Assembly: GCA_905235455.1 (NCBI GenBank)
Contig: CAJOLL010000003.1
Span: 1 to 60,651 of the forward strand
Origin: an uncultured Clostridia bacterium
GTDB lineage: Bacteria > Bacillota > Clostridia > Saccharofermentanales > Saccharofermentanaceae
DNA length: 60,651 nt
Direction: 5' to 3'
The notes beneath the pieces are model-generated. The model saw nothing but the letters and a program-made list of their open reading frames with translations, did no database searches and had not been told where the DNA came from. Shown one piece after another: positions 1-60,651 of this stretch. The position numbers and the translations under genes were made by a program. Position 1 is the first letter of the stretch. Every line of letters starts with the position of its first letter.

Positions 1-281
1 GGGGAAATTACTCAAACGACAGCTTCTCAGATGGTGCTCGCGGTAACTGCACGGGCGCATGGGAAGAAACAAAAGCCAATAATATTTATGATCTCGCAGG
101 CAATAACTGGGAATGGACGCAGGAACGTTGCGGCTCGAGTTATGTGATGCGCGGCGGCGGGTATAACCTGATGGGCGGCGCATGCCCGGGCAACCGGTAT
201 CCGGCGGCACTTCGCGATCCGCTGCCCGGAAACGATCATCATCCGAATGTGACATTCAGGGTGGCATTGTATGTAAAGTAA
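1..281 (+). CDS. C-terminal part of a formylglycine-generating-enzyme (SUMF1)-like domain protein
   Basis: The reading frame is open from base 3 to a TAA at 279-281 (92 codons), so the gene starts before the window. The fragment has the C-terminal hallmarks of the FGE-sulfatase/SUMF1 fold: NIYDLAGNNWEWTQE, then a VMRGGGY segment, an Asn/Arg-rich stretch and a closing VTFRVALYVK. In Clostridia these domains often sit at the end of longer secreted or phage-like proteins. Here only the tail is visible, so neither enzyme activity nor a host domain can be assigned. No terminator is obvious in the 68 bases before the next gene. Family call moderately sure; function unknown. Confidence 0.7.
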   Translation, partial: GNYSNDSFSDGARGNCTGAWEETKANNIYDLAGNNWEWTQERCGSSYVMRGGGYNLMGGACPGNRYPAALRDPLPGNDHHPNVTFRVALYVK

Positions 282-349
282 GAGAAATCTCTATAATGAG
301 GCAAGCGAGCGGTTGAACAATCATTAATCAGAAGGTTGAGGTGTTATTT

Positions 350-1345
350 ATGAAAAGGCTGATCACGGTAGAAGAGCATTACAACTCAAAAGCAGTTAAT
401 GAGAAGATCAAAAAGATCTATGCGGAGCACGGCACAGATTCAGGTATACAGTCTTTGGGTGCCGCTGCCGGGGAAGCAGTACCTGGCGTCGCTGATCTGG
501 GTGCTGAGAGAGTCGCCTATATGGATATGCACGGCATCGACGCGCAGGTCATCAGCTATGCCGGCGGCATCCCCGCAACAATGGAGCCGGAGTTTTCCTT
601 GTCGCTTTGCCGAGATGTCAATAACGAGATGGCGGAAAAAGCAGCTGCGTACCCCGGGCGGTTCTATCTCTTTGCCCATCTTCCTCTCGGCGACGGTGAC
701 GAGGCGGCGAAGGAACTGGAACGCTGCGTGAAGGAACTTGGCTTCGTGGGAGCAATGATCTCCGGTCATTATCATGATTTACCTTACGATGACGAGCACT
801 ATCTTCCGATTTTTGAAAAAGCGGCGGAGCTGGACGTACCCGTATATCTTCATCCGGGGATCGTCAGCCCGACAATTACAGAGAGATATTACAAAGGAAA
901 CTGGTCGGATCGGACGGCCTTCATGCTTGCCGGGTTCGGAGTGGGGTGGCACTATGATGTGGGTATACAGGTACTCCGCATGATGATGGCAGGCTTGTTC
1001 GACAAGCTGCCGAAGCTGAAGATCATGATCGGTCACTGGGGTGAGCTGGTATCTTTCTACATGTATCGCACGGATGAAATCCCGCAGGAAATTACCGGTC
1101 TCCGGAAAAGAATCAGCGATTACTTCAAACGGAATATCTATGTAAATCCGTCAGGAATGCTCTATGGCGAGCAGTTCCGTTACTGTCTGGAGACCTTTGG
1201 AGCGGATAATATCACCTGGGGTGAGGATTATCCGTATCGCAAAAAAGACGAGATCCGCAGCTTTCTCGAATCTTTTGACCTGTCTGAAGAAGATAGGGAA
1301 AAAATCGCACACGGCAATGCAGAGAGACTTTTGCATATTCAATAA
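350..1345 (+). CDS. Amidohydrolase family 2 protein, ACMSD/resorcylate-decarboxylase type
   Basis: A 331-aa TIM-barrel metal-dependent hydrolase/decarboxylase. The metal-site signatures are visible in order: the N-terminal VEEHY (E-x-H, His 10), YLHPG, IGHWGE and GEDYPY. The E-x-H start instead of H-x-H places it with the non-oxidative aromatic decarboxylase branch (gamma-resorcylate and 2,3-dihydroxybenzoate decarboxylases, ACMSD). The substrate cannot be read from sequence. ATG 350 is chosen because GAGG at 338-341 lies 8 bases upstream; an in-frame GTG at 341 is less well placed. It is monocistronic by context, with a 151-base gap to the lipoprotein gene. Confidence 0.8.
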   Translation: MKRLITVEEHYNSKAVNEKIKKIYAEHGTDSGIQSLGAAAGEAVPGVADLGAERVAYMDMHGIDAQVISYAGGIPATMEPEFSLSLCRDVNNEMAEKAAAYPGRFYLFAHLPLGDGDEAAKELERCVKELGFVGAMISGHYHDLPYDDEHYLPIFEKAAELDVPVYLHPGIVSPTITERYYKGNWSDRTAFMLAGFGVGWHYDVGIQVLRMMMAGLFDKLPKLKIMIGHWGELVSFYMYRTDEIPQEITGLRKRISDYFKRNIYVNPSGMLYGEQFRYCLETFGADNITWGEDYPYRKKDEIRSFLESFDLSEEDREKIAHGNAERLLHIQ

Positions 1346-1496
1346 GCAGGCTGATACGAGAGAACCCTTGATCGTTTTTTACCGTAGTTCTTTGCAATTG
1401 TGACAGATAAGTCTCGATATTCTCCAATGGTGTCATAAAATAAAATTAAGACATTGGGAAGCTTTGGCATTTGTATTAGGGTAAGGAAGCATTATT

Positions 1497-3866
1497 ATGG
1501 GAATATTCAAACGCACAGTTTCTTTGTTTTTATGCCTATGTTTGGGCGTCTCACTGGCGGCCTGTAAAAGATCAACATCGACCTCGAAAGAGACGGGCAT
1601 CGTTAATAAAGATGACCCCTGGTTCAGTTCCAACCGTTTCACGCTGGAACTGAATAAGAGCGACTCGGATATGATCATGCAGACGGATGCCGTGTCTATG
1701 AACGGAAAAATTTTCCATACCTACTCTGTTTTTGATATGACTACATTTGAGAATTTGACCACTCTGGATGTGTACGATGAACAGGGCACAAAAGAGAGCT
1801 CCATATCACTTCATTTCCCCGATGGAAATGGTATTCCTCTTGGTCTTATTCGATTGATCCCCTCCGATGATGAAAGTGTTGTCGGTCTGGTGCAGTATTT
1901 AGATCCCTCGAGCAATACAAACACCACTTACTTTTCTGATATCGACTCGAAGACAGGTACAGCCACATTGAGTGAACCCCTCAAAGGAAAAGACGGTGCG
2001 GTCGTCACTTCTTCTGTCGGAGGTACGTATCTTCTTGGAGAGTACCTGATCATCAATCTGTCGGACTTTGATACCGGGGCATTCCGTGCTTTGGTATATC
2101 AGGGACAGACTCTCCGGTGTGAGATAGATTTTTCCTCCATCAACGGTGTTTCCAACGCTCGGGATTATTCCTATAACAGCAAAACCGGCCACGCATTTAT
2201 GAATGTTCAGGCAGCGAATAACGCTTCATATCTCTGCGAGGTAGATCTGAAAGACGGAAAAATACTGAACAAAGAAGTCCGAGATAACGACAAAGAGGAA
2301 GTAGATCTGACTGCATATCAATACTCCGCTCAGGGAGAACTTCTTCGTCTGGACAGTCTCGGAAACATCTACAAATATGATGCGGAGACGCGCCAAGAAG
2401 TAAAGGTGTTTGAGAATAACTGGTACTCTCCGTATTTTTCCGATTTCGACCCCGAAAAGAATTACGTGGTAAAGGTTCTCTCCTTTACGGATGATAAGGT
2501 CATCCTGTACTTCTATGGCGGAAATGGAATCATTACCGCGAAACCGATATTTGACGACTTTACCATTACGGTCCTTTCCAAAGAAGAAAACAATCCCCAT
2601 GCCGGAAAACAGGTCATAGAGATCAGTGCACCGCTGGATATGGTTTTTTCAGACTATATGTCTCAGGCCATCGTTGCTTTTAACGAGCAGGACGAGGAAT
2701 ATCTGATTCGCATCTGGAACAAATACAGCGAGGGGATTCGGACCGGAAGCATGCATCTCGGAATCGATACTGAAGATGCAGCGGCCTATACGATTATCCG
2801 CGAATTAGGCGGATCTGATTGTCCGGATCTGGTACTCAACATGGATAATCCCGAAGCAATAAACGGGGATCTTCTTTTGGATCTTTCATCTCTTGTAGAA
2901 GAAAACACAAAACAGGCGCTTTTTGATAATATCCTTGAAACAAGCCAAGTAAACGGGAAACTGTTTTATATACCGGTAACACTGGAAATCGACGGTCTGG
3001 TAGTAAAAAGCAGTCTTCTGGAGAAAGACTGTGTCGGAATGACATTTGACGAATATGATCAGTTTGTGGAGAACACTCTATCCGGCGTTCAGCCATACGA
3101 TTATCCTTACTCTGAATATAACTACAGAAATGAGTTTTTCCTCTCCTGCGTTGACATAAAGTCAGCCATCGAAGGCGATATCGTGAACTTCGACTCGGAG
3201 CAGTTCCGCCGGGCGGCCGATTATGCGAAGATGCATTTTTTGGAAAATGCTGCTGATCCGAGTAATGAGATCCCCTATGAAGACGAGATCCTGCGTCCGA
3301 TCGTTGATGCACGATATGTGAAGATGACAAGTTTTATCGACTATGTGCTTTCCACAACTTCGGAAAATGAGGCCTTCTCATTTATCGGCACTCCGTCCGT
3401 CGACAGTCGGGGACCCTGGTTTAAGTCGGAAGAAAGCATTTCCGTGGCAAAAAAATCAGATCGCCAGGATGGCTGCAAAAAGTTTATCAACTTCCTTCTT
3501 TCCGGAAGTTTCATCACAGAAAACAGTCCTATGTTTGCTTCGATCTGCACAAACAGAGAAGTCCTGTCCCGAGAGCTTTCACTGATTTCAGACTACTATA
3601 ACAGTGTCTATGAGCAGGTGACGCAATCGAAGGAAACAGATCTTTCCTCTCTTCATGTGGAAGGTCATAAGAAGATTCATCCGGAGATGCAGGAAAGTTT
3701 CCTTGCGATGCTGTCGAACCTGTCTGTCTACTATATCGAAGACAAAGACATCCGTAACATCATCTGTGAAGAACTTGCACCATACTATGTCGGGGACCAT
3801 TCCATAGAGGATACCATCAAGTATATCAACGACAGGGTCAGCAAGTACATCAATGAAACGAAGTAA
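1497..3866 (+). CDS. Large orphan solute-binding lipoprotein (copy 1)
   Basis: A 789-aa lipoprotein: N-terminal hydrophobic signal with lipobox LAAC (Cys 23), so it is anchored outside the membrane. Residues about 40-365 are beta-rich repeated strands (often DGK, GNG or YDE turns) that read like a propeller. From about 370 (KQVIEISAPLD, then SDYMSQAIVAFNEQDEEY) the sequence resembles an ABC extracellular solute-binding domain of the sugar type. No permease or ATPase genes lie nearby, so the transport partner is unknown. It is a paralogue of the protein at 24436-26802: both begin the mature part with DPW-SS-RF and align throughout. RBS AAGGAAG precedes ATG 1497. The beta-propeller reading is inference. 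Confidence 0.75.
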   Translation: MGIFKRTVSLFLCLCLGVSLAACKRSTSTSKETGIVNKDDPWFSSNRFTLELNKSDSDMIMQTDAVSMNGKIFHTYSVFDMTTFENLTTLDVYDEQGTKESSISLHFPDGNGIPLGLIRLIPSDDESVVGLVQYLDPSSNTNTTYFSDIDSKTGTATLSEPLKGKDGAVVTSSVGGTYLLGEYLIINLSDFDTGAFRALVYQGQTLRCEIDFSSINGVSNARDYSYNSKTGHAFMNVQAANNASYLCEVDLKDGKILNKEVRDNDKEEVDLTAYQYSAQGELLRLDSLGNIYKYDAETRQEVKVFENNWYSPYFSDFDPEKNYVVKVLSFTDDKVILYFYGGNGIITAKPIFDDFTITVLSKEENNPHAGKQVIEISAPLDMVFSDYMSQAIVAFNEQDEEYLIRIWNKYSEGIRTGSMHLGIDTEDAAAYTIIRELGGSDCPDLVLNMDNPEAINGDLLLDLSSLVEENTKQALFDNILETSQVNGKLFYIPVTLEIDGLVVKSSLLEKDCVGMTFDEYDQFVENTLSGVQPYDYPYSEYNYRNEFFLSCVDIKSAIEGDIVNFDSEQFRRAADYAKMHFLENAADPSNEIPYEDEILRPIVDARYVKMTSFIDYVLSTTSENEAFSFIGTPSVDSRGPWFKSEESISVAKKSDRQDGCKKFINFLLSGSFITENSPMFASICTNREVLSRELSLISDYYNSVYEQVTQSKETDLSSLHVEGHKKIHPEMQESFLAMLSNLSVYYIEDKDIRNIICEELAPYYVGDHSIEDTIKYINDRVSKYINETK

Positions 3867-3892
3867 TCGCTGTCGTGCTTTCCGATAGATAA

Positions 3893-3930
3893 AATCCCCG
3901 GAAGTTTTGTTCTCAAGACTTCCGGGGATT
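3893..3930. terminator. Rho-independent terminator between convergent genes
   Basis: Perfect 12-bp stem AATCCCCGGAAG (3893-3904) with CTTCCGGGGATT (3919-3930), followed by a T-run on the plus strand; an ATTTTA run follows on the minus strand. It lies between the lipoprotein gene and lemA, and probably serves both. Confidence 0.85.
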
Positions 3931-3956
3931 CACTTTTTCCCGTTTTCAAATGATGG

Positions 3957-4508
3957 TCAGATATTGATGCTCACATTTACATCAGAACGCTTGATTTCTT
4001 CTGCTTCAAAGAAAGGTTCTTTCTTGATTCCCATACCACCGGCTACGATGCTTGTCGGGAAAGAGACGATCCTCTGATTCAGCTCGGATACATTTGCGTT
4101 ATACGCACGACGTGCACCTTGCAGATGTTCTTCGACATCCATGATGGCAACCTGAAGCTGACGGAAATTTTCATTTGCATGAAGCTGCGGATAATTCTCA
4201 GCCAGGAAATTCAGTTCCTTATGTACCTCTCCCATCGCGGAAGCCGCCTGATTCTTCTCGGAGATGGTCATTCCCTGACGAAGCTTGATCGCATCAAGGA
4301 TGGTCTGCTTCTCAATCGTCGCATAAGACCTCGCAACATCGACCATCTTGGTCAGAACATCATAGCGCTTTGTCAAAGCAACATCGATTCCGGAAGAAGC
4401 CTCTTCGATCTTCACTCTCGTTCTTCTCAGGCCGTTTGCCGTGGAAATCCACCAGAGAATAATAACCACTGCTACAAATACAATTGCTCCAATAACATAC
4501 TTCACCAT
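3957..4508 (-). CDS. lemA: LemA family membrane protein
   Basis: A 183-aa LemA protein: one N-terminal membrane helix (VIGAIVFVAVVIILWWIST), then a helical bundle with the family's characteristic ALTKRYDVLTKMVDVARSYA and NYPQLHANENFRQLQ segments. Length matches the family. LemA proteins are common membrane proteins of unknown biochemical role in bacteria. The upstream gene on the same strand is a DUF3137 protein 60 bases away; LemA-DUF3137 pairs recur in Firmicutes and Mollicutes, which suggests a shared function. RBS AGGAGG lies well upstream (about 4545), so exact translation start is slightly uncertain. Confidence 0.9.
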   Translation of the reverse strand: MVKYVIGAIVFVAVVIILWWISTANGLRRTRVKIEEASSGIDVALTKRYDVLTKMVDVARSYATIEKQTILDAIKLRQGMTISEKNQAASAMGEVHKELNFLAENYPQLHANENFRQLQVAIMDVEEHLQGARRAYNANVSELNQRIVSFPTSIVAGGMGIKKEPFFEAEEIKRSDVNVSINI

Positions 4509-4568
4509 TTTTGTTTACCGTACGGGCCAAAACTGTCCGTACTCCTCCTTTCCTGTCTTTTCCTGAAT

Positions 4569-5489
4569 TTATTTAAAGATCTTGCGATCGAGGTTTAATC
4601 CTTCCACAAATGAGGTCACCGCGTTGATCTCATTTTTCACTCTCATGATATCATCATTGTCCGAACTGTGATAGATTGGCGGTTCAAGATAGTCTTTGTG
4701 AGAATTGATCGCCACGTGAAGCTGATTATCCACAAATCCGATCATGACCTTACCATCACTCTGCGATGCGAGCCGCATCAGTCCCTGCATCAGTCCCGGA
4801 GTCAGAAGATAGAAAGCTTCCACTTCATTCTGGCACAGGCACTTGAACATCTTGTTGAACTGCTCATCTTCTGTCTTAAAAGCGTGTCTTCTCTCCGTCT
4901 TTTTCGTAAAAATACCCGTTCTTTTTTTCGCAAACGTAAAACCCTGTTGAATGATCTGAAGATCAGCTTCAAAATTCTTATTTGACTCGAAGATCATCCA
5001 TCTGCCGCGAAGATATGTCGTAGTGCTCGAGTGTCCGTCCGAATCAGTTGATTCATCTTGGATCAGGACATCCGATCTCTCAAAAGCAACATTGTTGTAT
5101 GTTCCCCGGATATAATCCTCACTTCTGAAAATATTACCCATCATCATTAGGCCGGTCTGAGCGATCTGCTGCCTCGGAAATCCGTATTCCGGCTGATAGA
5201 CTGCATCCGGAATGACCTGACGCACCATATCATAAACATAATGTGTCTTGTAATAGTTCCGGTATTCGTTCAGTTTCTTCCTGTATATCAGGGCATAGAA
5301 GATTATGTCAAAAAGGATTGCAACGAAAATTCCGTAGAACAACCCAAAAGGTCCCAAATCAGAATCAATCGAACCAATCGTCATTATCGCGGAAAGAATC
5401 ACTATGCCAAGTGGGATTGCCCACATACAGATGCTAAGGAGCATTACCTTTTTTCGCATCTTTTCAATAATCATTATCTGCTCATTCAT
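4569..5489 (-). CDS. DUF3137-type membrane protein, LemA partner
   Basis: A 306-aa protein with two adjacent hydrophobic segments near residues 17-75 (MLLSICMWAIPLGIVILSAI and a following GLFYGIFVAILFDIIFYALI) and a long cytoplasmic remainder containing TTTYLRGRWMIFE and LLTPGLMQGLMRLA, as in DUF3137 proteins that pair with LemA. The start is ATG 5489 because AAGGAGA lies 8 bases upstream; a TTG at 5510 has no ribosome site. It is first in the two-gene operon with lemA. Biochemical function is unknown. Confidence 0.75.
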   Translation of the reverse strand: MNEQIMIIEKMRKKVMLLSICMWAIPLGIVILSAIMTIGSIDSDLGPFGLFYGIFVAILFDIIFYALIYRKKLNEYRNYYKTHYVYDMVRQVIPDAVYQPEYGFPRQQIAQTGLMMMGNIFRSEDYIRGTYNNVAFERSDVLIQDESTDSDGHSSTTTYLRGRWMIFESNKNFEADLQIIQQGFTFAKKRTGIFTKKTERRHAFKTEDEQFNKMFKCLCQNEVEAFYLLTPGLMQGLMRLASQSDGKVMIGFVDNQLHVAINSHKDYLEPPIYHSSDNDDIMRVKNEINAVTSFVEGLNLDRKIFK

Positions 5490-5754
5490 ACCGAATTTCT
5501 CCTTGTGCAATCATTCTACCTTTTTCCCAAGAGTAAGACTACCTGAAAAAAGCAAAAATAGCAGGGGATAAATCGCTTTTTCTTTTACAAGCCGATATTT
5601 CATGAAATGCTCCGGTCAAAGAGGAGCCGGAGAAGTGCTTTTTTCGGGGATCATTTACGATAGCGCGTTCAATCGCGACTCTTTACTACTCGTAAATATC
5701 CGAAATCAATAGTATAATGAGTGAAAACAGACTCAATATGGAGGAGGAGAAGCT

Positions 5755-5856
5755 ATGATTTGGAGTCAAGATGGAGGAAAAATGACCCTCATTGCGCTGA
5801 TTATCGCCGGGATCGTGTTTCTGCTCCGGTATTTGTATTCTAAGTTCTTCTCTTAA
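5755..5856 (+). CDS. 33-aa single-pass membrane peptide
   Basis: ATG 5755 is preceded by an exceptionally strong ribosome site (GGAGGAGGAG, 6 bases away). The frame encodes 33 residues: a polar head ending in a second Met, a hydrophobic helix (TLIALIIAGIVFLLRYLY) and a basic tail. A TATAAT box lies at 5713-5718, without a good -35. Its stop overlaps the stop of the convergent amidase gene by three to four bases. Small hydrophobic peptides of this kind can be toxins, membrane-protein regulators or stress peptides; nothing here decides between these. Coding potential rests on the ribosome site and the helix. Confidence 0.5.
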   Translation: MIWSQDGGKMTLIALIIAGIVFLLRYLYSKFFS

Positions 5857-7328
5857 AGGGAGATCACTTTCCTGCCGAACGGGATCTCATATCCCCACGG
5901 TGCAATATCTTCGAATGTCTTCGCGACGGCAAGTACGTCTTCGTCGCGGAATTTCTTTCCGATGATCTGCATACCTACAGGAAGGCCCTCCTTCGTAAGT
6001 CCGGCCGGAACGGAGGCCGCAGGATTCCCGGTAAAGTTAGAAAAGAACGTCTCACAGAATCCGATCAGGGGTTCTATCTCTCTGCCGTTCATCTCGAGGG
6101 GACCTTTTGTATTTCCGTCCTCTGCATTTCGAACCGGCGGACATATCGTCACCGGTGACAAGATAATGTCATATGTATCGAAGATATCCTGCATCGCATC
6201 AAGCATCTCCGTGCGGAGTTCATTAAAGTAACGATAGTCCATCACGGTAGAGCGAAGCGCCAGTTCATTCCAGTAGATGAATTCTTCCGGCAGTTCCTCT
6301 CTGTGATCTCTGACCAGATCGAGGCCTTCTTTTTTCCAAAGCTCCATATCGATCGCCGTGTCGATACTGATGCTTCTGCACCAAAGTTCGGCAAATTCAT
6401 TCTGTGTGTGACGGAAAGAAAAGTGCACGGGCTCTATGGCTGCACCTGCTTCTTCAAGTTTTTCGGCAGCATTTTGCACGATCGTGGCCACCTCCGGATC
6501 GACAGAAAAGATATCGAAGTCCGTGGTGAATGCAATCTTCCAATTGCGGATCGTTTTTTTCATAAGTTCGGTAAAATCACGTTTCCCGTGATCAATACTC
6601 AGCGGATCTCTGGGATTATAGCGCGCCATGTAATTCAGCAAGACTGCGCTATCCAAAACGGTCCTTGTGATCGCACCGTTAAAGCAGTACGGATGTGTCG
6701 CCGTCCATCCATCCGGGCGGCAGATACTCGGTATCGTTCCGACAGACGCCTTGAATCCGAAGCATCCGCACCAGGCCGACGGGATGCGGATCGATCCGCC
6801 GCCGTCCGATCCTTCCGCGATCGGGAGCATGCCGTCTGCGACTGCCGCAGCGGAACCTCCGGACGACCCCCCGGAATTATATCTGGTATCAAAAGGATTT
6901 CTCGTCGGCCCGTAAAGATAATTGTCGCAGGTACCGCGCATCGCAAATGCCGGGGCATTGGTCTTCCCGACTGCGATCGCTCCGGCTCCTCTTGCCGCAA
7001 TATAGAACATAGAATCTTCCGGATCTTCACGGATCAGCGACTTAACTCCGCCGTGGGAATTCGTCCAGCCCTTCTTCGAAGGAAGGAAGTCCTTGAGACC
7101 CACCGGGACGCCGGCCAGAGGACCCACTTCCTCATGACGCAAAAGTTTCTCTTCCAGTGCTTTTGCCTCGGAAAAAGCATCATCAAATTTCGTATATGTG
7201 AATGCATTCAGGCTGGGATTTCTCTTTTCGATACGCTCTTGGAAATACCGGATCACTTCTGTAGGAGTGATCCGGCCGGACCGTACTTCATTACCAAGTT
7301 CTACACCTGAAAGTTTCTCCAGCTCCAT
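5853..7328 (-). CDS. Amidase signature enzyme
   Basis: A 491-aa amidase-signature (AS) serine hydrolase. The Ser-cisSer-Lys triad is visible: Lys in GVPVGLKDF, the cis-Ser in NSGGSSGGSAAAVADG, and the nucleophile Ser in GSDGGGSIRIPS. Length fits free-standing amidases better than GatA, and no gatB/gatC is nearby. Substrate is unknown (candidates are aliphatic or aryl amides). ATG 7328 is preferred because AGGAAGAGGA sits 8 bases upstream. It follows the transporter gene on the same strand by 29 bases, so the two are probably co-transcribed. Confidence 0.85.
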   Translation of the reverse strand: MELEKLSGVELGNEVRSGRITPTEVIRYFQERIEKRNPSLNAFTYTKFDDAFSEAKALEEKLLRHEEVGPLAGVPVGLKDFLPSKKGWTNSHGGVKSLIREDPEDSMFYIAARGAGAIAVGKTNAPAFAMRGTCDNYLYGPTRNPFDTRYNSGGSSGGSAAAVADGMLPIAEGSDGGGSIRIPSAWCGCFGFKASVGTIPSICRPDGWTATHPYCFNGAITRTVLDSAVLLNYMARYNPRDPLSIDHGKRDFTELMKKTIRNWKIAFTTDFDIFSVDPEVATIVQNAAEKLEEAGAAIEPVHFSFRHTQNEFAELWCRSISIDTAIDMELWKKEGLDLVRDHREELPEEFIYWNELALRSTVMDYRYFNELRTEMLDAMQDIFDTYDIILSPVTICPPVRNAEDGNTKGPLEMNGREIEPLIGFCETFFSNFTGNPAASVPAGLTKEGLPVGMQIIGKKFRDEDVLAVAKTFEDIAPWGYEIPFGRKVISL

Positions 7329-7357
7329 AGAAAACGTCCTCTTCCTGTGCCAGAAGG

Positions 7358-8107
7358 TCAAGCCGCTGTTTCGGCCTTTGGCATCAGGTCGATATACTCC
7401 TGGCCGATCTTCTCTTTCTCCCAGCGCTTCGATATGCGGTATCCCATCGGGGAGAATACGGCTTCCAGAATAAGTTCTACAAGCATCGATGTAGTTGAGC
7501 AGATCAGTACCTGCGTCCAGTTCCAGCCGAAGAAGACATGGGAGACCATCGCAGAAAATACGAAATTATCGACCCACTGGGCGATACCCGTGGAGATCAG
7601 AGATCTCTTGGCAAAACCGACGAAGTTTCCTTTATCGGCGCGTCCGATCAGGTGGTTGAGACCGGAGTTTACGAGCGTGGAAAGAAGCATCGCCGTTGCC
7701 GAACCGACCACGACATACCAGGATCCGCCAAATGTACTGTCGATCCCGGAAGAAACGAGCTCGCCTGTTACGGCATCCGGTGCAGAATAGTAGGCTGCCC
7801 ACGAGCCCGGTGTCATCGACAGAAGTTTAAAGACCAGCACGCAGATCACATTGATGCCCATCGCGAGGATCGAGATCTTCGTCGCGGCTTTCGCGCCAAA
7901 ACGCTTGCAGATGCAGTCCATACAAAGAAACGAAATCCAGGAAAGCGCCAGACCGCAATTGAGGCAGAAATACTCCGAGCGGTAGAGCTCCTTACTCGCC
8001 ATAAGGTTCATGAAAACAACAGATAGGATAAAGGTGACGGTGACCATCGCAGGCACACCGCGCAGAAGGGCTTTATAGTCCTCTTTCACGCGAGAGATTG
8101 CAGACAT
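7358..8107 (-). CDS. Queuosine-precursor/VUT family transporter (YhhQ-like)
   Basis: A 249-aa polytopic membrane protein with about six hydrophobic segments, including VTFILSVVFMNLMASKELY near the N-terminus and LSTLVNSGLNHLIGRAD in the middle, typical of the VUT/YhhQ (DUF165) family that imports queuosine precursors (preQ0/preQ1). The ribosome site AAAGGAG lies 8 bases before the ATG. A sigma-A promoter and a compact hairpin precede it (8140-8222), in keeping with riboswitch control. The downstream amidase may be co-transcribed; no other queuosine gene is in the window. Confidence 0.75.
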   Translation of the reverse strand: MSAISRVKEDYKALLRGVPAMVTVTFILSVVFMNLMASKELYRSEYFCLNCGLALSWISFLCMDCICKRFGAKAATKISILAMGINVICVLVFKLLSMTPGSWAAYYSAPDAVTGELVSSGIDSTFGGSWYVVVGSATAMLLSTLVNSGLNHLIGRADKGNFVGFAKRSLISTGIAQWVDNFVFSAMVSHVFFGWNWTQVLICSTTSMLVELILEAVFSPMGYRISKRWEKEKIGQEYIDLMPKAETAA

Positions 8108-8139
8108 TATTATTTTCTCCTTTGGTTTTAATCTTTTAC

Positions 8140-8166
8140 AAGCAGGATATCGGACCCGAACTGCTT
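8140..8166 (-). promoter_or_regulatory. Leader hairpin of the YhhQ-like gene, candidate preQ1-type riboswitch
   Basis: On the minus strand a perfect 6-bp stem AAGCAG/CTGCTT encloses a 15-nt loop starting TTC, followed by an A-rich tail that runs into the AAAGGAG ribosome site. This is the size and layout of preQ1-I leaders (P1, a loop opening UUC, an A-rich tail folding back on the ribosome site). The loop core does not match the consensus exactly, so this is a candidate only. Confidence 0.35.
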
Positions 8167-8193
8167 GGCGTGACTGCTGTCACTGCATTGCCT

Positions 8194-8222
8194 ATTATAA
8201 TATGTAAATACGAAAAATCAAG
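8194..8222 (-). promoter_or_regulatory. Sigma-A promoter of the transporter-amidase operon
   Basis: On the minus strand, -35 TTGATT (8217-8222), 17-base spacer, -10 TATAAT (8194-8199). The start site would fall about 20 bases before the leader hairpin. Confidence 0.65.
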
Positions 8223-8246
8223 CGATCTCCCGTAACAAATCACGAT

Positions 8247-8276
8247 TTGCCCGTTTCTTTAGACAAACTTTATAAT
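8247..8276 (+). promoter_or_regulatory. Sigma-A promoter for the membrane protein gene at 8364
   Basis: TTGCCC (8247-8252), 18-base spacer, TATAAT (8271-8276). It is divergent from the transporter promoter, about 25 bases away. Confidence 0.55.
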
Positions 8277-8363
8277 TGATTGACGATGTCTTTATTCTCA
8301 CTTCGTAAAATGAAATCAAAAATAAAGCCTAAGTGAAGTGATTTGGCAGAATTGAGGGTAAAA

Positions 8364-8987
8364 ATGGAACAGCAGCTCAGAAATCTCTTTATTGATAACA
8401 AACCTTTCTCGGCAGAAGGCCTGAATGTACAAGGATACTCAATCATCGATATCAGCAAAAGACAGGTAAGGAAAGGAAAACTTCTTGCCACGGCGGATTT
8501 TCAAGCAGATGCGAATCATCTTCTTGAAGTCCTTCAAAATAGCGGCAAAGTATATGGATATACACGTAAGGGTGTTCTGAAAGCACTGTATGTCGTCACG
8601 GAAGTTGGACATCAATATAACTGTGATGAGGTCTATTGTTCTTCGGATCTTTCCGGCGAGCCGGTCACGGATCTTATGAATCAGCAGGTAGTTTTCCTGA
8701 TGGCACAGAGAGCCTCATATTATAATGACGGAAAGGCTTTCTTCCGTGGAAATAAAGTTCCGAAACTTATTTCTAAGACGGGGCCGTACAGCTGGTACTA
8801 TGCGTTAATTTTTGCAGTAATCTATAGCGTGGTTTTTTCGACGACACTGAAGAGCCCGATCGGTATATTTGCCGGTATCATGATGGGGCTTGCCATGGGA
8901 TCCTGTTTCCGTTCGGCATCATATGAATATGAGAAGGAAGAATCTTCCGGAAAAACCGAAGCAGAACAGGAGCCGGAAGAATCCTGA
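8364..8987 (+). CDS. Membrane-anchored protein of unknown function
   Basis: A 207-aa protein that I do not recognise. Residues 1-140 are soluble and mixed alpha/beta (ADFQADANHLLEVLQ, VYGYTRKGVLKALYV). Then come two hydrophobic segments (YYALIFAVIYSVVFSTTL, then IGIFAGIMMGLAMGS) and an acidic Glu-rich tail (TEAEQEPEES). ATG 8364 follows GAGGG at a 5-base spacing; an upstream in-frame TTG at 8343 is less likely. It has its own promoter. It could be a cytoplasmic sensor domain tethered by a helical hairpin, but no catalytic motif is visible. Confidence 0.6.
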   Translation: MEQQLRNLFIDNKPFSAEGLNVQGYSIIDISKRQVRKGKLLATADFQADANHLLEVLQNSGKVYGYTRKGVLKALYVVTEVGHQYNCDEVYCSSDLSGEPVTDLMNQQVVFLMAQRASYYNDGKAFFRGNKVPKLISKTGPYSWYYALIFAVIYSVVFSTTLKSPIGIFAGIMMGLAMGSCFRSASYEYEKEESSGKTEAEQEPEES

Positions 8988-9059
8988 TAAGCCCGCATTG
9001 ACAAAAGTTTCTGCATGCAATATAAAGATGAAAAACAGTTTCCGAAAGGAGAATACAAA

Positions 9060-9743
9060 ATGGGTGCAACGAATATGACTGATATTGAGGCGATCCGCGA
9101 AAGACATTCTGTGCGTCACTATAAAGATGAGAAGATCGAAGCGGAAAAGATCGCGATCCTCAATGAACTGATCAGCTCCCTGAATAAAGAAGGAGATCTC
9201 CATCTTCAACTGATCGAAGATGCGGGAAACACATTTAATAAACTTCTGAATAAGGCAATGGGTCTTGCCTCGGCGCCGAGTGTGATCGCATGTGTCGGAA
9301 AAGACGATGCAACACTTGAAGAAAGGATCGGATACTATGGCCAGAAGCTTGTGTTGCTGGCACAGAAACTTGGGTTGAATACCTGCTGGGCGGGAACGTT
9401 TAATAAGAAAAACATCGGCGCGGAGGTCAGGGACGGTGAGCGTCTCGTGATCTCGATCGCAATCGGCTATGGAAAAGAATCCGGCAAACCGCACAAGTCG
9501 AAAAGCGCCGGACAGGTCAGCGAGATTTCCGAAGATGCGCCCGAGTGGTTTTCGAAAGGAATCGAAATGGCGCTTCTGGCACCGACAGCGATCAATCAGC
9601 AAAATTTCCTGATCCGTCTGAACAAAGATGGAAAAGTAGAATATATCGATAAGGGCGGACCGTTCAGCAAGGTCGATATCGGCATCGTCAGATGTCATTT
9701 CGAGATCGGATCCGAAAGAGATCAGGCACCGGCCAAAGGCTAA
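9060..9743 (+). CDS. Nitroreductase family flavoprotein
   Basis: A 227-aa protein of the putative TM-nitroreductase family. The N-terminal AIRERHSVRHYKDEKI is the FMN-binding signature, and MALLAPTAINQQNF near the C-terminus is the second flavin-contacting segment. The middle QKLVLLAQKLGLNTCWAGTF is also typical. These enzymes reduce nitro, quinone or flavin substrates with NAD(P)H; the physiological substrate is not readable. ATG 9060 follows AAAGGAGAA; an earlier in-frame ATG at 9015 has no ribosome site. The gene is followed by a terminator at 9882. Confidence 0.85.
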   Translation: MGATNMTDIEAIRERHSVRHYKDEKIEAEKIAILNELISSLNKEGDLHLQLIEDAGNTFNKLLNKAMGLASAPSVIACVGKDDATLEERIGYYGQKLVLLAQKLGLNTCWAGTFNKKNIGAEVRDGERLVISIAIGYGKESGKPHKSKSAGQVSEISEDAPEWFSKGIEMALLAPTAINQQNFLIRLNKDGKVEYIDKGGPFSKVDIGIVRCHFEIGSERDQAPAKG

Positions 9744-9762
9744 AAAACAGATTTGACCCCCG

Positions 9763-9890
9763 GTGGAGATCTATTGCCACACGACGGATACTCACCCGGT
9801 CAACAAAAACGCTTTCCATACAAACTGTCAGATAGAGATCGACATCAACAAAGAAATCGGTGAAGATATTAAGAGAATCATAGCCTTTCC
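9763..9890 (+). other. Possible remnant of a protein-coding gene
   Basis: One plus-strand frame from 9763 reads about 40 residues that look like real protein (CHTTDTHPVNKNAFHTNC, then IEIDINKEIGEDIKRI) before it runs into the terminator hairpin. There is no ribosome site or ATG, so it may be the tail of a gene whose front is lost. I do not recognise the family. The call is weak. Confidence 0.2.
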
Positions 9891-9920
9891 GTCTTCCGAA
9901 AGATGGAAAGGCTGTTTTTT
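9882..9920 (+). terminator. Rho-independent terminator
   Basis: Stem AGCCTTTCC (9882-9890) with GGAAAGGCT (9905-9913), then GTTTTTTC. It ends the nitroreductase transcript. Confidence 0.85.
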
Positions 9921-10013
9921 CTTCAGAGTACGATCCGTATACTAACGGACTACTAGTCGGTTCCCGCCCGACCTGATAGAATGTGAGAAAAGACAGAAAC
10001 GAGGTGGAAGGAT

Positions 10014-10565
10014 ATGCATTTTCCGGAAAGAGAGATCACGTTAAAGGATGAAAGAAAGTGTATCCTGCGTCCGAACGGACCGGATCTGGCTGAGCCGATG
10101 CTTGAATACCTGAAGGCAACCGCAGGTGAAACTGAGTTTCTTCTGCGCTATCCGGATGAAGTAAACTACACCCTCGAAGGCGAAGTCGATATCCTCGGAA
10201 GACTTCTGGAAGATCCATACCAGATCATGATGGCACCGGTCGTAGACGGCAAAGTCGCCGGAAACGGCGCGGTCTTCGGCATCGGCGACAAAAGGAAGAT
10301 CCGGCACCGCTGTTCACTCGCTATCGCGCTTTATAAGGAATACTGGGGTCTCGGCATCGGAACGGCCATGATCAATTACATGTGCGAGCTCGCCAAGGAG
10401 ATCGGCTGGACACAAGTCGATCTGGAAGTCGTTGCCGAGAACACGCAGGCACAGGCACTCTACAAGAAGTGCGGATTTATCGAGTCCGGACGCCGCCACA
10501 ATGCTCTCCGTTTCGATGACGGAACATATCACGACGAGATCCTGATGTATAGAGATCTCAGATAA
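10014..10565 (+). CDS. GNAT family N-acetyltransferase
   Basis: A 183-aa GNAT enzyme. The acetyl-CoA binding motif A appears as KEYWGLGIGTAMINYMCELA (Q/R-x-x-G-x-G/A type), and the C-terminal VVAENTQAQALYKKCGFIESG is the conserved motif B region. Acceptor substrate unknown; the closest general type is the RimJ/RimL or spermidine-like group. A strong ribosome site GAGGTGGAAGGAT precedes the ATG. It is convergent with the deleted GNAT copy at 10570 and is the first of several GNAT genes in the 10-18.5 kb stretch. Confidence 0.85.
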   Translation: MHFPEREITLKDERKCILRPNGPDLAEPMLEYLKATAGETEFLLRYPDEVNYTLEGEVDILGRLLEDPYQIMMAPVVDGKVAGNGAVFGIGDKRKIRHRCSLAIALYKEYWGLGIGTAMINYMCELAKEIGWTQVDLEVVAENTQAQALYKKCGFIESGRRHNALRFDDGTYHDEILMYRDLR

Positions 10566-10569
10566 GAAT

Positions 10570-10838
10570 TCAGGACTGATCTTCTCTTCGGATCACGGAA
10601 ACATGGGTGATTTTATTTGCCTCATCGGGATATTCTTTTTCGAAATGCATGCCGATGGATTCCGCCGTTTTAAAAGAACCCACATTCGTGTACTTGCAGT
10701 AGGAATAGAGCGCCGAGTATTCTGTGTTTTGGAGTGTTGCATGATCTCAGGATCGGCCAGCACCGCATAAAGGGCATCGAAGTCGTCCATCGTCATTTCC
10801 CGGAGGAAGAGTCTTTCTGTTTCAAGTATCTTTTCCAT
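10570..10838 (-). pseudogene. Internally deleted and frameshifted GNAT acetyltransferase
   Basis: The first about 34 residues read as a normal RimJ/RimL-type GNAT N-terminus (ETERLFLREMTMDDFDALYA, then DPEIMQH). Near 10730 the reading jumps to another frame that continues as a clear GNAT C-terminus (YSALYSYCKYTNVGSFKTAE, then SIGMHFEKEYPDEANKITHV) to a TGA at 10570-10572. The acetyl-CoA binding core between them, about 80-100 residues in the family, is missing. The product cannot be a functional acetyltransferase. Confidence 0.7.
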
Positions 10839-10848
10839 TTTCGTTTTC

Positions 10849-12078
10849 CTATCTGTGTTTTTCGGCTTTGGCGAGTAATCCCATTTCGTCGATGATCCTT
10901 TTTGCGCGCTGTACTACCGGAAGTTCACGGTTTGCCACCAGTCTTCCGATGGGTGTCTCCCTGCGTTTCTCGTACTCGGCCACCGCCTCATCAAAGGTCA
11001 GTTTCAGCGTGGAAAGATGGAAATCATTGATCTCGTCTTCCGTTAAGTGCTTCTCGCCGAAGGACTTTACTTTGCAAAGGAAATAGTTGCTCAGGTTATG
11101 TCTGTGGATGATGTTATAGTAGTCGCTGACCATCCCGATCTTACAGATGACATCTACTTCTGCGCCTAGTTCTTCGCTGAGTTCACGCCGGATCGCCATA
11201 TTCAGGTTCTCTCCTTTCTCCACTCCGCCTCCGGGAGTCTCGATCATTGTCGCCTTACCGAACATGTCATCGCGTTCGGCGCGGATGAAATAGAAGTTTC
11301 CTTCTTCATCGAAAACAATACCTCTTGCGATCCACCGGTCATGGTCAATGTATTCTAATGGCCACTCATTATCCGTAAGTTCATTTCGAAGTTCGGCCCT
11401 CTTCTCCAGCCGAACACCGTTTTCAAAGATATAGTACGGGCGGGATCCGATGACCTGGACCTCTTCCCCATCAATGAAAAGCGTATCTTCCTCCGGAAGT
11501 GCGATCACTTTCCCTTTCTCAATCGAATAATTCGTAAGAAACGCGGTGACACGCTCGTGATCTTCTTTCGTTTTTGCATTGGTATAGTGCGCATCCAGTG
11601 AGATTCCGGAAAGCACATCAAACCCTTCCGTATCCTGAAGTCCGACATCGTTCGGATCTTCGGTGATGGCCGTCATGATGTCCTTCCCGAAAATGATCTC
11701 TCCTGCCGAGCTTCCGAATACGACTCCATCTCCCTGAAGGTATTCCTTGATCTTGGCAAAAGCACCGCTATCCTTCAGTCCTTTTAGAAGTGAGAATGTA
11801 TTTCCGCCGCCGATAAAGAGTGCACAATAATCCGAGAGCTCCTTCGTAAGGATCTCTTCATACGAGCGGACCATCTCTACTGAAGGGACTTTGACGCCGC
11901 CTTCATTTAATTCATTTTGGATCCACCCATAGCATTCATCGAGAGTATGTGTCTCTTCAGGCATCGCCAGCGGAATATAAAGAAGCGGCTTGGTGTGGTC
12001 GATCACCGCATTGAAAACAGGATAGGTATCCTCCATCTGTTTTCCGAATCCGCCGCCACATAAGAACAGTTTCGCCAT
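10849..12078 (-). CDS. Peptidase S51 (Glu/Asp dipeptidase-like) fused to a Nudix hydrolase
   Basis: A 409-aa two-domain protein. Residues 1-210 are a class-I-glutaminase-like peptidase S51 domain: CALFIGGGNTFSLLKGLKDS, then GVVFGSSAGEIIFGKDI with the nucleophile Ser in GSSAG. Residues about 240-395 are a Nudix domain whose box is intact (GGGVEKGENLNMAIRRELSE followed by ELGAEV; G-x5-E-x7-REL-x-EE-x-G). S51 enzymes cleave Asp-X dipeptides or act on cyanophycin-type products; Nudix enzymes cleave nucleoside diphosphates linked to other groups. The joint substrate is unknown. ATG 12078 has a strong AGGAGG site inside the upstream GNAT gene's end. Confidence 0.8.
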   Translation of the reverse strand: MAKLFLCGGGFGKQMEDTYPVFNAVIDHTKPLLYIPLAMPEETHTLDECYGWIQNELNEGGVKVPSVEMVRSYEEILTKELSDYCALFIGGGNTFSLLKGLKDSGAFAKIKEYLQGDGVVFGSSAGEIIFGKDIMTAITEDPNDVGLQDTEGFDVLSGISLDAHYTNAKTKEDHERVTAFLTNYSIEKGKVIALPEEDTLFIDGEEVQVIGSRPYYIFENGVRLEKRAELRNELTDNEWPLEYIDHDRWIARGIVFDEEGNFYFIRAERDDMFGKATMIETPGGGVEKGENLNMAIRRELSEELGAEVDVICKIGMVSDYYNIIHRHNLSNYFLCKVKSFGEKHLTEDEINDFHLSTLKLTFDEAVAEYEKRRETPIGRLVANRELPVVQRAKRIIDEMGLLAKAEKHR

Positions 12079-12081
12079 TTC

Positions 12082-12648
12082 TTATTTCCTCCTCACAGAT
12101 ATATTCTGCTCATACATCTTCTTCGGAAGGATCGCCCGGTAGATCGAGCAGTAGCCCTCCGCGATTGCTTCTTCGTCATGGACACCCTTCAACGGATATT
12201 CCAGAAGAAGGTACTCCACTCCGAAAACGAGCACATGCACGTTCGTGTTGATTGCTCCGGCCTGAAGATAAAAGTCCAGCCGCCTTTCGCGCGCCCTCTT
12301 TTCTTCCTCGGAAACATCCGATTCCGGATCTTCGATCTCGATAATCGTCACTTCGGAACCGCACTGCTCCACCGCTCTACGAAGGAACTCGGAGCCGACT
12401 CCTTTTCCGCGCATCTCCGGCACCACTGCATAGTAGTCCAGAAGACACACATCCTTTTCAAACACGAAGAAAGCATATGCAAGGAATTCTCCGTCCTCGG
12501 CAAAAGCACCGGCGCAGAGGTACCGCCCTTCCCGGATCGACTGCTCGATTCGGGAAAGTGGTTTTCGCTCGTCATCGGGAAAATCGTAGTAGAGATATTT
12601 CTCATAGACTTCCCGTATCTCTTCGATTGTCAGAATACGTGTCTGCAT
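12082..12648 (-). CDS. GNAT family N-acetyltransferase
   Basis: A 188-aa GNAT enzyme; YYAVVPEMRGKGVGSEFLRR carries the Arg/Gly acetyl-CoA loop (R-G-K-G-V-G). It is the first gene of a two-gene operon with the S51-Nudix fusion, whose start lies 3 bases after this stop. Acceptor unknown. The C-terminal part (VLVFGVEYLLLEYPL) matches the short GNAT group often annotated only as acetyltransferase. Confidence 0.8.
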   Translation of the reverse strand: MQTRILTIEEIREVYEKYLYYDFPDDERKPLSRIEQSIREGRYLCAGAFAEDGEFLAYAFFVFEKDVCLLDYYAVVPEMRGKGVGSEFLRRAVEQCGSEVTIIEIEDPESDVSEEEKRARERRLDFYLQAGAINTNVHVLVFGVEYLLLEYPLKGVHDEEAIAEGYCSIYRAILPKKMYEQNISVRRK

Positions 12649-12712
12649 GCTGCCTCAATTGTTTGTAATCAGATCCGCTTCTACGCCTCGCGCGTTACGA
12701 ATCTCAACCGCG

Positions 12713-14008
12713 TTACGAATCACTATAATGATACTTCTTTAATCTCGTTCCGAAAACCAGACAATGTATGGTTCCAGAAAGTCCCAGGATGCCCATCATG
12801 AGGGCCGCGCCGGATCCTTTTCCCGATCCGAAGAGTGTCGTCAGCACTTCAGAATAAGCATGTTTTGCCATGAATGGTTCGCATATGTGATCCACCATGA
12901 ATCCGCCGAGGAAAAGACCGATCGGGATCGTGAAAAACTGGAAAGTATTCCGGCACGCATAGACTCTTCCCTGCAGCTCCACGGGGATTGAGTTCCGAAG
13001 GACCACATCCAGATTCGCGCTCATGACCGGAACCAGTATCCATCCGATGATCTGTCCCAGGCACCACAGCACCGGTTCTCTGGAGAAAGCCAGAACGAAG
13101 TTCTCCACGCTTAAGGAGATCAGCATCGTCACAAAGATGACTCTTACTCTATCCTTCGGTTTCGGCATCTTTGATACGATCAGACTTCCGATGACCATCG
13201 CAATTCCGGAACATGCTGTCACGATACCCAGTACTTCTTTTCCGCCTCTCGGGTTCGGGATCACATACCCATATAGTGTCGCGTCAAAGGCAGAGGCCAC
13301 GAGATTGACGCCGGACATAAAGAGGATCAGCGAGAATACCAGCGGTGTTTTCTTAAGAAAACGAAGTCCCTCTTTGGCAAGCGTGATCGTGCTCTCTTTT
13401 TTCTCACTCGGCTTTTCCGGGATCTGCACAAATCGCAGAAGTGCCACAAAAGCCGTGGCAAATGTAAGAAGATCCAATGCAAAAACAGAACTCATGCCCA
13501 GCACCCCGTAAAGTGCCGTAGCGATCAGCGGGTGCAAAATGGAATTCAGTGAGCGGGTCAGCGAATTCATAGCGCTGATCTTCTGATAATGTGTCTTTGG
13601 CACGATCAGGGTCATGGTCACTTCCGACGCCGGCTGCTGTACCGTATTCATCAGTCCGGAAAAGACATTGATCGCATAAAGATGCCAGACCGCCAGAGTG
13701 TCTGTCTTATAAAGAAGGAACACGACGACCGTGCATAGAGCCGCCAGTGTGTCGCACACCAGCATGGTCTTTTTCTTATTGAACCGGTCCGTCAGCGCAC
13801 CCGCGAAGATGCTCATGATCACGTAAGGCGCGTACGTACAGATCGTCAGCGCCGCCGTGCCTAAAGCGGATCCGGTCTTGTCATAGAGCCACAGTGTCAG
13901 CGCAAATGCCGTGATGCTCGATCCCAGCTGGGACAGGCTCTGTGTGCTCCAAAGGACATAGAAATCCCGAAGCGGATTCTTTTTCGTATTTACTTTTTCG
14001 TTATTCAT
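12713..14008 (-). CDS. MFS transporter, macrolide-efflux type
   Basis: A 431-aa, twelve-helix major facilitator. The N-terminal LRDFYVLWSTQSLSQLGSSI and the loop between helices 2 and 3 with GALTDRFNKKKTMLVCDT are characteristic of the MFS_3/Mef-like efflux subgroup; the second half carries GIAMVIGSLIVSK and ELQGRVYACRNTFQF. Such proteins export drugs or peptides by proton antiport; the substrate is not readable. ATG 14008 is preceded by AAGGAGC at a 6-base spacing. It stands in a stretch of small modifying enzymes, so a self-resistance or detoxification role is possible but unproven. Confidence 0.85.
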   Translation of the reverse strand: MNNEKVNTKKNPLRDFYVLWSTQSLSQLGSSITAFALTLWLYDKTGSALGTAALTICTYAPYVIMSIFAGALTDRFNKKKTMLVCDTLAALCTVVVFLLYKTDTLAVWHLYAINVFSGLMNTVQQPASEVTMTLIVPKTHYQKISAMNSLTRSLNSILHPLIATALYGVLGMSSVFALDLLTFATAFVALLRFVQIPEKPSEKKESTITLAKEGLRFLKKTPLVFSLILFMSGVNLVASAFDATLYGYVIPNPRGGKEVLGIVTACSGIAMVIGSLIVSKMPKPKDRVRVIFVTMLISLSVENFVLAFSREPVLWCLGQIIGWILVPVMSANLDVVLRNSIPVELQGRVYACRNTFQFFTIPIGLFLGGFMVDHICEPFMAKHAYSEVLTTLFGSGKGSGAALMMGILGLSGTIHCLVFGTRLKKYHYSDS

Positions 14009-14281
14009 ATCTTTGCTCCTTATAGTTGAAATGACTTTCGAAGCAAAGCTCGAGGAAAACTATTTCTTCCTCCACACAGTCTCCTCAGGCTCTGCGTGGA
14101 GCATCTGCAATGCAGCGTTTCATGGTGATCCGTCCTTCCTAAGAATTTTCAATTCATCGCATATTGTATCACCGGTCCCGACAGAAAACCGCCGGATTAA
14201 ACTTATGGTATAGACAGTTTTTCTAAGGCCGATCCGGAATGTGCCTGGCCTTTCCTGCTCATCGCGTTTTCCGAAAAAACG

Positions 14282-15073
14282 TCAGCTGATCGTGCAGAGT
14301 TTTCCTCGAAGAATATAACCGAGTTTCTCATAGCACTTGTTGGACGCAACATAGTCCGCATCCGTGTAAAGCATCGGAAGATATCCTTCTTCTTTCGCGA
14401 TCTTCGATACCTCATATACCAGATGGTCCGCATAGTGACGCCGGCGGTATTCAGTTCTGGTAAATACCAATCCGATGGACGCCATATCCTGTACCGGATG
14501 CCAGTGGCAGCTCGCAACAAATTCCCCGTCATCCGTCTTCCAAAGATACATCGATCCTTCGCGGATCCCGTTTTCCGCATCGATCCTGTACTGTTCTCTA
14601 CTGGCCTTATCGATTCCGACAGCATCATGGAATATCTCGAAAAAGTCCGTCAAAACATCGACATCTTCCATCGTGCACTTATGGATGTGCCCGTCTGTCA
14701 CGGTTTTCGGCGGGATCAGCTCCGGGCAGTCATAGGCAAAAAGATTCGTCGAGATCGAAAGATGAAGTCCTTCCTTTTCGGCTCTTTTTATAAAGTAATC
14801 CGCCAGTTCGTACTTGATGTTGAAACGGTGCTTTCCATCCATGACCTCGTTTTCTTTTGCTATCTGAAAAGCACTTTCCATCTCCTCCTCGGATGCATCG
14901 TCCGGCATCCAGATCCACACCGGATACGGCTGCCCCGTAAAGCAGAGAATGAACCTTTCGTGATCCGTCAGGCGAAGCTCACATTCCCCGCCAATGATCC
15001 TCGAAAGGACCGAGAAGGTATATTTGTCCTGAGCAAGTAATGCATAGTCTCTTTCATCCACAAAATTGTCCAT
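14282..15073 (-). CDS. GNAT family N-acetyltransferase with N-terminal extension
   Basis: A 263-aa protein: about 125 N-terminal residues of GNAT-like but degenerate character (CFTGQPYPVWIWMPDDASEE), then a C-terminal GNAT domain with IGLVFTRTEYRRRHYADHLV and YVASNKCYEKLGYILRGKL. The R-R-x-H-Y-A loop is a weak version of the acetyl-CoA signature. This two-part layout is seen in Firmicutes tandem-GNAT proteins. Acceptor unknown. AGGAGA lies about 8 bases before ATG 15073. Confidence 0.75.
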   Translation of the reverse strand: MDNFVDERDYALLAQDKYTFSVLSRIIGGECELRLTDHERFILCFTGQPYPVWIWMPDDASEEEMESAFQIAKENEVMDGKHRFNIKYELADYFIKRAEKEGLHLSISTNLFAYDCPELIPPKTVTDGHIHKCTMEDVDVLTDFFEIFHDAVGIDKASREQYRIDAENGIREGSMYLWKTDDGEFVASCHWHPVQDMASIGLVFTRTEYRRRHYADHLVYEVSKIAKEEGYLPMLYTDADYVASNKCYEKLGYILRGKLCTIS

Positions 15074-15352
15074 TTGCTTTTTCTCCTGCTGCTATCAGTA
15101 TCCTCTTGTGCGATCCATTTGTAATATTTTACACTATACTCCAAAGACAATTCTATTTTGCTGCAATCTCCAATTTGATAGCTCCTAAGCTGTCTTCCTA
15201 TCAGCGGACGCATGATCATGGATGACGGAGTCACGGAACGTAACATCGCTGTCACCGCTGGTATATGGCGTTTTCCCGCAGATACATACACACTGGAAAT
15301 GCTTGAAGTGAACGGAAAACCCGTTCATAATAAATGTATCTGGAGGTGCACT

Positions 15353-15925
15353 ATGACACTTGGTGAGAAGATTAAAGAAGCTAGAAAAGCAGCCGGCCTT
15401 TCGCAGGAACAGTTCGCAGAGAAGATGAATGTTTCACGATCCGCAGTAGCAAAATGGGAAACGGATAAGGGTCTTCCGGATATCGGAAACCTTAAGGTCA
15501 TGGCAGAGCTTTTGCATGTAAGTGTGGACTATCTTATAGATGATGGAAACAAACCGGAGTTCAACGAGATCTCCGAACCGATCGATCTCAGTGCTTTTGA
15601 AAAGACGGGAAAATGCAGAAGCAAGCAGGATGCCGCATGCGTCACGAAGAACGCAAATGCGGATGCCATCTATGCGCTGATCCGTTCAAAAAAGCTCTCC
15701 GTCAAAGAGCAGCTCGTCGATTTCGTAGTAGCCCCGGGAATCATCCAGGTGGCAGATTACCTTAGAGATAATCCTGCATTCTATCTCGTAGAACGCGGCA
15801 GCCGTCAGTTCCTTGTAAAGGTAACCAAAGACTTCATCACCACATCCGACCTTGCAGAAAAAGTCTCCCCTTCCAAGTTCGTCCTCGGATCATACAAGTT
15901 TAGGAAAGCCTATCAGTTGAAGTAA
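15353..15925 (+). CDS. XRE-type HTH transcriptional regulator
   Basis: A 190-aa regulator. Residues 1-65 form a Cro/C1 helix-turn-helix (LGEKIKEARKAAGLSQEQFA and SRSAVAKWETDKGLPDIGNL), the form common in Clostridia. The C-terminal 110 residues (AIYALIRSKKLSVKEQLVDF) match no domain I recognise and could be a ligand or partner domain. ATG 15353 follows TGGAGGTGCACT. Its end overlaps the convergent SAP-domain gene by 13 bases. Its target is unknown; the adjacent divergent GNAT gene is a candidate. Confidence 0.85.
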   Translation: MTLGEKIKEARKAAGLSQEQFAEKMNVSRSAVAKWETDKGLPDIGNLKVMAELLHVSVDYLIDDGNKPEFNEISEPIDLSAFEKTGKCRSKQDAACVTKNANADAIYALIRSKKLSVKEQLVDFVVAPGIIQVADYLRDNPAFYLVERGSRQFLVKVTKDFITTSDLAEKVSPSKFVLGSYKFRKAYQLK

Positions 15926-16509
15926 GTGATCAGAAGGTCGTGGGTATAGACCTTCTCCTGATCCGATTCTCTTACGATCTTCCACAGTTTCGCAGCTGTT
16001 TTCAATCTGTCCGGGAAGACTTCTGTTGCCGGATCGGCGCAGAAGTCTTTCACGAACTGATTCCACTGAAGTGCCGACTTATCGTGCGTCGCATAGGTCT
16101 TCTTCCCGTAATATATATCGAGAAGATCTCCCAACGTGAAGCTCTCATCGCCATTATCTTTCACAGCTTTAGCCGTTGCTACCATATCTACATTAAATTT
16201 GTACCGGCTTTCTCCGGTCTGCTTTTCGAAAAATTCCCGGAACCTGGGGCCGAAGGTAAATCCACATTCGATCAAGCCGGTCTGAAGCGTCAGTTCCGTA
16301 ACCTTTGCCGTCTTTCTTTTCACCGGCTTTTTCTCCGGAAGGATTTTCTCCCCGGAGAAATACGCTTCGATCACTTTATTCAGTTCGATTTTGCCGCTCG
16401 GCGCTTTAAGGCCATGTGCCTTACAGATCCGGATCAGTTCCTCTCTGTACCAGTAGTACTTCGAGAACTCGGCATAATCCTTAATGCTGTCAAAATCAGG
16501 TCTTTCCAT
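15913..16509 (-). CDS. SAP-domain/DUF6434-like protein
   Basis: A 198-aa soluble protein. Residues about 15-55 (YWYREELIRICKAHGLKAPS, then GKIELNKVIEAYFSG) look like a SAP motif, a small helix-extended-loop-helix often associated with nucleic-acid binding. The C-terminal half (GLIECGFTFGPRFREFFEKQ and TLGDLLDIYYGKKTYATHDK) matches the domain annotated DUF6434. ATG 16509 lies four bases after the stop of the methyltransferase gene, so it is the last gene of the 18.5-15.9 kb operon. Function unknown. Confidence 0.65.
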   Translation of the reverse strand: MERPDFDSIKDYAEFSKYYWYREELIRICKAHGLKAPSGKIELNKVIEAYFSGEKILPEKKPVKRKTAKVTELTLQTGLIECGFTFGPRFREFFEKQTGESRYKFNVDMVATAKAVKDNGDESFTLGDLLDIYYGKKTYATHDKSALQWNQFVKDFCADPATEVFPDRLKTAAKLWKIVRESDQEKVYTHDLLITYFN

Positions 16510-16513
16510 ATCA

Positions 16514-17137
16514 TCACCTGCTGAAATCCATACGGACCAGAGCTTTCCCATTCGGGAGCGTCTCGATACTACGATGGATCAGGGAATACCCGATCTCCTT
16601 CATTGCCTTCTCCAGGGCATCTTCTTCCATCTGGTGATGCACTTCATCCAGCCTGTCGAATGCGTGAAGATATGGCGAATCGGAGACCCATTGCTTCGTA
16701 TCCGTGTTGATCTGGATCACACAGGAACAATACTTCGGCTGCACTTTCGAAACGGTCTTTTGAAAAGCCTCGTACCCGATATACTCGATCAGGAGATTAG
16801 CAATCAGAAGATCCGCCTCCGGAAGCTTCTCAGCTTCATTGACCAGATCGACCGGGATGCACTTAAGGATCCCCTGAAGGTCCGGATATCTTTCCTCTGT
16901 TGCACGAAGATAGTCTTCGTTGATATCCACGCCGTACACGGTCTTATACTTTTCTTTCCGGACGTGCTCGAGGCCGTTTCCGCCGGCCACACCCAGAACC
17001 ATCGCCGTCTCCACCGGGTAGGATCCGAACTGGTCTTTCATCATCGCATTCATCGTCTGAAGCTGATGGACCGAATCCAGGCTCATATGGTCTTCATAGT
17101 CCTGAAGACTGATTTCTTTCCACGGGTTGTCAGCCAT
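16514..17137 (-). CDS. Class I SAM-dependent methyltransferase
   Basis: A 207-aa Rossmann-fold methyltransferase. Motif I is MVLGVAGGNGLEHV, followed by the acidic end of strand 2 in VYGVDINEDYL and a post-I PEADLLIANLLIEYIG. The target is unknown. Its start overlaps the end of the hydrolase gene by 8 bases and its stop lies 4 bases before the SAP-domain gene, so all are translationally linked. Confidence 0.8.
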   Translation of the reverse strand: MADNPWKEISLQDYEDHMSLDSVHQLQTMNAMMKDQFGSYPVETAMVLGVAGGNGLEHVRKEKYKTVYGVDINEDYLRATEERYPDLQGILKCIPVDLVNEAEKLPEADLLIANLLIEYIGYEAFQKTVSKVQPKYCSCVIQINTDTKQWVSDSPYLHAFDRLDEVHHQMEEDALEKAMKEIGYSLIHRSIETLPNGKALVRMDFSR

Positions 17138-17942
17138 TTCTTACGTTCACCTCATTCATCCGTTCGCCATAGAGCCACGGCATCCAGATCCCCACAACGA
17201 GTCCCGGCTGTTCGATCAGCAGGTTATGTCCCGCATCCTCGATAGTGCAATACGTTGCTTTCGGGTAGATCCGCATCAGATCAAACTGATCCTTATACCC
17301 GACTTCCGAGTCATGCTTGCTACACAGGATCAGCACCTGGATATCAGATGGTTCCATATCATCCGGATCGAAACTGAAACTTCCTTCGAGCCGCGTGTTG
17401 AGAAAATCCCAATCTGCTCTGGACAGGGCCGGCATCAGGACTTTCCGGTATCTCTCCCAGACCGGTCTTGTCAGTATCACATTCATCTGGGTAAAGCTGT
17501 CATATTCCTCTTTGGTAAGAGTGGACAGAAACTCTTCATCACGCTCTAACGCCACCAGCGGTTCCACACGTCCCTGCCTGACTCCCGGAATGACGCAAGG
17601 GCAAATAAGGATCATCCTGGAGATCAGTTCTCCAAACCGGTTCACAAAACCTCTCGCCAGAAGCCCGCCATAGGATTGTCCGACGATGATGAACTTCTCA
17701 CCGATGATTTCTACTGCGAAATCGTGGAGCAGCTCAAGTATGTCATCTGAATCCCGAACACGGCCAGGTTCAGATTTTCCCATTCCCGGGAGGTCGATAT
17801 AGAAACGTTTATATCCTCCGGTCACCGCAAATACCGATTCAAAAGAAGCCTGCATCATAGTCTTGTCGAGGCCCCATCCATGAATGAATAAGATCGGCTC
17901 TCCCTCGCCGATGATCTCATAATCCAGGATTCCGTACTTCAT
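17130..17942 (-). CDS. Alpha/beta-fold hydrolase
   Basis: A 270-aa alpha/beta hydrolase. The oxyanion motif PILFIHGWGLDKTMM, the nucleophile elbow IIVGQSYGGLLARG (Ser in G-Q-S-Y-G) and a C-terminal His in IEDAGHNLLIEQPG are all present, so the catalytic triad is intact. Substrate unknown. The start is taken at 17942 (MKYGILDYEI), where AAGGGAG lies 9 bases upstream; a longer frame to 18059 would overlap the upstream GNAT gene. Second gene of a four-gene operon. Confidence 0.85.
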   Translation of the reverse strand: MKYGILDYEIIGEGEPILFIHGWGLDKTMMQASFESVFAVTGGYKRFYIDLPGMGKSEPGRVRDSDDILELLHDFAVEIIGEKFIIVGQSYGGLLARGFVNRFGELISRMILICPCVIPGVRQGRVEPLVALERDEEFLSTLTKEEYDSFTQMNVILTRPVWERYRKVLMPALSRADWDFLNTRLEGSFSFDPDDMEPSDIQVLILCSKHDSEVGYKDQFDLMRIYPKATYCTIEDAGHNLLIEQPGLVVGIWMPWLYGERMNEVNVRNG

Positions 17943-17961
17943 TTCCCGTAGCTCCCTTGCT

Positions 17962-18528
17962 TTATTTTCTGATCGCCCAGTAATTCTTATAGGCGTGCCG
18001 GTCTTCACTTCCGACAAGAAGTCTGTCGGTCTTTTCAAACCCGATCTTCTTTGCCGCATCGATCCGCTCTACCGCATAAAGCGGGATCTTCGTGATTATC
18101 TCCTCACACTCAAGAAGAGTATATGCTTCGGGGATCAGAAGTGCAAAAATGCTCTGTATTTCCTCCGATTTTTCGTAGTCAGGTCTTACATCCAGACGGA
18201 TCAGTCCGTCCCCGTCAAATGCGTCATCCGAGGGACGATGGAACATTTCGATCGTACCGATGGCCTTCGAGATCTTCTTATCCACGATCGTCAGGCGGAC
18301 AAACCACTTGTCCTGATAGGAATCCAGCCAGAAGCGGATCGCCCCGTCCATCTTCTCTTTCGTGTCGTAGTAGAAATTATCTTCATGACAGTTATCGCTG
18401 TTAAAAAACGGCAGCGCCTGCTTATCTCCATAGACCAGAAGAAGGTCTTCCGCATCTTTCTCCTTTACAAAGCGCATCAGCCATCTGTCATTTTCCAATT
18501 CCGGACATTTCTCGTAAATGCTACTCAT
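17962..18528 (-). CDS. GNAT family acetyltransferase
   Basis: A 188-aa protein with the GNAT beginning (ENDRWLMRFVKEKDAEDLLL) and the typical central IDVKISKAIGTIE-like strand pair, but a weak acetyl-CoA loop and a C-terminus ending AAKKIGFEKTDRLLVGS. It resembles the RimJ/RimL-like group. It heads the operon that runs through the hydrolase, methyltransferase and SAP genes. AAAGGAG lies about 7 bases before ATG 18528. Acetylation activity is plausible, not certain. Confidence 0.65.
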   Translation of the reverse strand: MSSIYEKCPELENDRWLMRFVKEKDAEDLLLVYGDKQALPFFNSDNCHEDNFYYDTKEKMDGAIRFWLDSYQDKWFVRLTIVDKKISKAIGTIEMFHRPSDDAFDGDGLIRLDVRPDYEKSEEIQSIFALLIPEAYTLLECEEIITKIPLYAVERIDAAKKIGFEKTDRLLVGSEDRHAYKNYWAIRK

Positions 18529-18628
18529 ATAACGACTCCTTTTTAAATCGATCTGTCGACATGATCATTGTAGCACATTTGTTCGGTTTTATTCAAGGGA
18601 TTTCCTATGGTACGGAGAAGCTTTTCTC

Positions 18629-19318
18629 TTATTTCAGATCGCAGAGAAGTCCCGCATAGGAGAATTTATAAAGAAGTGCTTTGTTGCCGTAGAACTCCAC
18701 TTCTTTTCCTTCCACTTTCCCGGCCTGGATCTCTTTTGCGCCCTCGATGAGCCTGCCGATCAGATCAGGCATCACCGGGAAAGATCCGTGCATCGGATAG
18801 ATCTCGTCGAACTGTCCCTGCAGTTCGGAAAGATGTTCGAGGCTATCGATGTAGCGGTCCAGATTCCGCATGGGACCAAACATGAAGATATTGCTGTCCG
18901 AGACCGTATCGCCGCTGATGAGAACGCGGTTTTCCACATCCAGGATCGCAATGCTTCCCGGGGTGTGTCCCGGAATATCGATCACGCGAAGGATCCTTCC
19001 GCCCAGGTCAAATTCATCGCCCTCTTTGACAGGAAGGATCTCGCATTTTCCGCCGAAATTTCTGTAGTTCTCTTCTTCAGCCGGAGACATATATACTTCG
19101 GCAAAAGCACCGTTCCCGGAGATGTGATCGGGATCGGCGTGCGTGTTGATAAGGATAAGCGGAAGATCCGTGAGGCCTTCTGCGATTCTCCTTGCATCCG
19201 GTGCATTCATGCCTGTATCCACAAGTGCAGCTTTCTCTTTTCCGCAAAGGAGCAGGAAACGTACTCCGCCGTCTTCGATCCGCCAGGTGGTGTCATTGAT
19301 CCGGATTACTTCTGCCAT
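18629..19318 (-). CDS. MBL-fold metallo-hydrolase
   Basis: A 229-aa metallo-beta-lactamase-fold protein. The metal motif is INTHADPDHISGNG, an H-x-D-x-D-H variant in which the second His of the canonical H-x-H-x-D-H is Asp. Further ligands are in DIPGHTPGSIAIL and at the C-terminal YPMHGSF. This fold covers glyoxalase II-like thioesterases, lactonases and others; the Asp variant is common in Clostridia but substrate cannot be assigned. Monocistronic; its upstream region contains one of the repeated GTGCTTTT octamers (19332-19339). Confidence 0.8.
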   Translation of the reverse strand: MAEVIRINDTTWRIEDGGVRFLLLCGKEKAALVDTGMNAPDARRIAEGLTDLPLILINTHADPDHISGNGAFAEVYMSPAEEENYRNFGGKCEILPVKEGDEFDLGGRILRVIDIPGHTPGSIAILDVENRVLISGDTVSDSNIFMFGPMRNLDRYIDSLEHLSELQGQFDEIYPMHGSFPVMPDLIGRLIEGAKEIQAGKVEGKEVEFYGNKALLYKFSYAGLLCDLK

Positions 19319-19415
19319 GGTTCATCCTCCAGTGCTTTTGACGTAGTTCATACATAGATTATATCACTCGCCAAAACCGAAGAAAGAACTGCCGTTTTCC
19401 CGATATAAACCTCAC

Positions 19416-19934
19416 TTAGCATCCCGATTCAGAAAGCCATTTCTTCACAGGATCACCGGAAGATCCGGCACGGCTGCCGTTGATGGAAAGGCCTCTTTTT
19501 ACCTCGGCACCTTTTGCATACTTCTTGATATCTTTTTCCGAACTGCCCATGCCGCTTCCCTCGTTCGTGCAGAAAGGAAGGATCGTCTTTCCAGTGAAAT
19601 CATAAGTCTCCAAAAAGGTCGCCACGGCCATCGGGATCGTTCCCCAGTAGTTCGGGTAGCCCAGGATAACGGTGTCATACTCATCGATGCTACTAGGATA
19701 GCTGACCAGTTCCGGACGGGCATTTGCCTGAAGGTCTTTCTTCGCTTCGTCGATACATGTCATATACGAAGCGGAATATGGTTTTTTCATCTCGATCTTA
19801 AAGGTATCCGCGTCGACCAGGTTCTTCATGAGACCCACTACGATCTCAGTATTTCCCACGTCCACATACTTCATGGACCCGCCGAAATAGTTTTCATCTG
19901 CTCTTGAAAAGAATGCGATCAATGTCTTTGTCAT
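19416..19934 (-). CDS. Flavodoxin family protein
   Basis: A 172-aa flavodoxin-like protein. The N-terminal KTLIAFFSRADENYFGG takes the place of the FMN phosphate loop, and TVILGYPNYWGTIPMAVATF is the second flavin-contacting loop. The C-terminal ILPFCTNEGSGMGSSEKDI is typical of the long flavodoxins annotated in Clostridia as flavodoxin_4. It probably serves as an electron carrier or FMN-dependent reductase. It is the last gene of the aldo/keto reductase-CMD-flavodoxin operon facing a divergent LysR gene. The start is ATG 19934 with GGAGGAAAAA upstream. Confidence 0.8.
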   Translation of the reverse strand: MTKTLIAFFSRADENYFGGSMKYVDVGNTEIVVGLMKNLVDADTFKIEMKKPYSASYMTCIDEAKKDLQANARPELVSYPSSIDEYDTVILGYPNYWGTIPMAVATFLETYDFTGKTILPFCTNEGSGMGSSEKDIKKYAKGAEVKRGLSINGSRAGSSGDPVKKWLSESGC

Positions 19935-19965
19935 GTTATTTTTCCTCCGCTTATCTGTCCGTACT

Positions 19966-20295
19966 TTATGCTTCTTCGTAAACCTCTTTTGCCAGCCGGA
20001 ATACGGCCCATGCCTTCGGCCATCCGCTGTAGAAAGCAACGTGTGTAATGATCGCTGCCATTTCCTTTTGTGTCACGCCGTGGTTTCTGGCATTGCTGAT
20101 ATGGTATTTCAGCGAGCTGTCCGTGATGCCCTGCGACATCAGGGCTACGACTGTGATGATCGATCTGGTTTTCAGATCGATGTCCTCATTATTCCAGTTT
20201 TCTCCGAAAAGCACATCGTCATTAAAGTGTGCAAATTCCGGTGCAAATTCTCCTAATGCATCTCTGCCTGCTGTCTGTACGATTTTCTCTGCCAT
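19966..20295 (-). CDS. Carboxymuconolactone decarboxylase family protein
   Basis: A 109-aa CMD-family protein of the usual short length. RSIITVVALMSQGITDSSLK and NHGVTQKEMAAIITHVAFYS are the conserved helices. The paired cysteines of AhpD-like alkylhydroperoxidases are absent, so a peroxidatic function is unlikely; the branch is closer to gamma-carboxymuconolactone decarboxylase-like proteins, often found beside reductases in anaerobes. ATG 20295 follows AGGAGGAAAG. Middle gene of the LysR-linked operon. Confidence 0.85.
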   Translation of the reverse strand: MAEKIVQTAGRDALGEFAPEFAHFNDDVLFGENWNNEDIDLKTRSIITVVALMSQGITDSSLKYHISNARNHGVTQKEMAAIITHVAFYSGWPKAWAVFRLAKEVYEEA

Positions 20296-20314
20296 ACTCT
20301 TTCCTCCTAAACTC

Positions 20315-21166
20315 TTACTTTTCAAAAGGAAGATGCATCTGCGCATATTTTTCTTCCTGGGCATTATCTGCGTGATAGTATCTCTTGGTGCCATCCAGTT
20401 TACTGATTTCTTCCATTTCTTCCGAAGTTAGTGTGAAGTCAAAGATGTCCCCGTTATCCCGGATGTGATCCGGATTTTTCGATCCCGGGATCGTAATGAA
20501 TCCCATCTGTGTATGCCAGCGGAGAATGATCTGCGCACTGCTTTTTCTGTATTTATCGCCGAGTTTTTTGAAGATCTCTTCATCGATCAGACTTCTGTCT
20601 CCATGACCCAGCGGATACCATCCCATGGTCTTCGTGCCGTATTCCGAAAGCCTTTCACGGATCTCTTTCTGTGTAAAATACGGATGCACTTCCATCTGGA
20701 TCACGTGGGGCTTGATCTCCGATTCAGAAAGAAGTCTTTCCAGTTTCTCTCCCTGGAAATTAGAGATGCCGAGGGATCTTGCTTTTCCTTCTTTATATGC
20801 CTTCTCCAGCATCTTGTATCCGGCCATGAAGTTTCCCGCCGGCTGATGGATGAAAAGAAGATCGACGTAACCAAGTCCCAATCGCTCCAGTGTTTCCTCC
20901 ACCGCCGTTTCTTTCTCATACATCGTAGCCCAGATCTTCGTGGAAACAAAAACTTCCTCTCTCGTGACGATCCCTTCGGAGATGGCCTTCTTCAGTGCTT
21001 TTCCCACGGAAATTTCATTCATGTAGGCATTCGCGGTATCGATCATACGGTAACCGAGCTTGAGCGCGGCATATACTGACTTTTCCGTATCTTCCGGACT
21101 GATCATAAATGTACCGATTCCTAAGACAGGTACTTCGACTCCGTTGTACAGTTTTACGTTTTCCAT
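20315..21166 (-). CDS. Aldo/keto reductase
   Basis: A 283-aa aldo/keto reductase. The tetrad is visible: Asp and Tyr in YRMIDTANAYMNE, Lys in VFVSTKIWATM and His in VDLLFIHQPAG. The NADPH-binding C-terminal ITIPGSKNPDHIRDN is intact. It reduces aldehydes or ketones with NADPH; the specific substrate is unknown. ATG 21166 is chosen because GGAGG lies 8 bases upstream. First gene of the operon divergent from the LysR regulator, which likely controls it. Confidence 0.9.
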   Translation of the reverse strand: MENVKLYNGVEVPVLGIGTFMISPEDTEKSVYAALKLGYRMIDTANAYMNEISVGKALKKAISEGIVTREEVFVSTKIWATMYEKETAVEETLERLGLGYVDLLFIHQPAGNFMAGYKMLEKAYKEGKARSLGISNFQGEKLERLLSESEIKPHVIQMEVHPYFTQKEIRERLSEYGTKTMGWYPLGHGDRSLIDEEIFKKLGDKYRKSSAQIILRWHTQMGFITIPGSKNPDHIRDNGDIFDFTLTSEEMEEISKLDGTKRYYHADNAQEEKYAQMHLPFEK

Positions 21167-21290
21167 ATTGAATACCTCCATTCGTCGGGTGTTTCTTCTT
21201 TATGGCTTGAGTTTAAAACATTTACGATTTGATGTACAATGCCAATAACGGTGACTGCTATAACATTTCTGAATAGTGAGGAGAATACCT

Positions 21291-22148
21291 ATGATCGATA
21301 TCTATATGCTGCAGCAGCTGAAAACATTCGCAGAATGTGGCACTCTTTCCGAGGCTGCCGAGATCCTCAACACCTCTCAGCCGTCACTGACCCGTTCCAT
21401 GAAAAGGCTGGAAGATGAGGTCGGTGTAACATTGTTCACCCGCTCGAAAAACCACCTGGGCCTTACGCCAACCGGAAAAATGGCCGCCGAATATGCCGCC
21501 CAGCTTCTCTCTGTCACCCAGGATTTCGAAAGCCGTGTGCGTGCCTACGACAGAAGCCTTCACACCCTCTCGATCGGATTTTGCGCGCCGGTCCCGCAGA
21601 CGGTCCTGACTCCGATCATTAATACGGTCTTCGATGGGATGACGGTCTCCTCCGACATGACAGACGATGATGATTTTCTTCTTAAACTCAGGAATCACAC
21701 TTACCAGCTGGCAGTAACTCATTATGAACCGGAAGATCCCCTGTTCTACAGCAAGAAGATCGGTCACGAGAGTCTTTTTATTTCTCTGACGCCCGGTAAT
21801 CCTCTCGCCTTCTACCCGGAAGTGCACCTTCAGGATCTGGACGGCATGACGATACTGCTTCTCAGCCGCATCGGCTTCTGGTCAAAAATGCACCGCGAAA
21901 AGACGCCGAACAGTAAATATCTTATCCAGCTTGAGACAGACTCGATCCTCGAAATCGCTTCCAATTCCGAGTATCCGGTCTTTTCCTCCAGCTATTATAT
22001 TTCACGCGGCGAAGTCTTCCCGGGAAGGATCAATATTCCGATCGTGGATGAAGAATGCAGCACAGACTTCTACCTGGTCTGCCTTGCATCCGAAAAAGGG
22101 AAATATTCCCCCTTATTCAAACGAGTCCACGAGAACACTATTCTATAA
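21291..22148 (+). CDS. LysR family transcriptional regulator
   Basis: A 285-aa LysR regulator. The N-terminal winged HTH is clear (QQLKTFAECGTLSEAAEILN and TSQPSLTRSMKRLEDEVGVT), followed by a substrate-binding effector domain. ATG 21291 has GTGAGGAG upstream. It is divergent from the aldo/keto reductase operon with 124 bases between the starts, the usual arrangement for autoregulation and control of the neighbouring operon. The effector is unknown, probably a redox-active or aromatic aldehyde-type compound by operon content (inference). Confidence 0.88.
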   Translation: MIDIYMLQQLKTFAECGTLSEAAEILNTSQPSLTRSMKRLEDEVGVTLFTRSKNHLGLTPTGKMAAEYAAQLLSVTQDFESRVRAYDRSLHTLSIGFCAPVPQTVLTPIINTVFDGMTVSSDMTDDDDFLLKLRNHTYQLAVTHYEPEDPLFYSKKIGHESLFISLTPGNPLAFYPEVHLQDLDGMTILLLSRIGFWSKMHREKTPNSKYLIQLETDSILEIASNSEYPVFSSSYYISRGEVFPGRINIPIVDEECSTDFYLVCLASEKGKYSPLFKRVHENTIL

Positions 22149-22152
22149 AAGC

Positions 22153-22190
22153 AAAAGACCGGATTAAGCGTAGCTTTTAACCGGTCTTTT
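22153..22190. terminator. Bidirectional terminator
   Basis: Perfect stem AAAAGACCGG (22153-22162) with CCGGTCTTTT (22181-22190). It has T-runs on either strand, between the convergent LysR and aminotransferase genes. Confidence 0.85.
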
Positions 22191-22203
22191 ATCTGTATCC
22201 CCG

Positions 22204-23376
22204 TCAGGCTTTCAGTTTCCTGATGCCGGCTTGAAGACGTCTCATTCCATCCTCTACCATGGCTTTCGGGCAGGCAAGATTGATACGGACGAACCTTTTT
22301 CCGCTACCTCCGAAGTGTACCCCCGAGTTGAGCATGAGCCCGGCTTCCTTTTCCAGAAAGTCCACAAACTGATCTGCATCGTCCGTCACTTCCGAGCAGT
22401 CGACCCACATGAGATAGGTAGCAGAAGAGGGGATCACGCGAAGGCTCGGGATATTCTCTCTGATAAAATCTTCGGCGATCTTTCTGTTCTCCCAAAGATA
22501 TTCACGAAGCGCATCCAGCCACTTTTCGCCTTCTTCGCTAAAAGCACTTTCGACTGCAACGGTAGAGAAGCAGTTGCCTTCTCCGACTTCGTCGGTATTG
22601 ATCCTTCTCCACATCTTATGGCGAAGATCCTTATCGGGAACGATCACAGCAGCCGTCTGTATTCCGGCGATATTAAAAGCTTTCGTCGGAGCCACACAGG
22701 TCACGCTGATCTTCTTATTGATGTCTGAAACGGATGCAAAGGGAGTATACGCGCATCCCGGCGCCACCAGGTCACAGTGGATCTCATCGGAGATGACTAT
22801 GACATGGTTTTCATAGCAGAGTTTCCCAATCCTTGAAAGTTTCTCTTTATCCCAGATATTGCCCGAAGGATTCTGCGGATTACAAAGGATCATCAGGGAT
22901 GTCTGCGGATCCGACAGTTTCTTTTCCAAATCCTCCCAGTCGATGCTGAACGAGGCAGTTTCTCGGTCATAAGAAAGCCGGTTCTCCAGGACATTTCTGC
23001 CGTTATTGCGAATACAGTTGAAAAACACCGGATAGACCGGGGTCTGGATCACGACGTTTTCGCCGGGCGTCGTCAGTTTTCTCACCGCAGAGGAGATGGC
23101 CGGGATCACGCCGGTCACGAACACGAGCCATTCTTTCTCGACGGCAAAGTCGTGTCTCGTCTTCCACCAGGATATATACGCCTGATACCAGTTATCGTCG
23201 AGATCAGTGTAGCCGAATATGCCGTGTGCCATGCGCTTTTGGAGCGCTTCTTTTACCGCCGGACAGGTCTCAAAGTCCATATCCGCGACCCACATGGGAA
23301 GCATGCCGTTTCCGTTTTTCCACTTCAGGCTTCCTGTTCCCGTTCTATCAATGATTTTGTCAAAAGCGTACTTCAT
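22204..23376 (-). CDS. patB: PLP-dependent aminotransferase/C-S lyase, MalY/PatB type
   Basis: A 390-aa fold-type I PLP enzyme. The N-terminal MLPMWVADMDFETCPAVKEA is the signature of the MalY/PatB group; the PLP-binding Lys is in APTKAFNIAG, the Asp in VISDEIHCDL and the carboxylate-binding Arg in KRFVRINLACP. These enzymes cleave cystathionine or cysteine to homocysteine or H2S with pyruvate and ammonia. Convergent with the LysR gene. No methionine-pathway neighbours are present, so the in vivo substrate is not fixed. Confidence 0.85.
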   Translation of the reverse strand: MKYAFDKIIDRTGTGSLKWKNGNGMLPMWVADMDFETCPAVKEALQKRMAHGIFGYTDLDDNWYQAYISWWKTRHDFAVEKEWLVFVTGVIPAISSAVRKLTTPGENVVIQTPVYPVFFNCIRNNGRNVLENRLSYDRETASFSIDWEDLEKKLSDPQTSLMILCNPQNPSGNIWDKEKLSRIGKLCYENHVIVISDEIHCDLVAPGCAYTPFASVSDINKKISVTCVAPTKAFNIAGIQTAAVIVPDKDLRHKMWRRINTDEVGEGNCFSTVAVESAFSEEGEKWLDALREYLWENRKIAEDFIRENIPSLRVIPSSATYLMWVDCSEVTDDADQFVDFLEKEAGLMLNSGVHFGGSGKRFVRINLACPKAMVEDGMRRLQAGIRKLKA

Positions 23377-23408
23377 TCCGTAAATCCGTCTCTATCCGCA
23401 AACTGCGG

Positions 23409-24248
23409 TCATTCCTCTGTTTCAATGATCGTTGCGCTTGTATCCACCCGATTCTTTTCCATGATGAGTTCTCCGATCGATCCTGCATGGATTTTTCCCG
23501 AAGAAGGATTTTTCACACTGTCGATATGTCCTTCGATCGTGGCATCGACATCCGAATACTCAAAGGAAAGCGTCGTATCGATGAGCCTGCAATTCTTCAT
23601 TACCAGACCTTTAATATAGCACATGCCCTGAAGACTCTCCAGCGTACAGTTCTCCATCACGATGTTTTCCGAATTCCATCCGAAATACTCTCCGCTGATA
23701 TATGAATTCTTTACGGTGATGTTCCTGCAGTTCCAGAAGGCGTCCTTCGTGATCAGTTTCGAGTCGGAGATCTCGATATTCTCGCCTCCGTCAAAGCCGT
23801 AATTTCCGAGAAGCTCGAGATGCGAGATCTTAAGATCCCTGCTGTTCATGGCAAAATAATCGCCTTTGGCCGTGACATTCTCCATTTCTACGTCCCGGCA
23901 TGTCCACAGGGTCTCCTGGGCATTAGTAAAATCGACATTTCGGAGTATCAGACCGTTGCTTCTTCTAAATGTCTTGGGCGCATCGATCTTCACGTTCTCC
24001 ATCTGAAGATCTGAAGTATACCAGATGCCCGCACGCCCTGTCTCCGTGAGCACACAGTCCGTAAGGCGGATATGTTCAGAATACCATAGCGGATATTTCC
24101 ACTTGAATGTGGAGCGGATGAGCTCGATGTTGCTGCTATGTTTAAGAGGTGACTCTCCGTTATCAAAGACCGAATCCTCGATCCGGAGATCTTCGCCGAA
24201 AAAGAGCGCCCGTTCCCCTTCCAAAAAACCATTTTTAATTGTCTCCAT
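23409..24248 (-). CDS. DUF3737 right-handed beta-helix protein
   Basis: A 279-aa protein built of repeated short strands (SNIELIRSTFKWKYPLW, GIWYTSDLQMENVKI, GYFGWNS-type turns), characteristic of DUF3737, predicted to fold as a parallel beta helix. No signal peptide. These proteins are widespread in gut Firmicutes and have no assigned function. Two starts are possible, 24260 and 24248; AAAGGA lies directly before the first and 13 bases before the second, so neither is ideal. 24248 gives the family's usual N-terminus (METIKNGFLEGERALFFGED). Confidence 0.8.
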   Translation of the reverse strand: METIKNGFLEGERALFFGEDLRIEDSVFDNGESPLKHSSNIELIRSTFKWKYPLWYSEHIRLTDCVLTETGRAGIWYTSDLQMENVKIDAPKTFRRSNGLILRNVDFTNAQETLWTCRDVEMENVTAKGDYFAMNSRDLKISHLELLGNYGFDGGENIEISDSKLITKDAFWNCRNITVKNSYISGEYFGWNSENIVMENCTLESLQGMCYIKGLVMKNCRLIDTTLSFEYSDVDATIEGHIDSVKNPSSGKIHAGSIGELIMEKNRVDTSATIIETEE

Positions 24249-24365
24249 TTGTGTTGACATTCCTTTCTGTCTACAATGCGGATATCTCATTGATTCATTA
24301 TTATTCTACCACCATGCAGTCGGGAATGCTTTCACAAACATGTCGGATAGTTTCATCTTCCGACC

Positions 24366-24405
24366 AATTAAAATAAATTCTCCCGCCATAAGATGACGGG
24401 AGAAT
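24366..24405 (-). terminator. Rho-independent terminator of lipoprotein copy 2
   Basis: Stem CGGGAGAAT with ATTCTCCCG (24377-24405), then TTATTTTAATT on the minus strand. Confidence 0.75.
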
Positions 24406-24435
24406 CAGGAAGGCTTATCGGTCCTTTAGGTTTTC

Positions 24436-26802
24436 TTATTTTGCTTCGTTGATATACTTGTCAACGCGGTCATTGATAAACCGGATCACATCATCCATTG
24501 ACTTGTCACCTACATAGTAAGCCGCCAGTTCTTCGTTGATGATATCTCTAATCTGTATATCGTCCATATAGTATACAGAAAGTGTCGAGAGCATATCGAA
24601 GAATTTCTGCTGCATAGTATCCGTGGCTTCTTTATAGCCCATGATCTTCAGCTGGGATTTATCAAAAAGTCCGTATTCCATCTCAAATGTATAGATCTCG
24701 TTATAGTAGTTCGCGATCAGGGAGATCTCCTTCTTCATGGCCTCTTTGTTAATGCAGATCGAGCTGAATGACAGGGAATCTTCCGGGACAAACTTGCCGG
24801 AAAGCAGATAATTGATGAACTTTTTACATCCTTCCTGCTGACCGGATTTTGCTGTTACGGAAACACTTTCCTGTGCTTTAAATCTCGGTCCCTGTCCCGT
24901 TACCGACGGTGTGCCGATCACTGAGCAGGCATCCTGTTCACCGGCACAGTTCTTGACATATTCGGGGAAATTGGTCATGAGCACATATCTTCCATCCGGC
25001 ATCGGGCGGAGTTCCTCCTCTGCAAACAATGTGGTTACATCCGGATCCTTCCGGTTTTCCATGAAGTTTGCCTTAGCATAATCTGCGGCTTTTCTAAACT
25101 GTTCAGAGTCAAAATCCACTTTCTCGCCTTCTGTTGCCGACTTGATATCGACACAGGACATCATGAAAACATCCCGATAATTGTACACGGATTCAGGATA
25201 GTCGTAAGGCTGCACGCCGGACAGTGTATTTTCAACGTAGCTTGCGTATTCCTCGAAAGTCAGACCGACCTTATCTTTTCCGACATCATCTTCTTTCACG
25301 ACCAGTCCTTCGACCTCGAGTGTTACCGGGATAAAGTACAGTTTCCCGTCAACTTTGCTTGCTTCGAGAATATTATCAAAGAGTCCCTGTTTTACATCAT
25401 CATCGAGAAAAGCACTAAGATCCAGAAGGGTCTTGTCGTTCATGGCTTCCTTCTTATCCATGTTAACAACGATATCCGGGCAGTCGGAACTTTCGAGTTC
25501 TCTAACCAGCGTGTAAGCGCGTTCAATCTGCGGATCCAGGACCGCAAATCCTCGTCCTGCCTTGATTCCGGTATTGTACTTGCTCCAGATACGGATGAGA
25601 TACTCGGGATCCGTTTCGTTAAAAGAGACGATCGCCGCAGACAGATAGTCTGAGAAAGAACCGTCCAGCGGTGCACTGATCTCGATGACCTTTTTACCAT
25701 CGTGCGGATTGGATGTCGCCTTCGTTAATACAAGGATCGAATAGTTTTCCGGCATGATCCTTGCGGTCGGGAATCCGTCACCTCCATAGAAAGAAAGAAC
25801 GATCTTTTCATCAGAAAAATGAAGTACCCGGATATCGAAATTCTTTTCGGGATTGAAGTCATAAAAATACGGGGAGTACCAGTTATTGTCCAGTACTTTT
25901 TCCTCGGTATTGGTTTCCACATTGTATTTGAAAACATTACCAAGAGTATCTACGCGGAGAAGGTCCCCCTGTCCTGTGCACTGATAGTCGGTAAGGGTTT
26001 CTGCGTTGTCACCTCCGGTGACCCAGGGAGTTTTATTCGTGAATTGTCCGGAAGAAAGATCCAGCTCACAGTTATACTTCTCACCTGTGATCATCTCCAC
26101 ATTTGCGTAGGCCTTTTTCGTCTTCTCGTTATAAGAGAAAGCATCGATATTTCCCATTCCCGGCAGGGACGTCATGTCCATCTCACAAAGAAGGCTCATA
26201 CCCTCGTAGAAGTAAAGAAGCGTGTCACCAGTCATTAAATTTATACTCTGCACGGCGACATAGTTGCCGACACGGGTCGCGGTAGAGATAAAATTGATCA
26301 TCTGTCCGTTTTTATCCTGCACCGGTGTGATATCGGAAGCCTCTCCCGTTTCCAGGTTCAGATTCACAAAATAAGTCTCAAAGCCTCCGTTGAAAACACC
26401 CACCATGGCGATCGCCGTTATTCCGTCATCGTTAGGGACAAGGGAGTAGATTTCCTGCACTCGCATATCTCCGTCCGGGAAGGTGATCTCCAGAGTGTTT
26501 TCCTTCGTGCCGTCTTCGCTGTATACTTCCAGCTTTGCTTTTTCTTCAGAAGTCTCAAGATTGTACGTAGCGTAAGTGCTATAGATCTTTCCGTTGATAT
26601 ATTCAGGAGATGAATCGGACATCAGCATATCCGTGTCCGCTTTTTCCATCTGTAGTGAAAAACGGGAAGATTCATACCAAGGATCTTCTTTGGCTACCGT
26701 GATGCTCTTTTTTGTCTTTGCTGATTTTTTGCAGCCTGTCACCATGCCTGATGCAAGAATCAGGCTGAGTGCAACAGAAACAATGCGTGCAGATTTTTTC
26801 AT
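24436..26802 (-). CDS. Large orphan solute-binding lipoprotein (copy 2)
   Basis: A 788-aa lipoprotein with lipobox VTGC, the paralogue of the protein at 1497-3866. The mature part starts DPWYESSRFSLQMEKADTD. The beta-rich N-terminal half is followed from about residue 375 by the solute-binding domain (KKVIEISAPLDGSFSDYLSA). No ABC permease or ATPase is adjacent. ATG 26802 follows GAGGGATTGTCT; the upstream codon at 26823 lacks a ribosome site. The two genes are in opposite orientations about 20.6 kb apart. Between -10 TATAGT and the possible -35 lies a run of C7 and A7 on the plus strand. Confidence 0.8.
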   Translation of the reverse strand: MKKSARIVSVALSLILASGMVTGCKKSAKTKKSITVAKEDPWYESSRFSLQMEKADTDMLMSDSSPEYINGKIYSTYATYNLETSEEKAKLEVYSEDGTKENTLEITFPDGDMRVQEIYSLVPNDDGITAIAMVGVFNGGFETYFVNLNLETGEASDITPVQDKNGQMINFISTATRVGNYVAVQSINLMTGDTLLYFYEGMSLLCEMDMTSLPGMGNIDAFSYNEKTKKAYANVEMITGEKYNCELDLSSGQFTNKTPWVTGGDNAETLTDYQCTGQGDLLRVDTLGNVFKYNVETNTEEKVLDNNWYSPYFYDFNPEKNFDIRVLHFSDEKIVLSFYGGDGFPTARIMPENYSILVLTKATSNPHDGKKVIEISAPLDGSFSDYLSAAIVSFNETDPEYLIRIWSKYNTGIKAGRGFAVLDPQIERAYTLVRELESSDCPDIVVNMDKKEAMNDKTLLDLSAFLDDDVKQGLFDNILEASKVDGKLYFIPVTLEVEGLVVKEDDVGKDKVGLTFEEYASYVENTLSGVQPYDYPESVYNYRDVFMMSCVDIKSATEGEKVDFDSEQFRKAADYAKANFMENRKDPDVTTLFAEEELRPMPDGRYVLMTNFPEYVKNCAGEQDACSVIGTPSVTGQGPRFKAQESVSVTAKSGQQEGCKKFINYLLSGKFVPEDSLSFSSICINKEAMKKEISLIANYYNEIYTFEMEYGLFDKSQLKIMGYKEATDTMQQKFFDMLSTLSVYYMDDIQIRDIINEELAAYYVGDKSMDDVIRFINDRVDKYINEAK

Positions 26803-27010
26803 AGACAATCCCTCTAATGTCATAATCTATGCGCACTTTCTGACTATACGGACCCCCCCAAAAAAACAAACAATTCCCCAACTGTCAAGAATAGTTTATC
26901 CATTACCCGAAAGGGAAAAATGACATTTCAGTCATTTTTCCCTTAATGAGGGAACAACTCCTATCTGTTCTTTTATCTAATTGTCGTTGAAGGTACTTTT
27001 CAAGGCAGCA

Positions 27011-27053
27011 AAAAAGGGCTGTCTCAAATCTGTGATATGAGACAACCCCTTTT
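27011..27053 (-). terminator. Rho-independent terminator of the xylanase gene
   Basis: A 16-bp stem, 27011-27026 with 27038-27053, with one imperfect pair, and a T-run on the minus strand. It lies 20 bases after the xylanase stop. Confidence 0.85.
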
Positions 27054-27073
27054 TACAATACTAATTTTTCAGA

Positions 27074-30000
27074 TCATTCCGCGCTTTTCTTTTTTCGGAA
27101 AGCCGAAATGGTAAGGGCTCCACCGAAGGCAAGAATCAGGATCGCGATGTGCGGAACCGGATTATTTACATCGCCCGTCTTAACAATGGCGCTCTTTTTC
27201 CCGTTTTCTGCTTCATTCACTGTCTCTTCAGTCTTGTTCTCAGTATCGGCGTCAACGATCGTAAGCTTCGTTTTCGAATAACCGTCGGAGAAACTGATAT
27301 AGACGTCGTATTCTCCGGCAGCAAGACTATCCAGGTACAGTGAATCGATCTCGATGATCGTCGAGCCATCCGTGATAGTAAGAGCCAGCTTCGGAACTTC
27401 GACATTATTAAAGCTGATACTCTTGTAATTTACCATCGGGCCCTCTGAATGGATCACGACGTTCTTGCCGCTTCCGATCGTGTAACTCGGATCGGCACCA
27501 TCAAGGATCTGATACTCCTTAAAGGTCGAAAGATCTTCTGTCGCCGGATTTTCGGAAGACGGATCTTCTGTCGTCGGGTCTTCAACAGCAGGAAGCTCGG
27601 AAGACGGATCTTCTGTCGTCGGGTCTTCAACAGCAGGAAGCAATGTTCCGTCCGTGGCATAAAGGGTGATATCACCGCTTAAGATCTCCGTTCCGAAGTC
27701 AAACTCCTCTGTGCAGGCAGCATCCTTGTACCAGCCGGTGATCTCTATTCCTTCAGGAAGTGTGAATTCCTCGGCCGGGATCCTGTAACCGATCCGATCA
27801 GCGACTGTCACGTTCTCCATACCAAAGGCAGAAAGATTAAATGTAACTTTGGCTTCCGGACCTACCGGGATCCTTCTGATCAGGAGGTTATCCAGGTAAA
27901 GATCTGCCATGCCGGAGGTCTCTACATACATCTTAAGTGCATTGTACTCGGAAGGAACTCTGATCGTCGTTCCTACAGACTTATACTGACCGGAAACGGA
28001 AGGTGTGGAAAGATAATTCGGCCAGACACTGTCGATATCACCTGACAGTTTCACCATTTCATCATCAGTCTTGGAATCAAACTGTACATCGATCTCATTT
28101 CCGATATACGCACTTGCATCAAATGTAATTCCGTAATATGTCTGATCATTATCAGTAAGAACGACAGCTTTTCCATCCTCGTCATCAACGACAGAAAGCT
28201 TTCCTGCGCCGCCCCATCTGGTACCGAAGACATTCGTTGAACCTTCGACATCATCTGTGAACTCGGCATATCTTACCGAGAAGTCGTCCAGATACATATC
28301 TGCTTTTCCGTCAGTCTCAAGATAGAGCTTCGCGCTCACGCCACCTGCCGGAATAGGGAAAGTTGCCGAAACTTTTGTCCAGTCGGATCCCGCCTGTGCT
28401 GTCGCACACGGAACAGGTGTATCGCCGTCAATTCCAAGCGTGATCTTTGAATCAGTGGTCTTCACATAAACGGAAGCCGTAATATACTGACCGATATAAT
28501 CGCTGACGTCAAAGCTGACGGTTGCATCCTGTTCCTGTCTTGCGACAAGAAGACTATACGTACCGGACTTTGCTGCCGTGTCAGTAACAGTTAGAACAGG
28601 CATATGACCTACGCCACGGGAAGATGCGAAATTCTCAGCATCTTCAAATCCTTCGTCCTTACCCATGACTTTCACTCTGAGTGCATCAATATAGATGTCA
28701 GAGAGATCCTCCGTCTCAAAGTAGAGTTTCAGTGCTTTTAGATCGGAAGGAATCTTGTATTCGCCGATGATCTGTTCCCACTCTCCGGAGGAAGTATCAC
28801 AAGAGGTGATATTCGGCCATTTTCCGTCGATATCTGCAGAGATCAAAACAAGCGGAGCGTCTGATTTTACCCATGCGCTGATTCCGATCGTCTGACCTGC
28901 AAACTTGGAAACATCAATACTGGCTCCATTCCATGTAGCGGTTCTTCCCGAATCAAGAAGAGCATATTTCCCTTCAAAGACCTCTTCACTCTGAATAGTC
29001 AATGTTCCGGATCCTCTCACTGAGAACAAGGAAGGAAGTGTGTCATCATCAAAGTTGACTCTGATGTCTGAATAATCCGGTTTCACATATTCGGGCTCGC
29101 CGATATCTCCGCCGGTTGCTGCTGCTACGATTCCGTCAAATGCCTTCTTTCTGGAAAGGTTCTTTTTGAAAATAAGCGGGCTGGATTCTGCCTTCCAGGA
29201 GTTGTCATCGGTAAGACCCCAGATGGTAACGGAAGTAAGATTCACGCCTTCGGCTCTTGCTTCAAGGAGTGCCTTGAAAAGATCATAGTAGAACTTGCCC
29301 TGATAGTACTCGGCATTCACGCCTGTTCCTGTGGTAACAACATCGAGTTCTGTGATATGGACCTCACCGAATGCCGCATCATATCTCTTTAATGCAGAAA
29401 TAAAATCATTGACATTCGTTCCATCCTGAACATGCGCCTGCATGCCGATACCATCGATATAACCGGCATTCTTAACCGGAGTGAGGTTCTCGATAATGGC
29501 ATCACATTTTTCCTTTTGGAACTCATTGTAATCGTTATAGAAAAGCTTCGCTTTACCGACACCAAACTGTGCAGAATACGTATCTACCGATGTTCTTGCC
29601 TGCTTGAAAGCCTCCATAAGGAAGTCCTTACCGAGGATCCGATAGTAGAGACTTTCTCGGAGATTATCCGCATTCGTTCCGGGCTCAACTGCCTCGTTTA
29701 CAACGTCCCATGCATAGATAACATCGCCGTACCCGTTTTCATACATGTACTTGATCGTGTTATCGATATAGCTGGTCATACGAGCCTTGACCACAGCCGG
29801 AGACGCTAAGTTCTGGCTCTTATCATAATTTTCATAGAACATCTCGTCAGCGTTCTGGGAATGCCATACCAGAACGTGTGCTCTTACTTTCAATCCGTTA
29901 GCCTTTGCAAAATCAAGCATTTCTTTGGCAGCAGGATTGATTACAAACGGCAGGAACGTATCGGTTCTTTCGCCGGATACATTCTTGACATCCATATTAT

Positions 30001-31315
30001 ATTCCGGCTTAAGTTCATTACCGAAAGTAATACTGTTAAACTGACTTGTAATCAGGTTTTCTTTCGCCGGATTTCCGATCTCGCTGGTTTGAATGTTCCA
30101 GTTGCTGATCGACTCACAAGCAACACCCATGAGGAACTTACCACTATAAAGATCCTTCAAAACCGGATATCCGGAAGTATCGACATAACCTTCGGAAGAT
30201 GCGGAACCTCCGTTCGGATCTTTATATTCGCCGACAACAGTAATAGAAATATTATCGATGATAAAAGCAATATTCTCCGGTGCTTCAAAGTATACCACTG
30301 CAGTCTCCACATCTGCCGGGATCTCGTAAGTGCCGTCAATGTTTGCAAAAGCATCCGCGGTCGTCTCGACTATTCCGATATTCTGGTAGTTATCATCTTT
30401 ACCGGCAGCCGAAAGCTTAATGGTGGCGCTGACATTTACAGGTTCGGTTGTTTCGATCGTTTTCACATCGGCTTTTACAGAAATCGTATTCCCGACAAAT
30501 CTTGAAACATCTAATGCATACCCGAAATAGTTCTGGGTTCTGTCGCTGACGGCAAGTGCTTTTGAAGCATCTGCACCATCTGCCGTAAGAGAAAGAGTCG
30601 GGCTTCCGAAGGTAAATCCCTTCAAAGAACTCACATCATCATAATCATTAAAATCTTCAACGATCTCAGGTGCACCTTCCGACGGGGTACTCGGTGTGCG
30701 GACGATCGTAGAAGGATCTGAATATTCACCATTTACGGTGATCGAAATATCATCGATGATATAGCTCTGATTTGCAGGGCCTTCGATATAAAGAGTATAT
30801 GCCGTACATGCCTCTTCAATATCAGTCGTGATATTCAGTTCCTGATAATCATAATCTGCCGTACAAATAACCGAACCGAGATTACTGTACTGCTGATCAT
30901 TCACTTCAAAAATGTTCTTTGCAACTGTTGCTGTAAATGTCTTCTCAGTTTCCTGATCCGCCGAATCAACAGCTGCGATCTTGGCCTTTATGGAAATGTT
31001 GTTGCCGATAAAACTACCCAGATTAAAACTGTAACCGAAATAACTATCGGCTCTGTCCTTAACTATAAGCGCCTTCGAGCCTCCTACGCCTTTGTCTTCG
31101 GACAGTTCAAAAGTCGGAGAGCCGAACAATCCGCCCTTAAGTGTCGCTGTCGAATCGTAATCATCGAAGTTTTCACTTATGGATGGGGCCTCGGCCGCAT
31201 TGACCCGGGTTTTGACTAAAGATGCCCCCAGCATCAGACTTCCGGTCATAGCTATACAGAGAATAGCCGACACAAGTCTTTCACGCCAGCGGCGCATAAA
31301 AACATGCTTCCTCAT
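27074..31315 (-). CDS. Multidomain cell-surface endo-1,4-beta-xylanase (GH10)
   Basis: A 1413-aa secreted xylanase. Order: signal peptide (1-32); two N-terminal carbohydrate-binding modules of the CBM4/9/22 type (about 42-200 and 218-355); GH10 catalytic domain (about 378-730) with acid/base Glu in WDVVNEAVEPG and nucleophile Glu in VHITELDVV; three more CBM-like modules (about 745-1145); an InlB/Flg_new beta-grasp repeat (FNLSAFGMENVTV, about 1150-1215); a Pro/Glu/Asp/Thr/Ser linker (about 1218-1262) with an exact 45-base repeat; an X2-like domain (1270-1360); a C-terminal hydrophobic helix and RKKK tail. The C-terminal segment reads PVPHIA where an LPxTG would be. ATG 31315 has AAGGAAG upstream. 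Confidence 0.9.
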   Translation of the reverse strand: MRKHVFMRRWRERLVSAILCIAMTGSLMLGASLVKTRVNAAEAPSISENFDDYDSTATLKGGLFGSPTFELSEDKGVGGSKALIVKDRADSYFGYSFNLGSFIGNNISIKAKIAAVDSADQETEKTFTATVAKNIFEVNDQQYSNLGSVICTADYDYQELNITTDIEEACTAYTLYIEGPANQSYIIDDISITVNGEYSDPSTIVRTPSTPSEGAPEIVEDFNDYDDVSSLKGFTFGSPTLSLTADGADASKALAVSDRTQNYFGYALDVSRFVGNTISVKADVKTIETTEPVNVSATIKLSAAGKDDNYQNIGIVETTADAFANIDGTYEIPADVETAVVYFEAPENIAFIIDNISITVVGEYKDPNGGSASSEGYVDTSGYPVLKDLYSGKFLMGVACESISNWNIQTSEIGNPAKENLITSQFNSITFGNELKPEYNMDVKNVSGERTDTFLPFVINPAAKEMLDFAKANGLKVRAHVLVWHSQNADEMFYENYDKSQNLASPAVVKARMTSYIDNTIKYMYENGYGDVIYAWDVVNEAVEPGTNADNLRESLYYRILGKDFLMEAFKQARTSVDTYSAQFGVGKAKLFYNDYNEFQKEKCDAIIENLTPVKNAGYIDGIGMQAHVQDGTNVNDFISALKRYDAAFGEVHITELDVVTTGTGVNAEYYQGKFYYDLFKALLEARAEGVNLTSVTIWGLTDDNSWKAESSPLIFKKNLSRKKAFDGIVAAATGGDIGEPEYVKPDYSDIRVNFDDDTLPSLFSVRGSGTLTIQSEEVFEGKYALLDSGRTATWNGASIDVSKFAGQTIGISAWVKSDAPLVLISADIDGKWPNITSCDTSSGEWEQIIGEYKIPSDLKALKLYFETEDLSDIYIDALRVKVMGKDEGFEDAENFASSRGVGHMPVLTVTDTAAKSGTYSLLVARQEQDATVSFDVSDYIGQYITASVYVKTTDSKITLGIDGDTPVPCATAQAGSDWTKVSATFPIPAGGVSAKLYLETDGKADMYLDDFSVRYAEFTDDVEGSTNVFGTRWGGAGKLSVVDDEDGKAVVLTDNDQTYYGITFDASAYIGNEIDVQFDSKTDDEMVKLSGDIDSVWPNYLSTPSVSGQYKSVGTTIRVPSEYNALKMYVETSGMADLYLDNLLIRRIPVGPEAKVTFNLSAFGMENVTVADRIGYRIPAEEFTLPEGIEITGWYKDAACTEEFDFGTEILSGDITLYATDGTLLPAVEDPTTEDPSSELPAVEDPTTEDPSSENPATEDLSTFKEYQILDGADPSYTIGSGKNVVIHSEGPMVNYKSISFNNVEVPKLALTITDGSTIIEIDSLYLDSLAAGEYDVYISFSDGYSKTKLTIVDADTENKTEETVNEAENGKKSAIVKTGDVNNPVPHIAILILAFGGALTISAFRKKKSAE
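27552..27641 (-). repeat. Exact 45-base tandem repeat coding the xylanase linker
   Basis: Two identical copies, 27552-27596 and 27597-27641. They encode the 15-residue unit AVEDPTTEDPSSELP (acidic Pro/Thr/Ser) twice. The number of copies could vary by recombination or slippage. Confidence 0.85.
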
Positions 31316-31876
31316 AATAACTTCCTTTCTGCCGGTCGTTACCCCAACGCCGGCAATTAAATTTTTTGTGAGATTTTTACTTGAATAAAAAACCACGTAC
31401 CCAAAAAGGATAATAGCACGTTGACAATCCAATGTCGCTATCTTCCCATGAAAAACTGGAATTTCTCCTGTGTTTTTCAGTTTTTATTCATGACTTCTTC
31501 TTAGATTCCGGTCATGACTTAAGTATCATTTTTTTATCTTGGCGCACACCTTACATGAACGCCGGAGGTTTTCCTTTTGTATAAGAGATGGTATGCTATG
31601 TTCATATCATTAATAAAGAAGGCCCCGTCTCTTATCATAGAAACGGTCTCTTAATTACCGGAGAATGGAAGGGTTCGGTACAAATGCGCTTTCAGGTGCT
31701 TTTCGCCCGTAATTTTCGTGCAAAATTGTGCTATTTTTCGGTACAAACAGCCGTCTAGGTGCTTTTCGCCCGTAAAAAACGCCATTTTGAGACTGCCAAA
31801 GCCTGAAAAATACGGGCGAGATCACTGTTTTGATCAAATCATACCGAATATTGAAAAGGAGCCCGTCGACTGACCA
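31316..31876. other. 561-base gene-free region with GTGCTTTT-containing direct repeats
   Basis: The stretch holds the xylanase upstream region and two direct repeats with period 63: TTCGGTACAAA (31674-31684 and 31737-31747), an 11-base variable part, then GTGCTTTTCGCCCGTAA (31696-31712 and 31759-31775). An inverted CGCCCGTA core recurs at 31811-31818 (TACGGGCG). An AAAAGGAG lies 15 bases before the next gene's ATG. No open frame of good quality is seen. Confidence 0.7.
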
Positions 31877-32452
31877 ATGTATAAAGTAAACTTCAACGAT
31901 AAAGAGATCACCATTCAGACGGAAAGCTCTCTGTTTTCTCCCAAGGAAGCAGACAGGGGAACGCTCGCCATGCTCTCTCATGTGGAGTTTCATAAAGAGG
32001 ACAAGGTCCTGGATCTGGGATGCGGGTGCGGGATCGTGTCGCTCGCGGCAGCTTCTTTTGGCGTGAAACCGGAAAACATCGTCCTTACAGATGTCGATAT
32101 ACTTGCGGTAAAGACCGCTGAGAAGAACATGAAAGAAAACGGATTCGCCGGGGCGGTCTTTGTTTCGGGAGATGCGCTTACCAATGTTCCCGGCTCCGAC
32201 TTTGACCTGATCCTTTCCAATCCTCCGTATCACACGGATTTCAAAATTGCCAAGACCTTTATCGAGAAGGGCTTTAACCGTCTGAAGATCGGCGGCAGGA
32301 TGTTCATGGTTACCAAGAGAAAAGACTGGTACAAGAACAAGCTGATCGCGATCTTCGGTGGCGTGAAGATCTGCGAAGAGGACGGATATTTCGTCTATGA
32401 AGCGCAAAAGAGAAGCGCAGCATATGCCGGCAAAAAGAAGAAGCGATCGTAA
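31877..32452 (+). CDS. Class I SAM-dependent methyltransferase, RsmC/tRNA-m6A type
   Basis: A 191-aa methyltransferase. Motif I is KVLDLGCGCGIVSLAA, and the catalytic motif is ILSNPPYHTDF (NPPY), typical of N6-adenine or N2-guanine RNA methyltransferases of the MTS/RsmC/TrmN6 group. Length is that of the single-domain forms. The C-terminus is basic (AYAGKKKKRS), suggesting RNA contact. The ribosome site (AAAAGGAG) is 15 bases from the ATG, unusually far. Methylation target unknown. Confidence 0.8.
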   Translation: MYKVNFNDKEITIQTESSLFSPKEADRGTLAMLSHVEFHKEDKVLDLGCGCGIVSLAAASFGVKPENIVLTDVDILAVKTAEKNMKENGFAGAVFVSGDALTNVPGSDFDLILSNPPYHTDFKIAKTFIEKGFNRLKIGGRMFMVTKRKDWYKNKLIAIFGGVKICEEDGYFVYEAQKRSAAYAGKKKKRS

Positions 32453-32506
32453 TTAGAAATACGAAAAAGTAACCGATAATCAGAAATACACCCCCTGTGA
32501 TTTATT

Positions 32507-32543
32507 GTACAAAAATGAAGATCTCCGCAATGCGGAGATCTTC
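32507..32543 (-). terminator. Rho-independent terminator of the iron alcohol dehydrogenase gene
   Basis: Perfect 12-bp stem GAAGATCTCCGC with GCGGAGATCTTC (32517-32543), followed on the minus strand by ATTTTTGTA. Confidence 0.85.
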
Positions 32544-32578
32544 AAATAGTTATTGTGGTAGGAAATGTATTCGAGTAA

Positions 32579-33757
32579 TTACATGCTGGCACGATAGATC
32601 TCAAGCATGGCCGCTTCGTCCAGAACTTTAGCGGAACCCATTTCGCCGCCGACACCGACCGCGCATTTTCTTGCCATTTCAACCAGGTCTTCTTCTGTCG
32701 CATTTACGCCCAGCTCACGAAGATTCGTCGGCATGTTGATGGATCTGTAGAAATCTTCCATGGCCTCGATTCCGCGAAGTGCGATCTCCTCATCAGTACC
32801 TTCATCGGCAACATCCATGACGTTGATGGCGAACTTTTTAAAGCGCGGGAGACAGTTCTTGTAAACATATCTTGCCCAGCTGCCCCATACGGCTGCAAGA
32901 CCTGCACCATGGGCAACATCGTAAAGTCCGCCGAGTTCATGCTCGAGCTTATGTGTCATCCAGTCGCCGCCGTCGTTACCGCAGCCGGTCAGACCGTTAT
33001 GCGCCAGAGATCCGGCCCACATCACTTCCGCTCTTGCTTCGTAGTTCTTCGGGTCGTCACGAAGGATGACGGCATTCTTTTTCACGGTGCGCAGAAGACC
33101 CTCTGCCAGTGCATCAGTGATCTCCATGTTTCCGCCCTGCGTGAAATATCTTTCCATGGTGTGCATCATGATATCCGTGCATCCGCAAGCGGTCTGGTAA
33201 TCCGGAAGCGTCATGGTCAGTTCCGGGTTCATGATGGCAAATTTCGGTCGGCTGTAATCGCTGCTGTATCCGCGCTTAACCAGACCTTCTTCTTTTGTGA
33301 TAACGGAAGAATCACTCATCTCACTTCCCGTGGCCGCGATCGTCAGGATAACGCCAAGCGGGAGACACCCGGTTGCTTTTCGCTTATAGTCATAGAAATC
33401 CCAGACATCGCCCTCATTTGCGACGCCGTATCCGATGGCTTTTGCAGAGTCGATCGCACTTCCGCCGCCGACACCGAGAAGGAAGTCAACGCCTTCTTTT
33501 TTGCAAAGCTCGATACCTTCGTAAACAAGACCGAGATGCGGATTCGGAACCGCACCGCCGAGCGTCACATACGGGATACCCGCCGCATCGAGAGATTCAG
33601 TGACGCGGGCAAGGAGGCCCGAACGGACGACACTTCCGCCACCGTAGTGGATCAGTACTTTTGTACCGCCGAATTCCTTAATGAGGTCAGCGACTTGATT
33701 TTCTGTATTTTTTCCGAAAACGACTTTTGTCGGGGTATAGTAATTAAATCCAAACAT
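32579..33757 (-). CDS. Iron-containing alcohol dehydrogenase (butanol dehydrogenase-like)
   Basis: A 392-aa group III alcohol dehydrogenase. Visible are the NAD(P)-binding GGGSAIDSAKA (residues about 92-102), the metal-ligand region GCTDIMMHTMERYF and the AHGAGLAAVWGSWARYV segment. It resembles BdhA/YqhD-like enzymes that reduce butyraldehyde or other aldehydes with NADPH. ATG 33757 has GAGGAG about 10 bases upstream. A fermentation reductase is the likely role; butanol itself is not proven. Confidence 0.88.
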   Translation of the reverse strand: MFGFNYYTPTKVVFGKNTENQVADLIKEFGGTKVLIHYGGGSVVRSGLLARVTESLDAAGIPYVTLGGAVPNPHLGLVYEGIELCKKEGVDFLLGVGGGSAIDSAKAIGYGVANEGDVWDFYDYKRKATGCLPLGVILTIAATGSEMSDSSVITKEEGLVKRGYSSDYSRPKFAIMNPELTMTLPDYQTACGCTDIMMHTMERYFTQGGNMEITDALAEGLLRTVKKNAVILRDDPKNYEARAEVMWAGSLAHNGLTGCGNDGGDWMTHKLEHELGGLYDVAHGAGLAAVWGSWARYVYKNCLPRFKKFAINVMDVADEGTDEEIALRGIEAMEDFYRSINMPTNLRELGVNATEEDLVEMARKCAVGVGGEMGSAKVLDEAAMLEIYRASM

Positions 33758-33867
33758 AGCGGCACTCTCCTCTTCATATTGCAAAACTATATTTATCGTA
33801 CCATTTGCAGACCGGCGGAAAAAGCATTTCTCTGCCGAGTAATATCAGGATTTTAACCTGTTTCGGA

Positions 33868-34764
33868 TCAAGGCATCACGAGGCACGACGCATCGATGTC
33901 GCTGACCTTTCCATTTCCGGTAAAGCTCATGATGTAGCGGAGCTCTTTGTTTATGTCCGTCAAGAACTTCTCGACGCCTTTTGTTCCTTCGTTTTCCAGT
34001 CTCGGTATCATGGAACGTCCGACCGCTGCCGCGTCAGCGCCGAGCGCCAGGCACTTAAAGACATCCGCACCGGAACTGATCCCGCAGTCAACGATGATCT
34101 TCACATCTTTTCCCGCAAGCGCTTCCTTGATCATCGGAAGGATCTGAAGCGGCGGAACCGCATACGGAAGCCTGCCGTGATGGTGACTGACGATGATCGC
34201 CCCGGCTCCGAGCTCGGCGGATTTTACCGCATCCTCGACGCTTAAAACACCCTTGATGAAAAACGGCAGTTTCGTCGACTCGATATATGAACGGATCATG
34301 TCGGACGTCTGTACGGCCATCTGCTCGCCGATAACGACATCGAGACCTTCGGGTCCGAAGATATGGTCAATATCCATGCCGATGCCGAATGCCCCTTCAG
34401 CTTCGGCGAACTGCATCTGGTCTCTGACTTTTCCGTTATCTGCATATGGTTTTACGATACGCACCGTCTTCGCACCGGTTGCCGCAACTTTGGCAAACAG
34501 GTCGTTTTCCATCATTCCGACGAAATTTAACAGATTGAGGTTCTTCGTCGCGATGGAGTATTCTTCCAGCCCCGTAAGCTCTCTTCCCTTAAACTGCATC
34601 AGGTGCGAAAACGCAGGCGTCATGACCGGGCTCGAAAACGTCTGCCCGAAAAGCTCCACACTTGTGTCCGCGACAACGGAATCGATCAGTTTTTCGGTGA
34701 TCAATATACTGTCCATGTAGCGTAAAGTGATCTCATTTGCATCATTAATTCTTGTATAGGCCAT
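33868..34764 (-). CDS. FMN-dependent alpha-hydroxy-acid oxidizing protein
   Basis: A 298-aa FMN-linked TIM-barrel enzyme of the lactate/glycolate oxidase family. The active-site segment IIVSHHHGRLPYAVPP carries the His-x-x-Arg-like catalytic residues, and IIVDCGISSGADVFKCLALG is the FMN-phosphate loop, followed by GADAAAVGRSM. It is shorter than classical lactate oxidases (about 360 aa), which is common in Firmicutes. Substrate unknown. Its first 20 bases overlap the upstream sugar-isomerase gene, so the two are translationally coupled. Confidence 0.82.
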   Translation of the reverse strand: MAYTRINDANEITLRYMDSILITEKLIDSVVADTSVELFGQTFSSPVMTPAFSHLMQFKGRELTGLEEYSIATKNLNLLNFVGMMENDLFAKVAATGAKTVRIVKPYADNGKVRDQMQFAEAEGAFGIGMDIDHIFGPEGLDVVIGEQMAVQTSDMIRSYIESTKLPFFIKGVLSVEDAVKSAELGAGAIIVSHHHGRLPYAVPPLQILPMIKEALAGKDVKIIVDCGISSGADVFKCLALGADAAAVGRSMIPRLENEGTKGVEKFLTDINKELRYIMSFTGNGKVSDIDASCLVMP

Positions 34765-35575
34765 TGAGTACCTCCTTTAAGTAACCCATGTATCGGATAT
34801 ATTCTTCATCTGTCGTTAAGTGCTCGAGGATCATGGGCATATCCGGATCCAGTTCGCCCATCTTTTCCGCGTAGTATCGAAGAGGATATTCACCTTTTCC
34901 CGGAGCGCACTCTTCCAGCTGCAGCGTGTATTCTTCTTTTAAGTGGATGTCCTTGATGTGGCAGCTCTTAATCTTATCACCCAGAAGCTCCGTGCAACGG
35001 TCTATAAACTTTTCCGCACCGAAATATCTGTCTGCCGAATTGGTCATGTTGATGATGTCCATGTGCACGGCAAACCGATCGCGATTAACTTCTTCGATCA
35101 GCCTTGCATAATCCTCCGGACCCGTCGGGATCATCCACGGCATCGGCTCGAGTGCAAAATACGTGTTGCTTACTTCTGCGCGGTCAATGATCTCGCGGAC
35201 CATTTTGATGATCTCTTTTCTTGTTTCGGAAGTAAAGTTTTCTCTATAGTGTCCGTCCCATCTCGGGCCGATCGCACCTGCAACATTCACGGCACATCGG
35301 GCACCGATCCGGTCGGCCAGTTTCAGCTGGGCCACGGCGTAGTCTCTCATTTCGTTGCGCTCTTTCGGATCGACCGCCATGGCGTTTCTCCAGATGCCGA
35401 CTTCCGCGATGAGAAGATCGTTTTTATTTGCGGCCTTTACATACTCCGCGATCTTTTCTTCCGGGTCATCGGAAGAAAGCGGAAACACCAGGCTTCTGCA
35501 GCCCAGCGCAACCTGTTTTTCCGCCCACTCCTCAGGACTGTCATGTTGTAAAGGTGAGGAAGTTCCGAGTCTCAT
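34745..35575 (-). CDS. Sugar phosphate isomerase/epimerase family TIM-barrel protein
   Basis: A 276-aa xylose-isomerase-like TIM barrel. The metal-ligand Glu/Asp/His pattern is visible in ALEPMPWMI, HMDIINMTN and IKSCHIKDIHL. Such proteins isomerise or epimerise sugars, myo-inositol derivatives or hydroxypyruvate. Coupled by overlap to the alpha-hydroxy-acid oxidase gene, which suggests a route in which a keto- or hydroxy-acid is made from a sugar; that is inference. ATG 35575 has AAGAAGGGG upstream. Confidence 0.78.
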   Translation of the reverse strand: MRLGTSSPLQHDSPEEWAEKQVALGCRSLVFPLSSDDPEEKIAEYVKAANKNDLLIAEVGIWRNAMAVDPKERNEMRDYAVAQLKLADRIGARCAVNVAGAIGPRWDGHYRENFTSETRKEIIKMVREIIDRAEVSNTYFALEPMPWMIPTGPEDYARLIEEVNRDRFAVHMDIINMTNSADRYFGAEKFIDRCTELLGDKIKSCHIKDIHLKEEYTLQLEECAPGKGEYPLRYYAEKMGELDPDMPMILEHLTTDEEYIRYMGYLKEVLNGLYKN

Positions 35576-35878
35576 TTATACCCCTTCTTTCATACCGTAT
35601 TCTCGGATCATCATAATGTCCGACCTCCTCGTCGTTTTCATACTCTCGTCGTTTTCATACTTTGGAAAAAGCACCTGTCTTCTCCCTGCACATTAAGTAT
35701 ACAACATCAGGATTGAATGTTTACGACAGCCCTGATATCGGATGCATATCCCGATTTCGTTTTGTTGCAGAGACTTTGTTTTCTTCGGGATCTGTGATAC
35801 TATTGTCGCCGAAAAGTGCTTTTGTATCCGATAATGGTCGGCAAGCGTTTTTCGAGATGACATAAGCGAGGAACCAAA
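35576..35878. other. Divergent promoter region with a 17-base tandem repeat
   Basis: 303 bases between the sugar-isomerase gene and hydE. It holds two adjacent copies of CTCGTCGTTTTCATACT (35628-35644 and 35645-35661), two octamers AAAAGCAC/GTGCTTTT (35667, 35816) and a promoter for hydE (35776-35803). No gene is seen. Confidence 0.65.
35776..35803 (+). promoter_or_regulatory. Sigma-A promoter of hydE
   Basis: TTGTTT (35776-35781), 16-base spacer, TACTAT (35798-35803). ATG of hydE is 76 bases further on. Confidence 0.45.
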
Positions 35879-36943
35879 ATGGGCACATCTTTTGAAAACA
35901 AGATCCTCGACCTGAAGGAGAAAAAGGAGATCTCTTTTGAACTTCTTTCATACATCCTTCACGAGGCTTCTGAAGAAGAAAAAGAATACCTTTTGACGAC
36001 CGCTCAGAAGATCTCTCGGTCCGTTTTCGGGACAGATGTATATCTTCGCGGCCTGATCGAATTCACGAACTACTGCAAAAACGACTGCTATTACTGCGGG
36101 ATCCGCTGTAGCAACAAAAATGCGAGCCGTTACCGTTTAACCAAAGACGAGATCCTTTCGTGCTGCGATAAAGGAGCGGAGCTGGGTTTTCAGACCTTCG
36201 TTCTTCAGGGCGGCGAGGATCCGTACTACACCGACGACTTAGTCTGCGAGATCGTTTCTGCGATCAAAATGGCGCACCCGGACTGCGCGGTCACGCTCTC
36301 CATCGGCGAGAGATCCTACGAAAGTTACAAACGCTTCTACGACGCAGGGGCAGACAGATATCTCCTCCGCCACGAGACGGCTAATGAGGATCATTACTCG
36401 ATGCTCCATCCGGCATCCCTTTCCGGTGCGCACAGAAAACAGTGCCTGCGCGACCTGAAGGAGATCGGATATCAGGTGGGCTGCGGCATCATGGTCGGTT
36501 CCCCGCACCAGACGATCGAAAATATCTATGAGGACATCCTTTTCATGCAGGACCTTCAGCCCCACATGATCGGGATCGGCCCGTTCATCGCGCATAAGGA
36601 CACCCCGTTTAAGGATCAGCCGAGCGGCTCCGTCGAGGATACGATCCGTCTGCTTTCCATCCTTCGTATCCTTTTCCCGAAGGTGCTCCTTCCGGCAACC
36701 ACCGCGCTCGGTACCGCGGATGCCATGGGAAGGGAAAAAGGTATCCTGGCAGGCGCTAACGTCCTCATGCCGAACCTTTCCCCGTCCCGGGTCAGAGACA
36801 AATATCTTCTTTACGACGGCAAGATCTGCACTGGCGAAGAGGCCGCGGAATGCAATGTCTGCCTGCGCGCACGGATGAGTAAAATCGGCTATCAGGTCGT
36901 CGATTCCAGAGGAGATCACCCGGATTTTTCCGAAAATATGTGA
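35879..36943 (+). CDS. hydE: [FeFe]-hydrogenase maturase, radical SAM protein HydE
   Basis: A 354-aa radical SAM enzyme. The CxxxCxxC cluster motif is EFTNYCKNDCYYCGIRC (Cys 66, 70, 73). HydE helps build the diiron site of [FeFe]-hydrogenases from cysteine-derived precursors, together with HydF and HydG, which are not in this window. The BioB-like barrel, LQGGEDPYYT and the C-terminal CNVCLRARMSKIGY are as in HydE. ATG 35879 follows GCGAGGAACC. Its presence implies hydrogen metabolism in this organism. Confidence 0.92.
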   Translation: MGTSFENKILDLKEKKEISFELLSYILHEASEEEKEYLLTTAQKISRSVFGTDVYLRGLIEFTNYCKNDCYYCGIRCSNKNASRYRLTKDEILSCCDKGAELGFQTFVLQGGEDPYYTDDLVCEIVSAIKMAHPDCAVTLSIGERSYESYKRFYDAGADRYLLRHETANEDHYSMLHPASLSGAHRKQCLRDLKEIGYQVGCGIMVGSPHQTIENIYEDILFMQDLQPHMIGIGPFIAHKDTPFKDQPSGSVEDTIRLLSILRILFPKVLLPATTALGTADAMGREKGILAGANVLMPNLSPSRVRDKYLLYDGKICTGEEAAECNVCLRARMSKIGYQVVDSRGDHPDFSENM

Positions 36944-37000
36944 TAAAATTAATTTGCGATATTATATCGTAAATCCACATTTCGCCGGAGGAACATCACC

Positions 37001-38437
37001 ATGCGTATCAAACGTCTCTTCAGTTTTGTTCTGTCTTGCCTTTTGGGAATAGCACTTCTTCCCTCTGCCGCTTTTGCCGCGGAGAGAAAAGCACCTCTCC
37101 CCTTTGACATCTCTTTCATTAACGGTGCCTGCGCTTATGAAGACAGCGCACGTACTAAATATATCGATTATCAGTATCAGGGATACCCGGTATATGTAGG
37201 ATATACCACACCGCCATCTGATAAATATGTCAGTGGGATGAACTTTGACGGAGTTCCCGTCGACATTTATGACTGGACGTACGGTATACTAATGCCCGGC
37301 CATGACGTATCGATCGAGGTCATCACGGAATCCCGGAAGACCTGCACCGTCGATCTCCGTTCAGGTTCGGGGACGATTCCGAGCGAGGCTTATGCGTATA
37401 ACAAGCCCTTCGAAGAATCCAGCTCATCCCCTATCGGAACGAAGGATTATGATCTGGACGGAAGCGGAAAAAACGACATTACCGTCACATGGTATCTCGG
37501 TGATCCGTATGCCTCTGTCTCCGTGCATCCTGATTGTGATATTAAAGAATCCTATGTGGATAATATTTCCGAACCGAATACACCGTATAAGTCTCTCACT
37601 TATATTTTTAAAGACAAAGCGACACCTACGCCGGTGCCGACAAATACACCTGTACCGACAAGTACACCGACACCTACTCCTACTCCTGCTCCGGTCATTT
37701 CCGCGACACCGACAGCAGTGCCGTCTAAAACTCCTGCCGCAACTGCGACACCGACGCCTACTCCTGCTCCCGTGAAAGTCACTTTTGATGTCAACGGTCA
37801 CGGAAAAGCTCCGGATCCGCAGGAGCTGAAAGAAGGAGAAAAGGCGAAAAAACCGAAGGATCCGCAAGAAGAAGGATTCACCTTTTTTGCCTGGTGTACG
37901 GATCCTGAATGCACGAAGATCTTCGATTTCAATGAACCCGTAAAAAAGGACATGACGCTCTATGCCAAATGGGTCGAGAACATCAATATCTCCTCCTACT
38001 TGACCGTCACCTTCGATACAAACGGACATGGAACGGCACCTGATCCTCAGGTCCTTATCCCCGGCATGAAGGCAACGGAACCCGCCGATCCTGAGGCAGA
38101 CGGTTACACGTTTGACGGATGGTTCAACGATGCCATGTGCATCGTCCCGTTTGACTTTGATTCCGAGATCACGACGTCTGTCACCCTCTTTGCGAAGTGG
38201 ACACCGGAAGGCACCGTTGATCCGACCGAAACAACCGAGCCTGCGGAAACTACGGAGGAACCGGATCCGACTTCCAAGTCTTCCTCCAAGTCCTCCTCCA
38301 AGAAAAAGACGACATCGAAATCCACAGATTCTTCCGGAAATCTCCTGAAGTGGATCTGGATCCCGATCGTGATTGTCGCAGCTGCCGGTGCCGCGGTTGT
38401 GATCACTCTTCTCATCAGAAAGAATAAGAAGAAATAA
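37001..38437 (+). CDS. Surface-anchored protein with InlB/Flg_new repeats and a Thr/Pro linker
   Basis: A 478-aa secreted protein: signal peptide (1-27, AAFAAERK), an N-terminal domain of unknown fold with many Tyr/Asp, a Thr/Pro/Val linker (about residues 205-260), two InlB-like beta-grasp repeats beginning VTFDVNGHGKAPDPQ and VTFDTNGHGTAPDPQ (WYKD/W-type ends), a Ser/Thr/Lys stretch and a C-terminal hydrophobic helix (IWIPIVIVAAAGAAVVITLL) with RKNKKK tail. It is therefore anchored to the membrane facing out. Ligand unknown. A GGAGG site is 8 bases before ATG 37001. The N-terminal domain is not recognised. Confidence 0.8.
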   Translation: MRIKRLFSFVLSCLLGIALLPSAAFAAERKAPLPFDISFINGACAYEDSARTKYIDYQYQGYPVYVGYTTPPSDKYVSGMNFDGVPVDIYDWTYGILMPGHDVSIEVITESRKTCTVDLRSGSGTIPSEAYAYNKPFEESSSSPIGTKDYDLDGSGKNDITVTWYLGDPYASVSVHPDCDIKESYVDNISEPNTPYKSLTYIFKDKATPTPVPTNTPVPTSTPTPTPTPAPVISATPTAVPSKTPAATATPTPTPAPVKVTFDVNGHGKAPDPQELKEGEKAKKPKDPQEEGFTFFAWCTDPECTKIFDFNEPVKKDMTLYAKWVENINISSYLTVTFDTNGHGTAPDPQVLIPGMKATEPADPEADGYTFDGWFNDAMCIVPFDFDSEITTSVTLFAKWTPEGTVDPTETTEPAETTEEPDPTSKSSSKSSSKKKTTSKSTDSSGNLLKWIWIPIVIVAAAGAAVVITLLIRKNKKK

Positions 38438-38461
38438 CCGCAGGGATCATAAATAACCCAA

Positions 38462-38491
38462 AAAAGAGCGCCTCGCACGAGACGCTCTTTT
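38462..38491 (+). terminator. Rho-independent terminator
   Basis: A 13-bp stem, 38462-38474 with 38479-38491, one mismatch, GCAC loop, T-run at the end. It sits between convergent genes and may serve both. Confidence 0.8.
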
Positions 38492-38512
38492 CATTTCGGA
38501 AAATCAAATTCT

Positions 38513-39778
38513 TTATGCCTTCGCTGACTCAGCTTCCGGTTTTGCATCAGCTTCTGCTTCTGCTTTATCTTCTGCCGCTTCAGCAGCGGCCGCTTTTTTT
38601 GCCGCTCTTGCTTTTGCTTTCTTTTCAGCCGCTTCTTCCTTCATTCTCTCGCTCTTTCTCTTTTCCAGCCACGGGATCAGGCTCTCGTGATAGAGGATCG
38701 CACAAACGGCCGTGAACGGGATGGAGATCAGGATACCGATAGGTCCGAAGATCTTTCCGCCTATAACGATAGAGATCAGGGAGATGACCGCCGGAATGCC
38801 AAGCGAGTCACCGAAGAGGTGGGGCTTGACGACATAACCGTCGATCATCTGAAGAATGAAAGTAAAGATAACAAAGATGACCGCATACATCGGATCTTCG
38901 ACCAGAAGAATGAACGCACCTATGACACAGCCGACGATCGGTCCGAAGGTCGGCAGGATATTCGTAACACCGACGATCACCGAGATGAGAGTAACATTCG
39001 GAAGTCCCGCGATGAGCATGAATATCGCATTCACGATACAGACACAGATTGCTTCGACGATCGTATAGCTGATGTATTTACTGAAGATCGCATTGCTTCT
39101 TCTCAGGAACTCCGTATTTTTTTCGTACTGCTCATCAGTAAGCACCGCATGCCGGAGCTTGTCGACGCCGCTGAAAAGACGCTTCTTTCCGGCGATGAAA
39201 TAGACCGCGAGGATAACGCCGATAAACAGATTGACCAGGATATTCCATACGTTCAGGACCGTATCCATGACCCAGTCAAGGTTTTTCGTCAGATCGGCGA
39301 TCAGTTGCTCCACATGTTCATAGATGTTACTCGTCCACTGCGTGGCATTGAGATGGATATTGTACTTTGCCGCAAACGCATCCAATTTCGCCAGGTTATC
39401 CTCGATCTGCGAGGAATAGTTCTGCGCATCGGATATGAAATCCGTGATACTTGCAAACATCGAAGGAAGCACGAACCACAGGAAAAGGGAGATCAGAAGA
39501 AGTACGACAAGGATCGAAACAATGACGGCCAGCGCATAGCGAAGTCTGGTCCTCCGGATCTTTTTGAAGACTTTGTTTTCGAAAAATACGACGAGCAGGT
39601 CGATCAGATATGCAAGGATCAGACCGATGATGATCGGCGAAATGATCGACATAACGCGGTTAATCCAGTCCTCGACTGCCGGTAAATTCGTTAACGTGAG
39701 ATAAGCAACGACACCCGCGATCGCCGCGAATGCATATGCTCCCCAACGGTTACTCAATGCTTTCTTGATTCTTCCCAA
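38513..39778 (-). CDS. AI-2E family permease with an Ala/Glu/Lys-rich tail
   Basis: A 421-aa polytopic protein of the AI-2E/PerM/YdiK family: clustered hydrophobic helices, IISPIIIGLILAYLIDLLVV near the N-terminus, and TLISVIVGVTNILPTFGPIVG in the middle. The family exports a range of small solutes; substrate is not readable. The final about 40 residues are a low-complexity cytoplasmic tail of Ala, Glu and Lys (AAKKAAAAEAAEDKAEAEAD), unusual for the family. The start is TTG 39778, 8 bases after AAGGAG. Confidence 0.82.
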   Translation of the reverse strand: MGRIKKALSNRWGAYAFAAIAGVVAYLTLTNLPAVEDWINRVMSIISPIIIGLILAYLIDLLVVFFENKVFKKIRRTRLRYALAVIVSILVVLLLISLFLWFVLPSMFASITDFISDAQNYSSQIEDNLAKLDAFAAKYNIHLNATQWTSNIYEHVEQLIADLTKNLDWVMDTVLNVWNILVNLFIGVILAVYFIAGKKRLFSGVDKLRHAVLTDEQYEKNTEFLRRSNAIFSKYISYTIVEAICVCIVNAIFMLIAGLPNVTLISVIVGVTNILPTFGPIVGCVIGAFILLVEDPMYAVIFVIFTFILQMIDGYVVKPHLFGDSLGIPAVISLISIVIGGKIFGPIGILISIPFTAVCAILYHESLIPWLEKRKSERMKEEAAEKKAKARAAKKAAAAEAAEDKAEAEADAKPEAESAKA

Positions 39779-39914
39779 TGTGTTTTCTCCTTACAACGTC
39801 AGTGCCCCTATTATAAAACCTGACGGAAAATAAATAAACCTCAAATATCAGGAAGAGGCATGGATCCGTAAGAATTCCATACGTTTTCATTGGGAAAAGC
39901 ACCCGGGCTGCACA

Positions 39915-41669
39915 TTATTGCTCGGCGGTATAGAGGAATCTGCCGATCTGGTCCGCAAGGAAATTCCCGCCGTTCATGACGTCATGCGTCAGCTGCGTCA
40001 CGACAAATCCGTAGATGCGGTTTCCAAAAAAGATCGGGATCGTCACACACTCTCTGCATTTCGACGGCAGATCGGCACGTCGGAACATCTGCTCTGTGGC
40101 GCCTTCCTGTCTTTCTGCCGGAATCACGAAGAGCTCTCCTTCTTTTAAGACACAGCGCAGACGGATCTTCTCCGGGAAATGCTCGACTTTTCCTGCTTCA
40201 TATTCCACACTCCCGTTAAACAGGAAGAGGGCAGCGTTGGTAAGCCCGAGCCTGTCGAAATGGCTGATGATCCTGTTTTCCATCGTCGGCAGATCCGCCT
40301 TTTCCTCTCCGAGGTCCGTCATATTGATCGCAAAATCCGTAAAACTCTTCTGGAATGCACTTCTCTGTTCGTTACCTTCGATGATCCGCTCCGCCTGGGC
40401 TGTGATCGCTTTATCACGCATCAGGGTAAATAAACGGTTGATGAACTGATTCGAGCCCCCGATATTCGCGCTCTGCTCGATATTGACGTTCGCCTGAAGC
40501 CTTCCGATCGACTGAAGAAGTTTACCTGCATCCGTATATTCCATGGCTCCGTTACTAAAGAAGATGTCGATCAGATCCTGCGCTTCCTGGAAATCTTCGA
40601 CGCTCATATAGCGCTCTTTGACGGCGACTAGGATCTTTCCGATGAACTCCGCGAAAAGCCTCTGGAGATTCACGGATTCCCGACTGATATATTCGTATCT
40701 GTAACGATAGAAGCAGTCGTTGAACATTCTGTTGATAAAGGCCGGATCGGCATTTCTCATCTCCAGCTTCGTGTATTCATACATTTCGTACGAAAAGGAC
40801 TCTCTTCCGTAAAGGCGTGTAGGGATCTCCACCGAGCGGATCTCTGCGCCGTCCATCTGTTCCAGAAGAAGATTCAGCGCCTGTCTTCCGAGAGTAATAT
40901 CCGCAACACCGATCGACGAAAGCGCCGGGATCATGCGGCCTGCCATCGTCGTGTTATCGAAGGCAAACACCATGATGTCCTTTCCGGGGACAAGTCTTCT
41001 TGCTTCCATTTCCTCATAAAGCGAGACCGCGACAGAGTCGTTGACGCAGAAGATCGCCTGCACATCCGGATTTCGGTCGAGAAGTGCTTTTGCCTCATCA
41101 CGACAATTAGCCGACATGTCAGTGGCCTGGTAATTTTCTTCGGTAAAAGAAATACCGTTTTCAAGCAGAAGCCTCACATAGATCTCTTTTCGTTTTTCGG
41201 AGTCACGGCTGTCCGGACGACCTCCCAGCATGCAGAACTTCGAAAAACCTTGCACGTTGATCAGACAGTCCACCGCTTCCTTGATACCGGTCTCGTTGTT
41301 GTAGTTCACAGAGGAGAAGTTAGCGATATCTGATGCCACAAAAACGATCGGCGTGTTTTCGATCAGCGAATCATACCGCTTCAGGATCTTCTCGGTCTTG
41401 ACATTTTCCATACTTCCGAGACAGATGATCAGACCATCGAATTTGCATTGCTTTTCGAGAAGATATACGGAGTTATAATTCAAAAAAAAGCAGTGATGGC
41501 GGGGATCCTTGTCCTGTACCCCGTCATAGCGACCGGAAATAACGACCAGGTCGATATCCTTATGCTGGCGGACACCGCTCTGGACGTTCTGGATGAACTC
41601 CTCACCGAAATCCGTGAACATGTTTTCAATCACGAGGCCGATCGTTCTCTTTCCTTTGCTGCTTTTCAT
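39915..41669 (-). CDS. Periplasmic-binding-fold sensor without HTH, GAF-like C-terminus
   Basis: A 584-aa cytoplasmic protein. Residues 6-285 resemble a LacI-type sugar-sensing domain (TIGLVIENMFTDFGEEFIQN; AIFCVNDSVAVSLYEEME; ASIGVADITLGRQALNLLLE), but the DNA-binding HTH of LacI proteins is absent. Residues about 285-410 are helical. The C-terminal 180 residues (MENRIISHFDRLGLTNAALF and CVTIPIFFGNRIYGFVVTQL) read like a GAF-type sensory domain. It lies 39 bases after the FIST-EAL gene on the same strand, so a shared signalling role is likely. No output domain is visible. The ribosome site is weak. Confidence 0.6.
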   Translation of the reverse strand: MKSSKGKRTIGLVIENMFTDFGEEFIQNVQSGVRQHKDIDLVVISGRYDGVQDKDPRHHCFFLNYNSVYLLEKQCKFDGLIICLGSMENVKTEKILKRYDSLIENTPIVFVASDIANFSSVNYNNETGIKEAVDCLINVQGFSKFCMLGGRPDSRDSEKRKEIYVRLLLENGISFTEENYQATDMSANCRDEAKALLDRNPDVQAIFCVNDSVAVSLYEEMEARRLVPGKDIMVFAFDNTTMAGRMIPALSSIGVADITLGRQALNLLLEQMDGAEIRSVEIPTRLYGRESFSYEMYEYTKLEMRNADPAFINRMFNDCFYRYRYEYISRESVNLQRLFAEFIGKILVAVKERYMSVEDFQEAQDLIDIFFSNGAMEYTDAGKLLQSIGRLQANVNIEQSANIGGSNQFINRLFTLMRDKAITAQAERIIEGNEQRSAFQKSFTDFAINMTDLGEEKADLPTMENRIISHFDRLGLTNAALFLFNGSVEYEAGKVEHFPEKIRLRCVLKEGELFVIPAERQEGATEQMFRRADLPSKCRECVTIPIFFGNRIYGFVVTQLTHDVMNGGNFLADQIGRFLYTAEQ

Positions 41670-41708
41670 CTCGCTGTTTCAACCCTTTCTGTCAGATACC
41701 GGAAAAGA

Positions 41709-44324
41709 TCATTGCATCAGGTCCGGTGCGGGTTTTGAGAAAAGATATCCCTGCGAATAGTCAACATCGTAACTGATGATCTTATTCTGGATCTCCTCGT
41801 TCTCGACAAACTCGGCAATAATGCTGATTTTGATCGACGACATCGATTTCCAGCCGGAAATAAGCGCCAGCAGGATCTCGGACTCCGAATCGTCGCAGCA
41901 CTTTCTGATGATCGATCCGTCGATCTTGAGATAATCCGCATGGATACTGAGAAGATGCTGCAGATTGGAAAAACCGGAACCGAAATCATCGATCGCGACT
42001 TTGCCGCCGAACTCATGGATACGGTCGACAAAAACGACCAGTTCATTGTAGTCGTCGATGTCTTCGCTCTCTAAGATCTCGAAAACGAAATTCTCCGGAT
42101 ACGGAACGGAAGACAGATTATCGTAGATCAGTTCAAGGACCTCTTTGTTCTTGATGTCACGGTAACTGATATTGATACTCACGCTGACGTCTTCTATATA
42201 GCGGAAGCGCTCAAATACCTTTTTGATCATGATCTTACTGATTGCATCATAAAGCACGCCGAAAGATCGGGCGACCTCGAGGAAGCTTTCCGGATAATAC
42301 AAATTTCCGTTTTCATCTTCGATACGCATCAGCGATTCATAATGGTGGATACTGCCTTCCTTATTGTCGTAGATGCCTTGGAAATAAGGGATGATCTTAT
42401 CGTTGTTGATCGCATAGTTGATGACACTTACCATGCGATAGCGTTCGCGGATGCTCTCTTCATCGATGTCATTTTCTTCCGAAGCATCATAGACAGAGAA
42501 CTGCATATTCTTCGCTCTCATTTCCATGCGCGCGGAATTATACATCGCCATATAGTTATTTTCATCGCAACCGTCGAGCACGATGAAGATCGGCACGATC
42601 GAGATCAGCTCCTCGGTAAATTCAAAAAGCTCTCTTTGCAGGGATTCCATGTCATGTACAAAATTCGAAAGCGTCGTCCTGTACGAAGGCACCGCGATCG
42701 CGATCATCCAGTGATCGATCATGTACATGTGGAATTTGTGTGAGTTCGTAAAATCGAAACACTTGCGGATATAGTTCTTATACGTCAGTTCGACAAGATG
42801 CGAAGAAAAAACTCTCTCCATCTCGGACTGCTCCAGGACATTGATCATGCACAGACGGTCATACCCCTTGCTCTTGATATCGATACTGAGAGCCGCTTCA
42901 TTCGGGATCTCGTCACTCTCGGAATAAAGAATGATCCTTTCACACTCACGGACAAAAGCAAGGATCTTTGAGGCTTCTGCCTTATCTTCCATATCCTGGA
43001 TCTTTCCTTCAATCTCGATCAGGATATTGAGCATCGCACGGCTGTCTCTCGAAAGCGCCTCCGTGTGTGAGAACGAGTACGGGTTATATTCCTGCGTGCA
43101 TTGCTTTTCGCCCAGTACGGATACGACAAAAGCACCTCCGCCGAGCACGTTTCTGCCGTTGGAATAAACGATCTCGCCCGCCGTTACGCATCCGCACATA
43201 TTTGAATTCTCATATGGCGCAAGTTCCCACTTGGCGCAGTTGAGAAAGCCTGATGTCCGGACACTGCTGATATATCCGAAGACGGTCTCCGCCTTCACGA
43301 AATTTTCCACACGCTGAAAAAGCGCCCGGTTGTCGGAAATGATCTTACCGTCGTGCACGAATGCTCTCTTTATTTGCTTTCCGGGGCGGATGTTAAATCC
43401 CGCGAAGAGATAATCCTTTTTCGACTTCGTATCCACATCCTCACGGATCGAATACACTTGCATATTGGACGGATCGCCCTTCGGGAAAACGTGATCCAGA
43501 CTTACATCTTTCTTATATTGCAGCTGGATCGGGATGTTCTCGTCATCTGCGTAGACGAACGGGAACAAATAAAGCGTCTCCGGATGCTCGTCCAGAAGAC
43601 CGTTAATACCGAGCCTGCAGGCATCCACTGCTTTCTTTCCGTCGATGGAAAGGATAGCGGACTTAAACGAATCCGTGATCTCCGCTTCGTCACCGATGGC
43701 CTGTACTCCCGTGGCAAAAGAACTGCAGCTTTCAAGTTTATCGCCGGAAAGGGCCGCGATCAGGATCGAACGGTCCGACCATCCTTTTTCGTTAAACACA
43801 AAACCATCTGCTGCAGTCGCAGTCGACCCGGACTGAGGAAGTGAAGCGACACCGCCGGTCATCGGAACGCTCGGAAAGAAATCATTACATCTGTCTACAA
43901 AGAGATTCGCGTCCTTGAACTGTCCCGGGAAAAATGTCAGAAGAAGTTTGGTATTATCTTTGACGAATTCTTTTTTGATCATACCGCAGAGCATATCCAC
44001 CGGAAGCGGCATGCCGTTATAGTCATCCATGATCGGGATCATTTCCGAATGCACTTTTGCATCGGACATCGTCGATACGGAGATCACGCAACGATTCGAT
44101 GCGAAATAGCCTTTGTTGACGATAGCGGCACAGCTGGTGCCGAAGATTACGGCCTGCGGGACAAGTTCTTTTACAAAACGGGCAAGTTCCACCGCCTCAT
44201 CCGCCAGATGGATCGCCGTATGAATGCGGATAAGAATATCACTCTGATCAGCCGAAAGATTCAGCTGTTTCAAGGTGCTTGAAAGTCTCGCTCTGGAAAT
44301 GTACTGAAAATTCCAAGTGAACAT
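41709..44324 (-). CDS. FIST sensory domain-EAL c-di-GMP phosphodiesterase
   Basis: An 871-aa signalling protein. Residues about 20-370 are the FIST_N and FIST_C domains (PQAVIFGTSCAAIVNKGYFA; MCGCVTAGEIVYSNGRNVLG), which are thought to sense small ligands such as amino acids. Residues about 430-600 are a degenerate GGDEF-like region. Residues about 625-868 form an EAL domain with its catalytic residues: ESLMR (in place of EALxR), SINISYRD, FVFEILESEDI, KVAIDDFGSGFSNLQ, DYLKIDGSII, IAEFVEN and SQGYLFSKP. It should therefore hydrolyse c-di-GMP. ATG 44324 is preceded by AGAGGG. No membrane helix. Confidence 0.8.
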   Translation of the reverse strand: MFTWNFQYISRARLSSTLKQLNLSADQSDILIRIHTAIHLADEAVELARFVKELVPQAVIFGTSCAAIVNKGYFASNRCVISVSTMSDAKVHSEMIPIMDDYNGMPLPVDMLCGMIKKEFVKDNTKLLLTFFPGQFKDANLFVDRCNDFFPSVPMTGGVASLPQSGSTATAADGFVFNEKGWSDRSILIAALSGDKLESCSSFATGVQAIGDEAEITDSFKSAILSIDGKKAVDACRLGINGLLDEHPETLYLFPFVYADDENIPIQLQYKKDVSLDHVFPKGDPSNMQVYSIREDVDTKSKKDYLFAGFNIRPGKQIKRAFVHDGKIISDNRALFQRVENFVKAETVFGYISSVRTSGFLNCAKWELAPYENSNMCGCVTAGEIVYSNGRNVLGGGAFVVSVLGEKQCTQEYNPYSFSHTEALSRDSRAMLNILIEIEGKIQDMEDKAEASKILAFVRECERIILYSESDEIPNEAALSIDIKSKGYDRLCMINVLEQSEMERVFSSHLVELTYKNYIRKCFDFTNSHKFHMYMIDHWMIAIAVPSYRTTLSNFVHDMESLQRELFEFTEELISIVPIFIVLDGCDENNYMAMYNSARMEMRAKNMQFSVYDASEENDIDEESIRERYRMVSVINYAINNDKIIPYFQGIYDNKEGSIHHYESLMRIEDENGNLYYPESFLEVARSFGVLYDAISKIMIKKVFERFRYIEDVSVSINISYRDIKNKEVLELIYDNLSSVPYPENFVFEILESEDIDDYNELVVFVDRIHEFGGKVAIDDFGSGFSNLQHLLSIHADYLKIDGSIIRKCCDDSESEILLALISGWKSMSSIKISIIAEFVENEEIQNKIISYDVDYSQGYLFSKPAPDLMQ

Positions 44325-44436
44325 TTGCCCTCTATTCCCCCCGCGACATTAGTCAATTATCATTATACTCTGCTCAAACGGCAATTTCACCTTATAAATT
44401 AAAGGAATTTGAGAACAAATCGTTAAGAATAAAAAA

Positions 44437-44459
44437 GCGGGGGACTTTGCGTCCCCCGC
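44437..44459 (-). terminator. Rho-independent terminator after the 33-aa peptide gene
   Basis: Perfect 9-bp GC-rich stem GCGGGGGAC (44437-44445) with GTCCCCCGC (44451-44459), T-run on the minus strand. Ends the transcript of the secreted protein and the small peptide. Confidence 0.9.
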
Positions 44460-44465
44460 GAATCA

Positions 44466-44567
44466 TTACTCATCTTCTTCTGACCAAACATCCGAATTGG
44501 AAGTGATAATAATATCTTTAGTCTGAAACTCAACGATCTCTAGTATCAATTCTTCATATTTGTCCAT
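44466..44567 (-). CDS. 33-aa acidic peptide translationally coupled to the secreted protein
   Basis: ATG 44567 follows the TGA of the upstream gene by one base, with AAGGAGG inside the upstream gene's end, 8 bases before. The peptide starts MDKYEELILEIVEFQTKDII and continues with ITSNSDVWSEEDE, then TAA. The pattern E-x-E-I-V-E-F followed by D-I-I-I-T-S and an acidic tail resembles short conserved peptides of gut Clostridia whose function is not known to me. It has no Cys and no signal peptide. Coding support: ribosome site, coupling, and a terminator right after. Confidence 0.6.
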   Translation of the reverse strand: MDKYEELILEIVEFQTKDIIITSNSDVWSEEDE

Positions 44568-44568
44568 T

Positions 44569-46320
44569 TCATCGTCCTCCTTGTCCTATCAGAGCGTCGT
44601 TGTATCCGCTCACCAAACCCCAAAGCACATATACCGATGCCATAGCATTCTTCTTGGCTGTCGACGAAGCGCTGTTACACAACGCTGTGTAAACATAGCT
44701 CATCGGAGAAGCTGTAACAGTAAAATCACCGACATCAGCACAATCACTTTCGATTATATACTCTGTATCAAGATCTTGCAGATAAATGTCATTGATCCTG
44801 ATTCTGTACTTATTATCAGCAACTTTGTATGCCCGCTTCTTCTCTCCGTTAACTGTAACCGGAATGGAATTTGCCGAGTACGAAGATTCAGAATCGAGAT
44901 AGAAATAGATCATAAACGCATTTGTGGTTTCAAACTCCAATTGGAATGTAACCTTGGTAACATCGGAATTCTCGATGTCTTTTACAGCGGCCTTGATTCC
45001 GTTTTCTTCACACCCGGTGATGACCGCATCATAATTCAGTGACAAGAAATCGTCATCGTATACTTTTGAAACCTGGGGATAATTATATTCCCATGCGTTT
45101 TCACCATCCGAATGAACAGATTTTAAATACTCCCACATATAGTGAGCAAAATTGACAAAAGCCTTTTCAACTCCGTTCGGGGAAGCGGTGATCGCCGCCA
45201 GATAAGAACTGACTGACATTTCTTCCTGATCTAATGCTTCTTCTCCATTTTTCAACAGGCACTCAACATTGCAACCCAATTCAAGAGAAGAGAGATCACA
45301 ACGGAAACCATAAAAAGTTTTTGCATTTATATCAGCAGTAAAACTACTGTCAAATTCAACGATCTGCAGTTCTCTGTTTCCTACATAAAACTCCATGAAA
45401 CTGCTTGAAAGCTCGTCCTCTGTATATGTTCCCAAGTCAATATATACATTAAGACCGATCTTTCCATCAAGTGTCATGTTGCAATACTTGATGGAAGGAG
45501 GAATAACTACCTCCTCTTCTTCTATTTCTGTCGCAAGTAAAAACACATTGTCTTTTTTAACTATTTCGTATTCACTTTCGCAAGTAAAAATACTCGTCGA
45601 ACCATAATTGTCAGCATCTACGGCAAAAATTACCGGGTTTGAAAAAGTGGGTACTGCTTCAGTCTCTACACCTACGCTTGCATTTGAGCAATTTCCTGAC
45701 AATGTGATCACTGTGTCTTTGCTGAGATAAACATTATTGATATTGGCATTCCCGCCAAGTATGAGCTCGCCACCTTCTGCCACAAAGATATCAGTACCTT
45801 TTCCACCCATCTTATAGTTGCGGGCAATGATAACATCAGAACCGATATCTACTTTCCCTGCACAATAGATTGCTCCGCCATTCTGGGCACCATTACCGAC
45901 AAATTCAATACCCGAGCACAAGAAGAGTTCTCCATCTTCCTCAACATAAATAGCTCCGCCATTAGCAGCTTGTCCATTAGCAATGAAGCTTGTCGACGTC
46001 GGATCGTCATCATGTGCGGTGTTCATCAGTGTAAGAGACGCTCCCGACGATACAACAAAAATTTCATTACTGTTTCCATTGATCGTTTTTCCGTTAAGGT
46101 CTAACATCCACTCCGCGCCACCGGGAACAGTAATAGTACTCTCGCCATTTAGAGCCGTACAATTCTCCGTCAACACAACACGTTCGCCATCAGATGCTTC
46201 CAGCTGTGCCTGTAAATCGGCAAAACTGAACTGCTGATCATCTGCATGCACGATCATGGGGAACATAGCCACAATCATGGCGACGCTCACGATCATTGAT
46301 ATTATCTTCTTCTTTCCCAT
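44569..46320 (-). CDS. Secreted protein with beta-helix repeats and a conserved C-terminal module
   Basis: A 583-aa secreted protein: signal peptide (IVSVAMIVAMFPMIVHADD), then right-handed beta-helix turns (about 50-230) typical of adhesin- or autotransporter-like surface proteins (GGAIYVEEDGELFLCSG; GGAIYCAGKVDIGSDV). From about 265 (IKYCNMTLDGKIGLNVYIDL) comes a beta-sandwich type region, and the final 60 residues (SPMSYVYTALCNSASSTAKK followed by YVLWGLVSGYNDAL) form a helical module also seen in other secreted proteins of Clostridia. No anchor. ATG 46320 has GGAGGG upstream. Function unknown; a 33-aa gene follows directly. Confidence 0.7.
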   Translation of the reverse strand: MGKKKIISMIVSVAMIVAMFPMIVHADDQQFSFADLQAQLEASDGERVVLTENCTALNGESTITVPGGAEWMLDLNGKTINGNSNEIFVVSSGASLTLMNTAHDDDPTSTSFIANGQAANGGAIYVEEDGELFLCSGIEFVGNGAQNGGAIYCAGKVDIGSDVIIARNYKMGGKGTDIFVAEGGELILGGNANINNVYLSKDTVITLSGNCSNASVGVETEAVPTFSNPVIFAVDADNYGSTSIFTCESEYEIVKKDNVFLLATEIEEEEVVIPPSIKYCNMTLDGKIGLNVYIDLGTYTEDELSSSFMEFYVGNRELQIVEFDSSFTADINAKTFYGFRCDLSSLELGCNVECLLKNGEEALDQEEMSVSSYLAAITASPNGVEKAFVNFAHYMWEYLKSVHSDGENAWEYNYPQVSKVYDDDFLSLNYDAVITGCEENGIKAAVKDIENSDVTKVTFQLEFETTNAFMIYFYLDSESSYSANSIPVTVNGEKKRAYKVADNKYRIRINDIYLQDLDTEYIIESDCADVGDFTVTASPMSYVYTALCNSASSTAKKNAMASVYVLWGLVSGYNDALIGQGGR

Positions 46321-46726
46321 TTATGTCCCTCCTTATAGCATCCCCTTACAAGGTCAGCGGCAAGTGAGTGAGAGGATTTTTGCGAATAACACAATAGCAC
46401 CATTCCGCCAAACGCCTTGGGGCGCACCGGGTCATGATGTCATAATGACGACCATCCTCCATGGTAGTCCTTATCGCCATTTTAGCACCTTTTGTCGAGC
46501 GAATTGTTACGTAACTGTGTCTTTTCTCGTCTTTTTCTTCATCATGTTGATTCCGTTGTCCTCAGATCTGCCGTCAGGTGCGTTTCCGTTTAGGTTCTTT
46601 TACGTCTCTTATTTATTTACCTTTATTCAATTGTTTTTCGAAAAACAGCGGTATAGAATACACTTGCGGTTGGTCCATTGCGGACCTGCAAAGCCGGAAA
46701 TAACGGATTTCACAGGAGAAACACAT
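46321..46726. other. 406-base region between divergent secreted-protein and buk genes
   Basis: The region has no gene that I can support. It holds the ribosome site of the minus-strand secreted protein gene (GGAGGG near 46329), an AT-rich middle and a good promoter for buk near 46631-46659. Confidence 0.6.
46631..46659 (+). promoter_or_regulatory. Sigma-A promoter of buk-pta
   Basis: TTGTTT (46631-46636), 17-base spacer, TAGAAT (46654-46659). ATG of buk is 68 bases further on. Confidence 0.5.
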
Positions 46727-47848
46727 ATGCCGGAAGACAAGAAATATAAACTGCTGATCATCAACCCGGGCTCTACTTCGACGAAGGTAAGCCTTTTTGA
46801 AAACGAAACATCACTCTTTGAAAAGAGCCTTTTTCACGATGCGGACGTGCTTCTTTCGTTCCCGCACGTAAACGATCAAATGCCTTTCCGCTACGAAGTC
46901 ATCTTGAATATGCTCAAAGATGAGGGCGTCCCTCCGGAAGAGATCGACGTTTTCGTCGGTCGCGGCGGTTCTGCCTGCACGCAGCCGGGCGGTATCACGA
47001 AGATCGACCAGAAGCTCTATGACGATACGGTCGCAGCCGTCGGCGGAAGTGAACACCCCGCGAAACTGGGCGTTATGCTCGCCTGGAAGTTCGCGCAGGA
47101 ATTCAATAAGCCGGCTTTCACGCTGAACCCGACCAACGTCGACGAGTACTGTGACTATGCAAGACTTACCGGTATCAAGGGCATTTACCGTGTCTCTCAC
47201 TCCCACGTTCTCAACCAGAAGGCCGTTGCGGAGTATCACGCGGAGCATGTCATGAATAAGAAATACGAAGACTGTAATTTTGTTGTCGCCCACATCGATG
47301 GCGGCATCACGGTCAGCGCTCATGACCATGGCAAGATGGTCGACGGTAACATGGGCGCCGACGGAGAAGGCGCTTTTACACCGACAAGAATCGGATCCGT
47401 ACCGGTGCTTTCCCTTTTGGATTATATTGAAGAACACTCGGTCGCGGACGTTCGTCTCCGCTGCTCGAGAGCCGGCGGTTTCGTTGATCTTTTCGGAACG
47501 GCCAATGCAGATACGATCCATGATCTGGTCGACAAGGGTGACACGAAGGCATCGCTTGTCTGGAACACGATGCTGTATCAGATCTGCAAGATGATCGGTG
47601 AGATGAGTTGCGTCCTCTGCGGCAAAGTCGACGGCATCCTTCTGACAGGCGGACTTCTCCGTTTTCCGGATGTCAGGGCAACGATCGAAAAGCGCTGTGG
47701 CTGGATCGCTCCGATTGCCGATTATCCGGGCGAGATGGAGCAGGAAGCTCTGGCTCTTCCGGCACTGAAAGTCATGCAGGGTAAGCTCACCCCGCTCATA
47801 TACACAGGCAAACCGGTCTGGGACGGATTCCCGGGAATGGATCTCTAA
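46727..47848 (+). CDS. buk: Butyrate kinase-type acid kinase
   Basis: A 373-aa ASKHA-fold kinase (acetate/butyrate kinase family): phosphate-binding LLIINPGSTSTKVSLF at the N-terminus, VVAHIDGGITVSAHDHGKMV in the middle and the adenosine motif GILLTGGLLRFPDVRA. It converts butyryl-phosphate and ADP to butyrate and ATP, and family members also accept branched acids. The start ATG 46727 follows AGGAGAAACACAT; an upstream open frame has no ribosome site. It stands directly before a phosphate acetyltransferase (13-base gap), so the acyl-phosphate may come from that enzyme. The end product could be butyrate or another short acid. Confidence 0.85.
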   Translation: MPEDKKYKLLIINPGSTSTKVSLFENETSLFEKSLFHDADVLLSFPHVNDQMPFRYEVILNMLKDEGVPPEEIDVFVGRGGSACTQPGGITKIDQKLYDDTVAAVGGSEHPAKLGVMLAWKFAQEFNKPAFTLNPTNVDEYCDYARLTGIKGIYRVSHSHVLNQKAVAEYHAEHVMNKKYEDCNFVVAHIDGGITVSAHDHGKMVDGNMGADGEGAFTPTRIGSVPVLSLLDYIEEHSVADVRLRCSRAGGFVDLFGTANADTIHDLVDKGDTKASLVWNTMLYQICKMIGEMSCVLCGKVDGILLTGGLLRFPDVRATIEKRCGWIAPIADYPGEMEQEALALPALKVMQGKLTPLIYTGKPVWDGFPGMDL

Positions 47849-47861
47849 GGAGGATTTTACT

Positions 47862-48854
47862 ATGAGTTTAATTGAGAAAATCAGAGCGAAAGCACAGGCA
47901 AATGTGAAGCGTATCGTTCTTCCGGAAGGTGACGAGCCACGTACGGTAAAGGCAGCCGAGCTGATCAAAAAAGACGGTCTGGCTGAGCCGGTCCTTCTCG
48001 GTGATCCTTCTGCGGTTGCAAAGGTCGCTTCTGAACAGGGTGCTGATATCACGGGCATCGAGGTCATTGATCCGTGTAACAGTGTGAAATTCGATGAATA
48101 TGCAAATGCTTTCTATGAACTCCGCAAGGCGAAGGGCGTAACTGAGGAAGACGCAAAGAAGATCGTCAAGGATCCGATGTACTATGGCATCATGATGGTC
48201 AAGCTCGGCGATGCGGACGGACTTGTTTCCGGTGCCGTTCACACCACCGGCGATATGCTCCGTCCTGCACTTCAGATCATTAAGGCAAAACCGGGCATGT
48301 CGATCGTTTCGAGCAGCTTCCTGATGGAGTGCCCGAACAAAGAACTCGGCGAAGATGGCCTTCTGGTCTATGCCGACTGTGTCGTTAATCCGTGCCCGAC
48401 TGCAGAAGAGACTGCTCAGATCGCCGTATCTGCAGCAGAGACCGCGCGTATCCTCTGTGGCATCGAAGAGCCGAGAGTTGCGCTTCTTTCCTTCTCCACA
48501 AAGGGCAGTGCGAAGCACGATCTGGTCACAAAGATGCAGGAAGCAACAAAGATCGCACACGAACTCGCCCCGGATCTTCTTCTCGACGGCGAGATGCAGT
48601 TTGATGCCGCTCTCGTTCCGGAGATCGGTGCATCGAAGGCTCCTGGTTCTCCGGTCGCCGGACGTGCGAACGTCCTTATCTTCCCGGATCTTCAGGCAGG
48701 TAATATCGGATATAAGATAACTCAGCGTATCGGTAACGCCGACTGCTTCGCGGTTCTTCAGGGTCTTGCAAAACCGTGTAACGACCTCTCCCGCGGATGC
48801 TCTGTCGAGGATATCGTCAACACCGTCGCAATGACCGCCGTTCAGGCACAGTAA
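47862..48854 (+). CDS. pta: Phosphate acetyltransferase
   Basis: A 330-aa phosphotransacylase. IRAKAQANVKRIVLPEGDEP, LGDADGLVSGAVHTTGDMLR and GSPVAGRANVLIFPDLQAGN are hallmark segments of Pta/EutD, which makes acetyl-phosphate from acetyl-CoA and phosphate. The classical phosphotransbutyrylase (Ptb, about 300 aa) is different, so the pairing with a butyrate-type kinase is unusual. A TAAGGAGGATTTTACT site precedes ATG 47862. It is followed by a terminator at 48870. Confidence 0.88.
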   Translation: MSLIEKIRAKAQANVKRIVLPEGDEPRTVKAAELIKKDGLAEPVLLGDPSAVAKVASEQGADITGIEVIDPCNSVKFDEYANAFYELRKAKGVTEEDAKKIVKDPMYYGIMMVKLGDADGLVSGAVHTTGDMLRPALQIIKAKPGMSIVSSSFLMECPNKELGEDGLLVYADCVVNPCPTAEETAQIAVSAAETARILCGIEEPRVALLSFSTKGSAKHDLVTKMQEATKIAHELAPDLLLDGEMQFDAALVPEIGASKAPGSPVAGRANVLIFPDLQAGNIGYKITQRIGNADCFAVLQGLAKPCNDLSRGCSVEDIVNTVAMTAVQAQ

Positions 48855-48869
48855 TCGTCTGACCACCGG

Positions 48870-48907
48870 GCAGCAAGGGTCTTTGGCCGTTGCTGCTCAT
48901 GTTTTTT
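48870..48907 (+). terminator. Rho-independent terminator of buk-pta
   Basis: Stem GCAGCAA (48870-48876) with TTGCTGC (48890-48896), followed by TCATGTTTTTT. The arm and tail recur once more 64 bases downstream without a matching left arm. Confidence 0.75.
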
Positions 48908-48985
48908 CCCGGGGCAATATGCGACGATCGTCGTGTCGTCTCCTGAAGTCTCGTTGCTGTTCATGTTTTTTCCGGGGGCAATATG
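48888..48985 (+). repeat. 34-base direct repeat pair
   Basis: Two near-identical copies, 48888-48921 and 48952-48985, starting CGTTGCTG and ending GGGGCAATATG, with two mismatched bases. They lie 64 bases apart after pta. The first overlaps the terminator; the second looks like a duplicated piece of it. Confidence 0.7.
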
Positions 48986-49051
48986 ACAAAATACTTCGTA
49001 TGCCTATCGTGTCAAAAACTTTCGGAATTTTGTCGAAGTACAGCTGTTTAG

Positions 49052-49080
49052 TTGAATCGCTTTTCTAAAGAAAGTATAAT
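49052..49080 (+). promoter_or_regulatory. Sigma-A promoter of the membrane-larBC operon
   Basis: TTGAAT (49052-49057), spacer of exactly 17 bases, TATAAT (49075-49080). The first gene's ATG is 69 bases further on. Confidence 0.75.
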
Positions 49081-49148
49081 TATCGTGTGAAAGAATATGA
49101 GAGATGTCTCACATCTTATTTTCCTGAAGTTTAAGGAGGCACAAATTT

Positions 49149-49571
49149 ATGGCTTGTTTTTTAGTTCCTACAACTGAAGCTATCATCACTACGATTGCAC
49201 AGAAATTTCTTGCAAAGAAAGAATCAAATATGGAGATCCAACACGAGGGTTCTTCCGAGATCGTTGAAAAATCCCGTTTTTCTCATAAGCTGAAATGGCT
49301 CAATAATATGCTCTGGGGAGGTTCCGCTCTTCTCATGCTCGAGCATGTTTGGCACGGTGAAGTCGTACCGTGGTTCCCGTTCCTGACGGCGGCAAATGAT
49401 CCTTCTTCCCGTTCTGAAATGTTCCACGAGATGGCAACCGTCGGTGTAGCGATGGCACTTCTCGTAACCGTGGTATGGGCAGGCATGGTCATCGTTTCTT
49501 CCCGTCTGGAAAAGCGCGCCGGCAAGCTCGCCGAGATCGTTGTCGAGGAGTCTTCCGATGAAAAGAAGTGA
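49149..49571 (+). CDS. Small membrane protein, larBC operon partner A
   Basis: A 140-aa protein that I do not recognise by name. It starts MACFLVPTTEAIITTIAQKF (hydrophobic), then a cytoplasmic Glu/Ser segment, two membrane helices (MLWGGSALLMLEHVWHGEVV; VGVAMALLVTVVWAGMVIVS) and an acidic tail. Conserved-looking His/Glu/Trp residues sit in and at the edge of the helices (LEHVWHGEVVPWFPFL, FHEMATVG) and could bind a metal or cofactor. It is the first gene of an operon with a second membrane protein, larB and larC. A strong AAGGAGGC site precedes ATG 49149. A role with nickel-pincer cofactor production is suggested by context only. Confidence 0.75.
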   Translation: MACFLVPTTEAIITTIAQKFLAKKESNMEIQHEGSSEIVEKSRFSHKLKWLNNMLWGGSALLMLEHVWHGEVVPWFPFLTAANDPSSRSEMFHEMATVGVAMALLVTVVWAGMVIVSSRLEKRAGKLAEIVVEESSDEKK

Positions 49572-49580
49572 GGTGTTGTT

Positions 49581-49898
49581 ATGACTTTATTACTGACCGT
49601 TTTTGCTGCGATTATCGCAACTGTCGTTTGGTATAAGAATGCTCCGAAGGACGACTTTAAAGTCGGTACTCTCGCTCTGATCTACTGGGGTGCTTCCCTG
49701 ATGTGGACCTGCGATGCCATCTTCGAGTACGCCGAACTGAAAGACCAATTCTTCCAGCCGGCAACTGCCGACATGATCAACGATGCTTTCCTCGGGCTTA
49801 CCGTCATAGCCCTGGGACTGATTATCTGGCTGGTCGTTCTGCTGGTAAATGATCCGAAGGGTGTTCTTAAGGCCAAACTTCTTTCAAAAAAGAACTGA
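49581..49898 (+). CDS. Small membrane protein, larBC operon partner B
   Basis: A 105-aa protein with three hydrophobic segments (LLTVFAAIIATVVWYKN, LALIYWGASLMWTCDAIFEY, GLTVIALGLIIWLVVLLV). It carries Trp, Cys, Asp and Glu residues inside the second helix region. No name recognised. It lies 9 bases after partner A (GTGAGGTG site) and two bases before larB, so the four genes are one transcript. The two proteins may form a membrane complex, for example for nickel or substrate entry; this is inference. Confidence 0.7.
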   Translation: MTLLLTVFAAIIATVVWYKNAPKDDFKVGTLALIYWGASLMWTCDAIFEYAELKDQFFQPATADMINDAFLGLTVIALGLIIWLVVLLVNDPKGVLKAKLLSKKN

Positions 49899-49900
49899 TA

Positions 49901-50656
49901 ATGAACACGGAGATCAAACAAATACTTGCATCACTTGAGCGCGGCGATATCACTTCGGAGGAAGCTCTCCTGAAGTTGAAAGCCGCGCCTTTTGATGATC
50001 TCGGATTTGCGAAAGTGGACAACCACAGGAGTATCCGCCAAGGAGTGGCCGAGGTGATCTATGGCGCGGGAAAAACACCGTCGCAGATCATCGGGATCAT
50101 GAAGTCCATGATCAATAACGGGCAGGACCGTATCCTGATTACTCGTCTTTCTGAAGAGGCTGCTTCCGAAGTCAATGCCGCTCACGATATCACTTACTGT
50201 AAAGATGCTCGCATCGGATATTACGGTGCTTTTCCGAAAGCCGACGGCATCGGAAAGATCGTCGTCGCAACCGGTGGTACCAGCGATATCCCCGTTGCGG
50301 AAGAAGCCGCCATCACAGCGGAAAGCTACGGTAACGAAGTCGTCCGTCTGTACGATGTGGGTGTTGCCGGACTTCACCGCCTTCTTGCACATAAAGAAGA
50401 GATCATGTCGGCAAGCGTCATCATCGCAATCGCCGGCATGGAGGGCGCGCTCGCGAGTGTCATCGGCGGACTTGCCGACTGCCCGGTCATTGCCGTTCCT
50501 ACATCCGTCGGATATGGTGCTGCTTTTGAAGGATTATCCGCACTGCTCTCGATGCTCAATTCCTGCGCCAGCGGCGTTTCGGTCGTTAACATCGACAACG
50601 GATTCGGCGCCGGTTATTTGGCCAGCATGATCAATCATATGGAGGCAAAAAAATGA
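49901..50656 (+). CDS. larB: Nickel-pincer cofactor biosynthesis protein LarB
   Basis: A 251-aa LarB. Domain evidence: RIGYYGAFPKADGIGKIVVA, GGTSDIPVAEEAAITAESYG and AIAGMEGALASVIGGLADCP, which match the NCAIR-mutase-like LarB fold. LarB carboxylates the pyridinium ring of nicotinic acid adenine dinucleotide and cleaves it, the first step toward the Ni-SCS pincer cofactor of lactate racemase (LarA). Its stop (TGA 50654-50656) overlaps the ATG of larC in ATGA. LarE and LarA are absent from the window, so the cofactor's user is not shown. Confidence 0.9.
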   Translation: MNTEIKQILASLERGDITSEEALLKLKAAPFDDLGFAKVDNHRSIRQGVAEVIYGAGKTPSQIIGIMKSMINNGQDRILITRLSEEAASEVNAAHDITYCKDARIGYYGAFPKADGIGKIVVATGGTSDIPVAEEAAITAESYGNEVVRLYDVGVAGLHRLLAHKEEIMSASVIIAIAGMEGALASVIGGLADCPVIAVPTSVGYGAAFEGLSALLSMLNSCASGVSVVNIDNGFGAGYLASMINHMEAKK

Positions 50657-52038
50657 AGGTTCTGTACATCGACTGTTCCATGGGAGCTGCCGGCGACATG
50701 CTGAGCGCAGCACTTTTCGAGCTTCTTCCGAAAGAAGATCGTGAAGCTTTTGTTGAGAAACTGAATTCTCGCGGGATCCCCGGCGTCAGATATGTGACAG
50801 AACCTGCTGTCAAATGCGGCATTACCGGCACGCACATGTCAGTGCTCATTAACGGTGAGGAAGAAGGCTGCGGATGCGACCACGATCATGAACTTTCCCA
50901 CGAACATGAGCACATCCATCACTACGAACACGAACATGAGCACGAACATTCCCATGAGCATGGCCATTCGCACCATCACAGCAGCATGCACGATATCGAG
51001 CATATCGTGGGGGATCACATGAAGCTTCCCACTTCGGTGGCACTGGATGTACTGGCTGTTTATCAGGAGATCGCCGAGGCCGAAAGCCACGTGCATGGTC
51101 AGCCTGTCGACCAGATCCATTTCCACGAGGTCGGCTCGATGGATGCGGTTGCGGACATTACAGCGGTCTGCCTTCTCATGAAAAAACTTGCTCCGGACGA
51201 AGTGATCGTTTCTCCGATCCACGTCGGTTCCGGAACTGTCAAATGCGCTCATGGGATCCTTCCCGTTCCGGCTCCGGCGACGGCGCGTATCCTTCAGGGG
51301 ATCCCCACATACAGTGCAGACATCAACGCCGAACTCTGCACACCGACAGGCGCCGCACTTCTGAAGCATTTTGCAACGGGCTTCGGAAAACAGCCCCTTA
51401 TGAAAACTTGCGCCATCGGCTACGGCATGGGCAAAAAGGACTTCCCGAGAGCCAATTGCGTACGCGTTATGCTCGGCGAAACGGTAGAAGAGAGCATCGA
51501 ATCTACAGTTTCCGCTGATGCATCTTTTGCCTCCGCTCCAGCTGCGGAAAGTGCTTCTGCAGCTTCCGGATCTGCATCGGTAGCTTCCGGATCTTCTTTT
51601 GCGTCCAACGGCGACATCATCGAGCTTTCCTGCAATGTCGATGACATGACCGGCGAAGCGGTCGGATTTGCGATGGAGCGGCTTTTCGAAGCAGGCGCAA
51701 ATGAAGTGTTCACTGTTCCCTGCGGCATGAAAAAATCCCGTCCGGGCATCCTTCTTCGCGTACTCTGCAAACCCGAAGATAAGGAGAAATTCGTCCGGCT
51801 GCTTTTCGAGCACACGTCGACGATCGGCATCCGCGAAACACAGATGCAGCGCTATATGCTCGACAGACAGATCTACAAAGTCGATACTTCTTTCGGACCT
51901 GTCAGGGTGAAGGTCTCTTCCGGCTACGGCACGACGAGAAAGAAGATCGAGTACGAAGATCTTTCCCGCATCGCAAAAGAAAAGGGGATTTCTCTTTCTG
52001 AAGTAGAGAATATTATCCAGAAAGATTTGAACGTCTGA
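50653..52038 (+). CDS. larC: Nickel-pincer cofactor biosynthesis protein LarC, uninterrupted
   Basis: A 461-aa LarC, the CTP-dependent nickel insertase (cyclometallase). Residues 1-275 are the LarC1 part (YIDCSMGAAGDMLSAALFEL; QIHFHEVGSMDAVADIT). A His-rich stretch at about 74-115 (dominated by HEH and HDH) probably stores or binds nickel. Residues 278-320 are a Ser/Ala-rich linker (VSADASFASAPAAESASAAS). Residues 321-461 are LarC2 (CNVDDMTGEAVGFAMERLFE; PCGMKKSRPGILLRVLCKP). In Lactobacillus plantarum the two parts are joined by programmed frameshifting; here they are a single frame. The ribosome site GGAGGC precedes ATG 50653, in the end of larB. Confidence 0.92.
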   Translation: MKVLYIDCSMGAAGDMLSAALFELLPKEDREAFVEKLNSRGIPGVRYVTEPAVKCGITGTHMSVLINGEEEGCGCDHDHELSHEHEHIHHYEHEHEHEHSHEHGHSHHHSSMHDIEHIVGDHMKLPTSVALDVLAVYQEIAEAESHVHGQPVDQIHFHEVGSMDAVADITAVCLLMKKLAPDEVIVSPIHVGSGTVKCAHGILPVPAPATARILQGIPTYSADINAELCTPTGAALLKHFATGFGKQPLMKTCAIGYGMGKKDFPRANCVRVMLGETVEESIESTVSADASFASAPAAESASAASGSASVASGSSFASNGDIIELSCNVDDMTGEAVGFAMERLFEAGANEVFTVPCGMKKSRPGILLRVLCKPEDKEKFVRLLFEHTSTIGIRETQMQRYMLDRQIYKVDTSFGPVRVKVSSGYGTTRKKIEYEDLSRIAKEKGISLSEVENIIQKDLNV

Positions 52039-52042
52039 CACT

Positions 52043-52154
52043 GTTCTAGGTTTTGTTCTAAAAACATGTGAAAAATAGAACGAAACATAGAACTTTCAAT
52101 GAGATTCTATGTTTCGTTCTAATAATTCCGAAAAAATAGAACAAATAATAGAAC
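52043..52154. repeat. Cluster of seven TAGAAC/GTTCTA hexamers
   Basis: The 112 bases after larC hold GTTCTA at 52043, 52055 and 52116, and TAGAAC at 52076, 52088, 52137 and 52149. Two of them are inside the 16-bp hairpin. They may be operator sites or a degenerate repeat; the minus-strand transcript of fumarase ends here. Confidence 0.7.
52070..52120 (-). terminator. Terminator of the fumarase operon
   Basis: Perfect 16-bp stem AGAACGAAACATAGAA (52077-52092) with TTCTATGTTTCGTTCT (52105-52120), then ATTTTTCAC on the minus strand. Confidence 0.75.
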
Positions 52155-52175
52155 AGATTACCGCGAGCGCAGGCC

Positions 52176-52760
52176 TTAACCCTGCACGAGTTTGTCGAAC
52201 CTCTCTTTGAAGATCTTCGTGTTGTTCTCGAAGAGGTTATTTCCCTGTGTGTCGATGGATACGACCAGCGGGCCGAATTCCTTGACTTTCATGATCCACA
52301 GGGCCTCCGGCATGCCGAGATCCATCCACTCGACGCCCTGAAGCTCTTCGACTTCCCGGGCGGCAACAACCGCACATCCGCCCGGATATGCACAGTGGAT
52401 CGCACCAAACTTCTTGCAGGCTTCCGTCGTCTTTTCGAGCATACCGCCCTTACCGATGATCACACGGATGCCTGTCTGCTCGATGAAGTCCGCTTCTGCA
52501 GCTTCCATACGGCGGCTGGTCGTAGGTCCGATCGAGACCATGTACTGCTTGCCGTTCTCGTCTTTTCCGACGATCGGGCCGGCGTGGATGATCGCACCGT
52601 CTTTAAACTCGAAGTTTTCCGGGAATATCTTTTCTTTTACGACTCTCTTGTGGCCGCTGTCACGGCAGGTCGCGAGCATCCCTGTAAGATAAACGGTATC
52701 TCCGATCTTCAGATCCTTGATCTGATCATATGTAATAGGAGTGGTCAGTACTTTTTTCAT
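52176..52760 (-). CDS. fumB: Fumarate hydratase class I, beta subunit
   Basis: A 194-aa C-terminal-domain subunit of the iron-sulfur fumarase/tartrate dehydratase family. Visible are TTPITYDQIKDLKIGDTVYL, IHAGPIVGKDENGKQYMVSI, GPTTSRRMEAA and GIRVIIGKGGMLEKTTEACK, the segments that form the substrate pocket together with the alpha subunit. It converts fumarate and water to malate (or acts on L-tartrate). Stands 15 bases after the alpha gene; ATG 52760 is taken with AGGAGG at 10 bases. The subunit symbol is used only to mark the role. Confidence 0.88.
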   Translation of the reverse strand: MKKVLTTPITYDQIKDLKIGDTVYLTGMLATCRDSGHKRVVKEKIFPENFEFKDGAIIHAGPIVGKDENGKQYMVSIGPTTSRRMEAAEADFIEQTGIRVIIGKGGMLEKTTEACKKFGAIHCAYPGGCAVVAAREVEELQGVEWMDLGMPEALWIMKVKEFGPLVVSIDTQGNNLFENNTKIFKERFDKLVQG

Positions 52761-52775
52761 AGATCTCACGCCTCC

Positions 52776-53696
52776 TCAGCCTTTCTTCGCATCTGCCGCC
52801 GCGGCAAGTGCTTTTTTATGGGAAATGATCTCGGAAGTGAGATCCTTATGGATGATGATCTCGCCTCTTCTTGTCGCCCAGCAGCCGGTCGTGATACCGA
52901 CACCCAGTGTTGCCGGGTGGTGCGCTGCCGCCTCGATATTTACATTTAATACAGTGTGGCTGCCGCCGAATCCCAGAGGCGCAATGCCGAGAGAATCGAG
53001 CCCCGCCTGGATCTCATCTTCGAGCTTGGCGACTTCCGGATAAGAAGAACGTGTGCCGATCGGACGCAGAAGTGCCTTCTTGGAAAGCATCGCGGAGGTC
53101 GCCGCGCAGGTGCCGAGACCGATACCAATGCACAGCGGCGGGCAGGCATTCACGCCCCAGTCGAGGATCGTCTGATAGACGAATTTCTTGACGCCCTCAA
53201 CGCCCTCAAGCGGCATCAGGACCTTACTTCTGCCCGGAAGCGAGCATCCGCCGCCGGCCATATACATGCGGAGGCGCAGGTCCGAAGAACTCGGAACAAG
53301 ATCATATTCGATATAAGGGGCGCCGTAGCCGGTGTTATCGCCGGTATTGTGTTCGCCAAGCGGCTCCACGACATTCGGACGGAGCGGCGTCTCGAGCGTT
53401 GCTTTTCGAGCAGCTTCAACGAGTACACTTTCGATATCCGCCAAATACGGAAATTCCGTTCCGACTTCGACAAAATACTGAAGGACGCCCGTGTCCTGGC
53501 AAAGCGGGCGGTGAAGTTCTTTTGCAAGGGAAAGATCCTCGATCATGCAGTCATACATCGTCTTCGCATTCTCGATCGATTCCGAATCGCGAAGCTCCCG
53601 AAGTCTCTTCTCCACGTCATCCGGCAGGTAAATGCCCGTCATTCCGGTAAAATCCTGCACGGTCTTAACAAACTGATTTCTCAATGCTTCTTCCAT
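52776..53696 (-). CDS. fumA: Fumarate hydratase class I, alpha subunit
   Basis: A 306-aa alpha subunit of the [4Fe-4S] fumarase/L-tartrate dehydratase family. The three cluster cysteines are in RPLCQDTGVLQYF, AGGGCSLPGRSKV and CPPLCIGIGLGTCA. The cluster makes such enzymes oxygen-sensitive, which fits an anaerobe. GFGGSHTVLNVNIEAAAHHP is also conserved. It is the first gene of the fumarase operon and is separated from the GH115 gene by a long hairpin. Fumarase in fermentative Clostridia often works in the reductive branch or in aspartate use; the direction is not shown here. Confidence 0.9.
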   Translation of the reverse strand: MEEALRNQFVKTVQDFTGMTGIYLPDDVEKRLRELRDSESIENAKTMYDCMIEDLSLAKELHRPLCQDTGVLQYFVEVGTEFPYLADIESVLVEAARKATLETPLRPNVVEPLGEHNTGDNTGYGAPYIEYDLVPSSSDLRLRMYMAGGGCSLPGRSKVLMPLEGVEGVKKFVYQTILDWGVNACPPLCIGIGLGTCAATSAMLSKKALLRPIGTRSSYPEVAKLEDEIQAGLDSLGIAPLGFGGSHTVLNVNIEAAAHHPATLGVGITTGCWATRRGEIIIHKDLTSEIISHKKALAAAADAKKG

Positions 53697-53799
53697 ACTG
53701 CCTCCTTGTGGTTACGTCATATGCGAAATAAGCAAAGAAAGTATCCCACAAAAAGCCTTATAGTTCAAGTTTCTGTAAGTTTCCGGAAATGATATAACA

Positions 53800-53879
53800 A
53801 GGGGCGCCTCATGGTTGAAGTGAACCCCGGAAGTTGAACAAAAACTTCCGGAGTTCACTTCAGGTCTTGAGACACCCCT
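53800..53879 (-). terminator. Long hairpin between GH115 and fumarase
   Basis: A near-perfect 20-bp inner stem (TGAAGTGAACCCCGGAAGTT with one mismatch to its partner) is embedded in an outer AGGGGYGYCTCA pairing, so the whole 80 bases fold back. No clean U-run follows on the minus strand. It most likely ends the GH115 transcript. Confidence 0.55.
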
Positions 53880-53890
53880 CTTTTAATCGC

Positions 53891-56800
53891 TTATTTTCTC
53901 TCAGTTTGTACCGGCTGATTCTCTTTGGGACCATTATAGGAGTCCATCGGTGCTTTCCCCTCTTCGAAAAGCACCAGTTTCATTAGCACGAAGTTCGGGC
54001 TGACCGCGCGGATCCCGATGGTGTTCTTTCCTTCCTTCAGATCGAGTCCGACCTCGGTGATACGGATGTTATCGAGCACGCCCTGCTTCCAGATCAGCTG
54101 GTTATCTCCTACGGCAAAGCCCTCCGGGATCATGTTGACCTTCTTCTCTTTTCCGTCATTAACGCTTACACCGAAGAAGATCTCCGGTTCGCGCGTCGGC
54201 GGATTGCTCGGGTTGGTCATCAGGCGCAGCGCATATTTTCCGGCCTTCGGAACATCTAGAAGATAGGTGAGTTTCGGCGCGTCCCCGGCCTTTTTAAAGG
54301 TCACATCCTGCGGGAATGCTTTCATGGCGGACATGCCGCGGTTATAGTCCGGGATCTTTTCAAAGGAGCCCGCCTTGCCCGGGAGGTTCTCCGTAAAGTT
54401 CTCCGCAAGGATGGAGATATACTCCGGCGCATCTGTCGTAAGCGGTACTTCCACATCTACAAAAGCGCCTTCGCCGAATCTTATCGTGATCTTTGCGGGT
54501 TCGTTCTTTTTTGCAGCCGCGCTTCCCTTCTTCGGAAGTTTCGAGCGGTCGATCTTTATCTTGACGATCTTTCTCGTTCTCGGATCCACCGTTCCGGATG
54601 AAGGTGTGATCTGAAGGCACTTCGCATCGCACTCGATACGGAAAGATATCTTCTTATCGCATCCTGTGGTCAGTTCAAGCGCGCCTTCTTTTACACGCGG
54701 GTCGAGGAAAGAAGGAAGGACAAGTGCTTTTCGCGTCCAAAAATAACCTTCTGAATAATCGCCCGTATCCGGGACCGTCACGATCAGGCGGTCTTTATTG
54801 CCCGGCAGGAACGTGTGCACGACCGGATACTGGCAGCCTTCTTCGCACCAGTTTTTGAAACCGATATGCTCGGAAAGACCCATGCCGTACCACATTCCGC
54901 CGTGGATCTTATGCAGCTCATCCACGATCTCCTGATCGAATTCCAAACACTCGCTGACCTTCTCCGCGAGCGTCATCGCGTATGTGCTTCCGATCTTCGC
55001 ATATGCGTGATTCTGCGTCGTCAGAAGCCACATCTTCTGCACATTGAGATTCGCCATCAGCGGCAGATACACAAGTTCATAGAAGCGGTATGCCACGTTC
55101 GCGGAGAGTTTCCCGGTGCCTGCGCCGGCAGTTTTTGCGGAATCCTTCGCTACGCCCGCGCCGGCAGCTTTTGCGGAAGCCTTCGCTGCGTCCGCGCCGT
55201 CGGTTTTTTCGGATGCCTTTCCGGTGCCCGCAGCAGTGAGCGTGTCATACAGTTTGGAAGTAGTGCTCATGAGCTTGTCGATCCTCTTGAGAAGATCTTC
55301 GGTTTCCCCGTAAGCAAACGGCGCATAGACATCGTCGTTCATCGCTTCGGTTCTGCGTGCGGCCGTGATCCGGGTATATCCGAGAAGGAGGTCATTGACC
55401 TGCTTTTTCTGTGCCGCCGAAAGCGTCGTTCCGAAGTATTTCTCGACGAACAGCTTCGTATATTCATGTGCGGCATTCTTGTTGGAGGTGCCCCATTTAT
55501 CGAAGTCATAGGCCAGATCGAGGAAGAACGAGAGCGGGTATTCCGTGCTGAAAATATCGCCGACGTTGACGATCCACAGATCTCTGATGCCGCAGTCGTA
55601 TGCAGTCGTCATCTGCTCCCAGACCTTCGGAAGATGAGAGGTATTGAACCACTCGTAAGAGATCGGATATCCGTGATAATCGAAATGGTAATACATGCCG
55701 TACCCGCCCTTGTGATTGCGCATTTCCGGCGTCGGGACGGTCCTTAAGTTTCCGAAGTTATCGTCACAGAGCATAAGTGTCACGCCCTCAAGTTCCGGAT
55801 CTCCCATGAGTCCGGGCGTCTTCTCGTCACCGTAAAAATACGGCTCGACTTCTTTATAGAGCGCGAGCATTCTCGGCACTTCATCAAGGTCCTTATTGAC
55901 GTACTTTTTGATCAGGCGGTTCTGCGTTTTCAGGACCTTCCGAAGAAGATCAATGTTGTCCTTAAGCGTCGCTTCCTTGCCCATGATGGCGGTGTCTGCC
56001 TCGCCACGCATTCCGACGGTGATGACGTTTTCAAACTTGCCACTACGGATCAGTCCGTCTTCCCAGAACTTCGTGATGCCCTTCTCGTTACTGAGGAAAT
56101 TCCATGCGTCGCCGTAGATCGAGCCCGGCCCGCGCAGATACTTATATTCCTCGCCCTGTCTGAGGCACGGCTCATGGTGGGACATGCCCATGACGACACC
56201 GAGTTCATCTGCCAGTTCCGCGCTCGCAAGTCCCGGTCCGTCATTCGGGAAGATCGCCGACCACATCGCCGGCCACATATAGTTGCCCTTCAGGCGCAAA
56301 AGCAACTCGAAAACGTGCTCGTAGCATTTGGCATTAAATCCGCCGAAGCGCTTGTTGCACCAGTTTCCGAATGCCGGCCATTCATCGTTGATGAAAAATC
56401 CGCGAAACCTTACCGAAGGCTCCTTGGAAACAAACTCATATTTTCCGGGGATCGTTATTTCCGTTTTTCTTTCCGGCATGACATCCAGCCAGTCGATAAA
56501 CGGCGATACCCCGAGCATTTCTGACAGTGCAAAAAGACCGTAGATCGTTCCTCTCTTATCCGATCCCGCGATCACCAGCGCTGCCTTATTCTTCGGCAAA
56601 AGCACTTTTCCTTCGCCTGTTTGGCTTCCTTTTTTCTTCAGACCGACCTCTTCCGCCGGGAGCTTTTCGATGATCTTGTGAAGATATACTTCGCGCTTCC
56701 CGCGAACTTTCGAAAGGTCGAGAAGGCCTGATTTTTCAAGATTTGTAAGAGTGTTACTCGTGGAAGATCCTTTTGAAGCACCCTTATTTTCACCTGTACC

Positions 56801-57055
56801 GGCCGCTTTTGGGGAACCGCTTTGATCCATGAGGATAAGGATCGGATACTCGATCTTTTCTCTCGCGCGCTTGGCCTCGGCGGTGCTTTTGCCGAGGAAG
56901 TCCAGGGAATAGATCTCCGGCGCCACACCGAAGACGGCTTTGATGTCGCTTTGGATCTTTGTTGCGATCTTATGAATACCGGAAGGCAGCCCTCCGTCGA
57001 TCAGGAGCGCTGCCTTTCCGTCTTTAATGGTCTTTTGAGATAATACAAACTGCAT
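53891..57055 (-). CDS. GH115 xylan alpha-1,2-glucuronidase
   Basis: A 1054-aa GH115 enzyme without a signal peptide, so probably cytoplasmic. It matches the family along its length: GIYGLFALSEMLGVSPFIDW, VRFRGFFINDEWPAFGNWCN, LKGNYMWPAMWSAIFPNDGP, VGMRGEADTAIMG, and LWIVNVGDIFSTEYPLSFFL. GH115 removes (4-O-methyl)glucuronic acid from xylan or xylo-oligosaccharides, working with the GH10 xylanase found upstream. Two low-complexity inserts rich in Ala, Lys, Gly and Ser are unusual: about residues 78-105 and 608-655 (36-base imperfect repeats). Further Lys/Ala runs occur in the C-terminal part. ATG 57055 is preceded by AAGGA at 12 bases. Confidence 0.88.
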   Translation of the reverse strand: MQFVLSQKTIKDGKAALLIDGGLPSGIHKIATKIQSDIKAVFGVAPEIYSLDFLGKSTAEAKRAREKIEYPILILMDQSGSPKAAGTGENKGASKGSSTSNTLTNLEKSGLLDLSKVRGKREVYLHKIIEKLPAEEVGLKKKGSQTGEGKVLLPKNKAALVIAGSDKRGTIYGLFALSEMLGVSPFIDWLDVMPERKTEITIPGKYEFVSKEPSVRFRGFFINDEWPAFGNWCNKRFGGFNAKCYEHVFELLLRLKGNYMWPAMWSAIFPNDGPGLASAELADELGVVMGMSHHEPCLRQGEEYKYLRGPGSIYGDAWNFLSNEKGITKFWEDGLIRSGKFENVITVGMRGEADTAIMGKEATLKDNIDLLRKVLKTQNRLIKKYVNKDLDEVPRMLALYKEVEPYFYGDEKTPGLMGDPELEGVTLMLCDDNFGNLRTVPTPEMRNHKGGYGMYYHFDYHGYPISYEWFNTSHLPKVWEQMTTAYDCGIRDLWIVNVGDIFSTEYPLSFFLDLAYDFDKWGTSNKNAAHEYTKLFVEKYFGTTLSAAQKKQVNDLLLGYTRITAARRTEAMNDDVYAPFAYGETEDLLKRIDKLMSTTSKLYDTLTAAGTGKASEKTDGADAAKASAKAAGAGVAKDSAKTAGAGTGKLSANVAYRFYELVYLPLMANLNVQKMWLLTTQNHAYAKIGSTYAMTLAEKVSECLEFDQEIVDELHKIHGGMWYGMGLSEHIGFKNWCEEGCQYPVVHTFLPGNKDRLIVTVPDTGDYSEGYFWTRKALVLPSFLDPRVKEGALELTTGCDKKISFRIECDAKCLQITPSSGTVDPRTRKIVKIKIDRSKLPKKGSAAAKKNEPAKITIRFGEGAFVDVEVPLTTDAPEYISILAENFTENLPGKAGSFEKIPDYNRGMSAMKAFPQDVTFKKAGDAPKLTYLLDVPKAGKYALRLMTNPSNPPTREPEIFFGVSVNDGKEKKVNMIPEGFAVGDNQLIWKQGVLDNIRITEVGLDLKEGKNTIGIRAVSPNFVLMKLVLFEEGKAPMDSYNGPKENQPVQTERK
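55108..55240 (-). repeat. 36-base imperfect repeats inside GH115
   Basis: About three and a half copies with period 36 (start of the core GCGCCGGCAG at 55122, 55158 and, diverged, 55194). They encode 12-residue units of the form KASAKAAGAGVA. Confidence 0.75.
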
Positions 57056-57191
57056 GGGAAGTACCGGTCCTTATTTGACTTCCATACAAGTATATCACAC
57101 ATCCCTATGAAAAATCCGCGGAAAATCCGAACAGGACTCTTCTGTTTTTCCCGAAGGATCACCACCACGGTGTCGGGATCCGATCATCTGG

Positions 57192-58421
57192 TCACTGCCA
57201 CCTTCTGGCGATTCCCGGCCTTTTTTCGATCGGCATATTCTGCATGTCCGGAACAGGATCGATCTCGGTCAGTTCCTTGTAAAGAAGCGAGATCTTCCTT
57301 CTTATCGATACCGCTTCTGACTCGTGGGTCAGGATCTGATCCGATATCTCGGAAGCCTGTTCACTGTAGACGTTGATCGTGTGCTCGATCTTATTGATCT
57401 GCTTCAGTTTCTTCTTCATATACATGCAATAGATCGCGCAGGCAATTCCGGGAACGACGATCAGAAATGCGACGATGGCGATCCTTCCGGCTCTATCTTG
57501 TGCTTTCTTTTTCTCTGCACGTTCCTCTTCTTCTTCTTTCGCCTTCTTCTCAGCTTCTTTCTTTGCCTTCGTCTCAGGATCCCGATACACTATGATCTCT
57601 TCGTCGAGTCCGGAGTCGTCTATGATCTCTTCCCGGGCACTGTTGATGTATTCAGGATCCAGAGCTTGCATCTGATCAGAATTCAGACTCGGAGCCATGA
57701 TCATTACGTCGATATTGTTGCCGTGACGGACGTAATAGTAGTTCGTTGTAGTCGTCGATGTCGTCGAAACACTAAAAATCGAGAGCGACATGATCACCAC
57801 CAAAAGGCACCATATGATGTACATCACGATCGCCGCAGATATCAGGTCCTTCGGATGTACGGACACTTCAGTATTTTTGTCGCCGATATCCACATAGTTT
57901 TGCGTCTTCGCACGGGTGTAATACTGGATCTTCTTGCCCTGAAGCTTCCTCTGCTCTCTTCTTTTGGTGATGTTCATGATCACGTCTTTGTACTCTTTTC
58001 CCGCAGCGACAAGTTCTTTGAGCTTGGAAAAATAATCTCTGCTTTTGTTTTCCGAAGCAAAGATCGCCTGGTCGATCTCAGTATTGATCTTGGAATAATT
58101 CAATGAACGCAGACGGTTCGGATCACGGAACTCATGCATGCTCTTGGCCTTGGCGGAGACCATGATCTTACCGCGAAGCGCGACGAAGTTGTGCGGCTCT
58201 TTCGTGAGCATGAAATCATATGCCTCGGCAGCAGAATTATATTCACCGGCCCTCAGCGCACGCTCGGCGCGATCAAGTACGTCATCCTCGCGGAAGTATT
58301 CGTAATCATAAGTCACCCCGCAAAACGGGCACTCGTACATCTGCAGTTTGGTGTTGATCCGAAGCGGCGCCGCGCATGCCGGGCATGTATGTTTTTTCAT
58401 GTTTTGGATGTTGTCGGTCAC
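57192..58421 (-). CDS. Zinc-ribbon membrane protein of unknown function
   Basis: A 409-aa protein. A zinc ribbon at residues 12-36 (HTCPACAAPLRINTKLQ with ECPFCGVTYDYEY: Cys-x2-Cys pairs) is followed by a TPR-like helical part, then a membrane helix (AAIVMYIIWCLLVVIMSLSI, about 195-215), a Tyr/Asp-rich loop, a Glu/Lys coiled stretch (KKEAEKKAKEEEEERAEKKK), a second helix (IAIVAFLIVVPGIACAIYCM) and a helical tail. Start is GTG 58421, 9 bases after AAGGAGG; the nearby ATG in GGATGAAAC runs into a stop. I do not recognise a family; the zinc ribbon-TPR-membrane layout suggests a regulatory or assembly role. Confidence 0.65.
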   Translation of the reverse strand: MTDNIQNMKKHTCPACAAPLRINTKLQMYECPFCGVTYDYEYFREDDVLDRAERALRAGEYNSAAEAYDFMLTKEPHNFVALRGKIMVSAKAKSMHEFRDPNRLRSLNYSKINTEIDQAIFASENKSRDYFSKLKELVAAGKEYKDVIMNITKRREQRKLQGKKIQYYTRAKTQNYVDIGDKNTEVSVHPKDLISAAIVMYIIWCLLVVIMSLSIFSVSTTSTTTTNYYYVRHGNNIDVMIMAPSLNSDQMQALDPEYINSAREEIIDDSGLDEEIIVYRDPETKAKKEAEKKAKEEEEERAEKKKAQDRAGRIAIVAFLIVVPGIACAIYCMYMKKKLKQINKIEHTINVYSEQASEISDQILTHESEAVSIRRKISLLYKELTEIDPVPDMQNMPIEKRPGIARRWQ

Positions 58422-58642
58422 AGTTTCATCCTCCTTCTGACAACATACTAATTTCCACGGTGCTTTTCAACAAGAGCATGCCTTCGGAATTAATGTCTTC
58501 TATTTGCATATCCGTTTGCAATTAGGGGATTCCCGAGCTTTTCGGAATGCGTCTGTGTTTGTAATCCGGGGATCGTCGATCTTTTCGGGAAGCGTTTCCA
58601 TACCGGGAGCACCCGCGCGAAGATCACCCATCAATTCACGCA

Positions 58643-58651
58643 TGGTATAAT
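58643..58651 (+). promoter_or_regulatory. Extended -10 promoter of the response-regulator operon
   Basis: TGGTATAAT (58643-58651), an extended -10 element; no good -35. ATG of the regulator is 53 bases further on. Confidence 0.5.
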
Positions 58652-58703
58652 GGGTTCAGATCAATGGCGCAGTTATTTCCTGCGCGGGGGACTGGGAGAA
58701 AGT

Positions 58704-59366
58704 ATGCCGGACATCATCATTTGCGAAGACAACAAAGAGATCGGGGACATTTTAAGTGCTTTTCTGAAAAAAGAAAACTACACCGTCGCGATCGCCCCGA
58801 CGGGAGAACGCGCACTGGAGCTTTTCGAGAAGTACGGGGCCAAACTCATCGTTCTGGATATCATGCTTCCGGGGATCGACGGATTTTCCGTGTGCAGTAA
58901 GATCCGCGAGACTTCCAATACACATATCATCATCGCGAGCGCCAGATCCGACAAGGACAGCAAGCTCGAAGGCCTTTCCCTCGGTGCCGACGACTACATT
59001 GAAAAGCCCTACGATATCGACATCCTGCTGGCCAAGATCCGCGGGATCTTTAAGCGCAAATACGCAATCGAGGAAGTCATCGACGGCGACCTTCGTCTGA
59101 ATACCGTGCAGCGGACGGCAACGCTTGCCGGGAAACCTCTGGTCATGACGGAAAAAGAATTCACGCTTCTCCTGCTTCTGATTGAAAACAAAAATACGAC
59201 TCTGAAAAAAGAATATATCTTCAACAATATCTGGGGATCCGACAGTGATTCGGAGATCCAGACGCTGACAGTTCACATCAAGTGGCTCCGCGAGAAGATC
59301 GAAAAAGATCCGAAGAATCCGAAGCACATCATCACAATCTGGGGCACAGGGTACCGCTATGAATAA
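58704..59366 (+). CDS. OmpR/PhoB-type response regulator
   Basis: A 220-aa two-component response regulator. Receiver residues: DN in IICEDNKEIG, phospho-acceptor Asp in LIVLDIMLPGIDGF, and Lys in YIEKPYDIDIL. The C-terminal DNA-binding winged HTH of the OmpR type ends VHIKWLREKIEKDPKNPKHI then ITIWGTGYRYE. ATG 58704 follows GGGAGAAAGT. Its stop overlaps the histidine kinase start by 8 bases. Targets are unknown; no resistance or transport genes follow within the window. Confidence 0.92.
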   Translation: MPDIIICEDNKEIGDILSAFLKKENYTVAIAPTGERALELFEKYGAKLIVLDIMLPGIDGFSVCSKIRETSNTHIIIASARSDKDSKLEGLSLGADDYIEKPYDIDILLAKIRGIFKRKYAIEEVIDGDLRLNTVQRTATLAGKPLVMTEKEFTLLLLLIENKNTTLKKEYIFNNIWGSDSDSEIQTLTVHIKWLREKIEKDPKNPKHIITIWGTGYRYE

Positions 59367-60399
59367 GTATCGATGGTTCACATGCATCATCCTGGGTCTT
59401 TATGTCCTGCTGATCATCACCTGTAACGCCCTCATGCTCGGAAGCCTCCGGAATAAGACAGAGAGGCAGTACATGGTCGATATCAAGCGCGCCGTGGATG
59501 ACATCAATGGCGGAGCTTCCATCGAATCGGTCTGCGGGGAATATGCTTCGATCACCCGTATTTCTCTTTTCGATCCGAAATCCGTGATCAATTCCGAATA
59601 TGTCGTCAAACCGATCGGTGATGATCTTTATACTTTCGAATACCAGGATAAGGCAAACATCCTCCCTCTGATCTATATGAATGCCGGACTTGGAATCGCC
59701 CTTATTTCCGTCTCTTTCGTTTTGATCTATATCGGCCGCAAGATCCTTCGTCCGTTCCACAAAATGAGTGATTATTCCGTGCAGCTCGCACGCGGCAATC
59801 TCTCGGCTCCGGTCAAGGAAGATAAGAACAAATTCTTCGGGAAATTCCTCTGGGGCATTAACATGCTGCGCGACGATCTGGAGTCCAAAAAAGAGCGTGA
59901 GCTCGAACTTCAGAAGGACAAGAAAACTCTGATCCTATCGCTTTCGCACGATATCAAAACACCGCTTTCTGCGATCAAGCTTTATTCCCGCGCGCTCGAC
60001 GAGGATATCTACGAGACGGATGCCGAGCGCAAAGAAGCCGTTGCCGGCATCGCTCACAATGCGGAAGAGATCGAGAAATATGTCTCGGATATCGTCGCCG
60101 CTTCCAAAGGATGCAATATATACGGCGTATTAACCATTTTACGTTTTTGTCCGGAATGCGCGTCGGTCGCAAATTTTATCGCGTCATCAAGTTTACTCAA
60201 AATTCTTCTCCGTTATAAGAATATTGTTTCCGTTTTCAAAACGGTATTCAATTTTATCAGTCAGTTTTTTGGTCATAAAAATGCCAAGACCGCCTATTTC
60301 CCGTTCCTCGGCGGAAAGGGTAAGATCGGGATCGGGTTTTTCAAGCGGATTGTATTGTTTTCCGCCGTCCGTAAACACGACCTCACAGACTTAAAATAG
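59359..60399 (+). CDS. Sensor histidine kinase, catalytic domain lost
   Basis: Reads as a membrane histidine kinase up to about residue 250: helix 1 (FTCIILGLYVLLIITC), an external loop, helix 2 (YMNAGLGIALISVSFVLIYI), a HAMP-like segment and the phospho-acceptor helix SLSHDIKTPLSAIKLYSRAL (His 197). The family continues with an ATP-binding HATPase_c domain, but from about base 60109 the frame runs into unrelated sequence (CNIYGVLTILRFCPE) and stops at 60399. The true coding part is thus about 59359-60108. It cannot phosphorylate by itself. See the finding on the breakpoint. Confidence 0.7.
   Translation: MNKYRWFTCIILGLYVLLIITCNALMLGSLRNKTERQYMVDIKRAVDDINGGASIESVCGEYASITRISLFDPKSVINSEYVVKPIGDDLYTFEYQDKANILPLIYMNAGLGIALISVSFVLIYIGRKILRPFHKMSDYSVQLARGNLSAPVKEDKNKFFGKFLWGINMLRDDLESKKERELELQKDKKTLILSLSHDIKTPLSAIKLYSRALDEDIYETDAERKEAVAGIAHNAEEIEKYVSDIVAASKGCNIYGVLTILRFCPECASVANFIASSSLLKILLRYKNIVSVFKTVFNFISQFFGHKNAKTAYFPFLGGKGKIGIGFFKRIVLFSAVRKHDLTDLK
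60193..60390 (-). pseudogene. C-terminal fragment of an RsbW/SpoIIAB-like anti-sigma ATPase
   Basis: On the minus strand, 65 residues (EVVFTDGGKQYNPLEKPDPD, then LTLSAEEREIGGLGIFMTKK and LTDKIEYRFENGNNILITEK) are the C-terminal part of the HATPase_c_2 fold found in small anti-sigma-type ATP-binding proteins; the G-GLGIF ATP-lid motif is clear. It is cut off at its N-terminal side by a stop (TAA at 60391-60393 on the minus strand) and has no ribosome site. It sits inverted inside the lost part of the histidine kinase gene. Confidence 0.65.
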
Positions 60400-60408
60400 A
60401 TTTTAACT

Positions 60409-60651
60409 ATGACAGACAAAGATTTTTGCTTAAGCTCGTATATAGCCTTCCGCTATATATGGAAAGACGGTATGGACTTCTGCGAAGGATTCCAGCACAC
60501 TAACTACCGTCCCATTGATGATGACCAGCGCGTCGCCGTGCGCACGTCGGAGGACATCGACCGCGAGATTCAGCGGCAGTTTGATGAGCTCTACGCGAAG
60601 TACGACAGCATCGGTATCCTGCTCTCCGGCGGCATGGACAGCGCGAACCTC
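60409..60651 (+). CDS. Asparagine-synthase-like ATP pyrophosphatase, start only
   Basis: The frame from ATG 60409 stays open to the window end (81 codons). The visible part starts MTDKDFCLSSYIAFRYIWKD and ends GILLSGGMDSANL, the PP-loop motif (SGGxDS) of asparagine synthase and related N-type ATP pyrophosphatases. The N-terminal glutaminase domain of AsnB is absent, so this is a short, synthase-only form. No ribosome site is seen before the ATG; the DNA before it belongs to the rearranged junction. Substrate unknown. Confidence 0.65.
   Translation, partial: MTDKDFCLSSYIAFRYIWKDGMDFCEGFQHTNYRPIDDDQRVAVRTSEDIDREIQRQFDELYAKYDSIGILLSGGMDSANL

Follow-up and report, generated by a model that had tools for sequence, protein, structure and literature searches.

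This locus raises one question: why does a single octamer, GTGCTTTT, recur so often, and on both strands, along the window, i.e. the whole stretch of 60,651 nucleotides analysed here from an uncultured Clostridia bacterium? The answer we consider probable is a DNA uptake sequence (DUS/USS-like) with the octamer at its core, serving as a self-tag for a predicted type IV pilus.

An exact position check of the window gives 30 cores, 17 on the forward and 13 on the reverse strand (Table 1), every one at the coordinate that the earlier note had listed from a hand count. A purine (A or G) stands directly before 29 of the 30 cores, as counted there, and the following base, described as mostly G or C, is one of these two in 25 of 30. 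The uniform expectation of 1.9 copies was too low: Markov models of the window of order 1, 2, 3 and 4 expect 1.8, 3.9, 4.1 and 6.7, which corresponds to an excess of approximately 4.5- to 17-fold. The maximal model, of order 6, expects 27.7, with its 7-mers inflated by the word itself. The copies at 31696 and 31759 are not independent, because both lie in one 63-bp tandem-repeat element.

Table 1. The 30 GTGCTTTT cores of the window, with their agreement with the longer pattern RGTGCTTTTS
Position	Strand	Matches RGTGCTTTTS	Remarks
5635..5642	+		
7157..7164	+	yes	
11758..11765	-	yes	
12502..12509	-	yes	
14867..14874	-	yes	
15591..15598	+	yes	
19103..19110	-	yes	extended: then gccgaagta
19332..19339	+	yes	
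20207..20214	-		preceding base T
20995..21002	+	yes	
22540..22547	-		
25408..25415	-	yes	
28732..28739	+		
30556..30563	+	yes	
31696..31703	+		copy 1 of 63-bp tandem repeat
31759..31766	+		copy 2 of 63-bp tandem repeat
35667..35674	-		
35816..35823	+	yes	
37087..37094	-	yes	
39895..39902	-	yes	
41084..41091	+	yes	
43128..43135	-	yes	
50226..50233	+	yes	
52808..52815	+		
53967..53974	-	yes	
54724..54731	+	yes	
56598..56605	-	yes	extended: then gccgaagaa
56883..56890	+	yes	extended: then gccgaggaa
58460..58467	+	yes	
58756..58763	+	yes	

The excess extends across the source genome (G000). In a sample of 422,537 non-N bases, made up of the window and 20 stretches, GTGCTTTT is the top over-represented 8-mer, with 202 copies against 29.6 expected under Markov order 3 (45.5 under order 4) and a density of 0.48 per kb. 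For the whole genome, RGTGCTTTTS is found 570 times (275 forward, 295 reverse) and its reversed pattern, an imperfect control as it contains CG, 23 times (12 and 11), so the word is not at the background level that would have spoken against it. No domain restriction of the copies was seen across the sampled contigs, and their spacing is random, not more even (gap CV of 1.03, 201 sites). A gap without listed copies on contig C6 (16.4-68.3 kb) was discarded as evidence, with 16 kb of N in each of two 20-kb stretches there.

Ordinary bias, in the form of codon or dipeptide use, the T-runs of terminators or a dispersed repeat family, is one way to obtain such an excess. About 80% of the G000 copies are inside genes, where certain frames are preferred, and 5 of the 202 sampled copies are inside 63-bp repeat elements. 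However, synonymous shuffling of the G000 genes yields approximately one eighth of the observed count (20.1 +/- 3.9 against 160, an excess of about 8-fold), and the same comparison in three further genomes gives 50 vs 5.2, 24 vs 2.9 and 41 vs 5.7. Inverted word pairs within 120 bp are also few (five in the 422-kb G000 sample). These shuffles, together with the alike flanks and the ungapped alignments described below, contradict ordinary bias, which we regard as hardly tenable. The excess outlasts Markov correction to order 4 as well as synonymous codon shuffling, and the earlier reading of an “uptake, processing or protein-binding word, not codon bias” is borne out by this and by the genome-wide counts.

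Intergenic DNA is denser in copies than genes in three of the four genomes tested: G000 (0.84 vs 0.43 per kb, with 42 of 202 sites intergenic, P about 2e-4), G007 (1.19 vs 0.48) and G005 (1.11 vs 0.47). There is no such preference in G002 (0.39 vs 0.37). An origin in a reading frame or amino acid motif (e.g. Walker A GKST from GGCAAAAGCACC) is ruled out by the codon shuffles and the intergenic copies. An intrinsic-terminator word, which would call for inverted pairs at gene ends, was also rejected: the G000 sample has only the five pairs mentioned above, and convergent sites are 16 of 70 placed intergenic sites, against 11.7 expected from bases.

The pattern RGTGCTTTTS, proposed from the window, proved to be only part of the motif, as it misses a downstream half that is conserved to about +19. 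The full motif is non-palindromic and spans about 25 bp, MRGTGCTTTT followed by the conserved pattern SSMRNRGNA..A, and roughly one turn of the helix separates its two halves. It is alike in three genomes and, pooling four genomes, in 77 intergenic, 135 antisense and 138 sense sites, that is, in intergenic DNA and on both gene strands. The palindrome GTGCTTTTCGAAAAGCAC, hinted at by a first logo, was rejected: the samples contain no exact dyad of GTGCTTTT and AAAAGCAC separated by 2 bases, and the second half fits MRNRGNA.

In related genomes, a comparison that the earlier note had proposed, the word is a property of one Clostridia genus. AGTGCTTTT and its close variants exceed 100 copies in each of the 23 genomes available for it, and the word is enriched in all of them (53-350 per Mb, 3.5- to 34-fold over the reversed pattern). 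Among 319 genomes outside the genus the highest density is about 49 per Mb, and the weak species of the genus (53-70 per Mb) nearly meet the densest sister-genus genome, G031, which has that value. Copies of GTTCTTTTNNMRNRGNA number 5-110 in each of the 23 genus genomes, against 0-3 for the reversed control. In six further species of the genus, a fixed matrix from G000 finds 12-57 sites (0.3-2.7 simulated), and in three species of other genera it finds 1-3 (0.3-1.0 simulated). No comparable word was found in the sister-genus samples G023, G025, G030 and G033, which cover 40-140 kb, a size at which a weak word could be missed. In two close relatives within the genus, G008 and G021, the word has shifted to GTTCTTTT/GATCTTTT with the flank unchanged.

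Alignments of orthologous genes gave 386 site observations, of which 374 are ungapped and 12 fall in gaps, so the copies are not insertions. At 80 of the 374 ungapped sites the other species is one base off the word. Sites are gained and lost by point mutation, and USS are likewise reported to arise by substitution in the available parts of PMC1626085 and PMC7811141. Over-representation drops with mismatch load (6.82, 1.37, 1.01), as it also does for one of six control words, GCTTTTGT (1.62, 1.21), which overlaps the word. In G000 perfect copies exceed background by about 172 and one-off copies (24 variants summed) by about 198, a softer consensus than reported for Haemophilus, and G006 has no one-off excess (65 vs 72.2).

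On mobile DNA, 16 stretches marked by VirD4 or portal genes hold together 19 copies against 27.5, a depletion that is not significant (P 0.057). A split into stretches with full-length VirD4 or portal and those with a truncated-profile VirD4, chosen after the counts were seen, gives 6 vs 18.1 (P 0.001). L176, one of the relaxase-bearing stretches, is not depleted (4 vs 3.6), and a phage portal was detected in 1 of the 23 genus genomes.

A motif with this history could also be bound inside the cell by a genus-specific protein with a part in chromosome organisation or segregation (nucleoid-associated or Noc/SMC-loader-like), with selection keeping hundreds of copies. Its length, its asymmetry and its two halves one turn apart suit such a protein, as does the genus-wide occurrence of the word. 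Sites are also shared between species above random 8-mers (148 of 374 vs 105.8 expected), a count that treats species pairs as independent, which they are not, and enters every shared site twice. On the other hand, the copies show neither domain limits nor regular spacing, are spread throughout genes on both strands, and turn over at a steady high total while the word itself shifts between species. Such turnover and shifts are more usual for uptake words. We consider a chromosome organiser improbable, though the leading alternative.

Short words over-represented on chromosomes also include Chi and the FtsK-guiding KOPS and SRS words, and the known examples of Chi and KOPS show a strong bias towards the direction of replication. 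The genome-wide frequency of the Clostridia word would agree with such a recombination or FtsK-guiding signal, and there is a slight leading-strand excess, 207 vs 170, where the strand was set by the GC-skew sign of the fetched stretches (skew below 0.03 dropped, contigs not placed on the chromosome). This ratio of 55 to 45 (P 0.06) is unlike the strong co-orientation of those words, and could come from the base skew of the leading strand itself. The strand check suggested earlier thus reveals slight bias only, in these counts and in the forward and reverse totals of the whole genome. A conserved half 10-19 bases downstream would be unexpected as well, and a Chi-like or KOPS/SRS-like role seems quite unlikely.

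A different DNA-processing site, for example the target of a defence or modification system that has to be preserved, would account for a genus-specific word and for an extended motif with adenines on either strand. Modification targets are usually not over-represented, and the degenerate downstream half is untypical, which makes this role very unlikely on the present sequences. Among uptake, processing and protein binding, the distribution appears to fit an uptake word best.

As for the machinery, the proposed search for comEA, comEC and pilin genes found type IV pilus genes, a ComEA-like protein, ComEC and DprA. ComEC is present in 20 of 20 chosen genomes. All 14 genomes chosen for PilB/PilT-type ATPases, a ComEA-type HHH domain and DprA have each of them, and 8 of these genomes belong to the genus; a pil operon is present in G012. 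The searched family and order mates that lack the word have the competence and pilus genes just as well, so gene presence does not explain it.

If the motif is an uptake sequence, its binding by a surface pilin of the predicted type IV pilus would lead to preferential uptake of kin DNA carrying it. Such a preference, together with recombination (molecular drive), would let copies accumulate at any place where the encoded protein permits it. The motif would be read by a minor pilin, and our guess at this receptor, from position and genus-wide presence, is a candidate minor pilin of 168 aa encoded downstream of pilN and found in 22 of 23 genus genomes. The candidate was not detected in G010, where the word is kept (123 per Mb). 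Its tip carries a zinc-ribbon-like C-x2-[C/H] ... C-x(2-8)-C pattern in 32 of 44 aligned relatives. The predicted structure is of low-to-middling confidence, and the top Foldseek rows are weak (E about 0.9) and suggestive only; they include chain I of RNA polymerases, which we take to be RPB9-type zinc ribbons. No row resembles ComP, a negative to which we give no weight.

The closest parallels are the uptake words of Gram-negative bacteria, given here from the available parts of the cited reports. The Pasteurellaceae USS (Hin-type AAGTGCGGT, extended AAAGTGCGGTCAATTTT; PMC12616744) likewise has an asymmetric 9-10 bp core starting AAGTGC and a less conserved downstream part (PMC12616744, PMC1626085). 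Genic and intergenic copies with the latter preferred, a point-mutation origin, two types between subclades and, in the part available, no significant orientation bias are further likenesses (PMC1626085). In contrast, the Clostridia core ends CTTTT and the USS core CGGT, and the flank SSMRNRGNA..A differs from the AT-rich downstream part of USS. The phylum and cell envelope are different too, and here the uptake role is predicted from sequence. The common AAGTGC may be chance. At 0.48 per kb the Clostridia word has about half the density of USS/DUS, which is about one per kb, and more even than random spacing is reported as a trait of these, not a defining one (PMC1626085).

With the Neisseriaceae DUS (GCCGTCTGAA) the word has in common many copies, lineage dialects and type IV pilus machinery (PMC12616744, PMC7811141), while the sequences are unrelated and DUS is described, in the available part of PMC1626085, without a flanking motif such as the one found here. 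The DUS receptor is the minor pilin ComP (PMC12616744, PMC7811141), of which the genus-wide minor pilin is a candidate counterpart by position and distribution. The Pasteurellaceae minor pilin ComN/PpdA, the predicted USS receptor (PMC12616744), is similarly proposed to read a dialect-bearing word, as the Clostridia candidate is from its position and distribution.

Uptake words are described from species in two families, both Gram-negative, in the available part of PMC7811141 (2020). Our literature search, with a reach excluding preprints and most subscription papers, found no Bacillota uptake word, and neither AGTGCTTTT nor AAAAGCACT printed as a whole word. We propose, tentatively, that self-recognition for natural transformation may have evolved independently in Gram-positive Clostridia, with a two-part word of about 25 bp that has dialects within a genus and is read at the type IV pilus tip by a zinc-ribbon minor pilin. 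The trick would then have been invented at least three times, Neisseria and Haemophilus included. An unrelated case in Clostridia would supply new material for asking whether receptor bias and drive or mate choice lies behind the evolution of such words. It would also lead one to expect natural transformation in these bacteria, and with it a possible genetic tool. The word shift within the genus offers a natural experiment to match receptor with word.

All 30 copies of the octamer GTGCTTTT (the word) that the earlier note had placed in the window were confirmed, and an order-3 Markov model expects about 4.1. The word is preceded by A or G in 29 of the 30 and followed by G or C in 25. The suspected excess holds genome-wide as well: in the source genome (G000; 2,172,243 bases, 161 contigs, 92 percent complete) the wider form RGTGCTTTTS occurs 570 times, 275 and 295 by strand, and its reversed pattern 23 times. 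Within a 422,537-base sample of G000, GTGCTTTT is the 8-mer of highest excess (202 vs 29.6 expected) and AGTGCTTTT the leading 9-mer under an order-4 model (108 vs 12.5 expected). The same 9-mer ranks first in samples of three other genomes of the genus (G002, G005 and G007).

Codon bias, which the earlier note had set aside, does not account for the word. Synonymous codons were shuffled within genes 30 times, on simple gene models made for this analysis, and G000 genes held 160 copies vs 20.1 +/- 3.9 after shuffling. Three other genomes held 50, 24 and 41 vs 5.2, 2.9 and 5.7. Copies in G000 genes are split into 78 sense and 82 antisense. In three of the four genomes, copies lie about twice as densely between genes as within them. 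Placed intergenic copies have no strong convergent or divergent preference (39 tandem, 15 divergent, 16 convergent; expected 43.7, 14.6 and 11.7).

Iterative matrices seeded with GTGCTTTT in G000, G007 and G002 yield largely the same extended motif. It has G at -5, A/C at -2 and A/G at -1, then GTGCTTTT, then C/G, C/G, A/C, A/G, any base, A/G, G at +14, A at +16 and A at +19. The motif looks similar whether the sites are intergenic (77), antisense (135) or sense (138), with four genomes pooled, and coding is therefore not its cause. Applied unchanged, the matrix from G000 gave these high-scoring sites against simulated background sequence: 57 vs 1.7 (G007), 40 vs 2.0 (G002), 18 vs 1.0 (G020), 12 vs 0.3 (G006), 29 vs 1.0 (G021) and 24 vs 2.7 (G008) within the genus, and 2 vs 0.3 (G033), 1 vs 1.0 (G023) and 3 vs 1.0 (G030) in other genera. 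A six-position flank score behind GTGCTTTT averages 3.2-4.8 in all eight genus samples; behind five control words there, some with few or no copies, it is 1.3-3.0. Three other-genus samples score 2.3, 2.7 and 4.0 behind GTGCTTTT, the last from one copy.

The word is enriched in all 23 genus genomes examined, at 53 to 350 copies per Mb, exceeding the reversed pattern 3.5- to 34-fold. It is scarce in 319 distinct genomes outside the genus, which come from two sets, one of 36 mates in the family and order and the other of 290 genomes sampled from the class. Highest among these are a sister-genus genome, G031, whose 84 copies over 1.7 Mb amount to about 49 per Mb and 2.8 times its control, and G154, with 71 over 1.7 Mb or about 42 per Mb; the genome sizes used are rounded. 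The genus boundary is sharp for most species and blurred for the five weakest members (53-70 per Mb).

Dialects were also found. In G008 and G021, close relatives with 94 percent identity over shared genes, matrix refinement shifts to GTTCTTTT and GATCTTTT with the flank unchanged. The GTTCTTTTNNMRNRGNA pattern has 5-110 copies in all 23 genus genomes (reversed control 0-3) and 0-4 in 13 of 14 order mates, in a comparison that had no family mates outside the genus. The exception, G040, has 11 copies, ten of them one identical sequence.

The copies did not arise as insertions. Of 386 site observations in alignments of orthologous genes from ten species, 148 are shared, 80 differ by one base, 146 differ by at least two and 12 are in gaps. 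Sharing is higher than for random 8-mers (148 vs 105.8), in pairs that overlap in ancestry and with each shared site counted twice. Over-representation at zero, one and two mismatches is 6.82, 1.37 and 1.01 for the word. One of six control words also declines, namely GCTTTTGT, which overlaps the word (1.62, 1.21 and 1.04). A comparable graded fall is described for uptake words (PMC1939737).

By the sign of GC skew, 207 copies in eight genomes are leading and 170 lagging (P 0.06); a stretch was excluded if its skew was below 0.03 or its length less than 8 kb. Gaps between copies in G000 are exponential (CV 1.03). Of two mobile-gene markers, VirD4 has 14 matches in 10 of the 23 genus genomes and phage portal 2 matches in one. 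The pooled count up to 6 kb from these markers did not differ significantly from expectation (19 copies vs 27.5 expected, P 0.057). A post hoc split gave 6 copies vs 18.1 (P 0.001) on whole stretches with full-length VirD4 or phage portals, and 26 vs 25.7 on stretches with a truncated-profile VirD4 relative. Four of these six copies sit in one relaxase-bearing contig (L176), and a relaxase adjoins three of the six full-length VirD4 genes (one to three proteins scanned per site). The shortage in this post hoc split fits foreign DNA without the tag.

As for uptake machinery, ComEC is present in 20 of 20 chosen genomes, and PilB/PilT-type ATPases, a ComEA-type HHH domain and DprA are each present in 14 of 14 (8 genus, 4 family, 2 order). 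Because relatives that lack the word carry these import and pilus families too, the word calls for a reader or a history specific to the genus. In a genus-mate (G012) the pil genes run prepilin peptidase (reverse), pilB, a pilT-like gene, pilC, pilM, pilN and two prepilin-like genes. G012 contains an exact copy of the examined part of the public contig JAFZBN010000019.1, "Clostridiales bacterium isolate RGIG7616", from water buffalo omasum, which places the source genome in a Clostridia lineage. The first minor pilin, a prepilin-like product downstream of pilN, is a candidate reader and nothing more. A one-sequence query found it in 22 of 23 genus genomes (all but G010), with no full-length match in 26 outside relatives; five of these match partially, the best (G028) at 38 percent identity over 128 residues. 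The sister-genus genome G030 has a pilin with similar tip residues in the corresponding position. C-x2-[C/H] ... C-x(2-8)-C occurs at the tip in 32 of 44 aligned relatives. The predicted structure is of middling confidence and resembles solved pilins weakly.

In most points the word resembles the uptake words of Pasteurellaceae (USS) and Neisseriaceae (DUS), as described in PMC1626085, PMC1939737, PMC7811141 and PMC12616744. It is non-palindromic, lies in genes and, by preference, between them, has little bias in orientation, is specific to a lineage and has dialects there, is graded by mismatch, arises by substitution, and is accompanied by pilus and import genes. Unlike them, the Clostridia word has a lower density, a softer consensus and random spacing. 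Given the match in most points, we judge with moderate confidence that it probably functions in the manner of an uptake sequence. The main rival is a site for an intracellular binding protein. Preferential uptake is the defining feature of uptake sequences, and the claim here is one of likeness, not of membership. A 2006 paper and a 2020 paper (PMC7811141) confine uptake words to two Gram-negative families. Searches of an open-access library, with few subscription papers and no preprints, showed no report of one in Bacillota.

Lastly, some other features were seen (table below). Two exact probes, 19-21 bases long and taken from the copy of a 63-bp element in L017, had no match at other loci examined. 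The copies of this element in the window and L017 share their flanks, and the CGGGCGA end recurs there as a short inverted copy. The element looks like a small dispersed repeat, either built around the word or having acquired it. GTTCTTTTAAAAAGGCA is likely a repeat element, and CTACTGGGTATT is probably a dispersed repeat.

Other genes and repeated sequences, with their locations
Feature	Location	Observation
Large xylan-type enzymes (Pfam)	window 27074-31432 and 53891-57055	GH10 with CBM4/9 and Listeria-Bacteroides repeats; GH115
FIST-EAL protein	window 41709-44324	FIST domain fused with EAL domain in one protein
63-bp element	window 31690-31840	two tandem units, intergenic; most units of the element begin RGTGCTTTTCGCCCGTAA
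63-bp element	L017 9760-10040 (minus strand), contig C4	three tandem units, intergenic
Pilus-type ATPase match	G000 C9:17491-18552	contains two in-frame TGA codons
GTTCTTTTAAAAAGGCA	G040 C1 (1.8-Mb single-contig genome, same order)	ten identical copies; once in G037
CTACTGGGTATT	G021 contig C2 (L062-L068)	separate repeated word, 12 sites in 140 kb, plus longer forms
Palindrome CTTTTCGAAAAG	L069-L075 (G033, sister genus)	3 sites, expected well under 1
Palindrome CTTTTCGAAAAG	L055-L061 (G008)	5 sites, expected well under 1
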